64,000 bases of DNA from Bacteroidales bacterium (lineage in GTDB: Bacteria > Bacteroidota > Bacteroidia > Bacteroidales > UBA932): the NCBI GenBank assembly GCA_017459075.1, contig JAFUDQ010000009.1, positions 45,759-109,758 of the forward strand. Direction: 5' to 3'. The notes beneath the pieces were generated by a model. It saw only the letters and a program-made list of their open reading frames with translations. It had not been told where the DNA came from and did no database searches. Positions 1 to 64,000 of the stretch are shown piece by piece. Position numbers and translations under genes: made by a program. Position 1 is the first letter of the stretch. Every line of letters starts with the position of its first letter.

Positions 1-117
1 GCTTCGCTCGCTCGAAATGACAGAGGACTCGCTCGAAATGACAGAGGACTCGCTCGAAATGACAGAGGACTCGCTCGAAATGACAAATTTGTCATCCCGA
101 GCGAAGCCGAGGGGTCT
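1..117. repeat. Hairpin repeat plus 21-nt tandem units inside the methyltransferase gene
   Basis: Bases 91-117 carry one full copy of the hairpin repeat (GTCATCCCGAGCGAAG then CCGAGGGGTCT). It is joined to about four tandem 21-nt units built on CGCTCGAAATGACAGAGGACT (roughly 1-90). The whole block is in frame with the minus-strand methyltransferase. Confidence 0.85.
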
Positions 118-336
118 CAGAACCTTGCACAGCAGGGGCGTTTCGGCGGTCAGTTCCAGAATCTCCGGGCAAATGAACAGCGTATCTATCCGGAAACCAG
201 CTTCAAGTGCGTGCTCCAGTTCCCTTCTGCCTTCCAAAACAAAAAGGCCCTTCTCCCGCCGCAGTTTAGACTTCTCCTGCAACGCCAGCAACTCCTTAAC
301 CTTCGGATTCTGTCCAGATGTAATTCTCTCTGCCAT
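1..336 (-). CDS. SpoU/TrmH-family RNA 2'-O-methyltransferase, N-terminal part (cut by window edge)
   Basis: The ATG at 336-334 opens a frame that stays open for 112 codons to base 1, so the C-terminal SPOUT catalytic domain lies outside the window. The first 70 or so residues match the substrate-binding domain of TrmH/RlmB-type methyltransferases: ITSGQNPKVKELLALQEKSK followed by LRREKGLFVLEGRREL. These enzymes methylate a ribose 2'-OH in rRNA or tRNA using S-adenosylmethionine. It starts 10 bp after the lysS stop codon, so the two are probably cotranscribed. From about residue 73 the frame enters hairpin repeats read as ISSESSV units, just where the linker between the two domains is expected. 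Whether the full gene is intact cannot be judged from this window. Confidence 0.72.
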   Translation of the reverse strand, partial: MAERITSGQNPKVKELLALQEKSKLRREKGLFVLEGRRELEHALEAGFRIDTLFICPEILELTAETPLLCKVLRPLGFARDDKFVISSESSVISSESSVISSESSVISSERS

Positions 337-346
337 ACGTGTTATG

Positions 347-1864
347 CTATAAAGACTTCTCCGGCCTCATCTGAGGGAAGAACAGCACATCCTGAATGGT
401 AGTCTGCCCGGTCATGAACATAGTCAGACGGTCAATACCCATTCCAAGACCGGAAGTCGGCGGCATACCATACTCAAGCGCACGAACAAAATCATAATCG
501 ATAAACATCGCCTCATCGTCACCGCCAGCCTTAAGCTTAGCCTGATCCTCAAAACGCTCAAGCTGGTCGACAGGATCGTTAAGCTCTGAATAAGCATTAG
601 CCAGCTCCTTGCCGCATACAAAGAGCTCGAAACGCTCTGTAAGGGCAGGATTCGTACGATGCCTCTTCGTAAGAGGAGACATCTCCACCGGATAATCAAT
701 CACAAAGGTAGGCTGAACAAAGTTCTTCTCACAATACTCGCCAAAAATAGCATCGATCAGCTTGCCAACACCCATCGAAGGAGTAATCTCAGCATTCAGC
801 TTCTTGCAAACCTCGCGAAGCTCATCAACACCCATACCTGCAACATCGACACCGGCATACTCCTTAATCGCATCAAGAATGCCGATGCGGCGGTAAGGAG
901 CCTTGAAATCAACCTCATTGCCGTTGATGGTAACCTTGGTAGCGCCGTTGACTGCGGTAGAAACCTTCTCCAGCATCTTCTCCACGAACTCCATCATCCA
1001 GATATAATCCTTGTAGGCAACGTAAATCTCCATGCAGGTGAACTCCGGGTTGTGAGTCTTGTCCATACCCTCGTTGCGGAAGTCCTTTGCAAACTCGTAA
1101 ACGCCGGGGAATCCGCCTACAATAAGTCTCTTAAGGTAAAGCTCGTTGGCAATCCTCATATATAAAGGAATGTCAAGGGCGTTGTGGTGGGTGATGAAAG
1201 GACGGGCTGTGGCGCCTCCAGGAATAGCCTGGAGGATAGGAGTCTCAACCTCAAGGCAGCCGGCAGCATTGAAGTATTCACGCATCGTGGCGATAATCTT
1301 CGCCCTCTTCACAAATACATCCTTAACCTGAGGGTTGACGATGAGGTCAACATACCTCTGGCGGTAGCGGAGCTCCGGGTCTGTAAAGGCATCATGCACC
1401 TTGCCATCGGCCTCCTTCACGATAGGAAGAACCTTCAGCGATTTGCTGAGGACGGTGAGCTCCTTTGCGTGAACGGACAGCTGACCGGTCTGGGTAATGA
1501 ATGCAAAGCCCTTTATACCAACGATATCGCCAATGTCCAGGAGCCTTTTGAAGACGGTGTTGTACATGGTCTTATCTTCTCCGGGGCAAATCTCGTCACG
1601 TTTCACGTAAACCTGGATACGTCCTGATTCGTCCTGAAGTTCCATGAATGAAGCCGCTCCCATGATTCTGCGGGACATTATACGGCCTGCAATGCACAAA
1701 TCCTGAAGATTATGCTCTTCCGGATTATACTCAACAGCAATTTTGGCTGCATTTGAATTTACCGGATAAAGCGGGGCAGGGTAGGGTTCAATACCAAGCT
1801 CCCTGAGTTTGTTCATTGATTCGCGTCTTAAGATTTCCTGTTCACTAAGCTGTTGTGTTGCCAT
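347..1864 (-). CDS. lysS: Lysyl-tRNA synthetase, class II
   Basis: The 505-aa protein charges tRNA-Lys with lysine in the cytoplasm. It shows an N-terminal OB-fold anticodon-binding domain (about residues 55-160) and a class II core. Motif 2 is visible as [15 protein letters not shown] and motif 3 as GLGMGIDRL near the C terminus, and the length is typical of bacterial LysS. The ATG at 1864 follows a Bacteroidota-type promoter closely. The next gene, a SpoU methyltransferase, begins 10 bp downstream of the stop. Confidence 0.96.
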
Positions 1865-1891
1865 TTTTACCTCTTTTTATGTTACAATCTA

Positions 1892-1923
1892 CAAAGGTAA
1901 GAAAAAATTCTCCAAAACTGCAA
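1892..1923 (-). promoter_or_regulatory. Bacteroidota-type promoter for lysS
   Basis: On the minus strand, TACCTTTG (1899-1892) fits the -7 consensus TAnnTTTG. A TTG lies 21 bases upstream (1923-1921) as a possible -33 element. The leader to the lysS ATG would be about 20 nt. Confidence 0.5.
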
Positions 1924-2035
1924 TCTATTATTGTCTGTGACACTTTTTTAATAAGACGTGAATTGTGGTGTACTGTGACGCAAAATGAATAATATGCATA
2001 ATTAAATGAATATAAGTGTTTCGGTTAAAAAAGTA

Positions 2036-2066
2036 TTGTTTTATTCACTCCAAATGCGTAATTTTG
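2036..2066 (+). promoter_or_regulatory. Bacteroidota-type promoter for the SusC-led locus
   Basis: TTG at 2036-2038 and TAATTTTG at 2059-2066 are separated by 20 bases, fitting TTTG-N19-21-TAnnTTTG. This implies a leader of about 100 nt before the SusC ATG at 2172. The divergent space 1924-2171 holds no other gene. Confidence 0.55.
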
Positions 2067-2171
2067 CAGTTTAAAACGTTTTCTTGCGGTTCTGCGGCCA
2101 TGTGCTTTTCAGGGACTTGCATGAAAGAGTACTAAACGAACCTATTAATTACTAACTATTTATAAAAACGT

Positions 2172-5100
2172 ATGAGAAAAAAACTAATTCTTGTGCTGTT
2201 TCTTATGAGCGTGGCTCTGACGGTTTTCGCCCAGAATTCACGTAAGTTCACCGGTACGGTTACAGACGTACTTGGTGAACCCCTCATTGGAGCTGCAGTC
2301 CTGGTCGAGGGCACCACAGAAGGTGCCGTCACCGACTTTGACGGAAAGTACGAGCTTGTGACCACGGTCGCAAATCCGGTTCTCAGGTTTACCAGCATGG
2401 GCTATCGCGACGCAGTCGTAACCCCTGCTGCAGACCAGACAGTCGTGGACGTAGTGCTCGAAGACGATTCCACCCTGCTTGAAGGAACGGTTGTTACCGC
2501 CCTCGGTATCCGTCGTTCAGAGAAAGCGCTGAGCTACAATGTTCAGCAGGTAGATGGCGAGAAACTCACCAACGTGAAGACCGCCAACGTAATGTCCTCG
2601 CTGGCCGGTAAGATTGCCGGTGTTAACATCAACACATCTTCTGCCGGTGTCGGTGGTGCAACCAGGGTTGTGATGAGAGGTCCCAAATCTCTCTCCCAGT
2701 CCAACCAGGCCCTCTATGTAATTGACGGTGTTCCTATCAACAACCGCAACAACGGAGAGGTTTCCAATGGTATTTATTCTTCCCAGCCTGGTTCAGAGGG
2801 TATCTCCGACCTTAACCCTGAGGACATCGAGTCCATCTCCGTCCTCTCAGGTCCTGCCGCAGCCGCTCTTTACGGCTCAGCAGCCGCCCAGGGTGTTATC
2901 ATGATTACCACCAAGAAAGGCAAGGAAGGCCACATCAGCGTAACAGTCGCCAACAATACCTCTTTCTCCAACGCATTCATCATGCCGGAGTTCCAGAACA
3001 CTTACGGAAACCGTCCCGGTGAAACCAAGTCATGGGGAGAGGAAGGAGCAGGCACAAATTACGATCCCAAGAATTTCTTCCAGACCGGTTACGATATCCA
3101 GAATAGTATCGCCCTTACCACCGGAAACGAGAAGAACCAGACCTATGTATCAATAGGTACTGACAATGCCCGCGGTATCATCACAGGCAACACCTATGAC
3201 AGGTACAACGCAGCATTCCGCAATACAACCTCCATGCTGGATGACAAGCTCACCCTTGACTTCTCACTCAGCGTAACCAAGGAAAAAGATGCCAACCTTA
3301 TGTCCCAGGGCCAGTATTTCAACCCTCTGACATCTGTTTACCTTTTCCCTCGCGGAGAGGACTTTAACGCAGTACGTGCATTCGAGCTTTATGACGCTTC
3401 CCGCGAAGTTGCAGTCCAGAACTGGAACTTTGGAAACGACCTCCAGATGCAGAACCCTTACTGGGTGGCTAAGAGGATGGTCCGCTCAAACAACAAGCTT
3501 CGCTACATGCTCAGCACCTCCCTCAAATATGAGATCGCAAAATGGATAAACATCACCGGCCGTCTGCGTTGGGACGATGCTTCCACGAAATTTGAGGACA
3601 AGCGCTACGCATCAACCCTCACCCTCTTCACAGCCGGTTCCATCTATGGTTTCTATGGCCACAGCAACACTGCTGACCGCTCCCTCTACGGAGACATCAT
3701 GGCCAACATCAACCATAACTGGGAGAAGGTTTCACTCTCTGCCAACATCGGTACTTCATACAACCTCACCGCTTACGATGTATCCGGTTTCCAGGGCGGT
3801 CTCCGCGGTCCTTCAAACATCTTCTGGGACACCGCAATCGACCATCGTACCGCACACAATGACAACAGGCCGATATTCGCAAAGACCCGCCACAACATCC
3901 AGGCAGTATTCGCCAATGTTGAGCTTGGCTGGAACAGCCTCGTTTACCTCACCCTCACCGGACGTAATGACTGGGATTCCGCTCTTGCTGGAACTAACCA
4001 CGAGTCATTCTTCTATCCTTCTGTGGGTGTTTCCACCATCCTTTCCAAACTTCTCGGACTTCCTTCATGGTGGAACTTCCTCAAGGTTCGTGGCAGCTGG
4101 GCTTCCGTAGGTTCCGCAATCTCTCCCGGCATCACCACACCTTGGACATACAACTATGCTTCAAGTTCTTACAACTACTCAACCAATACCTATAAATATC
4201 CTGATTCATTCTATCCTGAGAAGACAAATTCCTGGGAGGTAGGTATCCAGTCACAGTGGTTCGACGGTGACCTTACCCTGGATGCAACCTGGTATCGTTC
4301 CAACACCTACAAGCAGACCTTCCTTCGTCCGCTCTCCGGTGCAACAGGTTATTCTTCAGAGTATTATCAGGCAGGTAACGTACAGAATGTGGGTATAGAG
4401 CTCGCCCTTGGTTTCAAACACACCTGGGGCAACTTCGGATGGAGCACCAACTTCACCTATTCCGCAAACCGCAACAAGATCGTTGAGCTTTACGCCGACA
4501 ACAAGGACGAGGTTATCTCCAAGGGAGGCCTCAACGGTATCGGTGTAATCCTTAAGACCGGCGGTACCATGGGTGACATCTATGACTATTCTTCATTCGA
4601 GGTAGACCACGAGGGCAACATCGCCCTTGACGCCAGCGGAAATATCATCCGCAAGACCCTCACCAACCCTGTTTACCGTGGCTCAGTTCTTCCCAAGGGC
4701 AACTTCGGATGGAACAACGAGTTCACCTTCAAGGGTGTGAACGTAGGCGCTCTCGTTACAGCAAGAGTCGGTGGTATCGTAATGTCACAGACCCAGGCTA
4801 TCCTTGATGAGTACGGCGTATCCAAGGCTTCCGCAGAGGCTCGTGCAGCAGGCGGATTCCGTGTCAATACCGGCGTGCTCAGCGCAGAGCAGTACTATTC
4901 AGTTGTAGGTGGTTCCAACCCTATCTGGCAGGACTACATTTACAGCGCAGACAACGTACGTATCCAGGAGGCTCACATCGGTTACAACTTCCCTGAGAAG
5001 TGGCTTGGTGGCAAGTCCCTGTACGTAGGTCTCACAGCCAACAATATCTTGATGATTTACAAGAAGGCTCCGTTCGATCCCGAGTCTGTCGCCTCTACCG

Positions 5101-5180
5101 GCACATACTACCAGGGCTTCGATTACTTCATGCAGCCTAGTCTCAGGTCTTGGGGTTTCAACGTAAGATTCAAATTCTAA
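2172..5180 (+). CDS. SusC/RagA-family TonB-dependent outer-membrane transporter
   Basis: This 1002-aa protein is predicted to import large glycans across the outer membrane with energy from TonB-ExbBD. It has a signal peptide (residues 1-21, ending VFAQ), a carboxypeptidase-regulatory-like domain (about 24-108, GTVTDVLGEPLIGAAV), a plug domain (about 115-250, with ALYVIDGVPINN) and a C-terminal beta-barrel ending in FNVRFKF, an aromatic terminus typical of barrels. The length is normal for SusC. Its SusD partner starts 22 bp downstream, and the following genes encode a GH18 enzyme and surface glycan-binding-type lipoproteins. The likely ligand is therefore an N-glycan or N-glycoprotein, which is an inference from context. 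Confidence 0.93.
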   Translation: MRKKLILVLFLMSVALTVFAQNSRKFTGTVTDVLGEPLIGAAVLVEGTTEGAVTDFDGKYELVTTVANPVLRFTSMGYRDAVVTPAADQTVVDVVLEDDSTLLEGTVVTALGIRRSEKALSYNVQQVDGEKLTNVKTANVMSSLAGKIAGVNINTSSAGVGGATRVVMRGPKSLSQSNQALYVIDGVPINNRNNGEVSNGIYSSQPGSEGISDLNPEDIESISVLSGPAAAALYGSAAAQGVIMITTKKGKEGHISVTVANNTSFSNAFIMPEFQNTYGNRPGETKSWGEEGAGTNYDPKNFFQTGYDIQNSIALTTGNEKNQTYVSIGTDNARGIITGNTYDRYNAAFRNTTSMLDDKLTLDFSLSVTKEKDANLMSQGQYFNPLTSVYLFPRGEDFNAVRAFELYDASREVAVQNWNFGNDLQMQNPYWVAKRMVRSNNKLRYMLSTSLKYEIAKWINITGRLRWDDASTKFEDKRYASTLTLFTAGSIYGFYGHSNTADRSLYGDIMANINHNWEKVSLSANIGTSYNLTAYDVSGFQGGLRGPSNIFWDTAIDHRTAHNDNRPIFAKTRHNIQAVFANVELGWNSLVYLTLTGRNDWDSALAGTNHESFFYPSVGVSTILSKLLGLPSWWNFLKVRGSWASVGSAISPGITTPWTYNYASSSYNYSTNTYKYPDSFYPEKTNSWEVGIQSQWFDGDLTLDATWYRSNTYKQTFLRPLSGATGYSSEYYQAGNVQNVGIELALGFKHTWGNFGWSTNFTYSANRNKIVELYADNKDEVISKGGLNGIGVILKTGGTMGDIYDYSSFEVDHEGNIALDASGNIIRKTLTNPVYRGSVLPKGNFGWNNEFTFKGVNVGALVTARVGGIVMSQTQAILDEYGVSKASAEARAAGGFRVNTGVLSAEQYYSVVGGSNPIWQDYIYSADNVRIQEAHIGYNFPEKWLGGKSLYVGLTANNILMIYKKAPFDPESVASTGTYYQGFDYFMQPSLRSWGFNVRFKF

Positions 5181-5202
5181 ACACCTGTAAACGAACAAGA
5201 TT

Positions 5203-6732
5203 ATGAAGAAAATATTTATATACGCACTCTCAGTTCTCGCAGGTATTGCAGCCCTTTCTGCTTGTACCAAGAATTTCGAGGATTTGAACCGCCCCGGCGG
5301 AAACCTGAGCAAAGAGGAATTGAGCCGCGACGGATGGGCACTCATGTCCTTCATCCAGCAGCTTGAGGATCAGGCTTTCCCTGAGCAGGAGAACACTTAC
5401 CAGATGAATGTTGACCTCATAGGAAACTATTGCGGCCGCTTCATGACTCACGCCAATCCTGGCTTCAGCAACAACAACTTCCAGAGGATGAACGCTCCGG
5501 AGGGTTGGGCGCGCTATCCATTCTCTGACTGTACACCTAAGGTGGCCAGCGCAATGCGTGAAATCGCTGCCAGGGTAGACAGTGACAATGCTTTCTATGC
5601 ATGGGCTCTTGTGGTACGTGCTGCAAGCCTTCTCCGCCTTACCGATATTTACGGACCTTTCCCTATTGGCGAGGACTCCAAATATTCTTCACAGAAGGAC
5701 GTTTACTACAGTCTTCTCAGCGACCTTGACCACGCTACCGATATCCTTGGTCCCCTTGTGGCGGCAAACCCAGCACTCACAATGGGTGATCCCGCACAGG
5801 ACAGGGTTTACGGCGGCAACATGGGCCAGTGGGTAAGATATGCAAACTCCCTGAAACTCCGTATGGCAATCCGCATGCGTTTTGCAGATCCCGCCAAGGC
5901 AAAGGAAGTTGCAGAGGCTGCCGTTTCTGCCGGTGTCATCACAGACAACGCAGACAACTGCAAGACCAACTATCGTCCTAACGGCCAGTACAAGACATCC
6001 GTTGAATGGGGTGACAGCCGCGTATGCGCAGACATCGAGTCTTACATGACCGGTTACAACGACCCTCGTGAAGGCAAGTACTTCAGCGCTACCGAGACTG
6101 CAGGAAACCGTCCTTACATCGGCTGCCCCGCTGCTGCAACAATCACCAACAAGGATGCTGCAGACGCTCTCTATTCAGCTGCCAATGTTTCTTCTGATAC
6201 CGATGGTGTATGGCTCACCGCAGCCGAGGTTGCTTTCTGCCGCGCAGAGGGCGCACTTGCAGGCTGGGAGATGGGTGGCACAGCCAAGAACTTCTATGAG
6301 AAAGGTATCGCCCTCTCATTCGAGCAGTGGGGCGCCGGCTCAGCCGATGCTTACATCGCCGATTCTTCTTCACTTCCTGCCAACTACAGCAATGCTGCCG
6401 GCGGTTACGGCCGTTCAAGCTACACAAGGGTAAGCAACATCACCATCGCTTGGAGTGACAGCGCATCAGACGAGGTTAAGCTTGAGCGCATCATCACCCA
6501 GAAGTGGATTGCCCTTTATCCGGAAGGCCAGGAGGCATGGTGCGAAATCCGTCGTACCGGTTATCCCAAGGTATTCCCTCTTGCCACTACTTCAGTTACC
6601 GGCGAGGACGTTCCCAACAGGGTTCCTTTCGATCCCCGCGAGGCAACTAACAACAGGGAAAACTATCTTGATGCTGTCGCTCTCCTTGGAGGCACTGATT
6701 CTTATACTACCAAATTGTGGTGGCAGCGTTAA
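5203..6732 (+). CDS. SusD/RagB-family nutrient-binding outer-membrane lipoprotein
   Basis: The 509-aa lipoprotein acts as the lid of the SusC channel on the cell surface. The signal peptide ends in a lipobox with Cys21 (AALSAC). The rest fits the SusD-like_2 type: an early region around LNRPGGNLSKEE, helical TPR-like segments including RAASLLRLTDIYGPFP, and a C-terminal segment with ERIITQKWIALYPEGQEAW. It follows SusC by 22 bp and precedes the GH18 gene by 21 bp, so it is clearly in the same operon. Confidence 0.93.
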   Translation: MKKIFIYALSVLAGIAALSACTKNFEDLNRPGGNLSKEELSRDGWALMSFIQQLEDQAFPEQENTYQMNVDLIGNYCGRFMTHANPGFSNNNFQRMNAPEGWARYPFSDCTPKVASAMREIAARVDSDNAFYAWALVVRAASLLRLTDIYGPFPIGEDSKYSSQKDVYYSLLSDLDHATDILGPLVAANPALTMGDPAQDRVYGGNMGQWVRYANSLKLRMAIRMRFADPAKAKEVAEAAVSAGVITDNADNCKTNYRPNGQYKTSVEWGDSRVCADIESYMTGYNDPREGKYFSATETAGNRPYIGCPAAATITNKDAADALYSAANVSSDTDGVWLTAAEVAFCRAEGALAGWEMGGTAKNFYEKGIALSFEQWGAGSADAYIADSSSLPANYSNAAGGYGRSSYTRVSNITIAWSDSASDEVKLERIITQKWIALYPEGQEAWCEIRRTGYPKVFPLATTSVTGEDVPNRVPFDPREATNNRENYLDAVALLGGTDSYTTKLWWQR

Positions 6733-6753
6733 ACCATTAAAACAAGGACGAAC

Positions 6754-7881
6754 ATGAAATCAATTTATAAATCATTGCTTGTCTGTGCAGGTATCTGCGC
6801 CTTGGTTGTCGGCTGCCAGAAATGGACTGACACAGAAATCAAGGACCCGCTTGACCTCACCAAAATCGACAAGTCGGAGGCTTACTATCAGGCGCTCCGC
6901 GACTACAAGCTGAACGATAAGCACTCTGTTGCTTTCGGTTGGTTCGGAAACTGGACCGGTACCGGAACTTCAATGGAGAACTCCCTCATGGGTCTTCCGG
7001 ACAGCGTTGACTTCGTTTCCCTTTGGGGTAACTGGGCCAATCCCGGAGAGGACCGTATAGCAGATTTCAAGAAGGTTAAGGAACTCAAGGGCACCCGCGC
7101 TCTCGTCTGCTTCCTTGTCTTCGATATCGGTGACCAGATTACTCCTGCAATGCCGGAGAACTATCCCGGTTCAGATGCCGATGGTTTCAACTGGAAGCAT
7201 GAATACTGGGGATGGGGAACCACCCTTGAGGAGCATGTTGCCGCTACTGAGAAGTATGCAAGGGCAATCCTTGACACCATCGCAAAATATGACTATGACG
7301 GCTTTGACCTTGATGCAGAGCCTTCTTACGCACAGCCGTTCCCTACAGACAAGGAACTCTGGCGCGGTGGAAAGGAAATCATGGAAGCCTTCGTAAGGAC
7401 TCTTGCTACAGAGCTCGGCCCCAAGGCCGGCAAGGGTAAACTCCTTGTAATTGACGGTGAGCCCGAGGCTATGGCAAAGGAATTCTGCGACTACTTTGAT
7501 TACTTCATCATCCAGGCTTACGGTTCATACAGCGATGCCAGCCTTGATTCCCGCTACTCAACCCAGCTCAACCACTGGCTTAAGAGGGAGGGCGACGAGG
7601 TAGGCCTTACTCCTGAGGAAATCGCAAACAAACTCATCGTTTGCGAGAACTTCGAGGCTTACGCCCAGAACGGCGGTGTGAACTTTACCAGGTCAAATGG
7701 CTCTACCACAAGGTCCCTTGACGGTTTTGCACACTGGAATCCTACTTATAACGGTGAAACCTTGAGGAAAGGTGGACTCGGTACTTATCACATGGAGTAC
7801 GAATACAAGGTTAGCGGCTATGAAGCAACCTATCCTTATATGAGGCACGCCATTCAGGTTATGAATCCGAGAATTGACTAA
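6754..7881 (+). CDS. GH18 lipoprotein, endo-beta-N-acetylglucosaminidase-like
   Basis: The 375-aa protein has a lipobox with Cys21 (LVVGC) and a family 18 glycosidase barrel. The catalytic signature DxxDxDxE is present as DGFDLDAE (residues 182-189), giving Glu189 as the likely acid/base. Related Bacteroides lipoproteins in the same gene order (SusC, SusD, GH18 and DUF1735 proteins) are endo-beta-N-acetylglucosaminidases that cut the chitobiose core of N-glycans at the cell surface. The sequence does not show whether this one prefers high-mannose or complex glycans. The downstream sialic acid genes favour complex, sialylated glycans, as an inference. Confidence 0.87.
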   Translation: MKSIYKSLLVCAGICALVVGCQKWTDTEIKDPLDLTKIDKSEAYYQALRDYKLNDKHSVAFGWFGNWTGTGTSMENSLMGLPDSVDFVSLWGNWANPGEDRIADFKKVKELKGTRALVCFLVFDIGDQITPAMPENYPGSDADGFNWKHEYWGWGTTLEEHVAATEKYARAILDTIAKYDYDGFDLDAEPSYAQPFPTDKELWRGGKEIMEAFVRTLATELGPKAGKGKLLVIDGEPEAMAKEFCDYFDYFIIQAYGSYSDASLDSRYSTQLNHWLKREGDEVGLTPEEIANKLIVCENFEAYAQNGGVNFTRSNGSTTRSLDGFAHWNPTYNGETLRKGGLGTYHMEYEYKVSGYEATYPYMRHAIQVMNPRID

Positions 7882-7896
7882 AACTTAGATTCGACT

Positions 7897-9096
7897 ATGA
7901 AAAAGACAATTATATTGACTGCCGTTGTGGCACTTGGCGCTCTCTTTACATCCTGCAAGGATGCAGAGTACACTCCGCTTGAGGGACAGGCTTTCATCGC
8001 CCAGACCCAGACCCGCGGCAACGCATACCAGACTATTACTGTAGGTAAATCTGTTGTATCGGCAGACCTTAACGTCCGTCTTTCCAACGTAGCAAAGAAG
8101 AGCTGTTCATTTACCGTAGCTCCCGATGCCGCTGCGCTTGAGAAATTCAACAAAACCAATTCTACTACCTATGTCATGCTTCCGGCCGATGGTTACACCA
8201 TCACCGATGCAAGTGACGTAGTTACCAACAAGCTTGTCATCGAGCAGGGACAGAGCATGTCTCCTTCACTCAGGGTCAACATCAGCCCTCTCTCAGAGGA
8301 GCTGCTTGAAACCGGCCAGAAATATGCCGTTGCCCTTACCATCAAGAATGATGATAACAATTCAACTCTTCTGCCTACGGCAAAGACAATGGTATATGTA
8401 ATTGACCGCGTTGTTATCCAGCCGGTTCCTGTTATCTTCAACAACGCCACCACAGGTACACAGATTCGTGGCCAGTTCGGTGAGCGCGGCATCTCTTTCC
8501 GCGAGTGGACATGGGAGGCCAACGTCAACATGGACAGGCTTGGAGTAGGCATCGGCCAGATGAACAACCAGGCCCTCCTGTCAGTAAACAGCACAAATGA
8601 GATTTATATCCGTTTCGGTGATGCTCCTATTGACGGCCGTGTTCTCCAGATCAAGACCCAGGGCACCCAGATGAACTCCAACATGATGTTCACTGCAAAC
8701 ACCTGGTATCATCTTGCATTTGCATGTACAGGCAACAAACTCTACCTGTATGTAAACGGTGAGCTTGACAACTCCATGGATCTTCCTGATACCGGTTATA
8801 CACTTGCCGGAACAGGCGATGCACAGGATTTCACAATCGCAGACAGCGGTACCTATTTCAAGGCTAACATGATGATTGCCGAGTGGAGGTTCTGGACTGT
8901 TGCCCGTTCACAGGCAGAGATTAAGAACAACATGTATTCTTGTGATCCCAAGACCGCCGGCCTTCTTGGCTACTTCAAGTTCAATGAAGGTGAGGGCAAA
9001 GACTACAGGGATGCTACAGGAAAGGGCGGAAACGCAGCTTCCCTGAATGTTCCTACCTGGGTTCCTGACGTAAGAATTGACGGTAAATCTGAATAA
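7897..9096 (+). CDS. Surface lipoprotein with DUF1735 and laminin-G/concanavalin-like domains
   Basis: This 399-aa protein has a short lipoprotein signal with Cys20 (ALFTSC). An N-terminal DUF1735/BT_3987-type domain (about residues 30-150) is followed by a laminin-G-like jelly-roll (about 190-390), with features such as FREWTWEANVNM, TANTWYHLAFACTG and LLGYFKFNEGEG. Proteins of this type in Bacteroidales loci bind glycans on the cell surface and have no known catalysis. It starts 15 bp after the GH18 gene. The likely role is to hold N-glycan or glycoprotein substrates near the GH18 enzyme and the SusCD pair. Confidence 0.82.
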   Translation: MKKTIILTAVVALGALFTSCKDAEYTPLEGQAFIAQTQTRGNAYQTITVGKSVVSADLNVRLSNVAKKSCSFTVAPDAAALEKFNKTNSTTYVMLPADGYTITDASDVVTNKLVIEQGQSMSPSLRVNISPLSEELLETGQKYAVALTIKNDDNNSTLLPTAKTMVYVIDRVVIQPVPVIFNNATTGTQIRGQFGERGISFREWTWEANVNMDRLGVGIGQMNNQALLSVNSTNEIYIRFGDAPIDGRVLQIKTQGTQMNSNMMFTANTWYHLAFACTGNKLYLYVNGELDNSMDLPDTGYTLAGTGDAQDFTIADSGTYFKANMMIAEWRFWTVARSQAEIKNNMYSCDPKTAGLLGYFKFNEGEGKDYRDATGKGGNAASLNVPTWVPDVRIDGKSE

Positions 9097-9110
9097 AAAT
9101 GCTACGACTT

Positions 9111-10868
9111 ATGAAAAAGAATATACTTGCAATTCTTGCCATGGGAGCAATGCTCCTGGCATCCTGCGCAGACGAACTTGAAGTCGGCACAAAACTGTAC
9201 GAAGAAGAGTCAGAGGACTATACCTCCCTCAAAGTCTTCATCAACGAGCTTACATCGGACAATACGCATGTCACAGAGTATGATTCTACACCTCTGTTCG
9301 TTTCCGTTCCTGAAGATACAGCTTCCTTCTTCGTTAAATTAAATATGGTTTCTTCCAAGGATGTTGTTGTTAAGGCTACCCTTAGCGGCCTCCCAGAGGG
9401 AACATACAAATTCGACCGTGATCAGGTTACCATCAAGGCCGGTTCAAAGGTGTCTGAAGAAGATATCCGTGTAGTTCTTGTAGAGAACGATGTTCTCAGG
9501 AACTTCGATGAATATACAGACGCTACCATCAGCATTGATGTAGTAAGCGGCGAGGCTACCGTCGGAAAGACCATGAATACTTTCAAGTGGACTGTCCGCA
9601 ACCGTTATACCATTATCTACCTTGGCGACATCGAAGGCCTTGAAGACAAGCAGTACAAGGGTGGCGACGACTGGACTCCTTACAGCACATCCGCTTATCC
9701 GGAGCGTTTCTATGACGGCATCTATTCTTCTTATATTTATCTGACTGCAGACGCTGCCGCCACAGCTCCTACAATGTATATTGAGATGTACGGCAAGGCT
9801 CCTATCGATGGTATCGGCTTTGTTCCTTATGGCTCAAGCGCTACATACCTTACAAGATACTGGCCCGGTGAGGCTGAGTTCTATATCAGCGACAACGGTG
9901 AGCAGTGGACCAGTGTGGGCGTTATCCAGTTCAAGGAAGGAGAGGCTGCCACATGGCAGATTATCCGCTTCTACGAGCCTGTAACCGCCAAGTACATCGG
10001 CTGCAAGTTTAACAGGAACTTTGCAAGCTATTACTCAAGCGTTTACTTCTCTGAGGTTGGTATCTTCGGAGACCAGACCCTGAATACATTCGTCATCACT
10101 CCTGAAGAGCCTAATGTACGCGTTGGCAAGACTATCCAGCTCAGTGCTGCAAAACGTCCTGTAAATGCTCCTGAAGAGGTTAACTTCGTATGGTCATCTT
10201 CCGATTCTTCAGTTGCTACTGTAGACCAGGAAGGTAACGTTACAGGCGTTAGCGAGGGTGTCGCCCAAATTTCCGTATCTTCCAACGGCCTCACTTCAAG
10301 TGTCAATGTCCTTGTCCGTGCAGCTGGTGCCCAGGAATTCTTCGGCAACTATACTATGATGGCTCCGACCAGTTCAAGCGGCTCACCTACACAGAGGAAG
10401 ATTGAAATCCTTAAGGTTGACGATTCCCATGTAACATTCCGCTTCACTGATGATGCCCAGAAACGCGTTATCGATGGCAAGGATACATGGCTTATCGGTA
10501 CGCTTCCTTATGAGAAGATTGACGACGACCACCACCGCATTGTTTGGGAGGCAGGTACGATGTTCGCAACCGACTTCCTTACCGCAAGCGGCCTGAAGGC
10601 TCCTAAGGTATACGCATGTATGTATCGTGGTACCGGTACTTCTGCAACTTACCGCAGCATTGCCGACACTTCAGTTGACATCGACTTCTCTTACGATGAG
10701 GCTTCCGGCAAGTTCAAAGCCGCCTTCGGTGAAACCCATAACTGGACTTACACCGCATCCGGTATCGGTCTTGCTTACGACTACATCAACGCAAGCGGCC
10801 GTGAGTACACGAACCAGAGCTGGCTTGTCATGTGGGGAGGCGCCAACTTCTCAATGACTCAGGACTAG
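9111..10868 (+). CDS. Surface lipoprotein with DUF1735, F5/8 C-like and bacterial Ig-like domains
   Basis: The frame can open at 9099, but the ATG at 9111 gives a standard lipoprotein signal (MKKNILAILAMGAMLLASC, Cys19), so 9111 is preferred (585 aa). The apparent order is DUF1735 (about 30-165), a discoidin/F5-8 C-like domain (about 180-320), a Big_2 Ig-like domain (about 330-405, SSDSSVATVDQEGNVTGVSE) and a C-terminal domain of unknown type (about 415-585). It is probably a second glycan-binding surface protein. It is the last gene of the SusCD half of the locus and is followed by a hairpin. Confidence 0.8.
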   Translation: MKKNILAILAMGAMLLASCADELEVGTKLYEEESEDYTSLKVFINELTSDNTHVTEYDSTPLFVSVPEDTASFFVKLNMVSSKDVVVKATLSGLPEGTYKFDRDQVTIKAGSKVSEEDIRVVLVENDVLRNFDEYTDATISIDVVSGEATVGKTMNTFKWTVRNRYTIIYLGDIEGLEDKQYKGGDDWTPYSTSAYPERFYDGIYSSYIYLTADAAATAPTMYIEMYGKAPIDGIGFVPYGSSATYLTRYWPGEAEFYISDNGEQWTSVGVIQFKEGEAATWQIIRFYEPVTAKYIGCKFNRNFASYYSSVYFSEVGIFGDQTLNTFVITPEEPNVRVGKTIQLSAAKRPVNAPEEVNFVWSSSDSSVATVDQEGNVTGVSEGVAQISVSSNGLTSSVNVLVRAAGAQEFFGNYTMMAPTSSSGSPTQRKIEILKVDDSHVTFRFTDDAQKRVIDGKDTWLIGTLPYEKIDDDHHRIVWEAGTMFATDFLTASGLKAPKVYACMYRGTGTSATYRSIADTSVDIDFSYDEASGKFKAAFGETHNWTYTASGIGLAYDYINASGREYTNQSWLVMWGGANFSMTQD

Positions 10869-10889
10869 CCTGTAGGTTATTCTAATAAT

Positions 10890-10915
10890 GGAGCGGCTCC
10901 GCCTGGGGCCGCTCC
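10890..10915 (+). terminator. Hairpin between the SusCD genes and the nan genes
   Basis: GGAGCGGC (10890-10897) pairs perfectly with GCCGCTCC (10908-10915) across a 10-nt loop. TTT and then a run of A follow. It could be a partial terminator or an RNA-processing or stability element that sets different levels for the upstream and downstream genes. The U-tract is short, so full termination is doubtful. Confidence 0.6.
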
Positions 10916-10931
10916 TTTAAAAAAAATCGCA

Positions 10932-11849
10932 ATGGAAAAAATCATCGGACTTATAAACGCTCCGTTCACACCAATGAAACCGAACGGGGAAGTAAATCTT
11001 GAACCTGTCCCCGCCTATGCAGCAATGCTGGCAAAGAACGGGCTCAAAGGTGTATTCATCAACGGTTCTTCGGGTGAAGGCTATATGCTTACCAAGGAAG
11101 AGCGCATGGCCCTTGCAGAGGCCTGGATTGCCGCAGCTCCCAAGGATTTCAAAGTAATAGTTCATGTCGGCAGCTGCTGCCTTAAGGAATCAGCTGAACT
11201 TGCTGCACATGCTGCAAAGACTGGCGCTTGGGGCATCGGGGCAATGGCTCCGCCATTCCCTAAAATCGGCCGTATTGAAGAGCTTGTAAAATATTGTGAG
11301 ACTATCTGCGCCGCAGCTCCCGAACTCCCGTTCTATTACTATCATATTCCCGCATTCAACGGTGCCTTCCTGCCAATGACAGAGTTCCTGAAGGCTGTTG
11401 ACGGCCGTATCCCCAATTTTGCCGGAATAAAGTACACCTTCGAAAGCCTGTACGAGTACAATCAGTGCCGCCTTTACAAGGAAGGCAAATACGATATGCT
11501 CCATGGTCAGGACGAGACCTACCTCGCTTCCCTTGCACAGGGTGGAGCCCAGGGCGGAATCTGCGGTACTACCAATTATAACGGCAGGGTACAGGTCGCC
11601 ATCGGCGAGGCCTGGAAGGCCGGGGACCTTGAAAAGGCCCGCGAACTCCAGAACTACTCCCAGGAGGTTATCAATGTGATTTGCAATTTCCGCGGAAACA
11701 TCGTCGGCGGCAAACGCATCATGAAGCTCATCGGCCTTGACCTTGGCCCCAACAGGGTGCCGTTCCGCAATATGACGGACGAAGAGGAAGCTCAGCTTAA
11801 GAGCCAGCTGGAAGCTATAGATTTCTTTAACAGATGTAATCAGTTTTAG
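10932..11849 (+). CDS. nanA: N-acetylneuraminate lyase
   Basis: The 305-aa protein belongs to the DHDPS/NAL class I aldolases and splits N-acetylneuraminate into N-acetylmannosamine and pyruvate in the cytoplasm. The carboxylate-binding GSSGEGY motif lies at 45-51. The catalytic tyrosine is Tyr137 (FYYYHIP), and the Schiff-base lysine is Lys167 (FAGIKYT). The tyrosine context and the epimerase and transporter neighbours favour sialic acid lyase over dihydrodipicolinate synthase. The stop codon lies 2 bp before the epimerase gene. Confidence 0.9.
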   Translation: MEKIIGLINAPFTPMKPNGEVNLEPVPAYAAMLAKNGLKGVFINGSSGEGYMLTKEERMALAEAWIAAAPKDFKVIVHVGSCCLKESAELAAHAAKTGAWGIGAMAPPFPKIGRIEELVKYCETICAAAPELPFYYYHIPAFNGAFLPMTEFLKAVDGRIPNFAGIKYTFESLYEYNQCRLYKEGKYDMLHGQDETYLASLAQGGAQGGICGTTNYNGRVQVAIGEAWKAGDLEKARELQNYSQEVINVICNFRGNIVGGKRIMKLIGLDLGPNRVPFRNMTDEEEAQLKSQLEAIDFFNRCNQF

Positions 11850-11851
11850 CC

Positions 11852-13069
11852 ATGACAATAGAGCAGGAATTGTTTCTCAGGGATTGTCGTGAGAAAGTGT
11901 CTCATGACTTTGTGCTTAACATCCTTCCTTTCTGGCTTGAGCACGGCCTGGACAAGGTAAACGGAGGTATCTACACCTGCCTTGACAGGGATGGCAAACT
12001 TATGGACAGCACCAAGAGTGTGTGGTTCCAGGGCCGATGGGGCTATATCGCCTCTTTGGCAGCCATCAAAATGAATAATCCGTATAAGAGAAAATGCCTT
12101 GAAGCGGCAGCATCGGCATTAAAATTCATTGAAGACCATTGTTTTGATACCGATGGCCATATGTTTTTCTCTGTTACCGCAGAGGGAAAGCCTGTGCAGA
12201 AGCGCCGTTATGTGTTCTCTGAATGCTTCGCTGCAATGGCGATGGCTGAGTACAGCCTGGCCACAGGGGACAAGGAGTATGCTGCAAAAGCGCTGGAGCT
12301 TTTCAAAAGGATTCAGCACATGCTGGAAGAGCCCGGTTTCCTGGCTCCGAAATTCAATTTCGAGGCCCGCGGACACTCCATAACAATGATGCTTATCAAT
12401 GTTGCAAACGTTATCAAGCAGGTTTGTGACGATCCTGTCCTGGACCGGCAGATAGACAAGTCCCTGTACGAGCTTAAGACCTATTTCATGAAGCCGGAAT
12501 TCCATACCGTACTGGAGATGGTAGGTCCTGACGGAGAGTTTATAGATACCCTTGCAGGCCGTACCATCAACCCCGGACATTGCATGGAGACAGGCTGGTT
12601 CATCCTGGATATAGCCAAGAACCGCGGCTGGGACAAGGAGCTTGTGGAAATGGGTACCACCATCATTGACTGGGCCTGGGAATGGGGCTGGGACCAGGAA
12701 TATGAGGGCATGATCAATTTCAAGGACTGCCGCAACTTCCCCAACCAGGATTACTCCCAGGATATGAAGTTCTGGTGGCCGCAGTGCGAGACCATCCTTG
12801 CCGGACTGTATGCTTATGAGGCAACCGGTGATAGCAAGTATCTGGATATGCATGAAAAGGCCTTCAATTATGCCTACAAGTACTTTGCGGACGACCCTAA
12901 CTACGGAGAGTGGTTCGGCTACCTGCATCGCGACGGCTCTGTTGCACAGCCTGCCAAGGGCAACCTTTTCAAAGGCCCCTTCCACATTCCAAGAATGATG
13001 CTCAAGGCCCGCGACCTTTACAAAGAGATACTGCCTACCTTGTCTGAATGGGAAGAAGAATTGTATTAA
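11852..13069 (+). CDS. N-acylglucosamine 2-epimerase (AGE family)
   Basis: The 405-aa protein is an (alpha/alpha)6-barrel epimerase, predicted to convert N-acetylmannosamine from the lyase to N-acetylglucosamine. Family signatures visible are NPGHCMETGW (about residue 235 onward), MKFWWPQCE and GPFHIPRMM near the C terminus. The histidines in NPGH and FHIP correspond to the usual catalytic pair. Bacteroidales commonly use this type of epimerase in place of the proteobacterial NanE/NanK route. The gene is tightly packed: 2 bp after nanA, with its end overlapping the next gene by 22 bp. Confidence 0.9.
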   Translation: MTIEQELFLRDCREKVSHDFVLNILPFWLEHGLDKVNGGIYTCLDRDGKLMDSTKSVWFQGRWGYIASLAAIKMNNPYKRKCLEAAASALKFIEDHCFDTDGHMFFSVTAEGKPVQKRRYVFSECFAAMAMAEYSLATGDKEYAAKALELFKRIQHMLEEPGFLAPKFNFEARGHSITMMLINVANVIKQVCDDPVLDRQIDKSLYELKTYFMKPEFHTVLEMVGPDGEFIDTLAGRTINPGHCMETGWFILDIAKNRGWDKELVEMGTTIIDWAWEWGWDQEYEGMINFKDCRNFPNQDYSQDMKFWWPQCETILAGLYAYEATGDSKYLDMHEKAFNYAYKYFADDPNYGEWFGYLHRDGSVAQPAKGNLFKGPFHIPRMMLKARDLYKEILPTLSEWEEELY

Positions 13070-14073
13070 TGGCTGCGCTTCTGTGCGCCATTGCCTGTAA
13101 TAAAAGCGAAATGAAAGTTAACGAACTGATACAAATTCCTGATGCTGCATATGCAAAAGGCGTTTCTGCGCCTTTCTGCGGTATGATTGGCGATGCCCTT
13201 GTGGTTGCCGGCGGTGCCAACTTTCCTGATAAACCTTTGTTGGAAGGTGGTGCAAAGCGGGTTTATGCCGATATCTGGTGTTATGCCGATGCTGCCTGGA
13301 CCCATGCCGGCGTGCTTCCGGATTCAACCGCCTACGGTGCCACTTTTGCCTTTGATGGCAAACTGCTTTTTGCCGGAGGAAACGTTAACGGAAAGACCAC
13401 GGACAAAGTTTATTCCGTTTCCTTGAATGACGGAATAGCATCCGTTACTGACTTCGCTTCCTTGCCTGAGCCGATGGAGCAGGCTGGCTGGGCCCAGGAC
13501 TGGAGCCGTATGATAATAGGCGGCGGGGTTGGTACGAAAAACATTTATTGTTTTGATGCCGCTTCGGGCCAGTGGCAGAAGTTCGCAGAATTGCCTGAGC
13601 CCCTTGTACAGCCGGTTTTCTATCTTACCGGCGGCAAGCTGTATGTTTGGGGAGGCTTTAATCCGGAGACCCTTGAAGTATCTGATAAAGGACTTTGCTA
13701 TGCCGATGGTGCATGGACGGAGGCTCCTGGAATTCCTGACGGAGGCACTTTTACCGGTGCAACCGGCGCCGTCCTTCCGGACGGCCGCCTTGCCGTAATT
13801 GGCGGAGTGAACCGCGAGATTTTCGCGCGTGCCCTCCACAACACCCCGGAGGACAGGATTCCTTATCTTTCAAAAGAGCCTCAGGAATACAGGTTTCGTA
13901 AAGATGTTTACGTGTTTGACGCATCCTCCGGCTGGTCGCTTGCAGCTACTGCCGATGTGTGCGCCCTTGCCGGTCCTGGCATTGCTGCGGCTGGTGAAAA
14001 CGCCCTTTACGTAGCCGGAGGCGAGCTTAAGCCCGGAGTCCGCAGCCCCCGCATTTTTAAAATTGAATGGTAA
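13048..14073 (+). CDS. Kelch-type N-acetylneuraminate mutarotase-like lipoprotein (NanM/YjhT family)
   Basis: The 341-aa protein shows six kelch-like blades marked by repeated GG turns (VVAGGANF, LFAGGNVN, MIIGGGVG, YVWGGFN, AVIGGVN, YVAGGELK). NanM-type propellers speed the alpha/beta interconversion of free sialic acid outside the cytoplasm. The start at 13048 gives a basic n-region and lipobox (MGRRIVLMAALLCAIAC, Cys17). The alternative ATG at 13069, overlapping the epimerase stop as TAATG, would lose the positive charges. The protein is predicted to be membrane-anchored, whereas E. coli NanM is a soluble periplasmic protein. Confidence 0.78.
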   Translation: MGRRIVLMAALLCAIACNKSEMKVNELIQIPDAAYAKGVSAPFCGMIGDALVVAGGANFPDKPLLEGGAKRVYADIWCYADAAWTHAGVLPDSTAYGATFAFDGKLLFAGGNVNGKTTDKVYSVSLNDGIASVTDFASLPEPMEQAGWAQDWSRMIIGGGVGTKNIYCFDAASGQWQKFAELPEPLVQPVFYLTGGKLYVWGGFNPETLEVSDKGLCYADGAWTEAPGIPDGGTFTGATGAVLPDGRLAVIGGVNREIFARALHNTPEDRIPYLSKEPQEYRFRKDVYVFDASSGWSLAATADVCALAGPGIAAAGENALYVAGGELKPGVRSPRIFKIEW

Positions 14074-15320
14074 CCCATATGAAAGGAAAACTTCAAAAAT
14101 ATTACCCCTGGCTTGTCGTAGCCATGCTTTGGGTTGTAGCCCTGCTTAACTACATGGACAGGCAGATGCTTTCCACAATGCAGGGAGCGATGGCCCAGGA
14201 TATCAAGGAGCTTGAACTGGCCCAGAATTTTGGCCGCCTGATGGCTATTTTCCTCTGGATTTATGCGATTGTAAGCCCCTTCGCCGGAACAGTCGCAGAC
14301 AGGGTCAGCCGCAAGTGGCTGATTGTGGGCTCGTTGGCTGTGTGGTCTACCGTAACCCTTCTCATGGGGCACTGCACCACCTTCAACCAGCTTTACTGGC
14401 TGCGAGCCCTCATGGGCGTGAGCGAGGCTCTGTATATTCCTTCCAGCCTTTCCCTTATTGCCGATTATCATACCGGCAAGGCCAGGTCTCTGGCTGTGGG
14501 AATACACATGACGGGCCTTTATCTTGGCCAGGCTATCGGCGGATTCGGAGCAAGTTTTGCCCAGAACCTCAGCTGGCAGGAGACCTTCCACTGGTTCGGT
14601 CTTGTGGGTGTGCTGTATGCGGTTGTACTCATGGTTTGCCTTCGCGACAAGCGTTCAGAGCCCCAGCCTTTGGCTGAGTCCAATCTGGCAAAACCGGCAA
14701 AGGAGTCTGTATTCAAGTCGTTTGCGCTTATTTTTACCAATATCGCATTCTGGGCTATACTGTTCTTCTTCGCCTCGTCTTCACTTCCGGGCTGGGCAAC
14801 AAAGAACTGGCTTCCTACCCTGTTCTCTGACAGTCTTGGAATAGACATGACAAAGGCCGGACCTATGGCAACCATCGTCATAGCGGCAGCCTCTTTCGTG
14901 GGTGTGTTCATCGGCGGTATCCTGTCTGACAAATGGGTCAAGAAGAATCTTAAAGGACGCGTTTATACAAGCGCCATCGGCCTTAGTATGATGGTGCCCG
15001 CCCTTGTCCTGATTGGCCTTGGCAAGGGCAGCGTTGCTGCAATTTCCGCCGGAGTGCTCTTCGGAATAGGTTACGGTATGTTCGATACCAATAATATGCC
15101 TATCCTCTGCCAGTTCGTTCCTGCGCGCCAGAGGGCTACGGCTTATGGCTTCATGAATACCATAGGCGTGGCGATGGGTGCCGTTTGTACAATGGTTCTG
15201 GGCAGCATGAAGGACAGCGGCCATCTTGGCCTTGCCTTCGCCCTTCTTGGCCTTGTTACGGCCCTGGCTCTCATAGTTCAGCTGACTGTTCTCCGCCCTA
15301 CAACTGACGACAAGCAGTAG
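14067..15320 (+). CDS. nanT: MFS transporter, probable sialic acid importer
   Basis: The 417-aa protein has about 12 transmembrane segments. It carries the major facilitator loop signature between TM2 and TM3 (AGTVADRVSRKW) and an early NYMDRQML motif typical of the anion:cation symporter/sialate group. It overlaps the mutarotase gene by 7 bp. An internal ATG at 14079 (MKGKLQKYYPW) is an equally likely start. Its place directly after lyase, epimerase and mutarotase genes makes N-acetylneuraminate the best substrate guess, but substrate specificity cannot be read from the sequence. Confidence 0.8.
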   Translation: MVTHMKGKLQKYYPWLVVAMLWVVALLNYMDRQMLSTMQGAMAQDIKELELAQNFGRLMAIFLWIYAIVSPFAGTVADRVSRKWLIVGSLAVWSTVTLLMGHCTTFNQLYWLRALMGVSEALYIPSSLSLIADYHTGKARSLAVGIHMTGLYLGQAIGGFGASFAQNLSWQETFHWFGLVGVLYAVVLMVCLRDKRSEPQPLAESNLAKPAKESVFKSFALIFTNIAFWAILFFFASSSLPGWATKNWLPTLFSDSLGIDMTKAGPMATIVIAAASFVGVFIGGILSDKWVKKNLKGRVYTSAIGLSMMVPALVLIGLGKGSVAAISAGVLFGIGYGMFDTNNMPILCQFVPARQRATAYGFMNTIGVAMGAVCTMVLGSMKDSGHLGLAFALLGLVTALALIVQLTVLRPTTDDKQ

Positions 15321-15339
15321 ATTCTGAAATACATTTTGT

Positions 15340-15406
15340 GATTCTTCACTTCTTTCATGTGACTCTGAACGAAATTCATGTCATTCTGAACGAAGTGAAG
15401 AATCTC
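15340..15406. repeat. Intergenic hairpin repeat with a 21-nt near-duplicate
   Basis: GTCATTCTGAACGAAG then TGAAGAATCT (15380-15405) is one repeat copy with an ATTCT/AGAAT stem. A diverged partial unit lies 21 nt upstream (15359-15379). Confidence 0.8.
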
Positions 15407-15426
15407 TTTTTTCCTCTGCAATTACT

Positions 15427-15457
15427 TTTGATATAAGAACAAAAAATTATATATTTG
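15427..15457 (+). promoter_or_regulatory. Bacteroidota-type promoter for recJ
   Basis: TTTG (15427-15430), a 19-base gap and TATATTTG (15450-15457) match the consensus exactly. The transcript would start only a few bases before the ATG at 15464, so the mRNA is nearly leaderless. The upstream TTG codon at 15455 lies inside the -7 element and is unlikely to be the start. Confidence 0.72.
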
Positions 15458-15463
15458 CAAACT

Positions 15464-17203
15464 ATGGAAAAAGCAGCAGCAAGGAAATGGATAGTCAGGG
15501 AGCCTTCGGACGCGGAGGCCGTAAGCCGGCTCTCGGCAGAGCTGGGCATTGACCCTGTGCTCTCCTCCCTCCTTGTCCAGCGCGGAGTTGAGACCTTTGA
15601 AGAGGCCCGCGCCTTTTTCCGTCCGGACCTTTCATCCCTTCATGATCCCTTCCTGATGAAGGACATGGACAAGGCTGTAGCCCGCCTTCGCAAAGCCGTT
15701 ATTTCAGGAGAAAAAATCCTGGTTTACGGAGACTATGACGTGGACGGAACCACTGCCGTAGCCCTTGTCTATTCCTTCCTCCGCCGTTTCACTTCAAGGG
15801 TAGACTTCTACATCCCTGACCGTTATGACGAGGGTTACGGCGTCTCCCGCAAGGGCATCGAGTGGGCCTCAGAAAACGGATTCAAGCTAATCATTACCCT
15901 GGACTGCGGCATCAAGGCCATAGAGAAGGTTGAATATGCTGCATCCAAGGGCATCGATGTAGTCATCTGCGACCATCATCTTCCGGAGGAAGGCCTTCCG
16001 GCCGCCGTAGCAGTGCTTGACCCGAAGAGGGAAGACTGCCACTATCCTTTCGATGATTTATGCGGATGCGGCGTCGGCTTCAAGCTGGTCCAGGCTTATG
16101 CACAGACAGAGGGAATCGCCTTTGAAGAGTTGCTACCGCTGCTTGACCTGCTGGTTGTAAGTATTGCATCGGACCTTGTATCCGTCCGCGGAGAGAACAG
16201 GGTGCTGGCCCACTTCGGCCTTAAACGGCTCAATGAACAGCCCCGCAAGGGCCTTCAGGCCATCATCAACCTGTCGAACCTGGAGAGCAGCCATGTCACA
16301 ATAGACGATATCGTCTTTAAAATCGGCCCCAGAATCAATGCTGCCGGCCGTATAGAGAGCGGCCGCCTGGCAGTGGAACTTCTGACGGCTCAGGACGATG
16401 CTGAGGCTGCGCGCATCGCTTCGCAGATAAATGACAATAATAACGAGCGAAAGAGTATAGACCGCGAGATTACCAGGGAGGCTATTGAAATGGTAATGAC
16501 CGGGAACTGCGTTTCGTCAGAGAATGCCACCATCGTTTACAACCCTTCATGGAACAAGGGAGTTGTGGGTATCGTGGCTTCCCGCCTTGTAGAGGCCTTC
16601 TACAAGCCTACCTTCGTGCTTACCAAATCCAACGGCTTTGTGACCGGTTCCGCCCGCAGCGTACGCGGCTTTGACCTTTATGATTCGATTGAGTCCCAGG
16701 CAGACCTTCTGGAAAACTTCGGCGGCCATATTTACGCTGCCGGACTTACGATGAAAGAGGAGAACCTGCCGGAGTTCGCCCGCCGTATTGACGAGTATGT
16801 TGCAGCCCATCTAAGCAAGGAAATGTCCACTCCCGTGGTTGAGGTGGATTCAGTCCTGGACTTCTCTCATATCACTCCCAAGTTCTTCAGGATTCTGAAG
16901 CAGTTCCAGCCCTTCGGCCCCGGCAACAGCGCTCCTGTTTTCCTGACGGAGAATGTGTATGACGACGGTAACGGGCGCAAGGTTGGTCCCGCAGCCCAGC
17001 ATCTTAAGCTGGAGCTTATCCAGGAGTCGCAGCCTTATCACCAGATTGGTGCCATTGGCTTTAATATGTCAGAGTATTTTGACCATATCAAGGCCGGCAA
17101 TCCCTTCGATATCTGCTATTCAATTGTGGAGAATTACTATCGCGGCAACTCTACCATCCAGCTCCGCATCAAAGATATCCGCGAGCGGGAGGATGTTATC
17201 TGA
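15464..17203 (+). CDS. recJ: Single-stranded-DNA-specific exonuclease RecJ
   Basis: The 579-aa enzyme degrades single-stranded DNA 5' to 3' in recombination and mismatch repair. DHH-family motifs are clear: YGDYDVDGTTA (about 88-98), the DHH motif in VICDHHLPEEG (about residue 172), and the DHHA1/OB part with GGHIYAAGLT and FQPFGPGNSAPVF. The ATG at 15464 was chosen because the promoter -7 element covers the upstream TTG. Its 3' end overlaps the convergent aroK gene by 8 bp, so no terminator fits between them. Confidence 0.94.
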   Translation: MEKAAARKWIVREPSDAEAVSRLSAELGIDPVLSSLLVQRGVETFEEARAFFRPDLSSLHDPFLMKDMDKAVARLRKAVISGEKILVYGDYDVDGTTAVALVYSFLRRFTSRVDFYIPDRYDEGYGVSRKGIEWASENGFKLIITLDCGIKAIEKVEYAASKGIDVVICDHHLPEEGLPAAVAVLDPKREDCHYPFDDLCGCGVGFKLVQAYAQTEGIAFEELLPLLDLLVVSIASDLVSVRGENRVLAHFGLKRLNEQPRKGLQAIINLSNLESSHVTIDDIVFKIGPRINAAGRIESGRLAVELLTAQDDAEAARIASQINDNNNERKSIDREITREAIEMVMTGNCVSSENATIVYNPSWNKGVVGIVASRLVEAFYKPTFVLTKSNGFVTGSARSVRGFDLYDSIESQADLLENFGGHIYAAGLTMKEENLPEFARRIDEYVAAHLSKEMSTPVVEVDSVLDFSHITPKFFRILKQFQPFGPGNSAPVFLTENVYDDGNGRKVGPAAQHLKLELIQESQPYHQIGAIGFNMSEYFDHIKAGNPFDICYSIVENYYRGNSTIQLRIKDIREREDVI

Positions 17204-17840
17204 CCTCTTTTGCGGCGGCCTGGTAGTTGGCCTTGCGGGTTTCATAAAGATTTTTCAAGAGCTCTGTGAGCTCTTTTTTTGTTTTTGCCGATGCCAGCAG
17301 TGGTCTTGAGTCGATGGCGCCTTGTTCCCACAGTCGTTCTGCTATTACCTCTATCGGCGTATCCAGCCAGATGCAGTAGCTGTTTTTCTTCACCAGTTCC
17401 AGATTCTCTGGATCCTCCAGTGTGCCACCTCCAAGAGCAAGGAAAGAGATGTCTCGACTTCGCTCGACATGACAGGAAGAATGCTCGACATGACAGGAAG
17501 AATGTTCGACCGTACCCTTTTCTGCCATTTCTACCGGGTTATTTTTTGTCATTTCTACCGGGTTATTTTTTGTCATTTCGACCGAAGTCCGATAGGACGG
17601 AGTGGAGAAATCTCCTTCCAGAATATCCATTAGGCATTCTTTTTCAAGGGAACGAAAGGCAGCTTCCCCGTCTTCCGCGAAGATGCGTGCGACGGCCTTG
17701 CCGGCGCGGCGCTCCACCTCTGCGTCCAAATCTATCCACCGGGCAGGCTGGCCGGAAGCAGAAAGCTGCGCTGCAAGCTCCCTCGCAGCCCAGCTCTTCC
17801 CGCTTCCCGGCATCCCCGCTATGGTTATAATCCTTTTCAA
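17196..17840 (-). CDS. aroK: Shikimate kinase with an in-frame repeat insertion
   Basis: The enzyme phosphorylates shikimate with ATP in aromatic amino acid synthesis. It shows a P-loop (GMPGSGKS, 9-16), the FRSLEKE segment with Arg63, the shikimate-binding glycine motif ALGGGT (about 135-140) and a lid-like region near IDSRPLL. The 214-aa length exceeds the usual 165-175. The excess (about residues 77-132) is made of repeat DNA translated as VEMTKNNP, HVEHSSC and VERSRDIS segments, placed between two conserved regions. It overlaps the upstream topoisomerase gene by 4 bp. Whether the enlarged enzyme is active is unknown. Confidence 0.85.
   Translation of the reverse strand: MKRIITIAGMPGSGKSWAARELAAQLSASGQPARWIDLDAEVERRAGKAVARIFAEDGEAAFRSLEKECLMDILEGDFSTPSYRTSVEMTKNNPVEMTKNNPVEMAEKGTVEHSSCHVEHSSCHVERSRDISFLALGGGTLEDPENLELVKKNSYCIWLDTPIEVIAERLWEQGAIDSRPLLASAKTKKELTELLKNLYETRKANYQAAAKEVR
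17448..17613. repeat. Composite hairpin-repeat array inside aroK
   Basis: The array contains a copy with a GATGTC/GACATG arm, 21-nt units (CTCGACATGACAGGAAGAATG type), two 24-nt units around GTCATTTCTACCGGGTTA, and a terminal GTCATTTC...GAAATCT hairpin. The loop of that hairpin holds a smaller GTCC/GGAC hairpin. All units preserve the aroK reading frame. Confidence 0.85.
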
Positions 17841-20749
17841 ATATTGAAAAGATTCGGCTCCTCTTCGTCGCCAAACGACATGTCGTCAATTCCAAGGTCA
17901 ATCACATCCCCCGCCACTGCATCCCGCTTCTTGGAGGTATTCTTTTTTTGAGACCCCTCGACTTCGCTCGGGGTGACAGAAGAATCGCTCGGGGTGACAG
18001 AAGAATCGCTCGGGGTGACAGAAGAATCGCTCGGGGCTTTCTCTGTCATTTCGACCGGAGGCGCAGCCGGGGTGGAGAAATCTCCTTCCTCCGGGACAGA
18101 AAGAAGGTCTATCGGCTCGTCCTCAGATTCCTCGACTTCGCTCGGAATGACAGAGGACTCGCTCGGAACAGGAAGCGGCTCGCCAAAAGCGACAGCCTTG
18201 AGGTCTAAAGCCGAACACTTCTTACCCTTAGCCGTGAACCCCTTCTTGCCAATAAACTCCTCCGCATCAATAGTCTCCGGCTGCCTGTGAGCAAACTTTC
18301 CACCGAAAGTAAGCTCAATCACAGGACGGGCATCATCAGACAAAGCCACCAAATAACTACCCTTACCATCGGCAATAAAACCAAGAGGTGTGTTGTCACT
18401 CACAGGGAAGCTGAACCTCTTCACATAGAAGGCCTTAGCCACACCATCCCAATAAAGGGCAGTATAAGTCTTGGAAGTATCCAGCTTCTCGATGCGAAGC
18501 ACATCCCCCTGGTAACGGTTGCTAAGATCGAAGGACGTCGTGTAGAAAGTACCGTTCTTGAAAACAGCCAGAATCTTGTCCTCGGAACCGAACTGACCAA
18601 GATGAGTACCGCGTCCGTCCTCATTAAGCCTCTGAACATCAGCATCGTACCAAATATCCTTGCCGCTGATGGTAGAAACGCCCTTGTTCTTCAGTGTTAT
18701 CCTCTGGATAGCATTCTTCGTTACAAGGTTGCCCCTTGAACTGCGGCCCTTGATAGCCAGGGAAGAGAAATCATACTCGGTGGAACTCTTCTTCAGCATC
18801 GGCTTCGGCCGGAAAGTAACCCTTACGCTCTCAGCCTCGCCGTTACGGTTTACTGTCATCCACATAATCTGGCTGCCAGGCTTACCCTGGGTGATATCGT
18901 ACTCCTTGTCACGGGTTATAGAAGTGATGTTGAAGCGCTTGGCGTAGTAAATTGATGATTTGCCATCACGGTAAATGACATTGTAGGTAGTACGGTCGTC
19001 GCCACGGTTGAAGACATCTACATGAACCAGCTCCTTTGCAATGAAAGCCTTGTCCATGACCTTCGTCACCCTGTATTTGCCATCTTTGCCGATGGTGATG
19101 ATTTCGCTTAGGTCAGAGCAGTCGCAGATATACTCTCCGCCATCGTCTTTCTTTAAGCCGATGCCCACGAAACCCTCTTCCTTATTGGCATAGAGCTTGG
19201 CGTTATTGTTAACCACCTTGGTGACCGCAATCGTCTCAAAACTGGTGATTTCCGTCTGGCGGGGGAACATATCCCCGTATTTCTTCTTAAGGGACTTGAA
19301 CCAGTCGATGGTGTACTTGGTAAGATGCTCCAGCTTATCCTTGAGGTCTGCAATCTGGGCCTCTATGCCGCGGATTTTCTCATCCACAGCCTTGACATCG
19401 AACTTGGAAATCTTGCGGACAGGCTTTTCAACCAGCTTAAGGATGTCATCCATTACAATCTCGCGATGAACCTGGTTCTGGAACTGCTTCATGGCATCAA
19501 AAACCTCCTGAAGCTGGATTTCCCAGGTCTTCTGGTCCTGCTCCAGCACCTTGTAGATGCGGTTTTCAAAGAAAATTTTCTCCAGAGAGTTGTAATGCCA
19601 ATCGTCCTCCAGCTCGTCCAGACGAATCTGGAGCTGGCGTCCCAGAAGTTCCTTGGTGTGGTTGGTGCTGTATTCCAGCACATCGTTAACACTCAGGAAC
19701 TGAGGCTTGTTGTCTACGATAACGCAGGCGTTGGGGGCGATGGTGGTCTCGCAGTCCGTAAAGGCGTAAAGGGCGTCAATCGTCTTGTCCGGGGATACAT
19801 CGTTAGGAAGGTGAATCACGATTTCCACCTTCTCCGTAGTCATATCCTCAATCTTCTTTATCTTGATTTTACCCTTGTCCTTTGCCTTAAGGATAGTGTC
19901 AATCACCTGTCCCGATGTCTTCCCGTAAGGAATTTCAGTTATGGCGATGGTATTCTTGTCAATCTTTTCTATGCGGGCGCGAACCTTGACGGAGCCACCA
20001 CGCTTGCCGGCCATATACTTGGAGCATTCGGCGAAGCCTCCGGTAGGGAAGTCCGGGAAAATCTCGTAGGGCTCACCCTTCAGGATAGCCACTGATGCAT
20101 CCAGGAGCTCGTTGAAGTTATGGGGCAGAATCTTTGAAGCCATACCAACGGCGATTCCCTCAGTACCCTGTGCAAGCAGGAGAGGGAAGCGTACCGGGAG
20201 CTCCGTAGGCTCCTGGTTACGGCCGTCGTAAGAGGTCATCCAGTTTGTAATCTTGGGGTCGAAAACAACCTCTTTGGCAAACTTGCTGAGGCGGGCTTCA
20301 ATGTATCGGGGGGCAGCATTGCTGTCTCCGGTAAGAATGTTACCCCAGTTTCCCTGGCAGTCTACCGTGAAGCCTTTCTGGCCCAGTTGTACAAGGGCGC
20401 CAAGAATGGAAGCATCGCCGTGAGGGTGATACTGCATGGCCTGGCCAACGATATTGGCCACCTTGGTGAAGCGGCCGTCGTCCATCTTGTACATGGCATG
20501 AAGCACGCGCCTTTGCACCGGCTTCAGGCCATCCACGATATGAGGCACGGCCCTGGCCAGGATTACGTATGAAGAGTAATCCAGGAACCAGTCCTTGAAC
20601 ATTCCGGACAGCTTGAACTTTGTGCTGTCCTCTCCCAAAAGACGGTCGTACCGTCCGCTGGGCGCTGCCGAATCGTCCAATGGCTCGCCGGCATCATCGT
20701 CGTCGTACTGACCGCCGATGTTCTTGATGTCATCCCATTCTTCGCTCAT
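17837..20749 (-). CDS. parC: DNA topoisomerase IV subunit A
   Basis: The 970-aa protein is the DNA-cleaving subunit of a type IIA topoisomerase. It has an N-terminal winged-helix/tower core with catalytic Tyr149 (NAAPRYIEARL), the HPHGD motif (108-112) and a C-terminal beta-propeller-like region. An acidic tail carries repeat-encoded sequence at about residues 860-933 (VIPSEVEES, DSSVTPS repeats, VTPSEVEGS). The ordered C terminus after the insert ends DDMSFGDEEEPNLFNI. The residue after HPHGD is Ala113, whereas many quinolone-sensitive enzymes have Ser there. It is called ParC rather than GyrA on general resemblance to Bacteroidota topoisomerase IV, and no gyrase is present here for comparison. 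Confidence 0.88.
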   Translation of the reverse strand: MSEEWDDIKNIGGQYDDDDAGEPLDDSAAPSGRYDRLLGEDSTKFKLSGMFKDWFLDYSSYVILARAVPHIVDGLKPVQRRVLHAMYKMDDGRFTKVANIVGQAMQYHPHGDASILGALVQLGQKGFTVDCQGNWGNILTGDSNAAPRYIEARLSKFAKEVVFDPKITNWMTSYDGRNQEPTELPVRFPLLLAQGTEGIAVGMASKILPHNFNELLDASVAILKGEPYEIFPDFPTGGFAECSKYMAGKRGGSVKVRARIEKIDKNTIAITEIPYGKTSGQVIDTILKAKDKGKIKIKKIEDMTTEKVEIVIHLPNDVSPDKTIDALYAFTDCETTIAPNACVIVDNKPQFLSVNDVLEYSTNHTKELLGRQLQIRLDELEDDWHYNSLEKIFFENRIYKVLEQDQKTWEIQLQEVFDAMKQFQNQVHREIVMDDILKLVEKPVRKISKFDVKAVDEKIRGIEAQIADLKDKLEHLTKYTIDWFKSLKKKYGDMFPRQTEITSFETIAVTKVVNNNAKLYANKEEGFVGIGLKKDDGGEYICDCSDLSEIITIGKDGKYRVTKVMDKAFIAKELVHVDVFNRGDDRTTYNVIYRDGKSSIYYAKRFNITSITRDKEYDITQGKPGSQIMWMTVNRNGEAESVRVTFRPKPMLKKSSTEYDFSSLAIKGRSSRGNLVTKNAIQRITLKNKGVSTISGKDIWYDADVQRLNEDGRGTHLGQFGSEDKILAVFKNGTFYTTSFDLSNRYQGDVLRIEKLDTSKTYTALYWDGVAKAFYVKRFSFPVSDNTPLGFIADGKGSYLVALSDDARPVIELTFGGKFAHRQPETIDAEEFIGKKGFTAKGKKCSALDLKAVAFGEPLPVPSESSVIPSEVEESEDEPIDLLSVPEEGDFSTPAAPPVEMTEKAPSDSSVTPSDSSVTPSDSSVTPSEVEGSQKKNTSKKRDAVAGDVIDLGIDDMSFGDEEEPNLFNI
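17951..18168. repeat. Hairpin-repeat array inside the topoisomerase IV gene
   Basis: Full copies occupy 17951-17977 (ACCCC/GGGGT stem) and 18125-18151 (ATTCC/GGAAT stem). Three 21-nt tandem units follow the first (GACAGAAGAATCGCTCGGGGT), and a GTCATTTC...GAAATCT copy lies at about 18046-18083. All are in frame with the minus-strand gene. Confidence 0.88.
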
Positions 20750-20758
20750 ATCTGTCTA

Positions 20759-21655
20759 CTATTCTTCGTATCCGAATTTTCTTAATTCCTTCCGACTGGT
20801 GCGCCAGTCGCTGTCTACTTTTACGAAAAGGCTTAGGAAAACCTTCTTCTGGAAGAAGTCTTCCATTTCTATGCGGGCGGCAGTGCCCAGCCTCTTCATG
20901 GCCTCTCCCTTTTTGCCTATGAGGATGCCCTTCTGGGAGTCCCTCATTACGTAAATCACCGCGCTGATATCGTATTTTTCCTGTCCCTCAAGGAACTGTT
21001 CCACAACTACTTCGCAGCTGTAGGGAATCTCCTTGTCATAGAGCAGAAGTATCTTTTCGCGGATAATTTCAGAGGCGAAGAACCTGAGGTTCCTGTCAGT
21101 AAAAGTATCTTTGTCATACCATGGCGGGCTTACGGGAAGATTCTCCACTATGGTATTGTAAACATTTTCCAGATTGAACCTCTCCTGGGCGGAAACCGGG
21201 AAGATTATCGCCTTGGGGAGTTGTTCCTGCCACCACTGCATCAGTGAGGTCACCGTCTTCTGGTCGCTGATATCGATTTTGTTGATGACCAGTATAACGG
21301 GGCATTCCAGACGCTTCAGCTTGTCTATGTATTCTACGTTTTTGTCAGCCTTTTCCACTACATCGGTAACGTAAAGGATAAGGTCGGCATCGCCAATTGC
21401 AGTATCCACAAAGTTCATCATGTTCTGCTGGAGGCGGTAGTTCGGCTTCAGGATGCCGGGGGTGTCGGAATATACAATCTGGTAATCATCGGTATTGACG
21501 ATACCCATGATTCTGTGCCTGGTGGTCTGCGCCTTCGCCGTTACGATGGACAGCTTTTCACCAACCAGGGCATTCATAAGGGTAGATTTGCCAACATTCG
21601 GGTTGCCGATGATGTTGACAAATCCAGCCTTGTGCTTTTTCTGACTGCCTTCCAT
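20759..21655 (-). CDS. era: GTPase Era
   Basis: The 298-aa protein assists 16S rRNA maturation and 30S assembly. The GTPase domain has G1 GNPNVGKST (about 17-25), G3 DTPG and G4 NKID, followed by a KH RNA-binding domain with the GxxG-type loop in LIGKKGEAMKRLGTAAR. The length is typical. The ATG overlaps the stop of the upstream pseudouridine synthase gene as TAATG, suggesting translational coupling. The topoisomerase IV gene begins 9 bp downstream. Confidence 0.95.
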   Translation of the reverse strand: MEGSQKKHKAGFVNIIGNPNVGKSTLMNALVGEKLSIVTAKAQTTRHRIMGIVNTDDYQIVYSDTPGILKPNYRLQQNMMNFVDTAIGDADLILYVTDVVEKADKNVEYIDKLKRLECPVILVINKIDISDQKTVTSLMQWWQEQLPKAIIFPVSAQERFNLENVYNTIVENLPVSPPWYDKDTFTDRNLRFFASEIIREKILLLYDKEIPYSCEVVVEQFLEGQEKYDISAVIYVMRDSQKGILIGKKGEAMKRLGTAARIEMEDFFQKKVFLSLFVKVDSDWRTSRKELRKFGYEE

Positions 21656-22857
21656 TAAATGTATGCTCCCATTTTGAGGATGTTAGCCTCATTTTCTGTG
21701 AGGTATCTCCATTCTCCGCGCTTGAGTCCCTTCTTTGTAAGGCCTGCGAAGTAAACCCTGTCAAGTCCCTTGACGTCATAGCCAAGATGCTCAAAGATGC
21801 GTCGTACGATGCGGTTCTTACCGGAATGAATCTCAATGCCAAGCTTCTTGTGGTTGCCTTCATCAACAAATTCAAGCTCATCTGCGGCGATGACTCCGTC
21901 TGCCAGCTCTACTCCGCTCAAGATCTGGTCAAAATCTTCCTGAGAAAGGTTCCTGTCAAGGGTGACCTGGTAGATTTTCTTCTTGTCGTAAGAGGGGTGA
22001 GCCAGTTTCTCTGCTACGTCTCCGTCGTTTGTGAACATGAGTACGCCGGTGGTGTTCTTGTCAAGCCTTCCTACGGGGAATACCCTTGCGGTGCAGTTCT
22101 TAAGCAAGTCCATCACGGTTTTGTCTGCATGGGGATCGCTGGCTGTGGTGACAAAGCCCTTGGGTTTGTTCATTACGATGTAAACCTTGCTTTCTCCGCG
22201 GAGGAGTTCTCCGTTGAAGCGTACTTCATCGTTGAAGATATTGACTTTGGTTCCAAGCTCGGTTACGACTTCTCCGTTAACGGATACTACTCCGGCCTGA
22301 ATCATGGTGTCGGCTTCGCGGCGTGAACATACGCCTGAGTTCGCGATGAATTTGTTGAGGCGAACCTCGTCTTTTGCGATTACTTCTACTTCCTTGGGCG
22401 CTTCCATCTTGGAAACCAAAGGTTTACGGCTAATCATTCTGTCTATTCCGTCTTCTTTCTTCCTTCCGGCGCCAAAGGGTCTGCGTCCGCCGAATGAAGG
22501 CTTACGGCCTCCGAAAGATGGCTTGCGGTCTCCAAAAGATGGCTTGTGCTCTCCGTAGCTCTTATGCTCTCCGAAGCTGCTGCGGCGTTCGCTGCTGTGG
22601 CGCTCCTCGCCGCCTTCGTGGCTTCTGAAGGACCTGCGTCCTTCGCCGTCTTCGCGGCTCCTGAACGGCCTGCGGCCGCCTTCCTCGCTGTCGCTATGGA
22701 AAGACCTGCGCTCTCCGAAGCTCTTGTGTTCTCCGAAGGAACGGCGCTCGCCGCCTTCACTGTTTCTTTGGAACGGCTTGCGGCCTCCGAATGATTTGTG
22801 TTCTCCGCCGGCGGGCTTATGGCCGCCGAAACTTCTTTTTTTCTTGAATTCTTCCAT
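21655..22857 (-). CDS. rluB: RluB/RsuA-type pseudouridine synthase with a long repetitive N-terminal tail
   Basis: Residues from about 165 onward form the S4 RNA-binding domain (RLNKFIANSGVCSRREAD) and the catalytic domain with GRLDKNTTGVL, whose aspartate is the nucleophile. Enzymes of this family modify one uridine in 23S or 16S rRNA. The first 145 or so residues are low complexity and basic, with repeats of FGGRKPS, FGEHKSF and RRSF. Such tails are common in Bacteroidota homologues and probably bind RNA. The assignment to RluB rather than RluE/RsuA is by general similarity. Confidence 0.85.
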   Translation of the reverse strand: MEEFKKKRSFGGHKPAGGEHKSFGGRKPFQRNSEGGERRSFGEHKSFGERRSFHSDSEEGGRRPFRSREDGEGRRSFRSHEGGEERHSSERRSSFGEHKSYGEHKPSFGDRKPSFGGRKPSFGGRRPFGAGRKKEDGIDRMISRKPLVSKMEAPKEVEVIAKDEVRLNKFIANSGVCSRREADTMIQAGVVSVNGEVVTELGTKVNIFNDEVRFNGELLRGESKVYIVMNKPKGFVTTASDPHADKTVMDLLKNCTARVFPVGRLDKNTTGVLMFTNDGDVAEKLAHPSYDKKKIYQVTLDRNLSQEDFDQILSGVELADGVIAADELEFVDEGNHKKLGIEIHSGKNRIVRRIFEHLGYDVKGLDRVYFAGLTKKGLKRGEWRYLTENEANILKMGAYI

Positions 22858-22879
22858 TTTAAAGACCCTCTCGGGCGTT

Positions 22880-23662
22880 TTATTTTAAATTAAATTTATA
22901 CGTAATTGTGCCATCCTGAAGGACGGGGGCGTCGGCAGCCTGGTTGAAGACAGTCTTCATGGCCGCCTTTCTGGCTTCTGCCCAAAGTGTACCGTTTGAA
23001 GTGGTTGTTCCCGGTGCTCCGGGCTTGGCTTCAACCACTTTTCCGTATTGGTTAACCTTCACTGCAACCACCACTATGCCGGATTCCTGTACCGGATAAT
23101 TCGGAATCGGAATGTTACCGTTAACTACTGAACGGCCTTTCACTCCGTTGGGCTCACCGTCTACCTTTCCGTATGTGGTATTCCCCTTCGGGTGGCCTGC
23201 CGTCAGCTTATCGCTTACCGACGATGCCGTCTGGGGCGCGAGGGTGTCTTTGTCGGCCTTGTTGTTCGCTGCGCTGAAGAGGGCCCTTTTGTCGATGGGC
23301 TTTTCACGCGGGGGCTCTTTTACTTCTACGTCGCCCTTGTCACCTACGGTAGCCTCGGGGGCCTTGTTGGCTTTTTTGCCAACATGCTGGGCCTCAGAGC
23401 GTTTTACCAGTTCGTGCTCCCTGGTTTTGTCCGGCTCTTCTACCTGCGGCTGCTGGGTGGTAACCCTCTGCTGCATCGGCTCTTCCTCAATAACTTGGGT
23501 GAAATCAATGACAAAGCTTTCCTCAGGTGGCGGCGGGTCAAGGTACGTCAGGCCCGTGCTTAGCAGCACCACTGCCAGTGCCGCATGAAGCCCGACCGCG
23601 AGCAGGATGCCGCTCACGTTGCTTTGACGATTGTTCTTGTCCCTTAACTTCCTGTAGTCCAT
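22880..23662 (-). CDS. TonB-family energy transducer
   Basis: The 260-aa protein has a short cytoplasmic start, one transmembrane helix (about 18-40, GILLAVGLHAALAVVLLSTG) and a PPPPEESF segment. An acidic and lysine-rich periplasmic spacer follows, then a C-terminal TonB domain (YPVQESGIVVVAVKVNQYGKV). With the ExbB and ExbD genes directly upstream it forms a complete energy-transducing unit that could power TonB-dependent receptors such as the SusC protein in this window. Which receptors it serves is not shown by the sequence. Confidence 0.85.
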   Translation of the reverse strand: MDYRKLRDKNNRQSNVSGILLAVGLHAALAVVLLSTGLTYLDPPPPEESFVIDFTQVIEEEPMQQRVTTQQPQVEEPDKTREHELVKRSEAQHVGKKANKAPEATVGDKGDVEVKEPPREKPIDKRALFSAANNKADKDTLAPQTASSVSDKLTAGHPKGNTTYGKVDGEPNGVKGRSVVNGNIPIPNYPVQESGIVVVAVKVNQYGKVVEAKPGAPGTTTSNGTLWAEARKAAMKTVFNQAADAPVLQDGTITYKFNLK

Positions 23663-23665
23663 ACT

Positions 23666-24079
23666 TTATTCCGGTGAGGTGGCAAGTATTACCTTGTAAT
23701 GATTCCTTTTTGCTATGTTCATCAGGGCTACCACTTCCTTGACGGGTACGGACTCGTCGGAATAAATGGAGAAAGTGGGATCTTCCTCTGTCTGGAGCAG
23801 TTCTATGAGCCTGTCTTCCACTGCGTCAAATGGCAGGGGGGTCTCGTCTCCGTTGATGTGGTATGTGAACAAGTTGTCCTTGTGCCAGTCCTTTACTGAA
23901 ACGCTCACTGTGGCCTTGTCCGATATCTGCCCGGTGCTCTTGGGGAGCAGCAGTTTAAGGGCGTTGGGGTTTACCAGTGTGGACGTAAGCAGGAAAAAGA
24001 CCAGCAGCAGGAATACCAGGTCTGTCATTGTAGACATGCTGGTTTCTGACAGGACTTTTGTGTGTCGCTTAAGTGCCAT
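23666..24079 (-). CDS. exbD: ExbD/TolR-family proton-channel component
   Basis: The 137-aa protein has a short N-terminal cytoplasmic part, one transmembrane helix (about 17-37, TMTDLVFLLLVFFLLTSTL) and a periplasmic domain. The aspartate in MTDLVF is the conserved protonatable residue of the family. It sits 3 bp after exbB and 3 bp before the tonB-like gene, so the three are surely cotranscribed. Confidence 0.92.
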   Translation of the reverse strand: MALKRHTKVLSETSMSTMTDLVFLLLVFFLLTSTLVNPNALKLLLPKSTGQISDKATVSVSVKDWHKDNLFTYHINGDETPLPFDAVEDRLIELLQTEEDPTFSIYSDESVPVKEVVALMNIAKRNHYKVILATSPE

Positions 24080-24082
24080 GTT

Positions 24083-24817
24083 TTACTCCTCCGATGCGGG
24101 CTCGTGCAGAACGTCCATGAATTCAATGGTTGCGTTCTCCATCTTGAATACCAGGTTGGAAATGTTCGATGTAAGGTAGTTGTAGCCGAAGTAAGCGATG
24201 ATACCTACGATAAGACCGCCAACTGTTGTAATCATGGCTGTGAAGATACCGCCTGAAAGGGTGGAGATGTCTACGTTGTTTCCTGCGGTGCTCATGTTGA
24301 AGAAGGCCTGGACCATACCAAGGACGGTACCAAGGAATCCTATCATCGGGGCGCCGCCGGCGATGGTAGCGAGCATCGGCAGGCCTTTTTCAAGGCGTGC
24401 GACTTCTGCGTTGCCGGTATTCTCTACTGATGCCTGGATGTCGCTTAAGGGGCGGCCGATTCTCTCGATGCCTTTCTGTACAAGGCGGGCGATGGGGGAG
24501 TCGTAGTGTTCGCACAGGTCGATGGCAGATTTGATTTTGCCGTCGTGAATGTAGTCACGGATGTCTTTCATGAAGTTCTTGTCAATCTGGCCGGCCTTGT
24601 GTATCATCCACCATTTCTGTCCGAAGATGTAAATGGCGATTACTGAAAGTACGGCAAGGACAATCATAAGGAATCCGCCCTTGGCTGCCATGCTAAGCAG
24701 GTCGAAGCTCTGCTCCGTTACTGCGGGGGTGCTTGCTGCTGCTATTGCTTCCTGAGCTGCGTTCTGGGCTGTATCTGCGATGCCCTCACCCTGAATGAAC
24801 AAAAGATTTGAAATCAT
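24083..24817 (-). CDS. exbB: ExbB/TolQ/MotA-family proton channel
   Basis: The 244-aa inner-membrane protein has three predicted transmembrane segments: about 50-70 (GGFLMIVLAVLSVIAIYIFG), the region around LATIAGGAPMIGFLGTVLG, and FTAMITTVGGLIVGIIAYFG. These carry the family's glycine- and threonine-rich channel pattern. It leads the exbB-exbD-tonB group and may also head a longer minus-strand operon reaching aroK at 17196, since all gaps are under 25 bp. Confidence 0.92.
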   Translation of the reverse strand: MISNLLFIQGEGIADTAQNAAQEAIAAASTPAVTEQSFDLLSMAAKGGFLMIVLAVLSVIAIYIFGQKWWMIHKAGQIDKNFMKDIRDYIHDGKIKSAIDLCEHYDSPIARLVQKGIERIGRPLSDIQASVENTGNAEVARLEKGLPMLATIAGGAPMIGFLGTVLGMVQAFFNMSTAGNNVDISTLSGGIFTAMITTVGGLIVGIIAYFGYNYLTSNISNLVFKMENATIEFMDVLHEPASEE

Positions 24818-24907
24818 ATTTTTGCAAAAATTTTAATTATCAATTATCCGGTGTTTCATGTTATTCCCGGCTCCGCTGGCCTCCACAATGCCTTCGCACC
24901 CTTCATT

Positions 24908-24944
24908 GTCATTTCGACCGAGCGAGGCGAGCGGAGAAATCTCC
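24908..24944. repeat. Hairpin repeat copy
   Basis: GTCATTTCGACC...GGAGAAATCTC with an ATTTC/GAAAT stem, downstream of no gene and in the exbB upstream region. Confidence 0.85.
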
Positions 24945-25027
24945 AATCTGCAAAAATAGTGAAAATCTTATAGATTTTAAAATAAATCTTTTCCTGTTGT
25001 TCCCGGCCCCGACCGGGAATCCCCTTT

Positions 25028-25071
25028 GTCATTTCGACCGAAGGCCGTCAGGCCGCAGCGGAGAAATCTCT
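25028..25071. repeat. Hairpin repeat copy with nested hairpin in its loop
   Basis: The ATTTC/GAAAT stem is the same as in the copy at 24908, but the loop contains an extra GGCC-GTCA-GGCC hairpin. Confidence 0.85.
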
Positions 25072-25114
25072 TCCCCAGGTGCTTATATGGGTGCTATGCT
25101 GTGGACCGTTGTAA

Positions 25115-25399
25115 GCAAAAACGGCCGTTTTTGCTCATACAGGTACCAGGATTTGTACCTGTATGAGCACCAAACATAAATTTGAATTTGCGCGGGCCAC
25201 GGCATTCTTTAGCAAGTGTCTGCTAATCAATAACTTACCAAAATGCAGTGTGGCCCGCACAACTTTGTTCCGTTGTATATCGGTGAAAGGGGGAGAGGGG
25301 ACCGGGACGACGAAAGAGTTCGGTGCCACACCGGTCGCTGGAGAGAAAAGTGCAATTGTCCGAGGCTATCAAAATTTTTCGAATTTTCTCGGACAATTG
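25115..25399. repeat. Chain of inverted repeats
   Basis: Four consecutive inverted repeats are visible. First is a perfect 20-bp palindrome GCAAAAACGGCCGTTTTTGC (25115-25134). Second are 14-bp arms 25133-25146 and 25155-25168 (GCTCATACAGGTAC). Third are arms 25192-25200 and 25250-25258 (GCGGGCCAC), extending imperfectly to about 25188 and 25263. Fourth are 12-bp arms 25353-25364 and 25388-25399 (CAATTGTCCGAG). A small CGGTG/CACCG hairpin lies at 25321-25333. No function is known. Confidence 0.8.
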
Positions 25400-25438
25400 G
25401 GATGTCCATGTCGTCCTTTTTACAACTTGGATGGCAGT

Positions 25439-26608
25439 TTATTCTTTTGGGCTGAGGGTGAGGACGAGGTATTCGGAGCGGGTGCCGATGCGGATTTTGG
25501 CGCCCCAGATGCCAAGGCCGGAGGAGATGTAGTAGCGGGTGTCGCCGCGCTGGTGGGCGCCCCAGGACTTCTCGTAAATGGCGTCGGTTATCCAGTTGAG
25601 GGGCCAGACTTGGCCGCGGTGGGTGTGGCCGCTGAACTGGAAGTCTATGCCGGCCTCCTGGGCCTCTTCCAAGTGATACGGCTGATGGTCCAGCAGAATT
25701 GTAAATTCTTGATTACCAGGCAAGATCCCAGGACCATCATCCGCCAACGAATACTGTGGCTCCTTATCCAGTAGATCCTTAACTTCCAAAAGCGCCTTGG
25801 CTGCCAGCAGGTCCTTAACGGACTTGCGGCGGGGATTTGTGCGGTCATCGCGTCCAACTATCCAAAGCCCCTTGCAAGTAGCAACAGAATCTTTAAGAAG
25901 CGTTATCCCGGACTCTGAAAAAAACTTCTCTGCGCCTGGCTTATCACCATAATACTCGTGATTTCCCAAAACAGTGTAAACCGGGGCCTCGATTCGTCGG
26001 AACTCCGCGGCGTAATCCCATTCCAGGACAGGCTTCAGGCTCATATCCACAATATCGCCACCAATAAGTACCATATCCGGCTTCTCTGCATTAATCATGT
26101 CCACCCACCTTGCCAGTTCCGGCCTGCGGTTATGGTAGCCAAGATGCAAGTCGCTGGCCATCACAATCTTAAGCGGCTCCGAAACCTTATCGGTAACAAT
26201 CTCCATCTGCTCCCGATACTTATGCCCATAGTGAATATTCCCGGCCAGCAGTATTACGCCGATGATGCCGAAAACAACCACACTTCCCGGTGCCGATGCC
26301 TTCATGAACTCCACTGGAACAAGATGGCAGAGCCGGCCTAAATCTAAAATCAAAAAGGCAATCAGAAGATACAGGAAGGCAATCATCCAGGTGTTGCAAA
26401 CCTCGTAGCCAAAAGCGCCGAGAGGTAGCGGCAGTTTGTCCCAGAATTTTGCAATTCCGGCAATGCTACCCGCAAAAAGCAGCACCCAAAGCGCTACAAT
26501 GGCAATTTTTCCTGCGGTTCCGAACGGCAGAATCTGCCAAATCCTGACTACAACATATACATTAGCCAGCACCACAAGGGCCAGCATCACAAAAATCATC
26601 TTATTCAT
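25439..26608 (-). CDS. Membrane-anchored metallophosphoesterase
   Basis: The 389-aa protein begins with about four transmembrane helices (first 130 residues). A calcineurin-like phosphoesterase domain follows, with the metal-binding motifs DLHLG, GGDIVD, GNHEYYGD and GHTHRGQ in correct order. This architecture resembles YkuE/YaeI-type enzymes, some of which act on phospholipids or UDP-diacylglucosamine. The substrate here is unknown. It lies 40 bp downstream of nothing obvious on its own strand other than its start region, and is followed by the hairpin-rich interval. Confidence 0.82.
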   Translation of the reverse strand: MNKMIFVMLALVVLANVYVVVRIWQILPFGTAGKIAIVALWVLLFAGSIAGIAKFWDKLPLPLGAFGYEVCNTWMIAFLYLLIAFLILDLGRLCHLVPVEFMKASAPGSVVVFGIIGVILLAGNIHYGHKYREQMEIVTDKVSEPLKIVMASDLHLGYHNRRPELARWVDMINAEKPDMVLIGGDIVDMSLKPVLEWDYAAEFRRIEAPVYTVLGNHEYYGDKPGAEKFFSESGITLLKDSVATCKGLWIVGRDDRTNPRRKSVKDLLAAKALLEVKDLLDKEPQYSLADDGPGILPGNQEFTILLDHQPYHLEEAQEAGIDFQFSGHTHRGQVWPLNWITDAIYEKSWGAHQRGDTRYYISSGLGIWGAKIRIGTRSEYLVLTLSPKE

Positions 26609-26648
26609 ACGCTCTTAATTAGCGCAGAGCCTTACTGCAAAAATCGCG

Positions 26649-28310
26649 CTAAGCAAAGGCAATCAGGATAATAACCTCGGCCGCAAGGATACGAAGTAAC
26701 ATCGCCAGCGGATAAACAGTGGCGTAGCACTCTGCCGTCTTGTCATTCTTGTAGTTAGCCATAACGGTAGACAGGGCGGGCGCATTGGTGGTGGCACCGG
26801 TCAGCAGTCCGCAAATCTCACCGAAAGTAAGTTTGAAAGAATACCTTGCAATAAGACCGGTCAAGAGTGCCGGAACAAGGGCGATGATGGCACCGTAAAG
26901 CAGCCACTGGGCACCATCGGCACAGAACAAACTGCCAAAATCTTTTCCTGCACCAAGGCCGATGGCGCCCAGCATAAGGCAGAGGCCAAGCTCGCGCATC
27001 ATCCTGTTTGCGCTGCTGGTAGTGTAGGTGGTTATCCTGAAGCGGGGGCCATAGTAGCCAAGCAGGATGGAAACCACGATAGAGCCTGCTGCAAGGCCGA
27101 ATCTGATGGTATTTCCCAAGAAGCTGAGCGGAATGGCGCCAACGATAAGGCCAAGTCCGATGCCGATGAAAACCGGTACGAGATTCGGTTTCTCAAGGTC
27201 TGTGCTGCTGTTTCCAACAAGGTCGGAAGCCTTCTTAATCTGCTCCTCGCTGCCGATGACAGAGAGGGTATCACCCATCTGAAGCATAAGGTCAGCCCTT
27301 CCGATAAGGGACACTCCGGCGCGGTTAACCTTGGTGACAGTAACGCCATATTTGGAGGCAAGTTCCAGAGAGCCGAGCTTCCTTCCGGTAAGGCCGGACT
27401 TGGTAACAAGCAGCTTCCTCTTTACAAGTTCGCCGGCAAACACAGGCGCTTTGTCGGAAGCAACCTCCACGCGGCCGTACACAACTTCTACATCATTGAT
27501 ATTTTTTGCAGGTACGTCGATGGTAAGAAGATCTCCCTCCTCAATTGCCGGGTCCTGCGCAACGGGAATGCTGACACCTTTCCTTATCAGGCTTGATACC
27601 ACGTAATTGGTTTTGAAATTCTCTTCAATACCAGAAAGCTTAAGGCCGAATACGCCGGGGTTAACTACCTGAGCAGTAATGGTTTTGATAACGTCGATGG
27701 CATCCTTGTCGCTGGCTGCGGCGTCCGATGCCTTGAAGGCCTTGCGGAATATGGCAAGCACCAGCAGCAGGCACAGTATGCCAAGCGGATAAACGACGGT
27801 AAATGCGCTGGCAATCTCCGATGCCACCTCCGGGCTCTGAACCTCTGCCAGGAAAGAGCCGTTTGCTACGTCATAGTAGCTCTGCTGTGCGGTACCCATG
27901 GCCGGGGTATTGGTGACGGCTCCGGAGAGCACGCCAACCATACCCGGAACATCTTTTCCGCTTGCGGCCAGGATGACTGCGAAGCACCCTACTGACAGGG
28001 CTATCATTATAATGGACAAGATGTTGAGCTTCAAGCCTTTACCCCTGAATGAACTGAAGAATCCGGGACCCATCTGCATGCCGATGTTGAACACGAATAC
28101 TACAAGGCCGAATTCCTTTATGAAATGCAGGAACAGAGGGTCTGTCTTGATTCCGGCGGCGCTTATGGCGATGCCGGTAAAAAGAATCCATACCGGGCCG
28201 AGTGTTATGTTCTTGATTTTGAGTTTGTTAAGCAGCAGTCCTATGCCGATTACCATTACCAGAACCATTAGTGAATGGCCGGTTCCGGAGCCAAAGAAAA
28301 AATCTTGCAT
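26649..28310 (-). CDS. YidE/YbjL-type (AspT/AAE family) putative transporter
   Basis: The 553-aa membrane protein has two hydrophobic halves separated by a cytoplasmic region with RCK_C/TrkA-C-like segments (about 200-370, including LEENFKTNYVVS-like and GRKLGSLELASKYGVTV). Repeated motifs in each half (GVLSGAVTNTPAM and GLLTGATTNAPAL) are the hallmark of the duplicated AspT-type fold. Family members exchange amino acids or dicarboxylates such as aspartate for alanine, but most YbjL-like proteins have no assigned substrate. Specificity cannot be read here. Confidence 0.82.
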   Translation of the reverse strand: MQDFFFGSGTGHSLMVLVMVIGIGLLLNKLKIKNITLGPVWILFTGIAISAAGIKTDPLFLHFIKEFGLVVFVFNIGMQMGPGFFSSFRGKGLKLNILSIIMIALSVGCFAVILAASGKDVPGMVGVLSGAVTNTPAMGTAQQSYYDVANGSFLAEVQSPEVASEIASAFTVVYPLGILCLLLVLAIFRKAFKASDAAASDKDAIDVIKTITAQVVNPGVFGLKLSGIEENFKTNYVVSSLIRKGVSIPVAQDPAIEEGDLLTIDVPAKNINDVEVVYGRVEVASDKAPVFAGELVKRKLLVTKSGLTGRKLGSLELASKYGVTVTKVNRAGVSLIGRADLMLQMGDTLSVIGSEEQIKKASDLVGNSSTDLEKPNLVPVFIGIGLGLIVGAIPLSFLGNTIRFGLAAGSIVVSILLGYYGPRFRITTYTTSSANRMMRELGLCLMLGAIGLGAGKDFGSLFCADGAQWLLYGAIIALVPALLTGLIARYSFKLTFGEICGLLTGATTNAPALSTVMANYKNDKTAECYATVYPLAMLLRILAAEVIILIAFA

Positions 28311-28325
28311 ATCTTAATTGTTCAT

Positions 28326-29117
28326 TCAATATTCAACTTTCGATAAAAACAGTGCGTTTCCGGGGACCGATTCACCAGCGGCGCAGCGGTCTTTGGAAGC
28401 CAGCACTTCCTCCATGTGCGATACCGGATACCGGCCCCGTCCGATGTCCAGAAGCGTACCAACCACGGCCCGGACCATGTTCCGCAGGAACCTGTCCGCT
28501 GATATGGTAAAAACCAGGTACAGTGACCCTTCGACTTCGCTCAGGGTGACAGGAGCGTTGGGATAGTCCATGATGGAAACATGAGTGGGGATGTAGGGCC
28601 TCCAGCCGGCCTCAAAAACAGTACAAACCGAAGTCTTGTTGTTACCCCCGGTTTTTTCAAAACAACTGAAATCATGAGTGCCAAGAAGAACCCTGCACGC
28701 CTCATTCATGGCAGCCACATCCAAAGGATAGGTATATAGGTAGGAATAAATCCTCACAAACGGGTCCTTTTTTCTGTGAATGAAATAGTTGTACCTCCTG
28801 AGCCGGGCATCAAACCGCGCATGGAAACCATCGGCCACAATTTTCACTTCGTGAATAATCACCGAAGATGGCAAAATGGCATTTAATTTGCAGCAAATCT
28901 CTTCTTCGCGGAGGGGCGCCGAAGCGTCAAAGTGAGCAACGTAAGAAACCGCGTTCACACCGGCATCGGTCCTCCCCGCCCCGGTAACAGAAACGGACTC
29001 GCGGAGGGCGAGCGAAAGAGCCCTCTCAAGAGCCTCCTGCACGGAGGGAGCGTTCGGCTGGATTTGCCAGCCGCTGAAAGACGAACCGTCGTAGGATAAT
29101 GTGACCGAATAACGCAT
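28326..29117 (-). CDS. truA: tRNA pseudouridine(38-40) synthase TruA with a short in-frame repeat
   Basis: The enzyme converts uridines 38-40 of the tRNA anticodon arm to pseudouridine. It begins MRYSVTLSYDGSSFSGWQ and carries the catalytic aspartate in GAGRTDAGVNA. The frame could be extended to 29165, but a TAnnTTTG element (29132-29125) sits between the two candidate starts, so 29117 is chosen (263 aa). At about residues 189-198 a hairpin repeat is translated as APVTLSEVEGS, between conserved strands before LYLVFTISADRFLRNMVRA. The insert is short and probably tolerated. Confidence 0.9.
   Translation of the reverse strand: MRYSVTLSYDGSSFSGWQIQPNAPSVQEALERALSLALRESVSVTGAGRTDAGVNAVSYVAHFDASAPLREEEICCKLNAILPSSVIIHEVKIVADGFHARFDARLRRYNYFIHRKKDPFVRIYSYLYTYPLDVAAMNEACRVLLGTHDFSCFEKTGGNNKTSVCTVFEAGWRPYIPTHVSIMDYPNAPVTLSEVEGSLYLVFTISADRFLRNMVRAVVGTLLDIGRGRYPVSHMEEVLASKDRCAAGESVPGNALFLSKVEY
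28524..28552. repeat. Hairpin repeat copy inside truA
   Basis: GACCCTTCGACTTCGCTCAG then GGTGAC: an ACCCT/AGGGT stem copy, read in frame on the minus strand as VTLSEVEGS. Confidence 0.88.
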
Positions 29118-29124
29118 TGCGGTG

Positions 29125-29132
29125 CAAAGATA
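29125..29132 (-). promoter_or_regulatory. Promoter -7 element for truA
   Basis: TATCTTTG on the minus strand fits TAnnTTTG and lies 8 bases before the truA ATG at 29117. No clear -33 element was found, so the call is tentative. Confidence 0.45.
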
Positions 29133-29148
29133 GAAAAAACAAAATAAA

Positions 29149-30138
29149 ATGGACGTAAACATCAAAGAATTGAACGAGCGAATTCAGCAGGAAAGCCAGT
29201 TTGTGGACATGCTGTCGCTTGAAATGGGCAAGGTAATCGTAGGCCAGAAAGGCCTCGTGGAAAATCTCCTCATTGGCCTTCTCGCCGGTGGCCACATCCT
29301 CCTTGAGGGTGTCCCCGGTTTGGCAAAAACCCTTGCCATCAACACTTTGGCACAGGCGGTAGACGCCAAATTCAGCCGAATCCAGTTCACCCCTGACCTT
29401 CTGCCGGCAGACCTCGTGGGAACAATGATTTATTCCCAGAAGAACGAATCCTTCGAAGTTCACAAAGGCCCCGTCTTCGCAAACTTCGTACTGGCGGATG
29501 AGATTAACCGAAGCCCTGCAAAGGTACAGAGCGCCCTGCTTGAGGCGATGCAGGAGAAACAGGTCACCATCGGAGACAAAACCTTCCCCCTGCCGCAGCC
29601 TTTCCTTGTAATGGCAACCCAGAACCCTATCGAGCAGGAGGGAACATATCCGTTGCCGGAGGCGCAGGTAGACCGTTTCATGCTCAAAGTCATCGTCGGC
29701 TATCCCAAAAAAGAAGAAGAACGCCAGATTATCCGCATGAACAACAGCGGCCAGTTCCCCCACGCCAACCCCGTGGTCAAGCCTGAAGACATCATCCGCG
29801 CCCGTGAAGTAGTCCGTGACGTCTACATGGACGAAAAGATTGAGAAATACATCGTCGATATCGTTTACGCAACCCGCACCCCGGAAGACTACAATCTTGG
29901 CAAACTGAAAGACCTTATCTCTTACGGAGCATCCCCGCGTGCCAGCATCTCCCTCTCGCTGGCTGCAAAGGCTTACGCCTTCATAAAGAGAAGAGGTTAC
30001 GTGATTCCGGAGGATGTACGCGCCGTATCGGCAGAAGTCCTGCGTCACAGGATCGGCCTTACATATGAGGCGGAGGCAGAAAATGTTACAACGGAGAACA
30101 TTATCTCCGAGGTTCTGAATGCGGTAATGGTTCCGTAA
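29149..30138 (+). CDS. MoxR-family AAA+ ATPase of the Bat operon
   Basis: The 329-aa ATPase carries Walker A GVPGLAKT (about residue 47), Walker B VLADEINRS and a sensor region ATQNPIEQEGTYPLPEAQ that is typical of MoxR proteins. Such ATPases act as chaperones for von Willebrand factor A proteins. Here it heads a gene row with DUF58, BatA, BatB, BatC and BatD/E proteins, linked in Bacteroides to tolerance of oxygen and other stress. It is divergent from truA, with only 31 bp between the two starts. Confidence 0.93.
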   Translation: MDVNIKELNERIQQESQFVDMLSLEMGKVIVGQKGLVENLLIGLLAGGHILLEGVPGLAKTLAINTLAQAVDAKFSRIQFTPDLLPADLVGTMIYSQKNESFEVHKGPVFANFVLADEINRSPAKVQSALLEAMQEKQVTIGDKTFPLPQPFLVMATQNPIEQEGTYPLPEAQVDRFMLKVIVGYPKKEEERQIIRMNNSGQFPHANPVVKPEDIIRAREVVRDVYMDEKIEKYIVDIVYATRTPEDYNLGKLKDLISYGASPRASISLSLAAKAYAFIKRRGYVIPEDVRAVSAEVLRHRIGLTYEAEAENVTTENIISEVLNAVMVP

Positions 30139-30145
30139 CGGAAAA

Positions 30146-31036
30146 ATGGAGAAAACAACTACAACAGAGTTACTTAAGAAGGTCCGCAAACTTGAGATAC
30201 GGACCAAGGCCCTGTCGCACCAGATTTTTGCGGGAGAGTATCATTCCGCCTTCAAAGGCAAGGGAATGGCTTTCAGCGAAGTCCGCGAATACCAGTGGGG
30301 AGATGACGTTCGCAGCATGGACTGGAATGTCACTGCGCGCATGCACGCCCCTTATGTAAAGGTATTCGAAGAGGAGAGGGAACTTACGGTGATGCTGCTT
30401 GTGGACATCAGCCGCTCCGGCCTCTTCGGAACGACAATGCGCACCAAACGCGACCTTACGGCCGAAATCGCCGCCGTGCTGGCCTTCTCTGCCATCATCA
30501 ACAATGATAAGGTAGGCGCACTGCTCTTCAGCGACAAGGTGGAAAAATTCATCCCCCCGGCAAAAGGACGCAGCCACCTCCTGCATATACTCCGCGAAGT
30601 GCTTGAATGGCAGCCGCAGAGCGACGGAACAGACATCAGCGAAGCCCTCCGCTACATGACCGGAGCGCTTAAAAAACGCTGCACAGCCTTTTTGCTGTCC
30701 GATATGATTGATGTCCGTGCCGATGCCGCCCCGCGCTACGAAGATGCCCTCAAGGTCGCTGCCGGCAGGCACGACCTCTCGGTCATCCGGGTCTACGACC
30801 CGAGGGAGCGGTTGCTCCCCTCCGTAGGGCTTATCCACGCCAAGGATGCAGAGACAGGAGAGACAGCCCTCATCAACACAAGCAGCCGTAAGGCCCGCCG
30901 CGAATACGCGGCCTGGTGGGATTTGGCCTGGAAGCAGGCGGAAACCGTTCTCAGGCGCCGTAGCGTAGACTCAGTGGACATCGCCACGGACCAGGACTAT
31001 GTAAAAGCACTGATTTCACTTTTCAGAAGCAGGTAA
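30146..31036 (+). CDS. DUF58-domain protein of the Bat operon
   Basis: The 296-aa protein starts 7 bp after the MoxR gene. It contains the DUF58 signature around REYQWGDDVRSMDWNVTAR (about 48-66) and a degenerate VWA-like fold (VMLLVDISRSGLFGT, a MIDAS-like DISRS). It lacks a signal peptide and is probably cytoplasmic. MoxR plus DUF58 pairs are widespread and thought to work together, but the molecular role is unsettled. Confidence 0.9.
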   Translation: MEKTTTTELLKKVRKLEIRTKALSHQIFAGEYHSAFKGKGMAFSEVREYQWGDDVRSMDWNVTARMHAPYVKVFEEERELTVMLLVDISRSGLFGTTMRTKRDLTAEIAAVLAFSAIINNDKVGALLFSDKVEKFIPPAKGRSHLLHILREVLEWQPQSDGTDISEALRYMTGALKKRCTAFLLSDMIDVRADAAPRYEDALKVAAGRHDLSVIRVYDPRERLLPSVGLIHAKDAETGETALINTSSRKARREYAAWWDLAWKQAETVLRRRSVDSVDIATDQDYVKALISLFRSR

Positions 31037-31040
31037 CTAT

Positions 31041-32018
31041 ATGATTAAAAAGATATTAGCTGTAATACTGACACTCCTTCCGCTGCTGCCGTCGGGCGCC
31101 CAGGAAAAAGAAACCTTCCTGCGCCAGCTACAGAAGAGGGATTCAGTGCTTATTGCAGACCAGCTGGTATACGGAGCCACCCTTGAAGGCATCACTGAAG
31201 GTGCGGCCCTGGTACTCCCGGAGTATGACAAAGCCCAGCTCACGGAAGGCGTAGAGATTGTGAAACCCTGGCAGCTGGACACCATTAAGAAACATAAGGA
31301 CAATGTAGACGTTGAGGCCAGCCTTACCATCACTTCCTTTGATGAAGGGGAGTATTCCCTGCCGGACCTTAAAATAGCCCGCACGCTCAAGGATGGCACA
31401 ACGGACACCCTCGTTTTCAAAGGCCGCCCTCTTACCGTTACCACTATTCCTGTAGATACCACAACCTTTACCGTACACGACCTCCGTGGTCAGATTGGTT
31501 ATCCGCTTACCTTTGCAGAAGTGCTGCCGTATATACTCATCGTACTGGCTGTAATCCTGCTGGCTGTGGTTATCTTCTTTGTAATCAGGTACTTCCGTAA
31601 GCGTAAGGGTGCCATTTTCGCACCTCCCGAGCCGGCCCACATCGTCGCCCTGCGCAAACTTGACCAGCTTCGCGGTAACAAATACTGGGCTCCGGAAAAG
31701 CAGAAGCTCTATTATTCCGGAATTACCGACGCCCTTCGCGAGTACATAGCCTCAAGGTATGAGTTCGGCGCCATGGAAATGACCACTGCCGAAATATTCA
31801 AGTACTTGAAAACCATAGACTTCCCGGCAGAATACAAAGAGCCTCTCAAAGACCTTTTTGAGACCTCGGACTTTGTGAAGTTTGCCAAAATGACGGTGGA
31901 TGATGACTACAATGCCAAGGCCCTGCCGCTTGCGGTAAGGTTCGTGACCGATACTTACCAGACGCAGCTTGACGAGGAATCGGAGGCTGCTCCGGAAAAG
32001 GAAACAGAAAAGAAGTAG
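31041..32018 (+). CDS. Membrane protein of the Bat operon (DUF4381-like position)
   Basis: The 325-aa protein has a signal peptide (first 20 residues, ending PSGAQ) and an extracytoplasmic beta-rich region to about residue 165. A transmembrane helix follows (about 168-190, LPYILIVLAVILLAVVIFFV), then a cytoplasmic tail with a conserved-looking helical domain (YYSGITDALREYIASRYEFG). Genes at this position in related operons encode DUF4381-type proteins, and the tail resembles those in BatD. No precise function is recognised. It is tightly spaced with its neighbours (4 bp on one side, 3 bp on the other). Confidence 0.72.
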   Translation: MIKKILAVILTLLPLLPSGAQEKETFLRQLQKRDSVLIADQLVYGATLEGITEGAALVLPEYDKAQLTEGVEIVKPWQLDTIKKHKDNVDVEASLTITSFDEGEYSLPDLKIARTLKDGTTDTLVFKGRPLTVTTIPVDTTTFTVHDLRGQIGYPLTFAEVLPYILIVLAVILLAVVIFFVIRYFRKRKGAIFAPPEPAHIVALRKLDQLRGNKYWAPEKQKLYYSGITDALREYIASRYEFGAMEMTTAEIFKYLKTIDFPAEYKEPLKDLFETSDFVKFAKMTVDDDYNAKALPLAVRFVTDTYQTQLDEESEAAPEKETEKK

Positions 32019-32021
32019 AAG

Positions 32022-33005
32022 ATGTTTTTTGAATATCCATATTTGCTGTGGCTCCTGGCCATCCCGGTACTCCTGGCGGCCCTGTACATTTACAGGCAGG
32101 TCAGAAGAAGGGAGCCGCATCTGCGCGTATCTAATATAACTCCTTGGAAGAAAGGAACTTCCATTGTGTGGAGCGTACTTGTTCACCTTCCTGCGGTGCT
32201 CCGCTTCGGCGTGCTTTGCCTGATAGTAATCTGCCTTGCAAGGCCCAAGTCATCATCGGAAATGGAAAAAGTGGACACGGAGGGTATCGACATTGTCTTT
32301 GCGATGGACGTTTCAACCAGTATGCTGGCCCGCGACTTTACTCCCGACCGAATCTCCGCCGCCAAGGACATCGCCATTGAATTCATAAGCCAGAGGCCCA
32401 CAGACCGGATGGGAATCGTTGTTTTCGCCGGCGAGAGCTACACCCAGTGCCCTCTTACGACAGACCGCGCCACCCTCATCAACCTTATGAAAGAGGTGCA
32501 GACCGGACTTATTGACGACGGCACCGCCATCGGCAACGGACTGGCAACCGCGGTGGCCAGAATCAAGGACTCCGACGCTCCCAGCCGGGTTGTAATACTT
32601 CTTACCGATGGTGTAAACAATATGGGAGAGGTTGCCCCTGAGACAGCGGCCGATATTGCAAAGACTTATGGCATAAGGGTTTACACTATAGGCGTAGGCG
32701 ATAACGGAAACGCTCCGTATCCTGTGATGACTCCTTTCGGGGTGCAGACTCAGATGGTTCCTGTTGAAATTGACGAGCCCCTGCTCCGCAGCATAGCTTC
32801 CACTACCGGAGGCCGGTATTTCAGGGCTACTGACAACACCAAACTTGCGGAGATTTTCTCAGGAATAGACAAAATGGAGAAGGCCAGGACCACTATTGAC
32901 AGTTTCCCTGTCTATAAGGAACTCTTCCCCGGCTTTGCTATCATTGCACTGCTTCTGCTTCTTGCAGAACTTCTTGTCAAACTTTTAATCAGGAGGCTGC
33001 CATGA
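32022..33005 (+). CDS. batA: BatA, von Willebrand factor A membrane protein
   Basis: The 327-aa protein has an N-terminal transmembrane region (about 5-25 and 50-72), a VWA domain with the MIDAS motif DVSTS (AMDVSTSMLARD) and a second metal-site region LLTDGVNNMGE. A C-terminal helix (FPGFAIIALLLLLAELLVKL) re-enters the membrane. The family is tied to aerotolerance in Bacteroides and to stress resistance elsewhere. Its end overlaps batB by 4 bp. Confidence 0.92.
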   Translation: MFFEYPYLLWLLAIPVLLAALYIYRQVRRREPHLRVSNITPWKKGTSIVWSVLVHLPAVLRFGVLCLIVICLARPKSSSEMEKVDTEGIDIVFAMDVSTSMLARDFTPDRISAAKDIAIEFISQRPTDRMGIVVFAGESYTQCPLTTDRATLINLMKEVQTGLIDDGTAIGNGLATAVARIKDSDAPSRVVILLTDGVNNMGEVAPETAADIAKTYGIRVYTIGVGDNGNAPYPVMTPFGVQTQMVPVEIDEPLLRSIASTTGGRYFRATDNTKLAEIFSGIDKMEKARTTIDSFPVYKELFPGFAIIALLLLLAELLVKLLIRRLP

Positions 33006-34006
33006 TATATTTTCTTGCTAATGCCGAGTATTTGTGGCTCCTTCTTCTGGTGCCAGTCCTGCCCGTTGCCTATGTCATTGCCCGCAGGCTGCGCCGCAGG
33101 AGGATTGCCCGCTTCGGAGACGAGTCTCTTGTAAAGGAACTGATGCCTTCTGTGTCAAATGGCAAGGACTGGGCCCGGATGGTCCTTTTCGTGCTGGGCT
33201 TCATGTTCTTTGTAATCGGCCTTTGCCGGCCGCAGATTGGAGCCAAGCTAAGCGAACACAAGACCCGCGGAGCTGAGGTGATGATTGCCCTTGACGTGTC
33301 CAATTCAATGCTGGCGGAGGACTATTCCCCGAACCGCCTGGAGCGCGCCAAACTGGCTATTTCCAGGATCACGGACCGTCTGGCCCAGGACCGCATCGGC
33401 CTTATAATCTTTGCAGGAAGCTCTTTTGTGCAGCTTCCTATAACCGCCGATTACATATCGGCAAAGATGTTCCTGAGTACGATTTCCACCGGTTCCGTCC
33501 CTGTTCAGGGTACGGCAATCGGAGATGCGATATCGACGGCTATCCGCAGTTTCAGCCTTGAAAGCGAGAAGAGCCGTGCAATTATTGTGATTTCCGATGG
33601 TGAGAACCACGAAGACGATGCCGTTGCAGCGGCTGCAAATGCCCATGAATCAGGTATTACCGTTTATACCATCGGTGTTGGCTCTCCGGAAGGCCAGCCT
33701 ATTCCTATGGACGGCGGTCTGCTGAAAGACTCTGACGGCCAGATAGTTGTGACCAAGCTCAATGAGCCTGCCCTGCAGGAAATCGCTTCAGCCGGCGGCG
33801 GAGCGTACGTAAGGGCCGGGAACGATGAGTTCGGACTTAATCCAATCATTGACGACATCCGGGCCATGGAGGAAGAGGAATTCAATTCCATCGTTTTTGA
33901 AGAGTACAACGAGCAGTATATGTATTTCTTTGCGATTGCATTCGTGCTGTTCGCGATAGAGATGCTGCTTGGCCGCAGGCGTTCTAAAAAGAAATTGTTT
34001 GTATGA
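33002..34006 (+). CDS. batB: BatB, von Willebrand factor A membrane protein
   Basis: This 334-aa paralogue of BatA has N-terminal helices, the MIDAS DVSNS (ALDVSNSMLAEDYSPNR) and ISDGENHEDD. A C-terminal transmembrane helix (YMYFFAIAFVLFAIEMLLG) is followed by a basic tail. It overlaps batA and batC by 4 bp each, so the three are translationally coupled. BatA and BatB probably form a complex with BatC, as described for other species. Confidence 0.92.
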   Translation: MIYFLANAEYLWLLLLVPVLPVAYVIARRLRRRRIARFGDESLVKELMPSVSNGKDWARMVLFVLGFMFFVIGLCRPQIGAKLSEHKTRGAEVMIALDVSNSMLAEDYSPNRLERAKLAISRITDRLAQDRIGLIIFAGSSFVQLPITADYISAKMFLSTISTGSVPVQGTAIGDAISTAIRSFSLESEKSRAIIVISDGENHEDDAVAAAANAHESGITVYTIGVGSPEGQPIPMDGGLLKDSDGQIVVTKLNEPALQEIASAGGGAYVRAGNDEFGLNPIIDDIRAMEEEEFNSIVFEEYNEQYMYFFAIAFVLFAIEMLLGRRRSKKKLFV

Positions 34007-34716
34007 GACGTAAACTGTTGATATTCTTTTGTTTAATGCTAACCGCACTGGCTGCATCGGCCCAGGTAGACCGTAGCGAAGTGCGTTCCGGCAACCGTCG
34101 TTTCAAGAAGGGTGATTTCAGGAACGCGGCGGTGGAATATATGAAGGCTTTGGACAAGGATTCCACGTCTTTTGCCGGTAATTACAATCTCGCGAGCGTA
34201 CACTACAGGCTTGGGGACTTCGCCTCTGCGGGCGAGAGCCTGGACCATCTGAAGGATGCCGCCCCTGAGAGTGAATACGCGGCCGATTATTATTTTAACC
34301 GTGGCGATGTCGCCATTGCAAAAAAGGACTGGCAAGGTGCTGTGGACGCTTTCAAAGAGTGCCTTCTGCGTGACCCCGGCAGCATAGAGGCAAAAGAGAA
34401 TTATATCTACGCAAAGAAGCATCTGGAGAATAACCAGAATGGCGGAGGCGGTGGTGAAGGCCAGAATGATCAGAATCAGGATCAGGATGAGGACCAGAAT
34501 AAGGACCAAAATGAAGATCAGAATCAGGATCAGCAGAATCAGAATCAAAACCAGAATCAGGAGCAGCAGAACCAGCAGCCTCAGCCTCAGAAAGTATCGC
34601 CTCAGCAGGCCCAGCAAATGCTTCAGGCAATTCAGGCCAAGGAGAAAAAGACTCAGGAGAAGGTAGAGAAGGCAAAAGCCGCCGTGGGTGTTAAGAAGAA
34701 TGAAAAGAATTGGTAG
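34003..34716 (+). CDS. batC: BatC, TPR protein with Q/N-rich tail
   Basis: The 237-aa protein has a signal peptide ending ASAAQ-like at about residue 20, three TPR units (about 25-135, including NYNLASVHYRLGDFASAGE) and a highly skewed C-terminal half. Residues about 150-200 are nearly all Gln, Asn, Asp and Glu in short QNQDQDE-type repeats. TPRs mediate contacts with BatA/BatB. The tail is low complexity and may vary in length between strains. Confidence 0.88.
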   Translation: MRRKLLIFFCLMLTALAASAQVDRSEVRSGNRRFKKGDFRNAAVEYMKALDKDSTSFAGNYNLASVHYRLGDFASAGESLDHLKDAAPESEYAADYYFNRGDVAIAKKDWQGAVDAFKECLLRDPGSIEAKENYIYAKKHLENNQNGGGGGEGQNDQNQDQDEDQNKDQNEDQNQDQQNQNQNQNQEQQNQQPQPQKVSPQQAQQMLQAIQAKEKKTQEKVEKAKAAVGVKKNEKNW

Positions 34717-34720
34717 GACT

Positions 34721-37351
34721 ATGAAGAGATTTATTGCATTGATTGTTCTTGCCCTGTACCCTCTTTATTCGTGGGGACAGAGTTCCATCAAGGTGCAGGG
34801 ACAGAACATTGTGGCATTGGACGAACAGTTTTCCGTCACCTTCGTCATAGATTCGAAGCAGGACAAGCGGCCGACGGATTTCCGCTGGTCTCCCGGAGAC
34901 GACTTCCAGGTGGTCTGGGGGCCTCAGACAGGGACATCGACCTCCTTCGTTTCAAATAACGGAGTTACGTCCACATCGTCACAATATACCTATTCTTATA
35001 TATTGCTTGCCCGCAAGGAGGGAAAATTCCAGCTTCCGGCTGCCACAGCGTCCGTTGATGGCAATCAGATTAGTTCCAAACCTTATTCCGTGGAAGTAGT
35101 CAAGGGCGATGCTTCTGCCAGCGGCTCTGCTTCCGGTTCTGCAAAGAGCTCATCTTCAAAGAGTTCCGCATCTTCCAGGGGCGCGGAGATTTCTTCAGAG
35201 GATTTGTTCATGAGGCTTGTCCTTAGCCGTAAGAGTGCGGTGATAGGGGAGCCTGTGACGGCTGTGCTGAAGCTTTACCAGAAGGTTGATATCGCCGGAT
35301 TTGAGGATGTACGTTTCCCTGCTTTCAATGGTTTCTGGAGCCAGCCCCTGGAGCAGCCTATAAACATTAATTTCCAAAGGGAAGTGCTCGGGGATAAGAT
35401 TTATAACAGCGCCGTTCTTCGCAGCTGGGTGCTTGTGCCCCAGCAGGCTGGAGAGCTTTCAATTGACGCTTCTGAGCTGACTTGCATTGTTAACATTACC
35501 GTTCCTGGCCGCAGCTCATCCATTTTCGACAGTTTCTTCGATGACAATGTGCGCTCTATCCGAAAGAGGGTTATAGCTCCTGCCGTCAAGCTGCCTGTAA
35601 GCAAGCTTCCGGCCGGGGAACCTGCTTCATTTGGCGGCGGTGTTGGTAAATATACAATGACGGCAACCCTTAGCCGTGATTCCCTAGCCGCGCACGAGGC
35701 TGCTTCGCTTACCATTACGATTTCCGGAGAGGGTAATGTGAGCCTTCTGGAGGCTCCAAAGGTTAATTTTCCTCCGGATTTTGAGGTTTATGACGTCAAG
35801 GCTACTGACAAGACTACCCGTGGCGGAACTTCTGGAAGCAAGTCTTTCGAGTATCCTTTCATCCCCCGCAGCAGGGGTAACTTTACCCTTGAACCTGTGG
35901 AGTGGACTTATTATGACATTAATTCCCGTAAGTGGGTAACGCTTACCACGGAGCCCATGGATATTCCTGTTTCCGGCGAGGCTTCAGTTCCTTCCGGTGC
36001 TTCCCAGCCCGGTGGAATCAGGCTTCCTGAGCGCTCCGGCGTGAGAACTCTGTCAGAGGACATCAGGTATATCCGTACCGGACGCCCAGGCCTTGGCAAG
36101 GGCTCTCCGATGCTGCTTTCCCGCCCCGTTTATCCCGTTCTTCTTGTGCTGATGCTTCTTGGCTCCGCCGGCTACGTGCTGGTTCGCAAGCGTAATGACA
36201 GGCGTAAGGCCGATGTTGCCGGTACCCGTAACCGCCGCGCTACAAAAATGGCTCTTAAGAGGTTGTCCGCATCAAAGGCCTTCCTTGAAAAGAATCTTGA
36301 CTCTGCCTTTTATGAGGAGCTCCACAAAGCCCTTACAGGTTTTATCTCAGACAAGTTCAATATGCCCCAGGAGGCCCTGGATAAGGAAAATATTGCTTCC
36401 AGGCTGCGTGAGGGGGGTGTTTCTGAGAGCTTGGCCGAAGAGTTTGTCGGGCTTCTTGATACCTGCGAGTTCGCCCGTTATTCCCCGGCTTCCGGTGAGG
36501 GTGCGCTTCAGGCTCATTATGACACTGCCGCAAGGGTTATTTCTTCAATTGATTCTACCATGAAGACCAAGGGTTCTTCTTCCAAGGCCGTTGCCTCTGC
36601 CCTGGCTCTGCTTCTGGCAGTCTCCGGTATATCGGCATCGGCTGCCGTTTCGCCGGCCGACTCCCTTTGGACAGAGGGCGTTGAGGCTTATGCCGACGGA
36701 CTTTGGACCGATGCTGCCGGGTGCTGGCAAACACTTGAGGATGAGGGATATATATCTTCCACCCTTAGCTATAATCTTGGCAATGCATACTTTAAATCCG
36801 GGGACATCGCCTGTGCAATCATTCATTATGAGAGGGCTCTTAAGGCCGATCCTTCTTTTGCCGATGCCCGTAATAATCTGGAGTATGCAAACTCGCTGGT
36901 ACAGGACAGGATTGATGTCGTTCCAGAGTTTATTCTTGAGGCTTGGGGCAGAAGTGCCTGCTACAGTCTTAATTCCGATGTGTGGGCAGTTCTTTCGCTG
37001 ATTTTCTTTGCGGCATTCTGCCTCCTTGCCGTTACTTTCCTTCTTTCAGATGGAAAGAGGCGCAGGAGGAGTTTCTACGGAGGCATCATCGCCCTAATCA
37101 TCTTCCTTCTGGCTTTGGATTTTGCCAATTGGCAGAGGACTGAGTTCGGCAAGAAGGATGCTGCCATTGTCATGGCTCCTGTTTCGCCTGTGAAGAATTC
37201 TCCCGCCGGAGGAACATCGGCAAAAGACCTCTTTATCCTGCATGAGGGCGTAAAGGTGAAGGTTCTTGACAATGTTGGCCAGTATAGCAATATAGAGCTG
37301 TCTGACGGCCGTCAGGGCTGGATTAAGACCTCTGAAATTGAAATCATTTAA
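34721..37351 (+). CDS. BatD-BatE fusion protein
   Basis: The ATG at 34721, 4 bp after batC, gives a clean signal peptide (MKRFIALIVLALYPLYSWGQ), so it is preferred to 34688. The product is 876 aa. The first 600 or so residues are BatD-like: beta-rich extracytoplasmic domains, a helix near SRPVYPVLLVLMLLGSAGYV, and a helical tail. Then, from an in-frame ATG at 36560, comes a signal-like stretch (VASALALLLAVSGISASAA), a TPR region, two helices and a C-terminal SH3-like domain ending GWIKTSEIEII, which is the BatE layout. The two are separate genes in Bacteroides fragilis. Internal initiation at 36560 is possible. Confidence 0.82.
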   Translation: MKRFIALIVLALYPLYSWGQSSIKVQGQNIVALDEQFSVTFVIDSKQDKRPTDFRWSPGDDFQVVWGPQTGTSTSFVSNNGVTSTSSQYTYSYILLARKEGKFQLPAATASVDGNQISSKPYSVEVVKGDASASGSASGSAKSSSSKSSASSRGAEISSEDLFMRLVLSRKSAVIGEPVTAVLKLYQKVDIAGFEDVRFPAFNGFWSQPLEQPININFQREVLGDKIYNSAVLRSWVLVPQQAGELSIDASELTCIVNITVPGRSSSIFDSFFDDNVRSIRKRVIAPAVKLPVSKLPAGEPASFGGGVGKYTMTATLSRDSLAAHEAASLTITISGEGNVSLLEAPKVNFPPDFEVYDVKATDKTTRGGTSGSKSFEYPFIPRSRGNFTLEPVEWTYYDINSRKWVTLTTEPMDIPVSGEASVPSGASQPGGIRLPERSGVRTLSEDIRYIRTGRPGLGKGSPMLLSRPVYPVLLVLMLLGSAGYVLVRKRNDRRKADVAGTRNRRATKMALKRLSASKAFLEKNLDSAFYEELHKALTGFISDKFNMPQEALDKENIASRLREGGVSESLAEEFVGLLDTCEFARYSPASGEGALQAHYDTAARVISSIDSTMKTKGSSSKAVASALALLLAVSGISASAAVSPADSLWTEGVEAYADGLWTDAAGCWQTLEDEGYISSTLSYNLGNAYFKSGDIACAIIHYERALKADPSFADARNNLEYANSLVQDRIDVVPEFILEAWGRSACYSLNSDVWAVLSLIFFAAFCLLAVTFLLSDGKRRRRSFYGGIIALIIFLLALDFANWQRTEFGKKDAAIVMAPVSPVKNSPAGGTSAKDLFILHEGVKVKVLDNVGQYSNIELSDGRQGWIKTSEIEII

Positions 37352-37362
37352 TTTTATACAAT

Positions 37363-38001
37363 ATGAATACTTTTATGAAAATCGGCCTTATGGCCGTCGT
37401 GGCTTTGATGTCTGTAGCATGCTGCAGCAATCAGGAGTCCGTTAATCCTGGCAATGCAGCCATTGCAAATATCATGAACCGTAAAAGCGTTCGCAGTTTT
37501 ACTGGCGAAGAAGTTACTCCGGCCCAGCTGGAAGTAGTTCTTAAGGCTGCCATGGCTGCTCCTACAGCTATGAATTATCAGCCTTGGGAGTTCGTCGTTG
37601 TAAATGACAAGGATAAAATCGCAGAGGTTTTTGGTGGCGGTCATCATGGTGAGATGTACACCAATGCCGGCGCTGTTGTCGTTGTCTGTGGTAATACCGT
37701 AATGATGCGCAAGCCTCGCGGTCAGGAGAATGCTCCAGAGGAGGAAGTTCCCAACCAGTTCTGGTATGAGGACTGCGGCGCGGCTACTGAGAACCTTCTT
37801 CTTGCTGTTGAGGCCCAGGGCCTTGGCGCCGTTTGGATCAGCTGCTATCCTATAGAGGGTAAGATTGCCGCAATGCGTGAGGCTTTCGCCCTGCCGGAGA
37901 ACATTATGCCTTTCGCTATTGTTCCAATCGGTCATCCCGCCGGCGATGACCAGCCCAAAGACAAGTGGAAACCGGAGAAGATTCACTACAATTCCTTCTA
38001 A
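37363..38001 (+). CDS. Nitroreductase-family lipoprotein
   Basis: The 212-aa protein starts with a lipobox-type signal (MAVVALMSVACCSN, Cys20 or Cys21), then a nitroreductase-like flavoprotein domain. Visible family features are NRKSVRSFTGEEVTPAQLE, AAPTAMNYQPWEFVVV and GLGAVWISCYPIEGKI. Nitroreductases use FMN and NAD(P)H and are usually cytoplasmic, so the lipoprotein signal is unusual. The gene starts 11 bp after the BatD-E fusion, probably in the same operon, which fits a redox or oxygen-stress role. The upstream ATG at 37363 and the internal one at 37375 are both possible. Confidence 0.82.
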   Translation: MNTFMKIGLMAVVALMSVACCSNQESVNPGNAAIANIMNRKSVRSFTGEEVTPAQLEVVLKAAMAAPTAMNYQPWEFVVVNDKDKIAEVFGGGHHGEMYTNAGAVVVVCGNTVMMRKPRGQENAPEEEVPNQFWYEDCGAATENLLLAVEAQGLGAVWISCYPIEGKIAAMREAFALPENIMPFAIVPIGHPAGDDQPKDKWKPEKIHYNSF

Positions 38002-38002
38002 G

Positions 38003-38113
38003 GCGTTTCCCGTAAGTGGCTGAATAATAGTATTTTAGCTAAAAGCCTGGTACGAAATCCCGTACCAGGCTTTTGCTTAAGTAATTGTGCTTTAAATAGT
38101 TACAAAAAACACA
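38003..38113. repeat. Short mobile-type element, copy 1, with central hairpin
   Basis: The ends read GCGTTTcccGTAA and TTACaAAAAACaCA, an imperfect inverted terminal pair. The centre is a 14-bp stem (AAAAGCCTGGTACG, 38041-38054 and 38061-38074). About 90 bp match the copy at 41573-41682 in the reverse orientation almost exactly. The central hairpin may also serve as a terminator for the nitroreductase gene. Confidence 0.85.
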
Positions 38114-38172
38114 TATTGTCCCGTCCTTGTTGTCCGTGTAGCCAAAAGGGCAAGGTTTGATTGGCGTATGGT

Positions 38173-38203
38173 TTTGGAATACTGAAATTAATGAGTATAT
38201 TTG
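38173..38203 (+). promoter_or_regulatory. Bacteroidota-type promoter for the tricorn-like protease
   Basis: TTTTG ending at 38176, a 19-base gap and TATATTTG (38196-38203) match the consensus. The implied leader to the ATG at 38259 is about 50 nt, which argues against the upstream start at 38157. Confidence 0.7.
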
Positions 38204-38258
38204 GAAGGAATCAAGAGAGTCGGTCTCTTTGAATCACATTTCAAACACGAATTGTAAT

Positions 38259-41200
38259 ATGAAAAAAATCCTCACATTGATTTTGCTGGCGGCCGGAGTT
38301 TCACTGCCCGCAGCACGGGCCGCACAGGCAGCAGGGCAGGAAGAAGCAAGGCTTCTCCGTTTCCCTGCAACCAACGGAAAAGACGTGGTATTCTCATATG
38401 CCGGAGACCTGTGGACCGTACCAATCCAGGGCGGAAAAGCCAGCAGGCTTACCTCCCACATCGGCTATGAAATGTTCGCAAAATACAGCCCGGACGGCCA
38501 GACCATAGCCTTCACCGGTGAGTATGACGGTAACCGCGAGGTCTACAGCATCCCCGCCTGGGGCGGAGAGCCTGTTCGCCTTACATACACCAGCACTAAC
38601 GAAAGGGATAACCTGGGTGACCGCATGGGCCCCAATAACATGGTCATGGCCTGGAGCCCGGACGGAAAGAAAATCGTCTATCGCAACAGGATAAGTGAAA
38701 GCTTTGACGGCAAGCTTTGGACAATTTCCAGGGACGGCGGAATGCCGGAGCTAATACCCCTCCCGGAAGGCGGATGGTGCAGCTATTCCCCTGACGGCAG
38801 CAAGCTGGCCTACAACCGCGTTATGCGCGAATTCCGTACATGGAAGTATTACCGCGGCGGCATGGCCGACGATATCTGGATTTACGACCCCAAGGCCGGA
38901 AAAGTGACAAATATCACAAATAACGACGCCCAGGATATCTTCCCCATGTGGATAGGGGACGAGATTTTCTTTGCATCGGACCGGGATATGATTATGAACC
39001 TCTTTTCATATAACACAAAGACCGGCCAGACCACCAAAGTCACCAGCTTTAAGGACTACGACGTCAAGTTCCCGTCAACCGACGGCCATGTAATCGTCTT
39101 TGAAAACGCAGGATGGATTTACAAGTTCGATCCGGCTACCCGCAAGAGCGAGAAAATAACCGTTACACTGGCCTCTGACGCCGTTTACGGCCGCACTGAG
39201 CGCCGCGATGTAAAGGATAATGTTACGGCTGCAAGCCTTGCTCCCGACGGTTCCCGCGTTGTCGTTACCGCGCGTGGAGAGGTCTTTGACCTTCCCGTTG
39301 GAAAGGGCGTTACCCGCAACCTTACCCGCTCCTCCAACTCCAACGACCGCGGTGCCGCATGGAGCCCGGACGGAAAGAGCATTGCCTGGATTGGCGACTC
39401 TACAGGAGAGACGGAGATTTATCTTTATGACGTAAAAGCCGGCTCCGTAAAACAGCTAACTAAAGGCGCTGATACCTATATCAGAGGCCTTCAGTGGGCT
39501 CCGGATAGCAAGCACATTTATTATACAGACAGGAAGAATCGCTTCGTGGAGGTAAATCCTGCTAACGGCAGCAAGCGCACCGTGATGCAGGATGAATTCG
39601 GCGAGTTCCGCGGCGTAAGCATCTCCCCGGACAGCAAATGGCTCGCCTACACCCGTTCCGCCTCCAACGAAATGGGAATCGTTTACCTTCGAAGCATCGC
39701 CGACGGTAAAGAATATCCCGTTACCGACAGATGGTACAACAGCGGCGGCCCCACCTTCTCTACCGACGGTAAGTATTTGATTTTCACCAGCGACCGTGAC
39801 ATGCATCCCCAGTACAGCCGCATTGAGTGGAATTATTCTTACGGCGATATGAGCGGCGTCTATATGGCCCTTCTTGCTGCCGATACGCCTTCACCACTTC
39901 TACCCACTGATCCTGAGGTAAAGGCCGATGCTGCTGAAAAGGCTGCGCCGGCGAAGCCAGCCGGCCATGAGGCCAAAAAGGCTGAAGCGAAGCCTGAAAA
40001 GCTGGCTGTGACCGTAAAGATTGATCCGGAAGGCATCGGCGAAAGGATTGTAAAACTTCCCATAACAGGACGCCGTTTCTACTGCGACGGCAAGAGCCTA
40101 TGGTATATCGGCCGCGGAGGAACACGCATTTTCACCTTCAAGGATGGCAAGGATGAGGCGTGCTGCGATGCTTCCATCGACGTTACTCCGGGTTCAAAGC
40201 AGGCCCTCCTTCGCAAAGGCGGAAAGCTTTATACTGCTGCCGTCGGCCCTAAAATGGCACTCAAGGTGCCCGTGGACTTCAGCGGGCTTGTAACCACCAT
40301 AGATTATTCCCAGGAATGGGCCCAGCTTTACGACGAAGTCTGGCGTGCATTCCGCGACGGATACTATCTTGAAAACATGCACGGACGCGACTGGAAGGCC
40401 ATCAAGAAAAAGTATGAAGTTTTGCTCCCGTTCGCACGTACCCGTCTGGACGTCAATTACTTGCTTGGCGAGATGATAGGCGAAGTTGCTTCCGGTCACT
40501 GCTATGTTACCCCGGGCGAATATCCCAAGCCGGAGCGCATCAAAATGGGCCTTCTGGGAGCCGAATTCTCCAAGGTAAAAGATGGCTTCCGCATAGACAA
40601 GATACTTGAAGGGGCCACCTACAGGCCTGAGCTCCGCTCTCCTCTTACCGAACCCGGCCTTGGCGTCAAGGAGGGCGATGTCATCACAGCTATTGACGGA
40701 GTATCCCTGGCCGATGTTGACAATATCTTCAAGCTGCTTGTAGGCAAGGCAAACGTCCTTACGGAGCTTACCATTAACGGAAGGAAGGTTGTGGTCAAGC
40801 CTATCGCCGACGAAGACCCTCTCTACCACTATGCATGGGTTCAGAAGAATATCCGAACAGTAGAAAAGCTCTCCGGAGGCCGTGTGGGCTATATTTACAT
40901 TCCTGACATGGGGCCCGAAGGACTTAATGAATGGGCCCGTTACTACTATCCCCAGCTGGATAAGGAGGCTCTTATTATTGACGATCGTGCCAACGGTGGC
41001 GGCAATATTTCGCCGATGATTATAGAGAGGCTCCAGCGCAAGCCTTACCGCCTTACCATGCGCCGAGGTTCTTCACGCGTCGGAACGATTCCGGAGGGAA
41101 CCCACTACGGGCCTAAGGTGCTGTTAATCAACAAGTACTCTGCTTCTGACGGAGACCTCTTCCCTTGGAGCTTCAAGGCTAACAAACTTGGAACAGTCAT

Positions 41201-41507
41201 CGGAACACGCACTTGGGGTGGTATCGTCGGAATCAGCGGACCGCTCCCGTATGTCGATGGGACCGACGTCCGCGTCCCGTTCTTCACCAATTACGATGCA
41301 GCTACGGGCCAGTGGATTGTTGAAAACCATGGAGTAGACCCTGACATCCTTCTGGACAATGACCCCATTGTTGAGGCGGCAGGCACAGACCAGCAGTTGG
41401 AGAAGGCGGTTCAGGTTGCCCTGGAGCAGCTTAAAGACCGTAAACCCCTGCCAGAAGTTCCCGCTCCCAGAACCTTCAAGGACCTCGGCCTCCCCGAAAG
41501 GTTCTAA
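38259..41507 (+). CDS. Tricorn-like S41 protease, secreted
   Basis: The ATG at 38259 begins a signal peptide (MKKILTLILLAAGVSLPAARA) and lies downstream of the promoter, giving about 1082 aa. The domains follow the tricorn order: a TolB-like beta-propeller with repeated SPDG motifs (about 25-310), a second propeller (about 340-540), and an Ala/Lys-rich linker near residue 590. A PDZ domain (about 780-850, LGVKEGDVITAIDGVSL) and an S41 peptidase core come last. The nucleophile region is SASDGDLFPWSF followed by GTRTWGGIVGI. Tricorn proteases cut peptides of 6-12 residues, and the signal peptide implies periplasmic peptide processing. Two inverted repeat elements flank the gene. Confidence 0.88.
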   Translation: MKKILTLILLAAGVSLPAARAAQAAGQEEARLLRFPATNGKDVVFSYAGDLWTVPIQGGKASRLTSHIGYEMFAKYSPDGQTIAFTGEYDGNREVYSIPAWGGEPVRLTYTSTNERDNLGDRMGPNNMVMAWSPDGKKIVYRNRISESFDGKLWTISRDGGMPELIPLPEGGWCSYSPDGSKLAYNRVMREFRTWKYYRGGMADDIWIYDPKAGKVTNITNNDAQDIFPMWIGDEIFFASDRDMIMNLFSYNTKTGQTTKVTSFKDYDVKFPSTDGHVIVFENAGWIYKFDPATRKSEKITVTLASDAVYGRTERRDVKDNVTAASLAPDGSRVVVTARGEVFDLPVGKGVTRNLTRSSNSNDRGAAWSPDGKSIAWIGDSTGETEIYLYDVKAGSVKQLTKGADTYIRGLQWAPDSKHIYYTDRKNRFVEVNPANGSKRTVMQDEFGEFRGVSISPDSKWLAYTRSASNEMGIVYLRSIADGKEYPVTDRWYNSGGPTFSTDGKYLIFTSDRDMHPQYSRIEWNYSYGDMSGVYMALLAADTPSPLLPTDPEVKADAAEKAAPAKPAGHEAKKAEAKPEKLAVTVKIDPEGIGERIVKLPITGRRFYCDGKSLWYIGRGGTRIFTFKDGKDEACCDASIDVTPGSKQALLRKGGKLYTAAVGPKMALKVPVDFSGLVTTIDYSQEWAQLYDEVWRAFRDGYYLENMHGRDWKAIKKKYEVLLPFARTRLDVNYLLGEMIGEVASGHCYVTPGEYPKPERIKMGLLGAEFSKVKDGFRIDKILEGATYRPELRSPLTEPGLGVKEGDVITAIDGVSLADVDNIFKLLVGKANVLTELTINGRKVVVKPIADEDPLYHYAWVQKNIRTVEKLSGGRVGYIYIPDMGPEGLNEWARYYYPQLDKEALIIDDRANGGGNISPMIIERLQRKPYRLTMRRGSSRVGTIPEGTHYGPKVLLINKYSASDGDLFPWSFKANKLGTVIGTRTWGGIVGISGPLPYVDGTDVRVPFFTNYDAATGQWIVENHGVDPDILLDNDPIVEAAGTDQQLEKAVQVALEQLKDRKPLPEVPAPRTFKDLGLPERF

Positions 41508-41572
41508 GCGTGTCGAAAGGTTCTAACCTTTCCAAAACATAGCATAAAAACGGCACTTCGCAAAGACAACGG

Positions 41573-41682
41573 GCGTTTTTCGTAACTATTTAAAGCACAA
41601 TTACTTAAGCAAAAGCCTGGTACGGGATTTCGTACCAGGCTTTTAGCTAAAATACTATTATTCAGAAACTTACGAAAAACGC
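41573..41682. repeat. Short mobile-type element, copy 2 (inverted relative to copy 1)
   Basis: The ends are GCGTTTTTCGTAA and TTACGAAAAACGC, here a perfect 13-bp inverted terminal repeat. The central hairpin (about 41611-41644) is the same as in copy 1. A GTCCCGTCCTTG stretch follows this copy (41688-41699) and also follows copy 1 (38118-38129). Confidence 0.87.
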
Positions 41683-41737
41683 AGGGTGTCCCGTCCTTGA
41701 AAAGGCAAAGGTACTGTTGCTCTGTCCTAAGGTATTG

Positions 41738-42274
41738 TTACTTGCTGAGACCGCTGTGCAGGTGCCAGAGGATGATGCCGATGGAGACGGAGACGTTGAA
41801 GGAGTGCTTGGTGCCGTACTGGGGAATCTCCAGGGAGCAGTCAGAGGCGTCCACGGCATCTTGCGAGACCCCGTCTACTTCGTTGCCGAAAACCACGGCG
41901 TACTTGCGGCCGGGTTCAGGCACAAAAGAGTCCAGTTTCACTGACTCAGTGGTCTGCTCTGCACTCACTATCGTATACCCCTGGGCCCGGAGCGAGCGAA
42001 TCGCCTCCATGGTGTCCGCCGCATACTCCCAGGGAACGCTGAACTCAGCCCCAAGCGCGGACTTGTGAATTTCTGCCGACGGGGGAGTGGCGCAAATCCC
42101 GCAAAGCCATATTTTATCGGCCTTGAAACAATCGGCTGTCCTGAAAGCCGAGCCAACATTGTGCGCACTGCGGATATTGTCAAGTACCACAGCCAAACCT
42201 GAACCGGGGCGCTCGCGGTATTCGGCAGCGTCCATCCGGCCCATTTCTATGCTAAGGAGTTTTCTGTTGCTCAT
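41738..42274 (-). CDS. SpoU/TrmL-like RNA 2'-O-methyltransferase
   Basis: The 178-aa protein is a minimal SPOUT methyltransferase. Its three motifs are clear: DNIRSAHNVGSAFRTAD (motif 1, about 32-48), VFGNEVDGVS (motif 2) and IPQYGTKHSFNVSVS (motif 3), which build the knotted S-adenosylmethionine site. It lacks the N-terminal substrate-binding domain seen in the methyltransferase at 1-336. The target tRNA or rRNA position is unknown. It is divergent from glyA, and a TATCTTTG element lies 8 bases before its ATG (42289-42282). Confidence 0.88.
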   Translation of the reverse strand: MSNRKLLSIEMGRMDAAEYRERPGSGLAVVLDNIRSAHNVGSAFRTADCFKADKIWLCGICATPPSAEIHKSALGAEFSVPWEYAADTMEAIRSLRAQGYTIVSAEQTTESVKLDSFVPEPGRKYAVVFGNEVDGVSQDAVDASDCSLEIPQYGTKHSFNVSVSIGIILWHLHSGLSK

Positions 42275-42277
42275 GAT

Positions 42278-42309
42278 TTTGCAAAGATAGGATTATTTTC
42301 TTATCTTTG
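42278..42309 (+). promoter_or_regulatory. Bacteroidota-type promoter for glyA
   Basis: TTTG (42278-42281), a 20-base gap and TATCTTTG (42302-42309) fit the consensus, giving a leader of about 40 nt. Its -33 part overlaps the minus-strand -7 element (CAAAGATA, 42282-42289) of the divergent methyltransferase, so the two promoters may compete. Confidence 0.68.
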
Positions 42310-42353
42310 TCCGATTATTTGCTTTAGCAAAAAACAAAAACTACATAATTCAT

Positions 42354-43700
42354 ATGAAACAGGACCTACAGGTATTTGACCTCATCAAGAAAGAGAGGGA
42401 AAGGCAGTCATCCGGATTGGAGTTGATTGCATCGGAAAATTATGTTTCAGACCAGGTGCTGGAAGCACTCGGCTCCATCTGCACAAACAAATATGCAGAG
42501 GGCTATCCCGGCAAACGCTATTATGGCGGTTGCGAGGTCGTAGACCAGATAGAGCAGCTGGCAATAGACCGTCTCTGCAAACTTTATGACGCAGAGTATG
42601 CAAACGTACAGCCCCACTCAGGAGCACAGGCAAACATGGCTGTTATCATGGCCTGCCTCAAGCCCGGTGACACTTTCATGGGCCTGGACCTCAGCATGGG
42701 CGGACACCTTACCCACGGTTCACCCGTAAATGCTTCCGGTCTTCTCTATCATCCCGTAGCCTACGGACTGAATCCGGAAACCGGCCGTGTAGATTACGAT
42801 GAAATGGAGCGCAAGGCACTTGAGTGCAAACCCAAGCTCATCATCGGAGGTGCATCGGCTTATTCCCGCGAATGGGACTATGAGCGCATGCGCGCCATCG
42901 CGGACAAGGTAGGCGCAATCCTCTGGATTGACATGGCTCATACTGCCGGCCTCATCGCTGCAGGTCTCCTGAAGAACCCTGTAAAATATGCCCATATCGT
43001 AACATCCACAACCCACAAGACCCTCCGCGGCCCTCGCGGCGGTATCATCCTGATGGGCAAGGACTTCGACAATCCCTGGGGTCTCACAACTCCTAAGGGT
43101 GAGGTCAAGAAGATGAGCGCAATCCTCAATTCAAGCGTATTCCCCGGAATTCAGGGCGGCCCTCTTGAGCATTGTATAGCTTCCAAGGCTGTTGCATTCT
43201 TTGAGGCGATGCAGCCTGAATACAAGCAGTATCAGATGCAGGTTATGTCCAACGCCCGCACCATGTGCGACGAATTCATCGCCCGCGGATACAAGATCAT
43301 CTCCGGAGGTACAGACAACCACCTCATGCTCATCGACCTTCGCACCAAGTTCCCTAACCTCACCGGCAAGGTGGCAGAGAAGGAACTTGTTTCAGCCGAT
43401 ATCACCGTTAACAAGAATATGGTTCCCTTCGACAGCCGCAGCGCCTTCCAGACCTCCGGCCTTCGCGTAGGAACCCCTGCCATCACCTCCCGCGGCTTCG
43501 TAGAGAAGGATATGGTAGACATTGTTGAACTTGTAGATACAGTACTTACAAGCGCAGCCAAGGCATTCGACGCCCTTACAGCCAAGGGTGAACTTACAGA
43601 AGACCAGAAGAAGGCTCTTGAGGCTCACAAAGCTGTGCAGGACGAGGTTCGCCGCAAGGTTCACATGATGACCTCGGGCCGCCCGCTTAACAGATTTTAA
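42354..43700 (+). CDS. glyA: Serine hydroxymethyltransferase
   Basis: The 448-aa PLP enzyme interconverts serine and glycine and feeds one-carbon units to tetrahydrofolate. The PLP-binding lysine is Lys222 in [13 protein letters not shown]. Other signatures are [25 protein letters not shown] and [19 protein letters not shown]. It is slightly longer than E. coli GlyA, as usual for Bacteroidota. It is followed after 18 bp by etfB, so it may share a transcript with the electron-transfer genes. Confidence 0.96.
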
Positions 43701-43718
43701 CGTACTAAACCTTATATT

Positions 43719-44588
43719 ATGAGTTTGAAAATCGTTGTCCTGGCCAAGCAAGTGCCGGACACCAGAAATGTTGGGAAAGATGCTATGACCCCGGAAGGCA
43801 CCGTTAACCGTGCCGCCCTTCCGGCCATCTTCAACCCGGATGACCTGAACGCCCTTGAGCAGGCGCTCAGATTGAAAGAACAGAATCCCGGCTCTACCGT
43901 AGGCGTACTCACCATGGGCCCGCCCCGTGCCGGTGAAATAATCCGTCAGGGCCTCTATCGTGGCGCTGACACAGGCTGGCTTCTCACAGACCGCCTCTTC
44001 GCAGGCGCAGACACGCTGGCCACTTCTTACGCCCTTTCAACCGCAATCAAGAAAATCGGCAAGGTAGACATCGTCCTCGGTGGCCGTCAGGCTATCGATG
44101 GTGATACCGCCCAGGTCGGCCCCCAGGTAGCGCAGAAACTTGGCTTGAACCAGGTTACATACGCAGAGGAAATTCTTGAGGTTAAGGACGGTATGGCAAC
44201 CATCCGCCGCCGCATTGACGGAGGCCAGGAGACCGTTCAGGTTCCCCTTCCGGTGCTCATCACCGTTAACGGAACAGCCGCTCCCTGCCGCCCCCAGAAT
44301 GTGAAACTGGTGATGAAGTACAAATACGCCACCTGCCCTATGGAAAGGGTGGAGAACGATCCCCGAGCCAACCTTTATGAGGAACGTCCTTACCTTACAC
44401 TCAACCAGTGGAGTGTGGCCGATGTTGACGGGGATCCCGCCCAGTGCGGTCTCGCCGGCTCACCTACCAAGGTTAAGACCGTCCAGAACATCGTATTCCA
44501 GGCCAAGGAGAGCAAGACCCTCACTGCATCGGATGCAGACATCGACGGCATCGTGAAAGAATTGTTGAAAGAAAAAATTATCGGTTAG
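43719..44588 (+). CDS. etfB: Electron transfer flavoprotein subunit beta
   Basis: The 289-aa protein binds AMP and forms the heterodimer with EtfA that carries electrons from acyl-CoA dehydrogenases. The N-terminal fold (KIVVLAKQVPDTRNV) and the family signature region VDIVLGGRQAIDGDTAQVGP are clear. It precedes etfA by 3 bp and the acyl-CoA dehydrogenase gene next in line. The electron acceptor in this organism, and any bifurcating role, cannot be judged from sequence reading alone. Confidence 0.93.
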   Translation: MSLKIVVLAKQVPDTRNVGKDAMTPEGTVNRAALPAIFNPDDLNALEQALRLKEQNPGSTVGVLTMGPPRAGEIIRQGLYRGADTGWLLTDRLFAGADTLATSYALSTAIKKIGKVDIVLGGRQAIDGDTAQVGPQVAQKLGLNQVTYAEEILEVKDGMATIRRRIDGGQETVQVPLPVLITVNGTAAPCRPQNVKLVMKYKYATCPMERVENDPRANLYEERPYLTLNQWSVADVDGDPAQCGLAGSPTKVKTVQNIVFQAKESKTLTASDADIDGIVKELLKEKIIG

Positions 44589-44591
44589 GCT

Positions 44592-45614
44592 ATGAACAAT
44601 GTATTTGTATATTGCGAGATAGAAGGCACAACTGTTGCCGAGGTCTCACAGGAACTTCTCACCAAGGGCCGCAAACTTGCAACCCGCCTTGGAGTTGAAC
44701 TCCACGCTGTCGTAGCCGGTACCGGAATCAAAGGCAAGGTAGAGGACCAGATTCTTCCTTACGGAGTTGACAAACTCTTCGTCTTTGACGGAAAGGACCT
44801 TTTCCCTTACACATCGGCCCCGCATACCGATATCCTCGTTAACCTTTTCAAGGAGGAGAAGCCGCAGATTTGCCTCATGGGCGCAACCGTAATCGGCCGC
44901 GACCTTGGTCCCCGCGTTTCTTCATCCCTTACCAGCGGCCTCACCGCAGACTGCACGGAGCTTGAGATCGGCCCTTATGATGATGTCAAGACTAAGGAGC
45001 ATTATGATGACCTTCTTTACCAGATCCGTCCTGCCTTCGGTGGCAACATCGTCGCTACCATCGTAAACCCTGAGCATCGTCCGCAGATGGCAACCGTCCG
45101 CTCCGGCGTCATGCAGAAGGCTCTTTATGACGGAAAGGCAAAAGGAGAGGTTGTTTACGCCGATGTTGACAAGTATGTCTCTCCGGAGGCTTATGTTGTC
45201 AAGGTTCTCGACCACCATGTAGAGGCTGCAAAACACAACCTCAAAGGCGCTTCAATCGTTGTTTCCGGTGGTTACGGAATGGGCAGCAAGGAAGGCTTCG
45301 ACATGCTCTTTGACCTTGCAAAGGTGCTTCATGCAGAGGTTGGCGCATCCCGCGCTGCCGTTGACGCAGGCTTCTGCGACAACGACCGTCAGGTTGGCCA
45401 GACCGGCGTTACCGTTCACCCGAAGGTTTACATCGCCTGCGGTATCAGCGGACAGATCCAGCACATCGCCGGAATGCAGGACAGCAAGATTATCATAAGC
45501 ATCAACAGTGACCCCGACGCACCTATCAACAAGATTGCAGACTATGTAATCGTTGGTACCGTGGAAGAGGTTATCCCCAAGCTTATCAAGTATTACAAGC
45601 AGAACAGCAAATAG
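44592..45614 (+). CDS. etfA: Electron transfer flavoprotein subunit alpha
   Basis: The 340-aa FAD-binding partner of EtfB has an N-terminal domain (about 1-200) and the conserved C-terminal FAD domain with VVSGGYGMGSKEGF, RAAVDAGFCDNDRQVGQTG and YIACGISGQIQHIAGM. The gene sits between etfB and the acyl-CoA dehydrogenase gene with 3-bp and 12-bp gaps. Confidence 0.94.
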   Translation: MNNVFVYCEIEGTTVAEVSQELLTKGRKLATRLGVELHAVVAGTGIKGKVEDQILPYGVDKLFVFDGKDLFPYTSAPHTDILVNLFKEEKPQICLMGATVIGRDLGPRVSSSLTSGLTADCTELEIGPYDDVKTKEHYDDLLYQIRPAFGGNIVATIVNPEHRPQMATVRSGVMQKALYDGKAKGEVVYADVDKYVSPEAYVVKVLDHHVEAAKHNLKGASIVVSGGYGMGSKEGFDMLFDLAKVLHAEVGASRAAVDAGFCDNDRQVGQTGVTVHPKVYIACGISGQIQHIAGMQDSKIIISINSDPDAPINKIADYVIVGTVEEVIPKLIKYYKQNSK

Positions 45615-45626
45615 GAGGCAAGAACT

Positions 45627-47351
45627 ATGGCAAATTACTATACGGACCATCCTGAAATAGGGTTCCACCTTGGCAAACCCCTCATGAAGAGGATTGCAGA
45701 GCTTAAGGAGCGTAACTACACCCAGAAGGATCTTTATCCCGAGGCGCCTGTAGACTTCGAGGATTGCATAGAGAACTATAAACGTCTGCTTGAAATTGTG
45801 GGCGATGTTGCTGCGAATGTCATTGAACCCAACTCAGAGAGCGTTGACCTTGAAGGACCGCATCTTGAGAACGGCCGTATGATTTACGCATCCAAGACCG
45901 TAGAGAATATGGAGGCTGCTACAAAGGCCGGTCTCTGGGGGCTTACAATGCCCCGTCGTTACGACGGTCTCAACTGCCCTGAACTCGTGTTCAGCATGGC
46001 AAGTGAGCTTATCTCCGCCGCCGATGCTTCCTTCCAGAACATCTGGAGCTTGCAGAGCTGCGCAGAGACTCTTTACGAGTTCGGTAACGATGACCAGCGA
46101 CAGCGTTTCATCCCGCGCGTTTGCGCAGGCGAGACCATGTCCATGGACCTTACAGAGCCTGATGCAGGTTCAGACCTCCAGAGGGTTATGCTCAAGGCTA
46201 CCTGGTCAGAGAAAGACAATTGCTGGCTCCTTAACGGTGTTAAGCGTTTCATCACCAACGGTGACTCAAACATCCACCTTGTACTCGCACGTTCAGAGGA
46301 AGGAACAAAGGACGGCCGCGGCCTTTCAATGTTCATCTATGACAAGCGTCAGGGCGGCGTAAACGTACGTCACATTGAGCACAAGCTTGGTATTCACGGA
46401 AGCCCTACCTGCGAGCTTACTTACAAGAACGCAAAGGCAGAGCTCTGCGGAAGCCCCCGTCTTGGCCTTATCAAGTACGTTATGTCCCTTATGAACGGTG
46501 CCCGTCTGGGTATCGGCGCACAGAGCACCGGTCTCAGCCAGGAGGCTTACAACCAGGCTGTTGCTTATGCCAACGAGCGTGAGCAGTTCGGCCAGAAAAT
46601 CAAGAACTTCCCGGCAGTTTACGATATGCTCAGCCGCATGAAGGCCAAACTTGATGCCAGCCGCACAATGCTTTATCAGACAGCTGCTTACGTCGATGTT
46701 TACAAGGCTCTTGAGGATATTGAGAGCGAGCGCAAACTTACCCCGGAAGAGAAGGCAGAGCTCAAGAAATACAGCCGTCTGGCCGACGCTTTCACTCCTC
46801 TTTGCAAGGGTATGACTTCCGAGTATGCAAACCAGAACGCCTACGATGCAGTTTCCGTTCACGGTGGTTCCGGTTTCATCATGGAGTACAAGTGCCAGAG
46901 GCTCATGCGTGACGCCCGTATCTTCTCTATCTATGAGGGTACCACCCAGCTTCAGGTTGTAGCTTCTATCCGCTATATTACCAACGGGACTTACCTTGGA
47001 ATCATCAAGGAAATGCTCCAGAACGAGGTTTCAGAGGAGATGAAGCCGCTCAAGGCCCGCGTAGAGAAGATGCTTGCCCTTTACGAGGAGGCTATTGAGA
47101 AGGTTAAGGGTGCAGAGAACCAGGAGGTTTCTGACTTCCTTGCCCGCCGTCTCTATGAGATGACCGCAGGTATCGTTTACTCGCTGCTCCTCATTGAGGA
47201 TGCAAGCAAGGCTCCTGATCTCTTCAGCCGCAGTGCAAACGTTTACGTTCGTATGGTAGAGGCCGAGGCTGCCGCTCACAAGCAGTACATCGACAACTTT
47301 GTTGCCGATACTGCCGCCGCCGACACCCTCGCCGCCTTCCGTGCAGAGTAA
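45627..47351 (+). CDS. Acyl-CoA dehydrogenase, long form
   Basis: The 574-aa flavoenzyme is predicted to oxidise an acyl-CoA to an enoyl-CoA and pass electrons to EtfAB. Family motifs are MDLTEPDAGSDLQRV (substrate/FAD loop), KRFITNGD, and the C-terminal FAD segment YDAVSVHGGSGFIMEYKCQR with DARIFSIYEGTTQLQ. It is about 190 residues longer than typical short-chain enzymes, with a C-terminal helical extension. Substrate chain length is unknown. It is the last gene of the glyA-etf group and is followed by a strong hairpin. Confidence 0.92.
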   Translation: MANYYTDHPEIGFHLGKPLMKRIAELKERNYTQKDLYPEAPVDFEDCIENYKRLLEIVGDVAANVIEPNSESVDLEGPHLENGRMIYASKTVENMEAATKAGLWGLTMPRRYDGLNCPELVFSMASELISAADASFQNIWSLQSCAETLYEFGNDDQRQRFIPRVCAGETMSMDLTEPDAGSDLQRVMLKATWSEKDNCWLLNGVKRFITNGDSNIHLVLARSEEGTKDGRGLSMFIYDKRQGGVNVRHIEHKLGIHGSPTCELTYKNAKAELCGSPRLGLIKYVMSLMNGARLGIGAQSTGLSQEAYNQAVAYANEREQFGQKIKNFPAVYDMLSRMKAKLDASRTMLYQTAAYVDVYKALEDIESERKLTPEEKAELKKYSRLADAFTPLCKGMTSEYANQNAYDAVSVHGGSGFIMEYKCQRLMRDARIFSIYEGTTQLQVVASIRYITNGTYLGIIKEMLQNEVSEEMKPLKARVEKMLALYEEAIEKVKGAENQEVSDFLARRLYEMTAGIVYSLLLIEDASKAPDLFSRSANVYVRMVEAEAAAHKQYIDNFVADTAAADTLAAFRAE

Positions 47352-47373
47352 GCTTTTCCTGATTATCAATTAC

Positions 47374-47418
47374 TTACGCATTTCAACTTGGTGATTTTTG
47401 CTAAGTTGAAATGCGTAA
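47374..47418. terminator. Strong hairpin between convergent genes
   Basis: Perfect 16-bp arms (TTACGCATTTCAACTT, 47374-47389, and its complement at 47403-47418) enclose a 13-nt loop. Weaker flanking pairing TATCAA/TTGATA extends the stem. It lies between the acyl-CoA dehydrogenase gene and the convergent small gene, so it probably ends transcripts from both sides. No U-run is evident. Confidence 0.65.
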
Positions 47419-47441
47419 ATCGTTGATATTCAATGGTGGCA

Positions 47442-47624
47442 CTAAAGCCGGTCTTTGGCTGATTGCTCGGCGGTATCGGCGATGATGTCTTCGTAGCCGG
47501 TCAGGGCGGCGAATGGGGCGAACTGAGCCGCCCGCTCGCTTCGGGGCATGCGGGGATGCCGCACGGAAGGCTCCGGATGCGGCAGGTTTATGATATCGTC
47601 GTATATGTGCTCAAAATCATTCAT
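47442..47624 (-). CDS. Small protein partner of the DinB-like polymerase (YolD-like)
   Basis: The 60-aa protein contains RSERAAQFAPFAALTGYEDI, a motif that recurs in short YolD-like proteins encoded next to Y-family polymerases. Its ATG overlaps the stop of the polymerase gene by 4 bp, so it is translated from the same message. Its function is unknown, and a role in regulating or binding the polymerase is only an inference from the conserved pairing. Confidence 0.78.
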   Translation of the reverse strand: MNDFEHIYDDIINLPHPEPSVRHPRMPRSERAAQFAPFAALTGYEDIIADTAEQSAKDRL

Positions 47625-49021
47625 TTGCGGTGTCCTCCTACCTGATTGTTACGCTCAATGGCCGTAGCCCCTTCTTCAAAATTAGTTCCCTTCAGGATAG
47701 CGTTCTTGCCGTATTTCTGGCGTATGGCCAGGATTGCCTCCTGACGGCGGCGCTCACGCTCTGCCTCTGCGGTATCCTCAAACAGGAAAAGCTGCTGTCC
47801 TTCAGGGTCATCCTCTGCCTTCGTGTTTCCAAAGCCAATGTACAGGCGACGCACCTTGAAGCGCTTCTCTGTGATGCGCTCGTATAGTTGCACCATCTCC
47901 TTATATATAAAAGACGTAGAGGAACTGTGGCGGCCAAGGTTCACGGAGCCATGCGCCGGTTTAGGCATGTATCGGCCATAAAAGTCTTTGACAATCTTCA
48001 CGTTGCTGGCATCGGAGTCTTCAAGGCTTACTGAATCATATACAACGTCAAGGGTTATATGGTCAGTAAGCAAATGATCTTCAACTAGTTCCATCACAAG
48101 GCTGTCCGTCATTTCCTTCATTACCACCTTGGCCTCTTCGTTGGTATAAGGCCTTGAAAGCACCTGGCCGCGGCTCATGCTTGTAGAAGAAGGACGGTAG
48201 GCTTTTATGTCCTCCATTGTGCAGGGCTCCCAGCCCCAGGCATGGTCTATAAGCAGCTCTGCATTAACGCCGAATAACTTGTAAAGGGTCTCTTCTGAAT
48301 ACTTTCCGGAACGCCCAAGTGAGCAGCGGGCAACATCACCCATAGTAAACAGGCCTGCGGATTCAAGACGGGCAGCGGTTCCGCGTCCCACCCTCCAGAA
48401 ATCAGTCAAAGGCCTGTGATTCCAATACTTACGGCGGTAAGACATCTCATCCAGTGCGGCTATACGGACACCATCGGCATCAGGCTCATTGTGCTTGGCC
48501 TCTATGTCCATGGCTATCTTTGCAAGGTACATGTTTGTGCCGATGCCGGCGGTGGCGGTTATGCCGGTTGTGGCCAGCACGTCGCGAATCATCCGCATGG
48601 CAAAGTCGTGGGCGCTGAGCTTGTAAAGCCTCAGGTAGTCGGTAGCGTCTATGAAGACTTCATCCACCGAATAAGGATGGATATCCTCTGGGGCTACGTA
48701 TTTCAGATAAACGTTGTACACCTGGCCGCTCACCTGCATATAGTAGGACATTCGGGGAGGGGCGGCGATGAACGTTACTTCCTGCGACTTTGTCCGCCTG
48801 GCGTTGACTTCCCTCAGGCGCTGCTTAACCTCAAAGAGCCGGGCCCTGCCGGGAATTCCGTAGGCTTTTAGCGACGGCGTTACCGCCAGGCATATAGTCT
48901 TGTCCGTACGGCTTTCGTCTGCAACCACCAAGTTCGTGGTAAGCGGGTCCAGCCCCCTTGCCACGCACTCAGCCGAAGCATAGAAAGATTTCAGGTCAAT
49001 GGCTATATACGTTTTCTGCAT
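47621..49021 (-). CDS. DinB/UmuC-like Y-family DNA polymerase
   Basis: The 466-aa translesion polymerase has the N-terminal catalytic motif AIDLKSFYASAECV and the palm motif YSVDEVFIDATDYL with the essential Asp-Glu pair. A helix-hairpin-helix segment lies around WRVGRGTAARLESAGL, and a little-finger domain follows. It lacks an obvious beta-clamp peptide that I can place confidently. A near-consensus -7 element (TATCTTCG, 49033-49026) lies 4 bases before the ATG. No LexA-type operator was recognised, so damage induction is not supported by what I can see. Confidence 0.9.
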   Translation of the reverse strand: MQKTYIAIDLKSFYASAECVARGLDPLTTNLVVADESRTDKTICLAVTPSLKAYGIPGRARLFEVKQRLREVNARRTKSQEVTFIAAPPRMSYYMQVSGQVYNVYLKYVAPEDIHPYSVDEVFIDATDYLRLYKLSAHDFAMRMIRDVLATTGITATAGIGTNMYLAKIAMDIEAKHNEPDADGVRIAALDEMSYRRKYWNHRPLTDFWRVGRGTAARLESAGLFTMGDVARCSLGRSGKYSEETLYKLFGVNAELLIDHAWGWEPCTMEDIKAYRPSSTSMSRGQVLSRPYTNEEAKVVMKEMTDSLVMELVEDHLLTDHITLDVVYDSVSLEDSDASNVKIVKDFYGRYMPKPAHGSVNLGRHSSSTSFIYKEMVQLYERITEKRFKVRRLYIGFGNTKAEDDPEGQQLFLFEDTAEAERERRRQEAILAIRQKYGKNAILKGTNFEEGATAIERNNQVGGHRK

Positions 49022-49035
49022 ACTGCGAAGATACT

Positions 49036-49074
49036 AAAAAAAATGTCCCGCCGGAATTCGGCAGGACATTTTTT
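49036..49074 (-). terminator. Terminator of the small beta-barrel gene
   Basis: An A-rich arm, AATGTCC-C-GCCG, pairs with CGGC-A-GGACATT and a T run (49036-49074), forming a nearly perfect hairpin with A/T tracts on both sides. It lies downstream of the minus-strand gene ending at 49102 and just upstream of the polymerase gene, so it also insulates the two. Confidence 0.75.
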
Positions 49075-49101
49075 AAGGTTGTTTTGTAGCTGCTACGAAA
49101 C

Positions 49102-49581
49102 TTAGAATTTGTAAAGAAGGCCGATGCCGATTACAAACTGGTCGTAGTCGCTGATAACATATTTAGCCTCTGCGGTGAAGTCCAGCATCTCTGAAACAGG
49201 GAACTGGATACCTGCACCAAGGTTAAGGCCGAGTTTTGATTCAGAGTCGGAAATAGTGCCACCGTTCAGATAGTACTCTGCCTTTACATTAGCAAGGTTG
49301 AAACCTGCGAGGGGATAGAACCACATAGACTCGTTTCCAAGCATATAGTGGGCGTTTGCATTGAGTTCCCAAAGCTTAACATTGTCTTTCTTCATAAAGT
49401 AGTTGAAGGAAGCCTCACCGCGTACATTGTCAAGGAAGAAGTATTGACCCTTGATACCAAGGCCGATATTCTTAATCTCGGAACCGTAAACGAGGTTAAC
49501 GCCGATAGCTTTGTCACCCTGCTGAGCAAATGCGCTGATGCTCATAAGGAGTGCTACAACTGCAATAACTAATTTTTTCAT
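49102..49581 (-). CDS. Small outer-membrane beta-barrel protein
   Basis: The 159-aa protein has a signal peptide (MKKLVIAVVALLMSISAFAQ) and alternating hydrophobic beta-strands ending in an aromatic residue (IGIGLLYKF), as expected for a small eight-stranded OmpX/OmpW-like or PorT-like barrel. Its role is unknown. It starts 30 bp after ppdK ends on the same strand and has its own terminator. Confidence 0.78.
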   Translation of the reverse strand: MKKLVIAVVALLMSISAFAQQGDKAIGVNLVYGSEIKNIGLGIKGQYFFLDNVRGEASFNYFMKKDNVKLWELNANAHYMLGNESMWFYPLAGFNLANVKAEYYLNGGTISDSESKLGLNLGAGIQFPVSEMLDFTAEAKYVISDYDQFVIGIGLLYKF

Positions 49582-49611
49582 AATACTGTTGATTTAAGTT
49601 TGTACATTCAA

Positions 49612-52338
49612 TTACTTGGTCTGCTCGATCTGGGCCTGGGCCGCAGCAAGGCGGGCGATAGGCACGCGGAAAGGAGAACAGGATACGTAGTCGATACCAA
49701 TCTTGTTGAAGAACTTGATAGACTCGGGATCACCACCATGCTCACCGCAAACACCGCACTTAAGTTCAGGACGACGGCTGCGACCGGAGTTGATACCATA
49801 TTCTACAAGTTTACCAACACCCTTCTGGTCGATGGTCTGGAAAGGATCGAAGTCTACGAGCTTGTTGCCAAGATATTCACCCATGAAGGTACCGATGTCG
49901 TCGCGGCTGAAGCCGAAGGTCATCTGGGTAAGGTCATTGGTACCGAAGCTGAAGAACTCTGCGGCGCGGGCCATACGGTCACCGGTAAGGGCTGCACGAG
50001 GAATCTCAATCATGGTACCGAACTGGTACTTGATGTTCTCCATAAGGCGGCCCTCAACCTCAGCCTTGATACGGTCGCAGATAGCTTTCTGGAAGCTGAG
50101 CTCGCGTGCGGAAATGGTTACAGGAATCATGATTTCCGGCTGAGGATGCTTGCCCTCTTTCTGGAGCTCTGCGGTAGCCTCGAAGATTGCACGGTACTCT
50201 GTCTCTGCAATCAGAGGGAAGCTGACGTGCAGACGTACGCCACGGTGTCCCATCATAGGGTTCATCTCGTGCAGTGACTCGCTGCGCTTCTCTACCTCTT
50301 CTACAGTAATGCCAAGCTCTTTTGCAATCTCTTTCTTCTTCTCTTCTGTCTGGGGAACGAACTCATGGAGAGGCGGGTCAAGGAGACGGAATACAACAGG
50401 CTTGCCGTCCATGATAGCCAGGGTGCTCTTAACAGCGGCCTTGATGTAAGGCTCAAGGTCTGCAAGGGCGCGGCGGCGCTCCTCATCGGTATCGCAAAGA
50501 ATCATCTTACGCATCTTTGCAAGAGGGAGCTCTGCGTTCTTGCCGTAGAACATATGCTCAATACGGAAGAGGCCGATACCCTCTGCACCGAACTTCATTG
50601 CACGTGCAGCATCCTCAGGAGTATCTGCGTTGGTGCGGATTCCAAGCTTGCGGAACTTGTCAACGATAGCCATGAACTTGTTGAACAGAGGGTTCTCTGT
50701 TGCATCCATCGTGTCTATGCGCTCTGCGTAAACAAGACCCTTCTTGCCGTTGAGGCTGATCCAGTCGCCTTCAACATATTTTTTACCACCCTCTCCGAAG
50801 GTAACGTAACCTTCCTCGAAGTTGATCTTCATTGCATCGCAACCTACGATGCAGCACTTACCCCAACCACGGGCAACAAGGGCTGCGTGAGAGGTCATAC
50901 CGCCACGCATGGTAAGGATACCTGCACTTGCGCGCATACCCTCAATGTCCTCAGGAGAAGTCTCTTCACGGATAAGGATGGTCTTGCGGCCTTCCTTCAT
51001 AGCCTGCATGGCAGCCTCTGAAGTGAATACGATTGTACCTACTGCACCACCAGGTGAAGCGGGGAGACCCTGTGCAACAACAGTTGCCTTCTTCTCTGAA
51101 GCGGGGTCAAGGATAGGGTGAAGAACCTCGTCAAGCTGGTTGGGAGCAACGCGCATAACAGCGGTCTTCTCATCAATCAGACCCTCATCAAGCATATCCA
51201 TTGCCATCTGGAGGGCTGCAAGGCCGGTACGCTTTCCGTTACGGCACTGGAGCATCCAGAGCTTGCCTTCCTGGATTGTGAACTCGATGTCCTGCATATC
51301 GTGGAAGTGCTGCTCAAGGCGAAGGCGGATGTCGTCAAGCTCTTTGTAAACCTCAGGCATTGCTGTCTCAAGGGAAGCAAGAGCCTTGTTCTTCTCACTC
51401 TTGGTAGCCTCGTTAAGAGGGTTAGGAGTACGGATACCGGCAACTACGTCTTCTCCCTGGGCATTGATAAGCCACTCACCGTAGAACTTGTTGTCTCCGT
51501 TTGCAGGGTTACGGGAGAATGCAACACCGGTAGCAGATGTGTTACCCATGTTACCGAATACCATTGACTGAACGTTTACAGCTGTACCCCAGTCATCCGG
51601 AATCTTCTCAATCCTGCGGTATGCGATGGCGCGTTTGCCGTTCCAGCTCTTGAATACGCCGCCGATGGAACCCCAAAGCTGTGCATTTGCATCGTCCGGG
51701 AAATCAACACCAAGAACTTCCTTGATGCGAACCTTGAAAGCCTCTGCCAGGTCGCGGAGCTCTTCTGCGGTAATATCGGTATCTGAAGCATAACCCTTTG
51801 CGTCCTTAAGATCCTGCATCATGCGGTCAAGCTGCTGGCGGATACCCTGTCCGTCTGCGGGCTCGATGCCTTCTGCCTTCTCCATGACAACATCGGAATA
51901 CATCATGATAAGACGGCGATATGCATCGTAAACGAAGCGGGGGTTGCCAGTCTTCTTGATCATTCCGGGGATGGTTGCAGAGCAAAGGCCGATGTTGAGG
52001 ATGGTATCCATCATACCGGGCATGGACTGCCTTGCACCACTGCGGCAGCTTACGAGGAGGGGATCGTTAGGATCACCGAACTTCTTGCCCATGATATCTT
52101 CTGTAGCTTTGAGAGCCTGGGCAACATCCTTCTTGAGGTCATTGCTGTAGCCACCTCCAAGTGCATAGTATTCTGCGCAGCACTCGGTAGTGATGGTAAA
52201 TCCTGCGGGAACAGGCATGCCAAGCAGGTTCATCTCTGCCAGGTTGGCACCTTTACCACCCAGGAGATCTCTCATTTTTCCGTTTCCCTCGGCCTTCTTG
52301 GCACCAAAACGGTAAACTCTTTTCTTGTCTTCGAACAT
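49612..52338 (-). CDS. ppdK: Pyruvate, phosphate dikinase
   Basis: The 908-aa enzyme interconverts pyruvate, ATP and phosphate with phosphoenolpyruvate, AMP and diphosphate. Domains follow the family: an N-terminal nucleotide-binding domain (GGKGANLAEM, GSRSGARQSMPGMMDT-like), the phosphohistidine domain with GGMTSHAALVARGWGKCC (catalytic histidine in TSHAA), and the PEP/pyruvate TIM barrel ending with LKCGVCGEHGGDPESI. In Bacteroidota it often works in glycolysis with PPi. A -7 element TATATTTG lies 60 bp upstream (52407-52400). Confidence 0.96.
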   Translation of the reverse strand: MFEDKKRVYRFGAKKAEGNGKMRDLLGGKGANLAEMNLLGMPVPAGFTITTECCAEYYALGGGYSNDLKKDVAQALKATEDIMGKKFGDPNDPLLVSCRSGARQSMPGMMDTILNIGLCSATIPGMIKKTGNPRFVYDAYRRLIMMYSDVVMEKAEGIEPADGQGIRQQLDRMMQDLKDAKGYASDTDITAEELRDLAEAFKVRIKEVLGVDFPDDANAQLWGSIGGVFKSWNGKRAIAYRRIEKIPDDWGTAVNVQSMVFGNMGNTSATGVAFSRNPANGDNKFYGEWLINAQGEDVVAGIRTPNPLNEATKSEKNKALASLETAMPEVYKELDDIRLRLEQHFHDMQDIEFTIQEGKLWMLQCRNGKRTGLAALQMAMDMLDEGLIDEKTAVMRVAPNQLDEVLHPILDPASEKKATVVAQGLPASPGGAVGTIVFTSEAAMQAMKEGRKTILIREETSPEDIEGMRASAGILTMRGGMTSHAALVARGWGKCCIVGCDAMKINFEEGYVTFGEGGKKYVEGDWISLNGKKGLVYAERIDTMDATENPLFNKFMAIVDKFRKLGIRTNADTPEDAARAMKFGAEGIGLFRIEHMFYGKNAELPLAKMRKMILCDTDEERRRALADLEPYIKAAVKSTLAIMDGKPVVFRLLDPPLHEFVPQTEEKKKEIAKELGITVEEVEKRSESLHEMNPMMGHRGVRLHVSFPLIAETEYRAIFEATAELQKEGKHPQPEIMIPVTISARELSFQKAICDRIKAEVEGRLMENIKYQFGTMIEIPRAALTGDRMARAAEFFSFGTNDLTQMTFGFSRDDIGTFMGEYLGNKLVDFDPFQTIDQKGVGKLVEYGINSGRSRRPELKCGVCGEHGGDPESIKFFNKIGIDYVSCSPFRVPIARLAAAQAQIEQTK

Positions 52339-52399
52339 AGTTTGACTGTGTTGATTATTAATTAATGATTCAATTATTTTCCTTTTGTTTCACAAACCG

Positions 52400-52407
52400 C
52401 AAATATA
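52400..52407 (-). promoter_or_regulatory. Promoter -7 element for ppdK
   Basis: TATATTTG on the minus strand fits TAnnTTTG about 60 bp before the ppdK ATG. No convincing -33 element was found. Confidence 0.4.
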
Positions 52408-52439
52408 CGTATTTTTATTTATACTTAAAAATCCTATCT

Positions 52440-52466
52440 GTCATTTTGAACGAAGTCGAAAAATCT
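52440..52466. repeat. Hairpin repeat copy
   Basis: GTCATTTTGAACGAAG then TCGAAAAATCT, with an ATTTT/AAAAT stem. It lies just after the 3' end of phoH. Confidence 0.85.
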
Positions 52467-52469
52467 ATT

Positions 52470-53801
52470 TTACAGCAGCTTTGCAGCCAGCTCTGAAAGC
52501 TCGCTGCGCTCTCCCTTGCGCAGGAAAACATGCTGGAAAAGCTTCTGCCCCGTCATCTTCTCTCCAAGGTGGGTAAGACCGTTGCTCCACTGGTCCAGGT
52601 AAGGCTGGTCAATCTGGAAAATATCGCCCGTGAAAACCATCTTTGTGCCTTCTCCGGCACGTGTGATGATGGTTTTAATCTCATGCGGAGTAAGATTCTG
52701 GGCCTCATCGATGATGAAGAATACGTTGCCGAGGCTGCGTCCGCGGATGTATGCCAGCGGCGTAATGAGCAGCCTCTCATCTTTGAGGAAACTTTCGATG
52801 CGAAGAGCCTCCTTGCTGGAAGGACGATACTGCGCCTTTATGACGTTGAGGTTGTCCATTAGCGGCTGAAGGAAGGGAGCCATCTTGGACTTTTCGTCCC
52901 CTGGAAGGAATCCAATCTCCTGATTACCAAGTATTACCGTAGGCCTGGAAAGAATTATCTGATCATATTTTCCGATTTGTTCCAGGGCCGATGCAAGCGC
53001 TATCAGGGTCTTTCCGGTGCCGGCGCCTCCGGTAAGTGAAACCAGCTTTATGTCCGGATTAAGACATGCGTCGATGGCGAACTTTTGCTCATCATTGCGG
53101 GGCTTGATGCCGTAGACTTCCTTTTTGCGTACAAGGCCGATGACGTCCCGGTCTGCGTCATAGCGGGCGCAGATGGTATCTTCTCCCGGCCTAAGCAGCT
53201 TGTAAAGCTGATTCGGGTAAGGTTTCTTGGAAACGAGTTCCTTCCACGGCACTGAATTATCCTGGCTGTAGGCTATTTTGGCGACGGCTTCAGAAGGAGC
53301 CTTGTCCATGACAATTACTTCTTTCTGGGTGAACTCAACCCTCTCATCCTCTATCTTGTCCGTGAGGTAGTCCTGTGCCTCCATGTCTGCCGCCTTGGCT
53401 TTCATCCTGAGGTTTATGTCTTTGGTTACCAGGGCGGTAAACTGTCCGGGATGATTATCCCTGACCCAGATTGCCGTGGATAGGATGCGATGGTCCTGGA
53501 TGTCGTCCTTGAAAAGGTCTGACATGCCCTTAGGGAAGGGATGATTCGGTTCGATTTTTATTTTGCCGAGGCCTTTTCCTATGGGCACGCCGTCTTTACC
53601 GAAGCGCTTGCCGTTTGTGAGCTTGTCAATTTCCCTCATGAAGCCGCGGGCGTTGTAGCTCAGGGCGTCGTTGCCTTTCTTGAATTTGTCCAGCTCTTCA
53701 ATTACGGCGATGGGAATCACAATATCATTGTCCTGGAACCGCCGGATTGAGCGGTAGTCGTGCAGGATGATATTGGTGTCAAGAACGAATATTTTAGCCA
53801 T
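52470..53801 (-). CDS. PhoH-family protein with N-terminal PIN domain
   Basis: The 443-aa protein joins a PIN nuclease-like domain (about 1-150, FVLDTNIILHDYRSI with acidic residues) to a PhoH ATPase domain (about 230-443). Walker A is GGAGTGKTLIA and Walker B is FFIIDEAQNLTPHEIK. Such PIN-PhoH (YlaK/PhoH2-like) proteins are reported as RNA helicase/nucleases in some bacteria. It lies 28 bp downstream of an unknown gene on the same strand. Confidence 0.9.
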   Translation of the reverse strand: MAKIFVLDTNIILHDYRSIRRFQDNDIVIPIAVIEELDKFKKGNDALSYNARGFMREIDKLTNGKRFGKDGVPIGKGLGKIKIEPNHPFPKGMSDLFKDDIQDHRILSTAIWVRDNHPGQFTALVTKDINLRMKAKAADMEAQDYLTDKIEDERVEFTQKEVIVMDKAPSEAVAKIAYSQDNSVPWKELVSKKPYPNQLYKLLRPGEDTICARYDADRDVIGLVRKKEVYGIKPRNDEQKFAIDACLNPDIKLVSLTGGAGTGKTLIALASALEQIGKYDQIILSRPTVILGNQEIGFLPGDEKSKMAPFLQPLMDNLNVIKAQYRPSSKEALRIESFLKDERLLITPLAYIRGRSLGNVFFIIDEAQNLTPHEIKTIITRAGEGTKMVFTGDIFQIDQPYLDQWSNGLTHLGEKMTGQKLFQHVFLRKGERSELSELAAKLL

Positions 53802-53829
53802 TTTTATGTGATTTTGCGATGTTTTTCTG

Positions 53830-54945
53830 TTAGTCTTCGCCTTCAGAGGCGTTGTCCATCAGGGATATGAGTATGCCTTTGAGGGTGCCGCCTTTCGTGT
53901 CAAGTTCCAGGGAACCATCGGCCCCGGAAAGCTGCCCTAAGGGGTAGTAGGCCACGTCTTGCAGCAGGAGCTCCGCGTCAAGGTAGTCAAAGTCGTAGTC
54001 TTTTATCTGGATGAGGACGCCGGGAATCTCGCCAAAGAGCAGTTTGGTTATGTCTTCTTCTTCCGCTGCTCGGGCTACGGAGGCGATGTCTGCGGTGAAG
54101 GCTTTTCCGCCGATGAATTTGTAAAGTGCGGTGTACAGGCCGCCGTCGGCAATTGGTGTGCCTGCAACGGCGATTCCGTCTTCTACCAGCTCTCTTACCA
54201 CTTCATAGCAGTCGATGAAATAGTCTGCGTCTGTGATGTCCGGGGATTTGCCGCCGTTTTTGCCTGTGGCCTGGCTAAGTAGGGAGCCGCCAAGGCGGTA
54301 CCGGCAGGTGTCGAAGGGGATGTATATTATCCAGTCGCCTTTGGACGGAATTGCCACGGGGCTGGGCAGGAGGCCTTCTTCTATGTGGGCGTCGGGGGAG
54401 TTGAAGGGGCTTTCTTCAAAGAGGGCGTCGTCTGACGGGTGGCTTTCTACGGCGCTGCAACTTAGTTCCAGTTTGTTTTGCGGGCCTCCGGTGCAGTTGT
54501 AGCTGCGGAGTTTTACGCCCAGGCTGTCAAGGTAGTCACAGGCCCAGGAGACGGATTCGTAGAATGCTGCCATGCTGCCGATGGGCTCCCGGGACCAGGT
54601 CCAGCGGGCGTCGGGACGAAGGTCTCCGAGCTTGAAGCTGCCGCGGCGGAAGATGGTTTCCAGCAGGCAGCGGGCTACGGCAAGGCGGCTAAGGGAGCCG
54701 CTGTAGCATAGCGGGAAGCTGTCTCTTTTGGCGTTTGCTACGGCTTGGACGTAGGATTTTGCCAGGGCCGGTTCAAAGTAGTCGTTGCCCGGCTGTGGGT
54801 CTGCGGATTCGTCTATTATGTCCTCCGGGGCTTCGCTTTGGGTGTTTGCGGGGGCTTCGGAGGGGCAGAGGGCGGACAGCATTTCACGGGGGGTTGCGTC
54901 CGTTTCGCGGCCGTCGATGATGTAATGTGAGTCTAGTTCTTTCAT
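53830..54945 (-). CDS. Conserved-looking protein of unknown function, possibly AIR-synthase-like
   Basis: This 371-aa protein has no signal peptide or membrane helix. The first 55 residues are acidic and proline-rich and look disordered. The middle includes SGSLSRLAVARCLLETIFRRG and GSMAAFYESVSWACDYLDSLG. Near the end, VRELVEDGIAVAGTPIADGG recalls the C-terminal half of PurM/PurL-type (AIR synthase) proteins. That resemblance is weak and no nucleotide-binding motif can be shown. Codon use looks like its neighbours, so it is probably a real native gene. Confidence 0.6.
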   Translation of the reverse strand: MKELDSHYIIDGRETDATPREMLSALCPSEAPANTQSEAPEDIIDESADPQPGNDYFEPALAKSYVQAVANAKRDSFPLCYSGSLSRLAVARCLLETIFRRGSFKLGDLRPDARWTWSREPIGSMAAFYESVSWACDYLDSLGVKLRSYNCTGGPQNKLELSCSAVESHPSDDALFEESPFNSPDAHIEEGLLPSPVAIPSKGDWIIYIPFDTCRYRLGGSLLSQATGKNGGKSPDITDADYFIDCYEVVRELVEDGIAVAGTPIADGGLYTALYKFIGGKAFTADIASVARAAEEEDITKLLFGEIPGVLIQIKDYDFDYLDAELLLQDVAYYPLGQLSGADGSLELDTKGGTLKGILISLMDNASEGED

Positions 54946-54973
54946 TTGTCCTCAAAAATAAGTATTTTTGGGC

Positions 54974-55154
54974 GGAGTTCAAAATTTTTGGAGAGGATAA
55001 AGTAATATCATTCCCAAACCGCCTCACCTTGTGAGGCCCCTCCCATCGCGAGCGATGGGCCCCTCCCTCTTACATTGCCGAGGGTGGCATGGGTTTGGGA
55101 ACGACATTACTTTATCTAAGATTCTGATATTGTACAACGGAAATTTTGAACTCC
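54974..55154. repeat. Large imperfect palindrome between divergent genes
   Basis: Outer arms GGAGTTCAAAATTT (54974-54987) and AAATTTTGAACTCC (55141-55154) are perfect. Inner 25-base arms (54996-55020 and 55092-55116, GATAAAGTAATATCATTCCC and its partner) differ at two positions. The centre holds GCCTCAC/GTGAGGC (55021-55037) and CCCATCGC/GCGATGGG (55042-55059) hairpins. The layout suggests a mobile-type or structural repeat. Confidence 0.82.
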
Positions 55155-55175
55155 GTGGAAGTGACAGCGTTTATT

Positions 55176-56729
55176 ATGGAAGAAGCAGAGTATAAGAGTT
55201 TATTGGACGGGATTTTTTTGAGGTTCCCGAGTGTGCAGAATGCCGGGTTTACGGGTGATGCGTATAAACCGGGCTTGGACAGGATGTCTCAGTTCCTGGA
55301 GTTGCTGGGGAATCCTCAGAGTGCGTATAAGTGTATTCATGTTGCCGGGACCAACGGAAAGGGCTCGGTGTGCAACATGCTGGCTTCGGTCTTGGCTGCA
55401 AAGGGCTACAGGACAGGTCTTTACACCTCTCCCCATATCATTGATTTCCGGGAAAGGATGCGGATAGTTGATGAAACCGTCGATGGTTCCTACGAAGGTC
55501 ATCAGGATACGGCCAGTGGCCGTAGGGGTTTGGGGAAGTGTCTCCCCCAGTATAGACAGTGTAGACGGCCGTTAGGCTGTCATTTCGACCGAAGTGGAGA
55601 AATCTACTCTTTGGTGCCGAAGGAGTATGTGTACGAATTCCTGAAGGAGTGGAGTGAGACGTTTGACAAGTTGCAGTTGTCGTTCTTTGAGATAACTACG
55701 GGGATGGCATTCAAGTGGTTTGCTGATGCCGGGGTGGATTATGCTGTTGTGGAGGTTGGTCTTGGAGGGCGCCTGGACAGTACGAATGTGATTACACCTG
55801 TTCTCAGCATTATAACTTCCATTGGCCTGGATCACTGCGATTTGCTGGGGGATACCCTTGAAAAGATTGCCTTCGAGAAGGCTGGTATCATTAAGCCGAT
55901 GGTGCCGGTAGTGATAGGGGAGTATCGGCCGGAGACGGCCCCGGTATTCCTCCAGGTGGCTTCTGAACGCAAATCTCCTATTTTCTTTGCAGAGATTTCT
56001 CCACTCCGTCCTTCGAACTCCGGTCGAAATGACAACCCTGTCATGTCGAGCGAAGTCGAGACATCTCAAATCCACTTGGATTTGCAGGGGGAGTACCAGA
56101 AGGCGAACGTGCGGACGGTGCTGACGGCGCTGGCTGTACTTGGGTTGGAGCCCGACCTTGATGCGATAGCGCATACGGCGGCGCGGACCGGCTTTGCCGG
56201 CCGGTGGGAACACTTGTCGGAGGACCCGCTGGTTATCTGCGACATCGGCCATAATGCTCATGCGCTAAAGCATAATTTCGCCCAGTTGGAGGGGATGATG
56301 GCGTCGGGAGTATATGATTGTCTTATAATTGTTTACGCTGTGATGGCGGACAAGGATTTGGACTCTATCATGCCGCTTATGCCGCGCAGGGCCCGCTACA
56401 TTTTTACTACCCCTAAAGGCAAACGCGCCCTGCCCGCAGAGCGTATTCTTGAAAAGTTCGTGGCCTATAGGGAGATTTCTCCGCTCGCTTCGCTCGGTCG
56501 AAATGACAAAGAGTCTTCACCAGGTCGAAATGACAAAGAGTCTTCACCAGGTCGAAATGACAAAGAGTCTTCACCAGGTCGAAATGACAGGGATGTTGCC
56601 ATCGACGACGTAGCGGAGGCAGTAAAAAAGGCACTCCTGATGGCATCGGCCTACAAAAAGCCGATAATATACATTGGTGGCAGTACTTTTGCAGTAGCAG
56701 AAGCAAAACCTGAATTCGGCCAAAAGTAG
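55176..56729 (+). CDS. folC: Dihydrofolate/folylpolyglutamate synthase with in-frame repeats
   Basis: The enzyme adds glutamate to dihydropteroate and folates. The chosen ATG (55176, MEEAEYKSLLDGIF) follows a large palindrome, and the longer frame from 55146 would use a TTG inside it. Motifs are the P-loop GTNGKGSVCNML (about 59-70), VVEVGLGGRLDSTN, and the C-terminal GRWEHL and DIGHNAHALKHN. The length is about 517 aa against the usual 420-430. The excess lies in three repeat blocks: residues about 110-145, 270-300 and 432-475. These fall in loops between conserved segments, so function may persist. Confidence 0.88.
   Translation: MEEAEYKSLLDGIFLRFPSVQNAGFTGDAYKPGLDRMSQFLELLGNPQSAYKCIHVAGTNGKGSVCNMLASVLAAKGYRTGLYTSPHIIDFRERMRIVDETVDGSYEGHQDTASGRRGLGKCLPQYRQCRRPLGCHFDRSGEIYSLVPKEYVYEFLKEWSETFDKLQLSFFEITTGMAFKWFADAGVDYAVVEVGLGGRLDSTNVITPVLSIITSIGLDHCDLLGDTLEKIAFEKAGIIKPMVPVVIGEYRPETAPVFLQVASERKSPIFFAEISPLRPSNSGRNDNPVMSSEVETSQIHLDLQGEYQKANVRTVLTALAVLGLEPDLDAIAHTAARTGFAGRWEHLSEDPLVICDIGHNAHALKHNFAQLEGMMASGVYDCLIIVYAVMADKDLDSIMPLMPRRARYIFTTPKGKRALPAERILEKFVAYREISPLASLGRNDKESSPGRNDKESSPGRNDKESSPGRNDRDVAIDDVAEAVKKALLMASAYKKPIIYIGGSTFAVAEAKPEFGQK
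55506..55560. repeat. 55-nt repeat family 2, copy in folC
   Basis: GATACGGCC...GGCCGTAGGGGTTT followed by a GTGTCTCCCCCAGTAT segment and GACAGT. It matches 61581-61635 at nearly every position outside the variable AGT/GGA triplet and a few others. Here it is read as DTASGRRGLGKCLPQYRQ. Confidence 0.85.
55578..55606. repeat. Hairpin repeat copy in folC
   Basis: GTCATTTCGACCGAAG then TGGAGAAATCT, ATTTC/GAAAT stem, read in frame as CHFDRSGEI. It directly follows the family 2 repeat. Confidence 0.87.
55990..56066. repeat. Two opposed hairpin repeat copies in folC
   Basis: An inverted copy (about 55990-56034, ending GGTCGAAATGAC) is followed by a direct copy with an ATGTC/GACAT stem (56040-56066). 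Both are in frame with folC. Confidence 0.85.
56470..56595. repeat. Hairpin repeat plus 27-nt tandem units in folC
   Basis: An inverted hairpin copy (GAGATTTCTCC...GGTCGAAATGAC) is followed by three 27-nt units (GTCGAAATGACAAAGAGTCT plus TCACCAG), giving the peptide repeat GRNDKESSP. Confidence 0.9.
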
Positions 56730-56770
56730 ATTCTTCGGCAGATGAATATGCCCTAGAATGACATGAGACC

Positions 56771-56796
56771 GTCATTCTGAACGAAGTGAAGAATCT
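56771..56796. repeat. Intergenic hairpin repeat copy before the macroglobulin gene
   Basis: GTCATTCTGAACGAAG then TGAAGAATCT, ATTCT/AGAAT stem, identical in core to the copy at 15380. Confidence 0.87.
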
Positions 56797-56826
56797 TTTT
56801 GGTCGAACTCATAAAACAATACGGAT

Positions 56827-59800
56827 ATGAAAACTATAGCCGCAATACTTGCCGGAGCCGCCCTTGCGGGCGCGGCCCTGCTTGGAGTTTCCCTTTTTGC
56901 AAGAACCTCCGTGCCGGCCCGGCAGACGAAAGACGAAGACGGACACGTACTTTCCGCCCTCTGGAAAGAATATAAAGCCGCGCAGGCCAAAGACCTGCCG
57001 CAGGACCAGCTGAACGTACTTGAAAAGATAAAGAAACAGGCTAAGGATCAGGTCCTGGCCTACGATTTCTGGGACGCATCCAGTAAATATGTAGAAGTAT
57101 CCGTACGCCGCTACTGGAAGCTCCGCGAAAGCCTTCAAAAGGCTCTGGAGACAGAGGCAATGGCATTTCCTGACCCAATCGTCGGCTATGCATACTTGCG
57201 CAGCTATTCACCTCTGAGTGAGATGCTTGCATACGCAAAAAAGCACAAAGAAACCCTTTCGAAACACCATAACGAAGAATTTTACAAAGGCGATACCAGG
57301 ACCAATAAGCCCCTTAGCCTCACCTTTGCAAAATATATAAAAAACGATTACGAGTATGCCTTCTGGGCTATCGCCCTTGGCCCTCAGGGAAAAGAGCGGG
57401 ACGAAGCCATTCCGCTTCTAAAAGCCATCATCGGAGACTCCTATCCAACATCGCCCTACCTTGATTTTACAATTGCCGACAAGGAGCCGGATGGCTCCGA
57501 AAAATGGACGCAGGGCATGAAGGCCATCATCGACAAATATCCGGGGACAGCCGTGGCCCTGTACCCTCAGGGCAGGTTGGATTACATCCGATTCTGGAAG
57601 CTTCAGGATGAAAAGAAGTCAACGGAGACAGACTACAAGGCCCTTCTGGCCGATGTCCGTCATCACGAGGCTGCCCGCCTGGCTATGAAGGGCAGCGAGG
57701 CCGATATGGTTCGCAAGCTGGAAGACTTTATCGCCATTGACAAAAACCTGAATGACAAGGTTTTATACGTTTGCTTGGATAAAGGAAAAGCCCGCGTTTT
57801 CTTCCGCAATGTGAAGACTGCAACTCTTGTAATGAAGGAGCAGGAGGGAGAGAAGAAGGAAGTGTTCCGCCAGCAGCTTACAAATCCTAAAAATTCTTTC
57901 TATGTGCTTGACAGCCTGGATGTTACAATTCCGGATGCGGGCGACGGCAGTTTTACCGTAGAGGTCGACAGCAAGGAGAAGGGTGTAATTAATGCCGCTA
58001 ATGAAATTCGCCTGTATTCCTACGCTTTGGCTGTCCGTCGCAGTGCTGATGGCTTAGGTGTTTTTGCGGCAAATGCCGTTACTGGTCTGCCTCTGGAGAA
58101 GGCTACCCTTGTTGTTCTGCAAGACAAAAAGGAAGTAGCCAGGATTCCGATGACCTTCGGCCCGGGATATACTACTATCCCCAAATCTCCGGAGTTGAAA
58201 ATGTATTCCAGGTTGAATTATTACGTAGAAGGGATGGACGCAGCCGGTCTCACAAGAAGAAGCCCTCAAGGCTGGATTTTCTCTTTTTACGATAATGATG
58301 ATACAGACGACGAAGATAAGGACGACGAGGCCACCGGTTACAACTTCCTAAGCCAGCTTTTCCTTAATACAAAAGTCTTGCGCCCCGGCGATACCCTTCA
58401 GTATAAAGGCCTGCTGTTCAAGTACTTCAATGATAATGGCAAAATTTTCCCGGTTAAAAAAGGAACGAAGGTAAATATCGTCCTGACAGACCCGGAGGGA
58501 GATGAAATCGGCACGAATGAAAATATAATTGAAGGCCTGGGCTCTTTTGCCGGGAAGTTCGTCCTTCCAAAAGAGGTGAAAGCTGGTTCGTGGAGCGTCA
58601 GCTTTGAGTATGAAGATGAAGGCTCGGAGCGCGAAACCGTTTCCTCTGAGACCTTCTATTGCGGCGACTATGTTCTGCCCACCTTCGAGTGTAAATTTGA
58701 CAAGATGGAATGGGCTGTTTCCCCTGAGGATTCGGTGCATTTCAAAGGCACGCTTACCAGCCTTTCCGGTCATAAATTGTCCGATGCCACAATTACTTAC
58801 AAGCTTGTGAGCGGATGGAGAGAGTCTTCCGAATCCGGTACCTTGAAACCGGACGGGAATGGCCGTTTCGACATCGGCTGCATAGTTAAAGAAGGATATA
58901 ACTCACTTGAAATAATTGTTGCCGATGCAACGGGGGAAACCCTTCAGTTCCAGAATGGAATGTATGTTTCCGACTACATGAACATTGATGCTGAACTTTT
59001 GAATAAAGCCGATGGCTATCAGTTGAATAGCTATATGAATGTGCTTACGGAGGATGTGGCCAGGATTAAGGTTGATATTCAATCCGATGGTTTGAATGTC
59101 CATGATGCTGTGGCTGATTATTCACTTATCGGCCCTGATAGCAAGGTCGTTTTTAAAGGCAAAGCCGATGGTGGCAGTGTGCTGGAGTTAAATCTTGCCG
59201 GCGCGCCTGATGGAATTTATGCGCTTAAGACTGTATGCGGTACCAAGAAGTTTAAGAAATATGAGGGAACGATAAGGTTCCTGAAATTCCGTCCGGGACA
59301 TTCTATCCCTGCCGGAGTCAGTCATATTTTCCACCCCGGAGAGTCCAAAATCCAGGAGGGCGGAAACATTTCCTTCCTGCTTGGCAGCGGGGAACATCCG
59401 ATTTGGGCGGTGGCAGAGCTCTGCGGGAAAGACAACAAGGTGCTCCTGTCAAAGACTGTCTTTATCCCGAAGGGTAGCAGCGAACATATTGATATTCAGT
59501 ATCTTCCTGAATATGGAGACAATGTTTACCTGACTCTTCTTTTCTTCAGTAATTATTCATGCAAGAGGTTTAATTCCCCTTATTATCTTGAAAAGAAAGA
59601 GCGTGAGTTGCCGCTTAAGGTTACAAGGTTTACAGACAATGCTGCCCCCTCTTCAGAGGTTACAGTTGAGCTTGAAAGTGCGCCTGGGAGCGAGGCTGTG
59701 GCTTCTGTCTGGGACAAGGCTTCCGATGCTATTATGCCGAATCGCTGGGGCCGTGTTTTTGTGCCTTTTAAGGAGGCAGCGCCCATTATGCCTTCTGTTA

Positions 59801-62277
59801 TGGTGTCCACGCCATATTATGGTTCTTTCAGGGCTTATGGCATGAATCGACCTTATGATGCTGTCAGGATGGAAAAAGCTTACGCAGTTACTAGCGCAGC
59901 ACAAATACCGGTATTGTCCGATGAAATTGATATCGTTGACGACGCCATTGCGGAGGGAATATCTAATGACCTTCAGGAAATAAAAGTTATGGGTTATGCA
60001 GAAGAAGTCGTCATCCCGGAGGTGCGTTCTAATTTTTCTGAGGCGTTGTATTTTGAGCCTTATTTGAGGGCCGATGCTGACGGGCATGTGCGCTTTAGTT
60101 TCAAGACTTCTGACAAGCTTTCTACCTATCGCCTGGCCGTGTTTGCCCATGATTCGCTGCTGCGTAATAACGTGGTTGAGAAGGAGTTCAAGGTGACGAT
60201 TCCGGTAAAGGTGGATGTGCTTAATCCGGAGTTCCTGTACGATGGTGACAGGTTCTCGCTGACTGCTACGGTGTCTTCCGAGGCGTCTTCTGACCTTTCT
60301 GGAAAGCTTACGGTTTATCAGTACGACGGTGCCGATTACCGTAATCTTCAGCCCCTGTCCATTACCACCGAAGCCGTTACCGTCCCCGCCGGAGGCGTTC
60401 TCAAACAGCAGTTCCCCGTCACCCTGAGCGAAAGCGAAGGGCCTACTTCCGCAGTTAGGGGCCTGTTGGTATCCTTTAAGGGCGACGACGGCACAACGGA
60501 CGCAATGTTCATCACGGTGCCGGTGCTGGAACGTGCTCAGACTCTCACGGAGTCTCACTCCGCCGTGCTCCTTGCGGGAGCGGACAAGGATGCCCTCATG
60601 AAGGAGCTTCAGGGCCGCTTTACCGGTACCACTGCCTATGGCGCAGTGGCCAGCGAGATTTCTGTTCTGGATATGGTCAAGGAAGTGCTTAACGGGAAGC
60701 TTGAGGAGCCGCGTGAGGACGTAGTAAGCCTCACCGAGGCCTTGTATGTGCGGATGACACTCTCATATTTGAAAGAGATTTCTCCACTCGCTTCGCTCGG
60801 TCGAAATGACAAGCGCGATACGCTTGTCGAGACATCTCCTTCCTCAGTCATGTTGAGCGATTCACATGTCACCCTGAGCGAAGTCGAAGGGTCCCTCCTG
60901 GAGCGGATATTCGCCTTGCAGAACGAGGACGGCGGCTTCGCATGGTTCAAGGGTTTCAAGTCCTCACCGATATTGACGGCCATCGTGCTGGGACGCTTCC
61001 ATAAGATGAGATTTCTCCACTTCGATCGAAATGACAATTCTGTCACCCTGAGCGAAGTCGAAGGGTCTCTGGCCAAGGCTGTCAAGTACCTGGACGCCAA
61101 CCACTTCTCCAAGGCATCGGTGCTGTATTGGTGCGGCGGAATATCAGACGAACAATATATGAATATACGCGCAGCGTACGCGAACGTGCCTTTTGAGGCC
61201 CCGTCCAAGAGTGACAAGGACTCATACAAGACCTTTGAAAAGTTCAAGAAGAATGCTGCGGAATACCTCACTCCGGAAAAGGCGCGCGGCCTAAACGGCT
61301 ACATCATGGCCAAGGCCCGCCGGCTTGCCACATTGGAACTCCTGGCATCATCGGCAGAAGGAAAGAAGCTGGCCAAGGCGTGGGGAGTAAAGACCTCGGC
61401 AAAGATTGAAAGGTCTGCAAAGGAGGATGTGGCTTCGCTGGTGCAGTATGCTGTCCGCCACCGTGATGGCGGCTGGTACTATCCCAATGCCGTCATGCCA
61501 TGGCGTGGCCTTCTTGAGACCGAGGCTTATGCCCACACCATCCTCGCCTCCCTCTTGGATGACGCTGCCACAGGGGACGGGATACGGCCGGAGGCCGTAG
61601 GGGTTTGGGGGAGTGTCTCCCCCAGTATGGACAGTTCTGACCGACGTCAGTCGGGTGCCATTGGCAATAGCAACGATATTGCCAATGGTATCCGCCTATG
61701 GCTGATGCTCCAGAAGGAAACCCAGCACTGGGACACTACACCTGACTTTGTGGACGCCGTAGCATGCATACTTGAGGGAAGCAAGGAAGTGCTTGATACC
61801 AAGGTACTTACCCTTACCAAAACCTATCGTAAACCTTTTGAAGAAATAGTTGCCGCCGGCAACGGCTTCACCATCGGGCGCGAATTCTTCCGTGAAGTGA
61901 CGGGAGAAGGAGGAAAGATTGTCCGCCAACCCATGACCCAGGGTGAAACCGTACACAAGGGAGAAAAGATAACAGCCATATTCCATGTGTATAATGAAGA
62001 AAACCGGAGTTTTGTACGCCTGCACGCCCCGCGCGAGGCTACGCTAAGGCCTGTGAACCAGATATCCGGCCACACCTGGAAGGGCTACCGTGAGGTAAGG
62101 ACAACCTATACCGACTGGTTCTTTGACTCATTCCCGGAGGAAAAGGTCGATATCGCAGAAGAGTACTTTGTGACCCAGACCGGCACCTTTGCCTGCGGCG
62201 TCCCGGAGATAGAGAGCCTTTACGCTCCCCACTACCGTGCCAACGCCTCTTTCCCCGGCGTGCTGAAAGCTGAATAA
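56827..62277 (+). CDS. Alpha-2-macroglobulin-family protein with in-frame repeats
   Basis: The 1816-aa protein has a signal peptide-like start (MKTIAAILAGAALAGAALLG). Many beta-sandwich macroglobulin domains follow, including an MG2-type stretch near LNTKVLRPGDTLQYKGLLFK, the A2M bait/complement segment FEPYLRADADGHVRFSFKTS, and a helical toroid-like domain (DGGFAWFKGFKSSPILTAIV). No CxEQ thioester motif is present. Bacterial homologues may trap proteases or act as periplasmic guards. Repeat-derived insertions occur at about residues 1315-1357, 1393-1415 and 1585-1605, around and inside the helical domain. Whether the protein still folds there is uncertain. Confidence 0.85.
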   Translation: MKTIAAILAGAALAGAALLGVSLFARTSVPARQTKDEDGHVLSALWKEYKAAQAKDLPQDQLNVLEKIKKQAKDQVLAYDFWDASSKYVEVSVRRYWKLRESLQKALETEAMAFPDPIVGYAYLRSYSPLSEMLAYAKKHKETLSKHHNEEFYKGDTRTNKPLSLTFAKYIKNDYEYAFWAIALGPQGKERDEAIPLLKAIIGDSYPTSPYLDFTIADKEPDGSEKWTQGMKAIIDKYPGTAVALYPQGRLDYIRFWKLQDEKKSTETDYKALLADVRHHEAARLAMKGSEADMVRKLEDFIAIDKNLNDKVLYVCLDKGKARVFFRNVKTATLVMKEQEGEKKEVFRQQLTNPKNSFYVLDSLDVTIPDAGDGSFTVEVDSKEKGVINAANEIRLYSYALAVRRSADGLGVFAANAVTGLPLEKATLVVLQDKKEVARIPMTFGPGYTTIPKSPELKMYSRLNYYVEGMDAAGLTRRSPQGWIFSFYDNDDTDDEDKDDEATGYNFLSQLFLNTKVLRPGDTLQYKGLLFKYFNDNGKIFPVKKGTKVNIVLTDPEGDEIGTNENIIEGLGSFAGKFVLPKEVKAGSWSVSFEYEDEGSERETVSSETFYCGDYVLPTFECKFDKMEWAVSPEDSVHFKGTLTSLSGHKLSDATITYKLVSGWRESSESGTLKPDGNGRFDIGCIVKEGYNSLEIIVADATGETLQFQNGMYVSDYMNIDAELLNKADGYQLNSYMNVLTEDVARIKVDIQSDGLNVHDAVADYSLIGPDSKVVFKGKADGGSVLELNLAGAPDGIYALKTVCGTKKFKKYEGTIRFLKFRPGHSIPAGVSHIFHPGESKIQEGGNISFLLGSGEHPIWAVAELCGKDNKVLLSKTVFIPKGSSEHIDIQYLPEYGDNVYLTLLFFSNYSCKRFNSPYYLEKKERELPLKVTRFTDNAAPSSEVTVELESAPGSEAVASVWDKASDAIMPNRWGRVFVPFKEAAPIMPSVMVSTPYYGSFRAYGMNRPYDAVRMEKAYAVTSAAQIPVLSDEIDIVDDAIAEGISNDLQEIKVMGYAEEVVIPEVRSNFSEALYFEPYLRADADGHVRFSFKTSDKLSTYRLAVFAHDSLLRNNVVEKEFKVTIPVKVDVLNPEFLYDGDRFSLTATVSSEASSDLSGKLTVYQYDGADYRNLQPLSITTEAVTVPAGGVLKQQFPVTLSESEGPTSAVRGLLVSFKGDDGTTDAMFITVPVLERAQTLTESHSAVLLAGADKDALMKELQGRFTGTTAYGAVASEISVLDMVKEVLNGKLEEPREDVVSLTEALYVRMTLSYLKEISPLASLGRNDKRDTLVETSPSSVMLSDSHVTLSEVEGSLLERIFALQNEDGGFAWFKGFKSSPILTAIVLGRFHKMRFLHFDRNDNSVTLSEVEGSLAKAVKYLDANHFSKASVLYWCGGISDEQYMNIRAAYANVPFEAPSKSDKDSYKTFEKFKKNAAEYLTPEKARGLNGYIMAKARRLATLELLASSAEGKKLAKAWGVKTSAKIERSAKEDVASLVQYAVRHRDGGWYYPNAVMPWRGLLETEAYAHTILASLLDDAATGDGIRPEAVGVWGSVSPSMDSSDRRQSGAIGNSNDIANGIRLWLMLQKETQHWDTTPDFVDAVACILEGSKEVLDTKVLTLTKTYRKPFEEIVAAGNGFTIGREFFREVTGEGGKIVRQPMTQGETVHKGEKITAIFHVYNEENRSFVRLHAPREATLRPVNQISGHTWKGYREVRTTYTDWFFDSFPEEKVDIAEEYFVTQTGTFACGVPEIESLYAPHYRANASFPGVLKAE
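60774..60893. repeat. Hairpin repeat cluster in the macroglobulin gene
   Basis: An inverted ATTTC/GAAAT copy (60774-60810), a hybrid or decayed unit ending GAGACATCT, and a full ACCCT/AGGGT copy (60868-60893) lie in series. They are read in frame as SPLASLGRNDK through HVTLSEVEGS. Confidence 0.87.
61008..61068. repeat. Second hairpin repeat pair in the macroglobulin gene
   Basis: An inverted copy (about 61008-61035) is followed by a direct ACCCT/AGGGT copy (61042-61068), read as FDRNDNSVTLSEVEGS. Confidence 0.87.
61581..61635. repeat. 55-nt repeat family 2, copy in the macroglobulin gene
   Basis: Same 55-nt length and nearly the same sequence as 55506-55560, but read in a different frame (IRPEAVGVWGSVSPSMDS). 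A CCATTGGCAATAG...GCCAATGG-type inverted pair follows at about 61658-61690. Confidence 0.85.
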
Positions 62278-62327
62278 AAATGCGCTTTTTGTAGTCAATA
62301 TTCCCTTTTTATGTGGAAAATGCTGAT

Positions 62328-62360
62328 GGATGCAGGAAAATCAGTTATTTTCTTGCATCC
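62328..62360. terminator. Hairpin in the space after the macroglobulin gene
   Basis: GGATGCAGGAAAAT (62328-62341) pairs with ATTTTCTTGCATCC (62347-62360) with one mismatch and a 5-nt loop. It lies 50 bp past the macroglobulin stop and could end its transcript. No long T-run follows. Confidence 0.5.
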
Positions 62361-62387
62361 ATATGTACAACGTATGTATATATTTTC

Positions 62388-62395
62388 TAACTTTG
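62388..62395 (+). promoter_or_regulatory. Possible promoter -7 element for the DUF3575 gene
   Basis: TAACTTTG fits TAnnTTTG about 87 bp before the ATG at 62482. No TTTG was found at the right distance upstream, so the call is weak. Confidence 0.35.
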
Positions 62396-62481
62396 CCCCA
62401 AATTGTGTTTGTGAAAAAACCTAGATTTAAAACGATGGAAGAATTGTTTTAGGTAAAAACACGAAAATGAAAGAGTAGGGA

Positions 62482-63811
62482 ATGAAGCTTCAAAACAATA
62501 TAAGGCCTTTCAGGAGGCTTGGTCGTTTATACGCTCTATTGTCACTGGCGCTGCTGTCGGGGGCAAGCCTTTTTGCGCATGAAACTACCCCACCTCAGGA
62601 TTCGCTGCGTCATGGCCAGCAAGGGTTATCTATAAGGAACAACCTGCTTTGGGATGCCGCAGGAGAGGCCAACCTTGGTTTTGAAATACCCTTGAGCCGG
62701 CATTATTCGATTGGAGCAAACCTTGGGCTCAAGTCCTGGCCCCGCTTCTTCCTTTGGGATACCGACCATACAGACAACACCAAGCACTGGCGCAACATCC
62801 TTGTGGCCCCTGAACTCCGTTACTGGCCAAAGAATGTTTATGACGGCTGGTTTATGGGTGCCGATGCCATCTATACCCACTTCAACGTCGGCAATGTAAC
62901 CTTCCCCTTCGGAATGTACAAAGCCGTAAAGAACCATCGCTTGCAGGGCGATTTTGTTGGGGGGGGGCATCTTCGGCGGCCACAGCTGGTGGCTTAGCGA
63001 CCATTGGCGCCTTGAAGCGGAAGTCGGCGTAGGAGCCGGTTATTATAAGGCCGATAAATACGAGTGCGAGCATTGCGGAGCAAAGATTGGCACCGCAAAT
63101 GGCCCCGTAGTAGTGCCAAAACTGGGACTTAATCTGGCTTATAATATTGTAGGGCGCACGCGCGCACGCAAGGAAGTTCTGGAAGTCATAGAAATAATTG
63201 AGCAGACTCCCAAGGATACCCTTACCCCTCCTGTGCCGGTTGAGGCGCCAGGGGCGTGGGCTCTGCCTTTAAACATCGTTCCGGACTACATGGGAGTTGC
63301 CGGGGAGCTTGCAACCCGCCATCCCGTGCTTCATAAGTCAAGCGAATACAAGCCTTATACCCCTGACAGGATTCTTCGCAAGGAAGAAGGGGCCCTGTAT
63401 GTGTTCTTTGAACTTGATAAATCCATCCTTAAGCGTTCTTTTACAGAGCGCGGCCAGAGCCTGAGGGATAACGGCCCCGTGCTGGATGAGATTATGGAAG
63501 TCACTTCAAGCATACTTAAGGATACCACAAGCCGCGTTTCACGCATCCAAATCATTGGTCTGGCCTCTGTAGAAGGCCCTTTGAAGCACAACCAGGAACT
63601 GGCAGACAAACGAGCCATGGCCCTTCAGAAATACATCCAGGAGCGTCTGCCCGTAGCCGATTCCCTCTTTGAAACAGTAGGCGGAGGTGAGGCTTGGAGT
63701 GAATTCCGCGATGTTGTAAACGACCTGGCCACCGATGGCGGCGGTGAAGGCTTGACTGTGGCCCAGCTGCAGAAAGTCCTTGACATCATTGATACTGAGC
63801 AGGATGTGTAA
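62482..63811 (+). pseudogene. DUF3575/OmpA-like outer-membrane protein, frameshifted and probably truncated by an IS
   Basis: Two frames make one protein. Residues 1-160 (62482 to about 62967) carry a signal peptide and a DUF3575 start (LSIRNNLLWDAAGEANLGFE). After a run of nine G (62959-62967) the family pattern continues one frame over (GGHSWWLSDHWRLEAEVGVG) to an OmpA-like C-terminal domain (IQIIGLASVEGPLKHNQELADKR). Eight G would join them into about 442 aa. The stop at 63809 appears to lie within the left end of an IS21-type element, so the natural C terminus is probably lost. DUF3575 proteins are often found in Bacteroidales fimbrial loci. Confidence 0.82.
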
Positions 63812-64000
63812 ATAGTAAAGTAAAATTCCCCCACGATTCTATTTGAAAAAGGGGCCACTGGAAAGCGTTGTAGATTTGCGTAAGTAAATCTCTAAACAAT
63901 GATTTCTATGGACCTTAAACAACAGATTCTTCACTACTACCGTGTAGATGAACTGAGCCTGCGGGAGATTGCCCGCAAGACCGGTGCCGACCGTAAAACC
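63807..64000 (+). mobile_element. IS21-family insertion sequence, left end (cut by window edge)
   Basis: The region 63807-63898 begins TGTAAATAGTAAAGTAAAAT and is followed by an IstA-like gene. The C-rich and G-rich stretches (TTCCCCCAC, GGGGCCACTG) are consistent with the terminal repeats of an IS21-type end. The exact boundary is inferred, as the other end lies outside the window. Confidence 0.6.
63899..64000 (+). CDS. istA: IS21-type transposase IstA, N-terminal part (cut by window edge)
   Basis: The 34 visible codons read MISMDLKQQILHYYRV then DELSLREIARKTGADRKT, the helix-turn-helix start typical of IS21-family IstA transposases (LS-R-IAR-TG-RKT pattern). The DDE catalytic core would lie beyond the window. 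The ATG at 63908 (fourth codon) is an alternative start. Confidence 0.75.
   Translation, partial: MISMDLKQQILHYYRVDELSLREIARKTGADRKT

Follow-up and report, generated by a model that had tools for sequence, protein, structure and literature searches.

A TGTC-headed palindromic repeat, probably a mobile REP-like element, lies in frame within conserved genes and forms polar arrays

A short palindromic repeat with a TGTC head occurs both between and inside genes in the window (the whole 64,000-nucleotide stretch of Bacteroidales DNA that was analysed). This repeat is probably a REP-like mobile element, whose copies survive within genes by keeping the reading frame in loops and grow as polar arrays. 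An exact search with the 5' arm located 16 copies in the window (Table 1), and GTCAYYYYGANCGAA has 122 exact matches in the whole genome, against none for the reversed control. Across 361,584 bases of the same genome, 158 arms were found (the arm pattern misses truncated units without a full arm), and 111 of them, including nested arms whose partner belongs to a later unit, have an exactly complementary 3' arm in reach. A control from a first-order Markov model yielded 12 arms, one with a partner. Complete copies, each of at most 45 nt, number 90.

The head of these complete copies begins with T in 86 and C in four, followed by G in all, although this test is partly built in, since the arm pattern required a TGTC head with at most one change. 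The stem comprises five canonical pairs, the first generally A-T and the second T-A or C-G, followed by a G.A/A.G step and mostly one further pair. A short loop is possible in the 28-nt forms, and the loop is longer or branched in the 36-43 nt forms. The 3' tail reads C in 90 of 90 copies (as the detector required), T in 84 of 90 and then C in 70 of 90. Stem variants covary, with 127 of 140 pairs being Watson-Crick; shuffling gave a mean of 77 and a maximum of 100, and none of 2000 shuffles scored as high. Hairpin stability was not exceptional in the four representative copies whose DNA folding energy was compared with shuffles (z = -0.10, -0.48, -0.49 and +0.80). Within 20 nt, nine head-to-head pairs and no tail-to-tail pairs were observed, and seven of the nine join different stems. 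Same-strand neighbours (49) and tandem arrays (24) were counted in the 361,584-base sample. A known RNA family was rejected for the repeat, as Rfam at gathering scores returned no match in the window. A phage vehicle was likewise rejected: a 28-mer with the stem ATTTC, the one form searched in the IMG/VR collection, was found in a single stretch.

Table 1. Repeat copies and inserts in the window, with host genes (window coordinates unless a contig is named).
Feature	Position	Strand	Details
SpoU rRNA methyltransferase array	1..117	-	four 5' arms, 21-nt period, plus head-to-head partner copy; in frame; gene at contig C48:45093-46124; gene and last array copy extend past window edge
Single intergenic copy	15379..15405	+	stem ATTCT
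aroK insert	17445..17612	-	gene 17196-17840 (-); 56 codons, aa 77-132; two oppositely oriented copies with truncated units
Topoisomerase IV subunit A (ParC) inserts	17951..18163	-	gene 17837-20749 (-); C-terminal tail; include a 21-nt array of three arms
Two copies	24907..25069	+	region without Pfam-positive ORF; starts 24907 and 25027
truA copy	28524..28559	-	gene 28326-29165 (-); single; peptide NAPVTLSEVEGS
Single copy adjoining PhoH gene	52439..52466	+	just outside the gene; arm search
folC first insert	55506..55610	+	second repeat family (55505-55575), then one copy of the main repeat
folC second insert	56007..56069	.	head-to-head pair, the copies differing in stem type
folC third insert	56469..56591	-	one complete copy with three shortened 27-nt units, lying antisense to folC
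Intergenic copy between folC and macroglobulin gene	56770..56796	+	arm search
Decayed copy in alpha-2-macroglobulin gene	60418..60441	+	gene 56827-62277 (+); arm search
Macroglobulin gene insert	60775..60894	.	two copies, opposite orientation
Macroglobulin gene head-to-head pair	61015..61068	.	arm search
Second repeat family in macroglobulin gene	61573..61665	+	family at 61580-61650, in frame

A preliminary description of this DNA had placed one repeat family inside six genes as well as between genes, and copies were indeed found in all six hosts (SpoU, AroK, ParC, TruA, FolC and the macroglobulin). Window copies outside Pfam-positive genes start at 15379, 24907, 25027, 52439 and 56770, those at 15379 and 56770 being intergenic. 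Pfam identifies AroK, ParC, TruA, FolC (by its Mur ligase domains) and the macroglobulin, and SpoU was recognised from the full gene on the contig. Each host is a single open frame spanning the repeats, as had been claimed, and all the peptides named earlier were located: SVISSESS in SpoU, HVERSRDIS in AroK, VTLSEVEGS in TruA and the macroglobulin, and CHFDRSGEI and GRNDK in FolC. Many further conserved genes of the genome carry repeats.

The recurrence of similar peptides (VTLSEVEGS, SEVEES) could be taken for a conserved domain or motif common to the six proteins, a reading of negligible probability that was rejected on frame use. The 60 arms in Pfam-positive ORFs, which include a MraZ copy that may precede the start codon, use both strands and all but one of the six reading frames; this count entered 142 of the 158 arms (the listed stem types) and dropped 16. 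The unused frame is the antisense frame that reads TGA, which was found in none of 20 antisense arms. Copies also lie between genes, and the stems covary at the nucleotide level. Together with the comparison of relatives below, this upholds the earlier view that the segments are inserted DNA.

Comparison with homologues showed that, at these loops, relatives either have no insert or have a different one. At the SpoU linker, L291 has few residues, and L288 and L293 have other arrays. The truA insert is common only to L199 among the 17 relatives displayed. The ParC tail, AroK loop and SpoU linker have been struck in different species, and inserts occupying one shared site are dissimilar in sequence and in frame, except those common to close relatives. 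In the AlphaFold model of AroK the fold is kept and the insert is a low-confidence stretch, with pLDDT (10-residue blocks) of 49-71 within residues 71-130 and 91-98 outside them. When AroK, urocanase, a dTDP-glucose dehydratase relative and IleS are aligned by sequence to solved structures, the repeats correspond to additional residues separating conserved blocks. As the reading frames stay unbroken, the host enzymes are predicted to have additional floppy loops of peptide. Assembly artefacts or pseudogenes are a very unlikely source of these segments: the assembly is in 53 contigs with 8.16% contamination, but the same kind of inserts occurs in independent assemblies of other species, the TruA insert recurs in L199, and frames are intact across domains.

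The arrays are polar: incomplete 5' arms with spacer come first, and a single complete hairpin closes the 3' end. This polarity was observed in 21 of 24 arrays in this genome and, across seven other genomes, in 24 of 27; the 24 leave out the arrays of aroK and folC, whose truncated units lacking a full arm escape the arm pattern. Among arrays internal to Pfam-positive ORFs, 21 of 21 have a period divisible by three, compared with 12 of the 30 located elsewhere (Fisher p = 3.4e-6; array class was set after the periods were seen, and some arrays share a gene). Given these codon-sized periods, the inserts appear to be translated as peptide in the host proteins. The element is a hairpin within core genes, which might suggest that inserts are removed or skipped at the RNA or translation level, like bypassing elements. 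Such skipping is highly improbable, as codon-sized arrays would be needless and the stop-containing frame would not need to be avoided by the antisense arms. Array length also differs between near-identical sequences: contig C42 matches the window over ~12.1 kb with one mismatch and has 42 additional nt in aroK, in frame and equal to two 21-nt units, a difference seen in a single metagenome-assembled genome, where it might be due to assembly.

The following sequence of events would account for these features. An element with an unpaired TGTC head would insert widely across the genome, genes included. Insertions into genes would persist if they leave the frame unshifted overall and fall in a surface loop, a linker or a tail, and would therefore be translated as disordered peptide. 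The element would then grow by repeated duplication of the 5' arm and spacer into a polar array ending in one complete hairpin, the likely cause being DNA synthesis that is arrested at the hairpin and slips back. Mobilisation would take place in trans, and diverged RAYT-like HUH proteins may be responsible. A bolder version, which we regard as rather unlikely, is a self-extending coding minisatellite, in which repeated arrest at the loop reiterates only the 5' arm and steadily adds codon-sized units to core-enzyme loops genus-wide, the initial insertion being due to the diverged RAYT-like HUH proteins. If true, this would provide a general means by which linkers vary in length.

The preliminary description supposed that the insertions are tolerated or even put to use. 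Tolerance fits the data; nothing was found that supports use. The arrays could be kept as contingency-type minisatellites in which a change of loop length is useful to the cell, and independent insertions at the same three sites across species, the presence of repeats in DnaX and in an RmlB-like gene in two species each, and the length difference between near-identical contigs would all agree with this. However, the hosts are functionally unrelated, frames and strands differ, many species have no insert at all, loops are the sites of least harm from inserts, and shared-site inserts are unlike in sequence and frame outside close relatives. Host-useful variation is therefore considered improbable, and the element is probably a tolerated, selfish REP-like one.

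Whether RAYT-like HUH proteins of the genus actively mobilise the repeat, as a RAYT-REP pair, was assessed in 200 genus genomes. The repeat count rises with the RAYT-like count (Spearman 0.449, relatedness uncorrected; counts in RAYT-rich genomes are at-least values), and a RAYT-like gene is present in 35 of 35 genomes with at least 20 repeats, compared with 136 of the 165 remaining genomes (Fisher p = 0.003). The NCBIfam model REP_Tyr_transpos was the sole match, below its cut-off, of five of five scanned proteins. However, the RAYT-like genes are not flanked by the repeat: no arm lay in the scanned flanks of two such genes examined in this genome, and an arm occurred anywhere in the flank at three of 30 scanned RAYT-like loci (some being the same gene). 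Moreover, 29 genomes that lack a RAYT-like match nevertheless contain as many as 18 repeats (median 1), and 21 of 97 genomes with at least six RAYT-like matches have at most one repeat. This pairing is thus a tentative possibility, and no dedicated transposase was found among the RAYT-like loci, the class scanned.

GTAG REPs with RAYT transposases are likewise short palindromes, for which HUH proteins are the presumed agents of movement in trans, but the head here is TGTC rather than GTAG and no RAYT-like gene was found flanked by the repeat. The repeat core presumably resembles that of the Rickettsia RPEs, which are also palindromes in frame within protein-coding core genes; the present repeat differs in its host phylum and in the codon-sized periods of its arrays. 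The RPEs covered in one account are longer, at 105-146 bp (PMC2229807).

Closest among known elements are the CGTC/TGTC-tagged REPs, a group in which the intragenic CGTC repeats of R. conorii are equated with RPE-4 and RPE-6 (PMC3733652). Members have an unpaired CGTC (often TGTC) head, an 8-9 bp stem with complementary A-T residues at positions 1 and 2, a loop of 4-5 nt and an unpaired 3' tail that is mostly CCA (Di Nocera et al., 2013; PMC3733652). They are arranged head-to-head more often than tail-to-tail, with head-to-tail pairs negligible and clusters rare, and the available portion makes no mention of polar arrays (PMC3733652). The present repeat shares the unpaired head, a short stem that generally opens with an A-T pair, some intragenic copies, head-to-head pairs mostly of different stem types, Bacteroidetes among the hosts and the lack of a transposase gene flanked by the repeat (here judged on RAYT-like loci). 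However, its tail is mostly CTC, same-strand tandem clusters are common, and 15 of the 21 repeat clusters on the contig lie wholly inside called ORFs. Membership of the superfamily is not claimed because tail and clustering differ.

Intragenic GTAG and CGTC REPs are known from several bacteria, and in-frame intragenic palindromes from Rickettsia (PMC3733652, PMC2229807, PMC10969869). In-gene insertion is less new than the preliminary description supposed. REPs are named extragenic, yet most contig clusters here lie in ORFs, several in conserved core enzymes, and the polar arrays leave a tangible record of the way in which such elements may grow. No earlier account of the repeat sequences or the one peptide sought, or of in-frame palindromic elements in Bacteroidetes, was traced by the literature search, and no paper on palindromic repeats in Cryptobacteroides is evident from titles and the opening lines of abstracts. 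The source genome is Cryptobacteroides-like. The genus offers many natural presence/absence comparisons, so the absorption of new DNA by proteins is directly testable. For annotation, SEVEES and CHFDRSGEI are not to be read as protein motifs.

The window occupies positions 45759-109758 of contig C48 in a 2.3 Mb genome (G000). The 28-nt form of its main repeat consists of TGTC, a 5-base arm beginning with A, GA, one base, CGAAG, two bases, GA, the complementary arm and CT, while in longer forms, of 36 to 43 nt, the loop is extended. Exact matches to GTCAYYYYGANCGAA number 122 across G000 (reversed control, 0), the highest count among 200 genomes of the genus searched; a match occurs in 152 of these, and 35 of them have 20 or more. 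Base pairing shows the stem to be a genuine nucleic-acid structure: in 28 distinct 28-mers, picked by 5' arm, loop and next GA step with no requirement on the 3' arm, 127/140 pairs at the five arm positions are Watson-Crick, whereas re-dealing the 3' arms in 2000 shuffles gave 77 on average and never more than 100. The predicted DNA folding energy of four representative copies was no better than that of shuffles, thus the stability of the stem is not itself exceptional.

The preliminary description held that these repeats never break the reading frame of six conserved genes, and the frames of all six are intact across them. When the proteins were aligned with homologues, as it had proposed, relatives were found to lack the inserts or to carry other ones, and some inserts were shared. 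In AroK, residues 77-132 replace just DIS of the nearest relative (L089), and two further relatives (L092 and L105) carry different inserts in the same loop as the window (14 of 64 relatives with a match displayed). An AlphaFold model of AroK built with 27 sequences has pLDDT of 91-98 in blocks outside residues 71-130 and 49-71 inside. Relatives for ParC (80 kept) came chiefly from rumen and gut Bacteroidales assemblies, including four of Candidatus Cryptobacteroides; repeats occur in the variable C-terminal tail of the window's protein and of 10 of the 80 (L089, L093, L101, L105, L107, L131, L137, L145, L148 and L153). Arm matches in seven more ParC loci look like chance coding matches or sit at the frame start. 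The TruA insert is common to the window and L199 only, among 17 relatives displayed. The SpoU inter-domain linker has arrays that differ among the window, L288 and L293, and no array in L296, L297 and L298 (11 relatives aligned).

FolC has three insert sites in the window (15 relatives displayed). The first insert is common to L169, and at this site L171 has its own copy and L170 a segment of another repeat, a PKAENKG-type tandem peptide; L181 has a copy at another site. The macroglobulin has four sites, at least three of which hold related inserts in L226, and at one site L227 has a different, GHDVTGHDVAG-type tandem peptide repeat (10 relatives aligned). Thus, the same loops are used by other repeat families.

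Further hosts were sought in a 361,584-base sample of G000, comprising all of C48 and stretches picked for their repeats, in which 65 repeat clusters were listed. Among the hosts with a Pfam match, identified from the ORFs of G000 alone, are glycosidase GH3, a GlcNAc epimerase-like protein, TruB, DnaX, a CCDC81-type HU protein, TrmO, an ABC transporter, a dTDP-glucose dehydratase relative, a CitG/citrate lyase ligase protein, CitX, urocanase, an amidohydrolase, an AroD-AroA fusion, chorismate synthase, GH97 and IleS, together with a few (an arginase-like protein, a DHODB iron-sulphur protein and a GHMP kinase) whose copy precedes the part that matches the domain. In MraZ and a shikimate dehydrogenase, the copies lie near the N-terminus and may precede the true start. 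Of the 21 clusters on C48, 15 fall wholly within greedily called ORFs, which make up 0.93 of the contig and probably overestimate its coding density. Aligned by sequence with solved structures, AroK, urocanase, the dTDP-glucose dehydratase relative and IleS have surplus residues where the repeats lie; in chorismate synthase, the top alignment passes through the repeat segment with no clear gap.

The use of different frames and strands, also proposed previously, was borne out by 60 arms in Pfam-positive ORFs, which occupy five of the six frames, antisense included; the sixth, an antisense frame that reads TGA, holds none of 20 antisense arms. Array periods in G000 are divisible by three in 13/13 arrays in Pfam-positive ORFs (three of them in one gene) vs 4/11 elsewhere. 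Seven other genomes supplied a further 27 arrays, fetched since their listed matches stood close together; here the counts are 8/8 internal to Pfam-positive ORFs (six genes) vs 8/19 for the rest, which include four arrays in Pfam-positive frames that stand ahead of the domain match, close to the likely start (three with periods divisible by three and one with a period of 22). Pooled, the counts are 21/21 vs 12/30 (Fisher p = 3.4e-6), or 24/25 vs 9/26 with those four reassigned, the classes having been assigned after the periods had been seen. At the level of sequence, these codon-sized periods argue that the segments are translated and their frame is under selection, and argue against skipping at the RNA or ribosome level.

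The arrays are mostly polar. In 21/24 arrays of G000, incomplete 5' arms with a short spacer precede a sole complete hairpin at the 3' end (two others are all-complete and one has no complete copy), and the same pattern occurs in 24/27 arrays of other genomes. The spacer end resembles the bases just ahead of the first arm in several arrays, with no likeness in others. In the matching contig C42 of the same assembly, aroK has two additional 21-nt units, adding 14 residues with the frame kept. Both the polar arrays and this length difference could stem from arrest at the hairpin with slippage of the nascent strand, which may be how arrays grow.

A candidate source of mobilisation is the RAYT-like proteins, for which G000 has two PF01797 matches and four to A1, a profile from eight such proteins. 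Two RAYT-like HUH proteins of G000 share 52% identity, and both of those examined have REP_Tyr_transpos as their sole NCBIfam match, below its cut-off. Repeat number rises with RAYT-like number in the 200 genomes (Spearman 0.449), with counts that in a first look scored at most 11 candidates in most repeat-rich genomes, and a RAYT-like gene is present in 35/35 repeat-rich genomes vs 136/165 others (Fisher p = 0.003); both statistics ignore kinship. None of the 30 scanned loci had a RAYT-like gene flanked by the repeat, and three had an arm anywhere in the flank, in agreement with CGTC REPs, likewise reported without a repeat-flanked transposase gene.

Di Nocera and colleagues describe CGTC- or TGTC-headed REPs from five phyla, including Bacteroidetes, with copies inside genes of several species, and equate the CGTC repeats that lie within genes of R. 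conorii with RPE-4 and RPE-6 (PMC3733652). They also report inserts in genes for DNA replication and repair and for pseudouridine synthases, which recall DnaX, UvrA, ParC, TruA and TruB here. In Rickettsia, guanylate kinase is reported to be translated and active with the insert in place (PMC2229807). Since such intragenic REPs and Rickettsia inserts are already described, the present case shows a known kind of element, densely distributed, in a further genus. The portions of the literature searched gave no description of polar half-element arrays or of codon-sized array periods within genes, and for different copies recurring in the same loops gave only recB of two Xanthomonas species, with an insertion at about the same site (PMC3733652).

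Other repeats were also observed. A second, unrelated family of about 71 nt (GGATACGGCC...) has three copies in the sampled stretches, every one inside an ORF, and those in FolC and the macroglobulin are read in different frames. In addition, stretches of ~300-700 nt (L070, L076, L080 and L084) have 83-94% identity between distant regions of G000.

Positions of the additional repeats and of the stretch matched by contig C42
Feature	Position	Host or remark
Second repeat family	55505-55575	FolC
Second repeat family	61580-61650	Macroglobulin
Second repeat family	L072:4375	HU-CCDC81 protein
12-nt tandem repeat	34454-34567	Predicted ORF; would encode a Gln/Asn/Asp-rich stretch
21-nt repeat, scattered	22499-22834	Predicted minus-strand ORF
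Match to contig C42 (L071)	13913-25995	1 mismatch over about 12.1 kb
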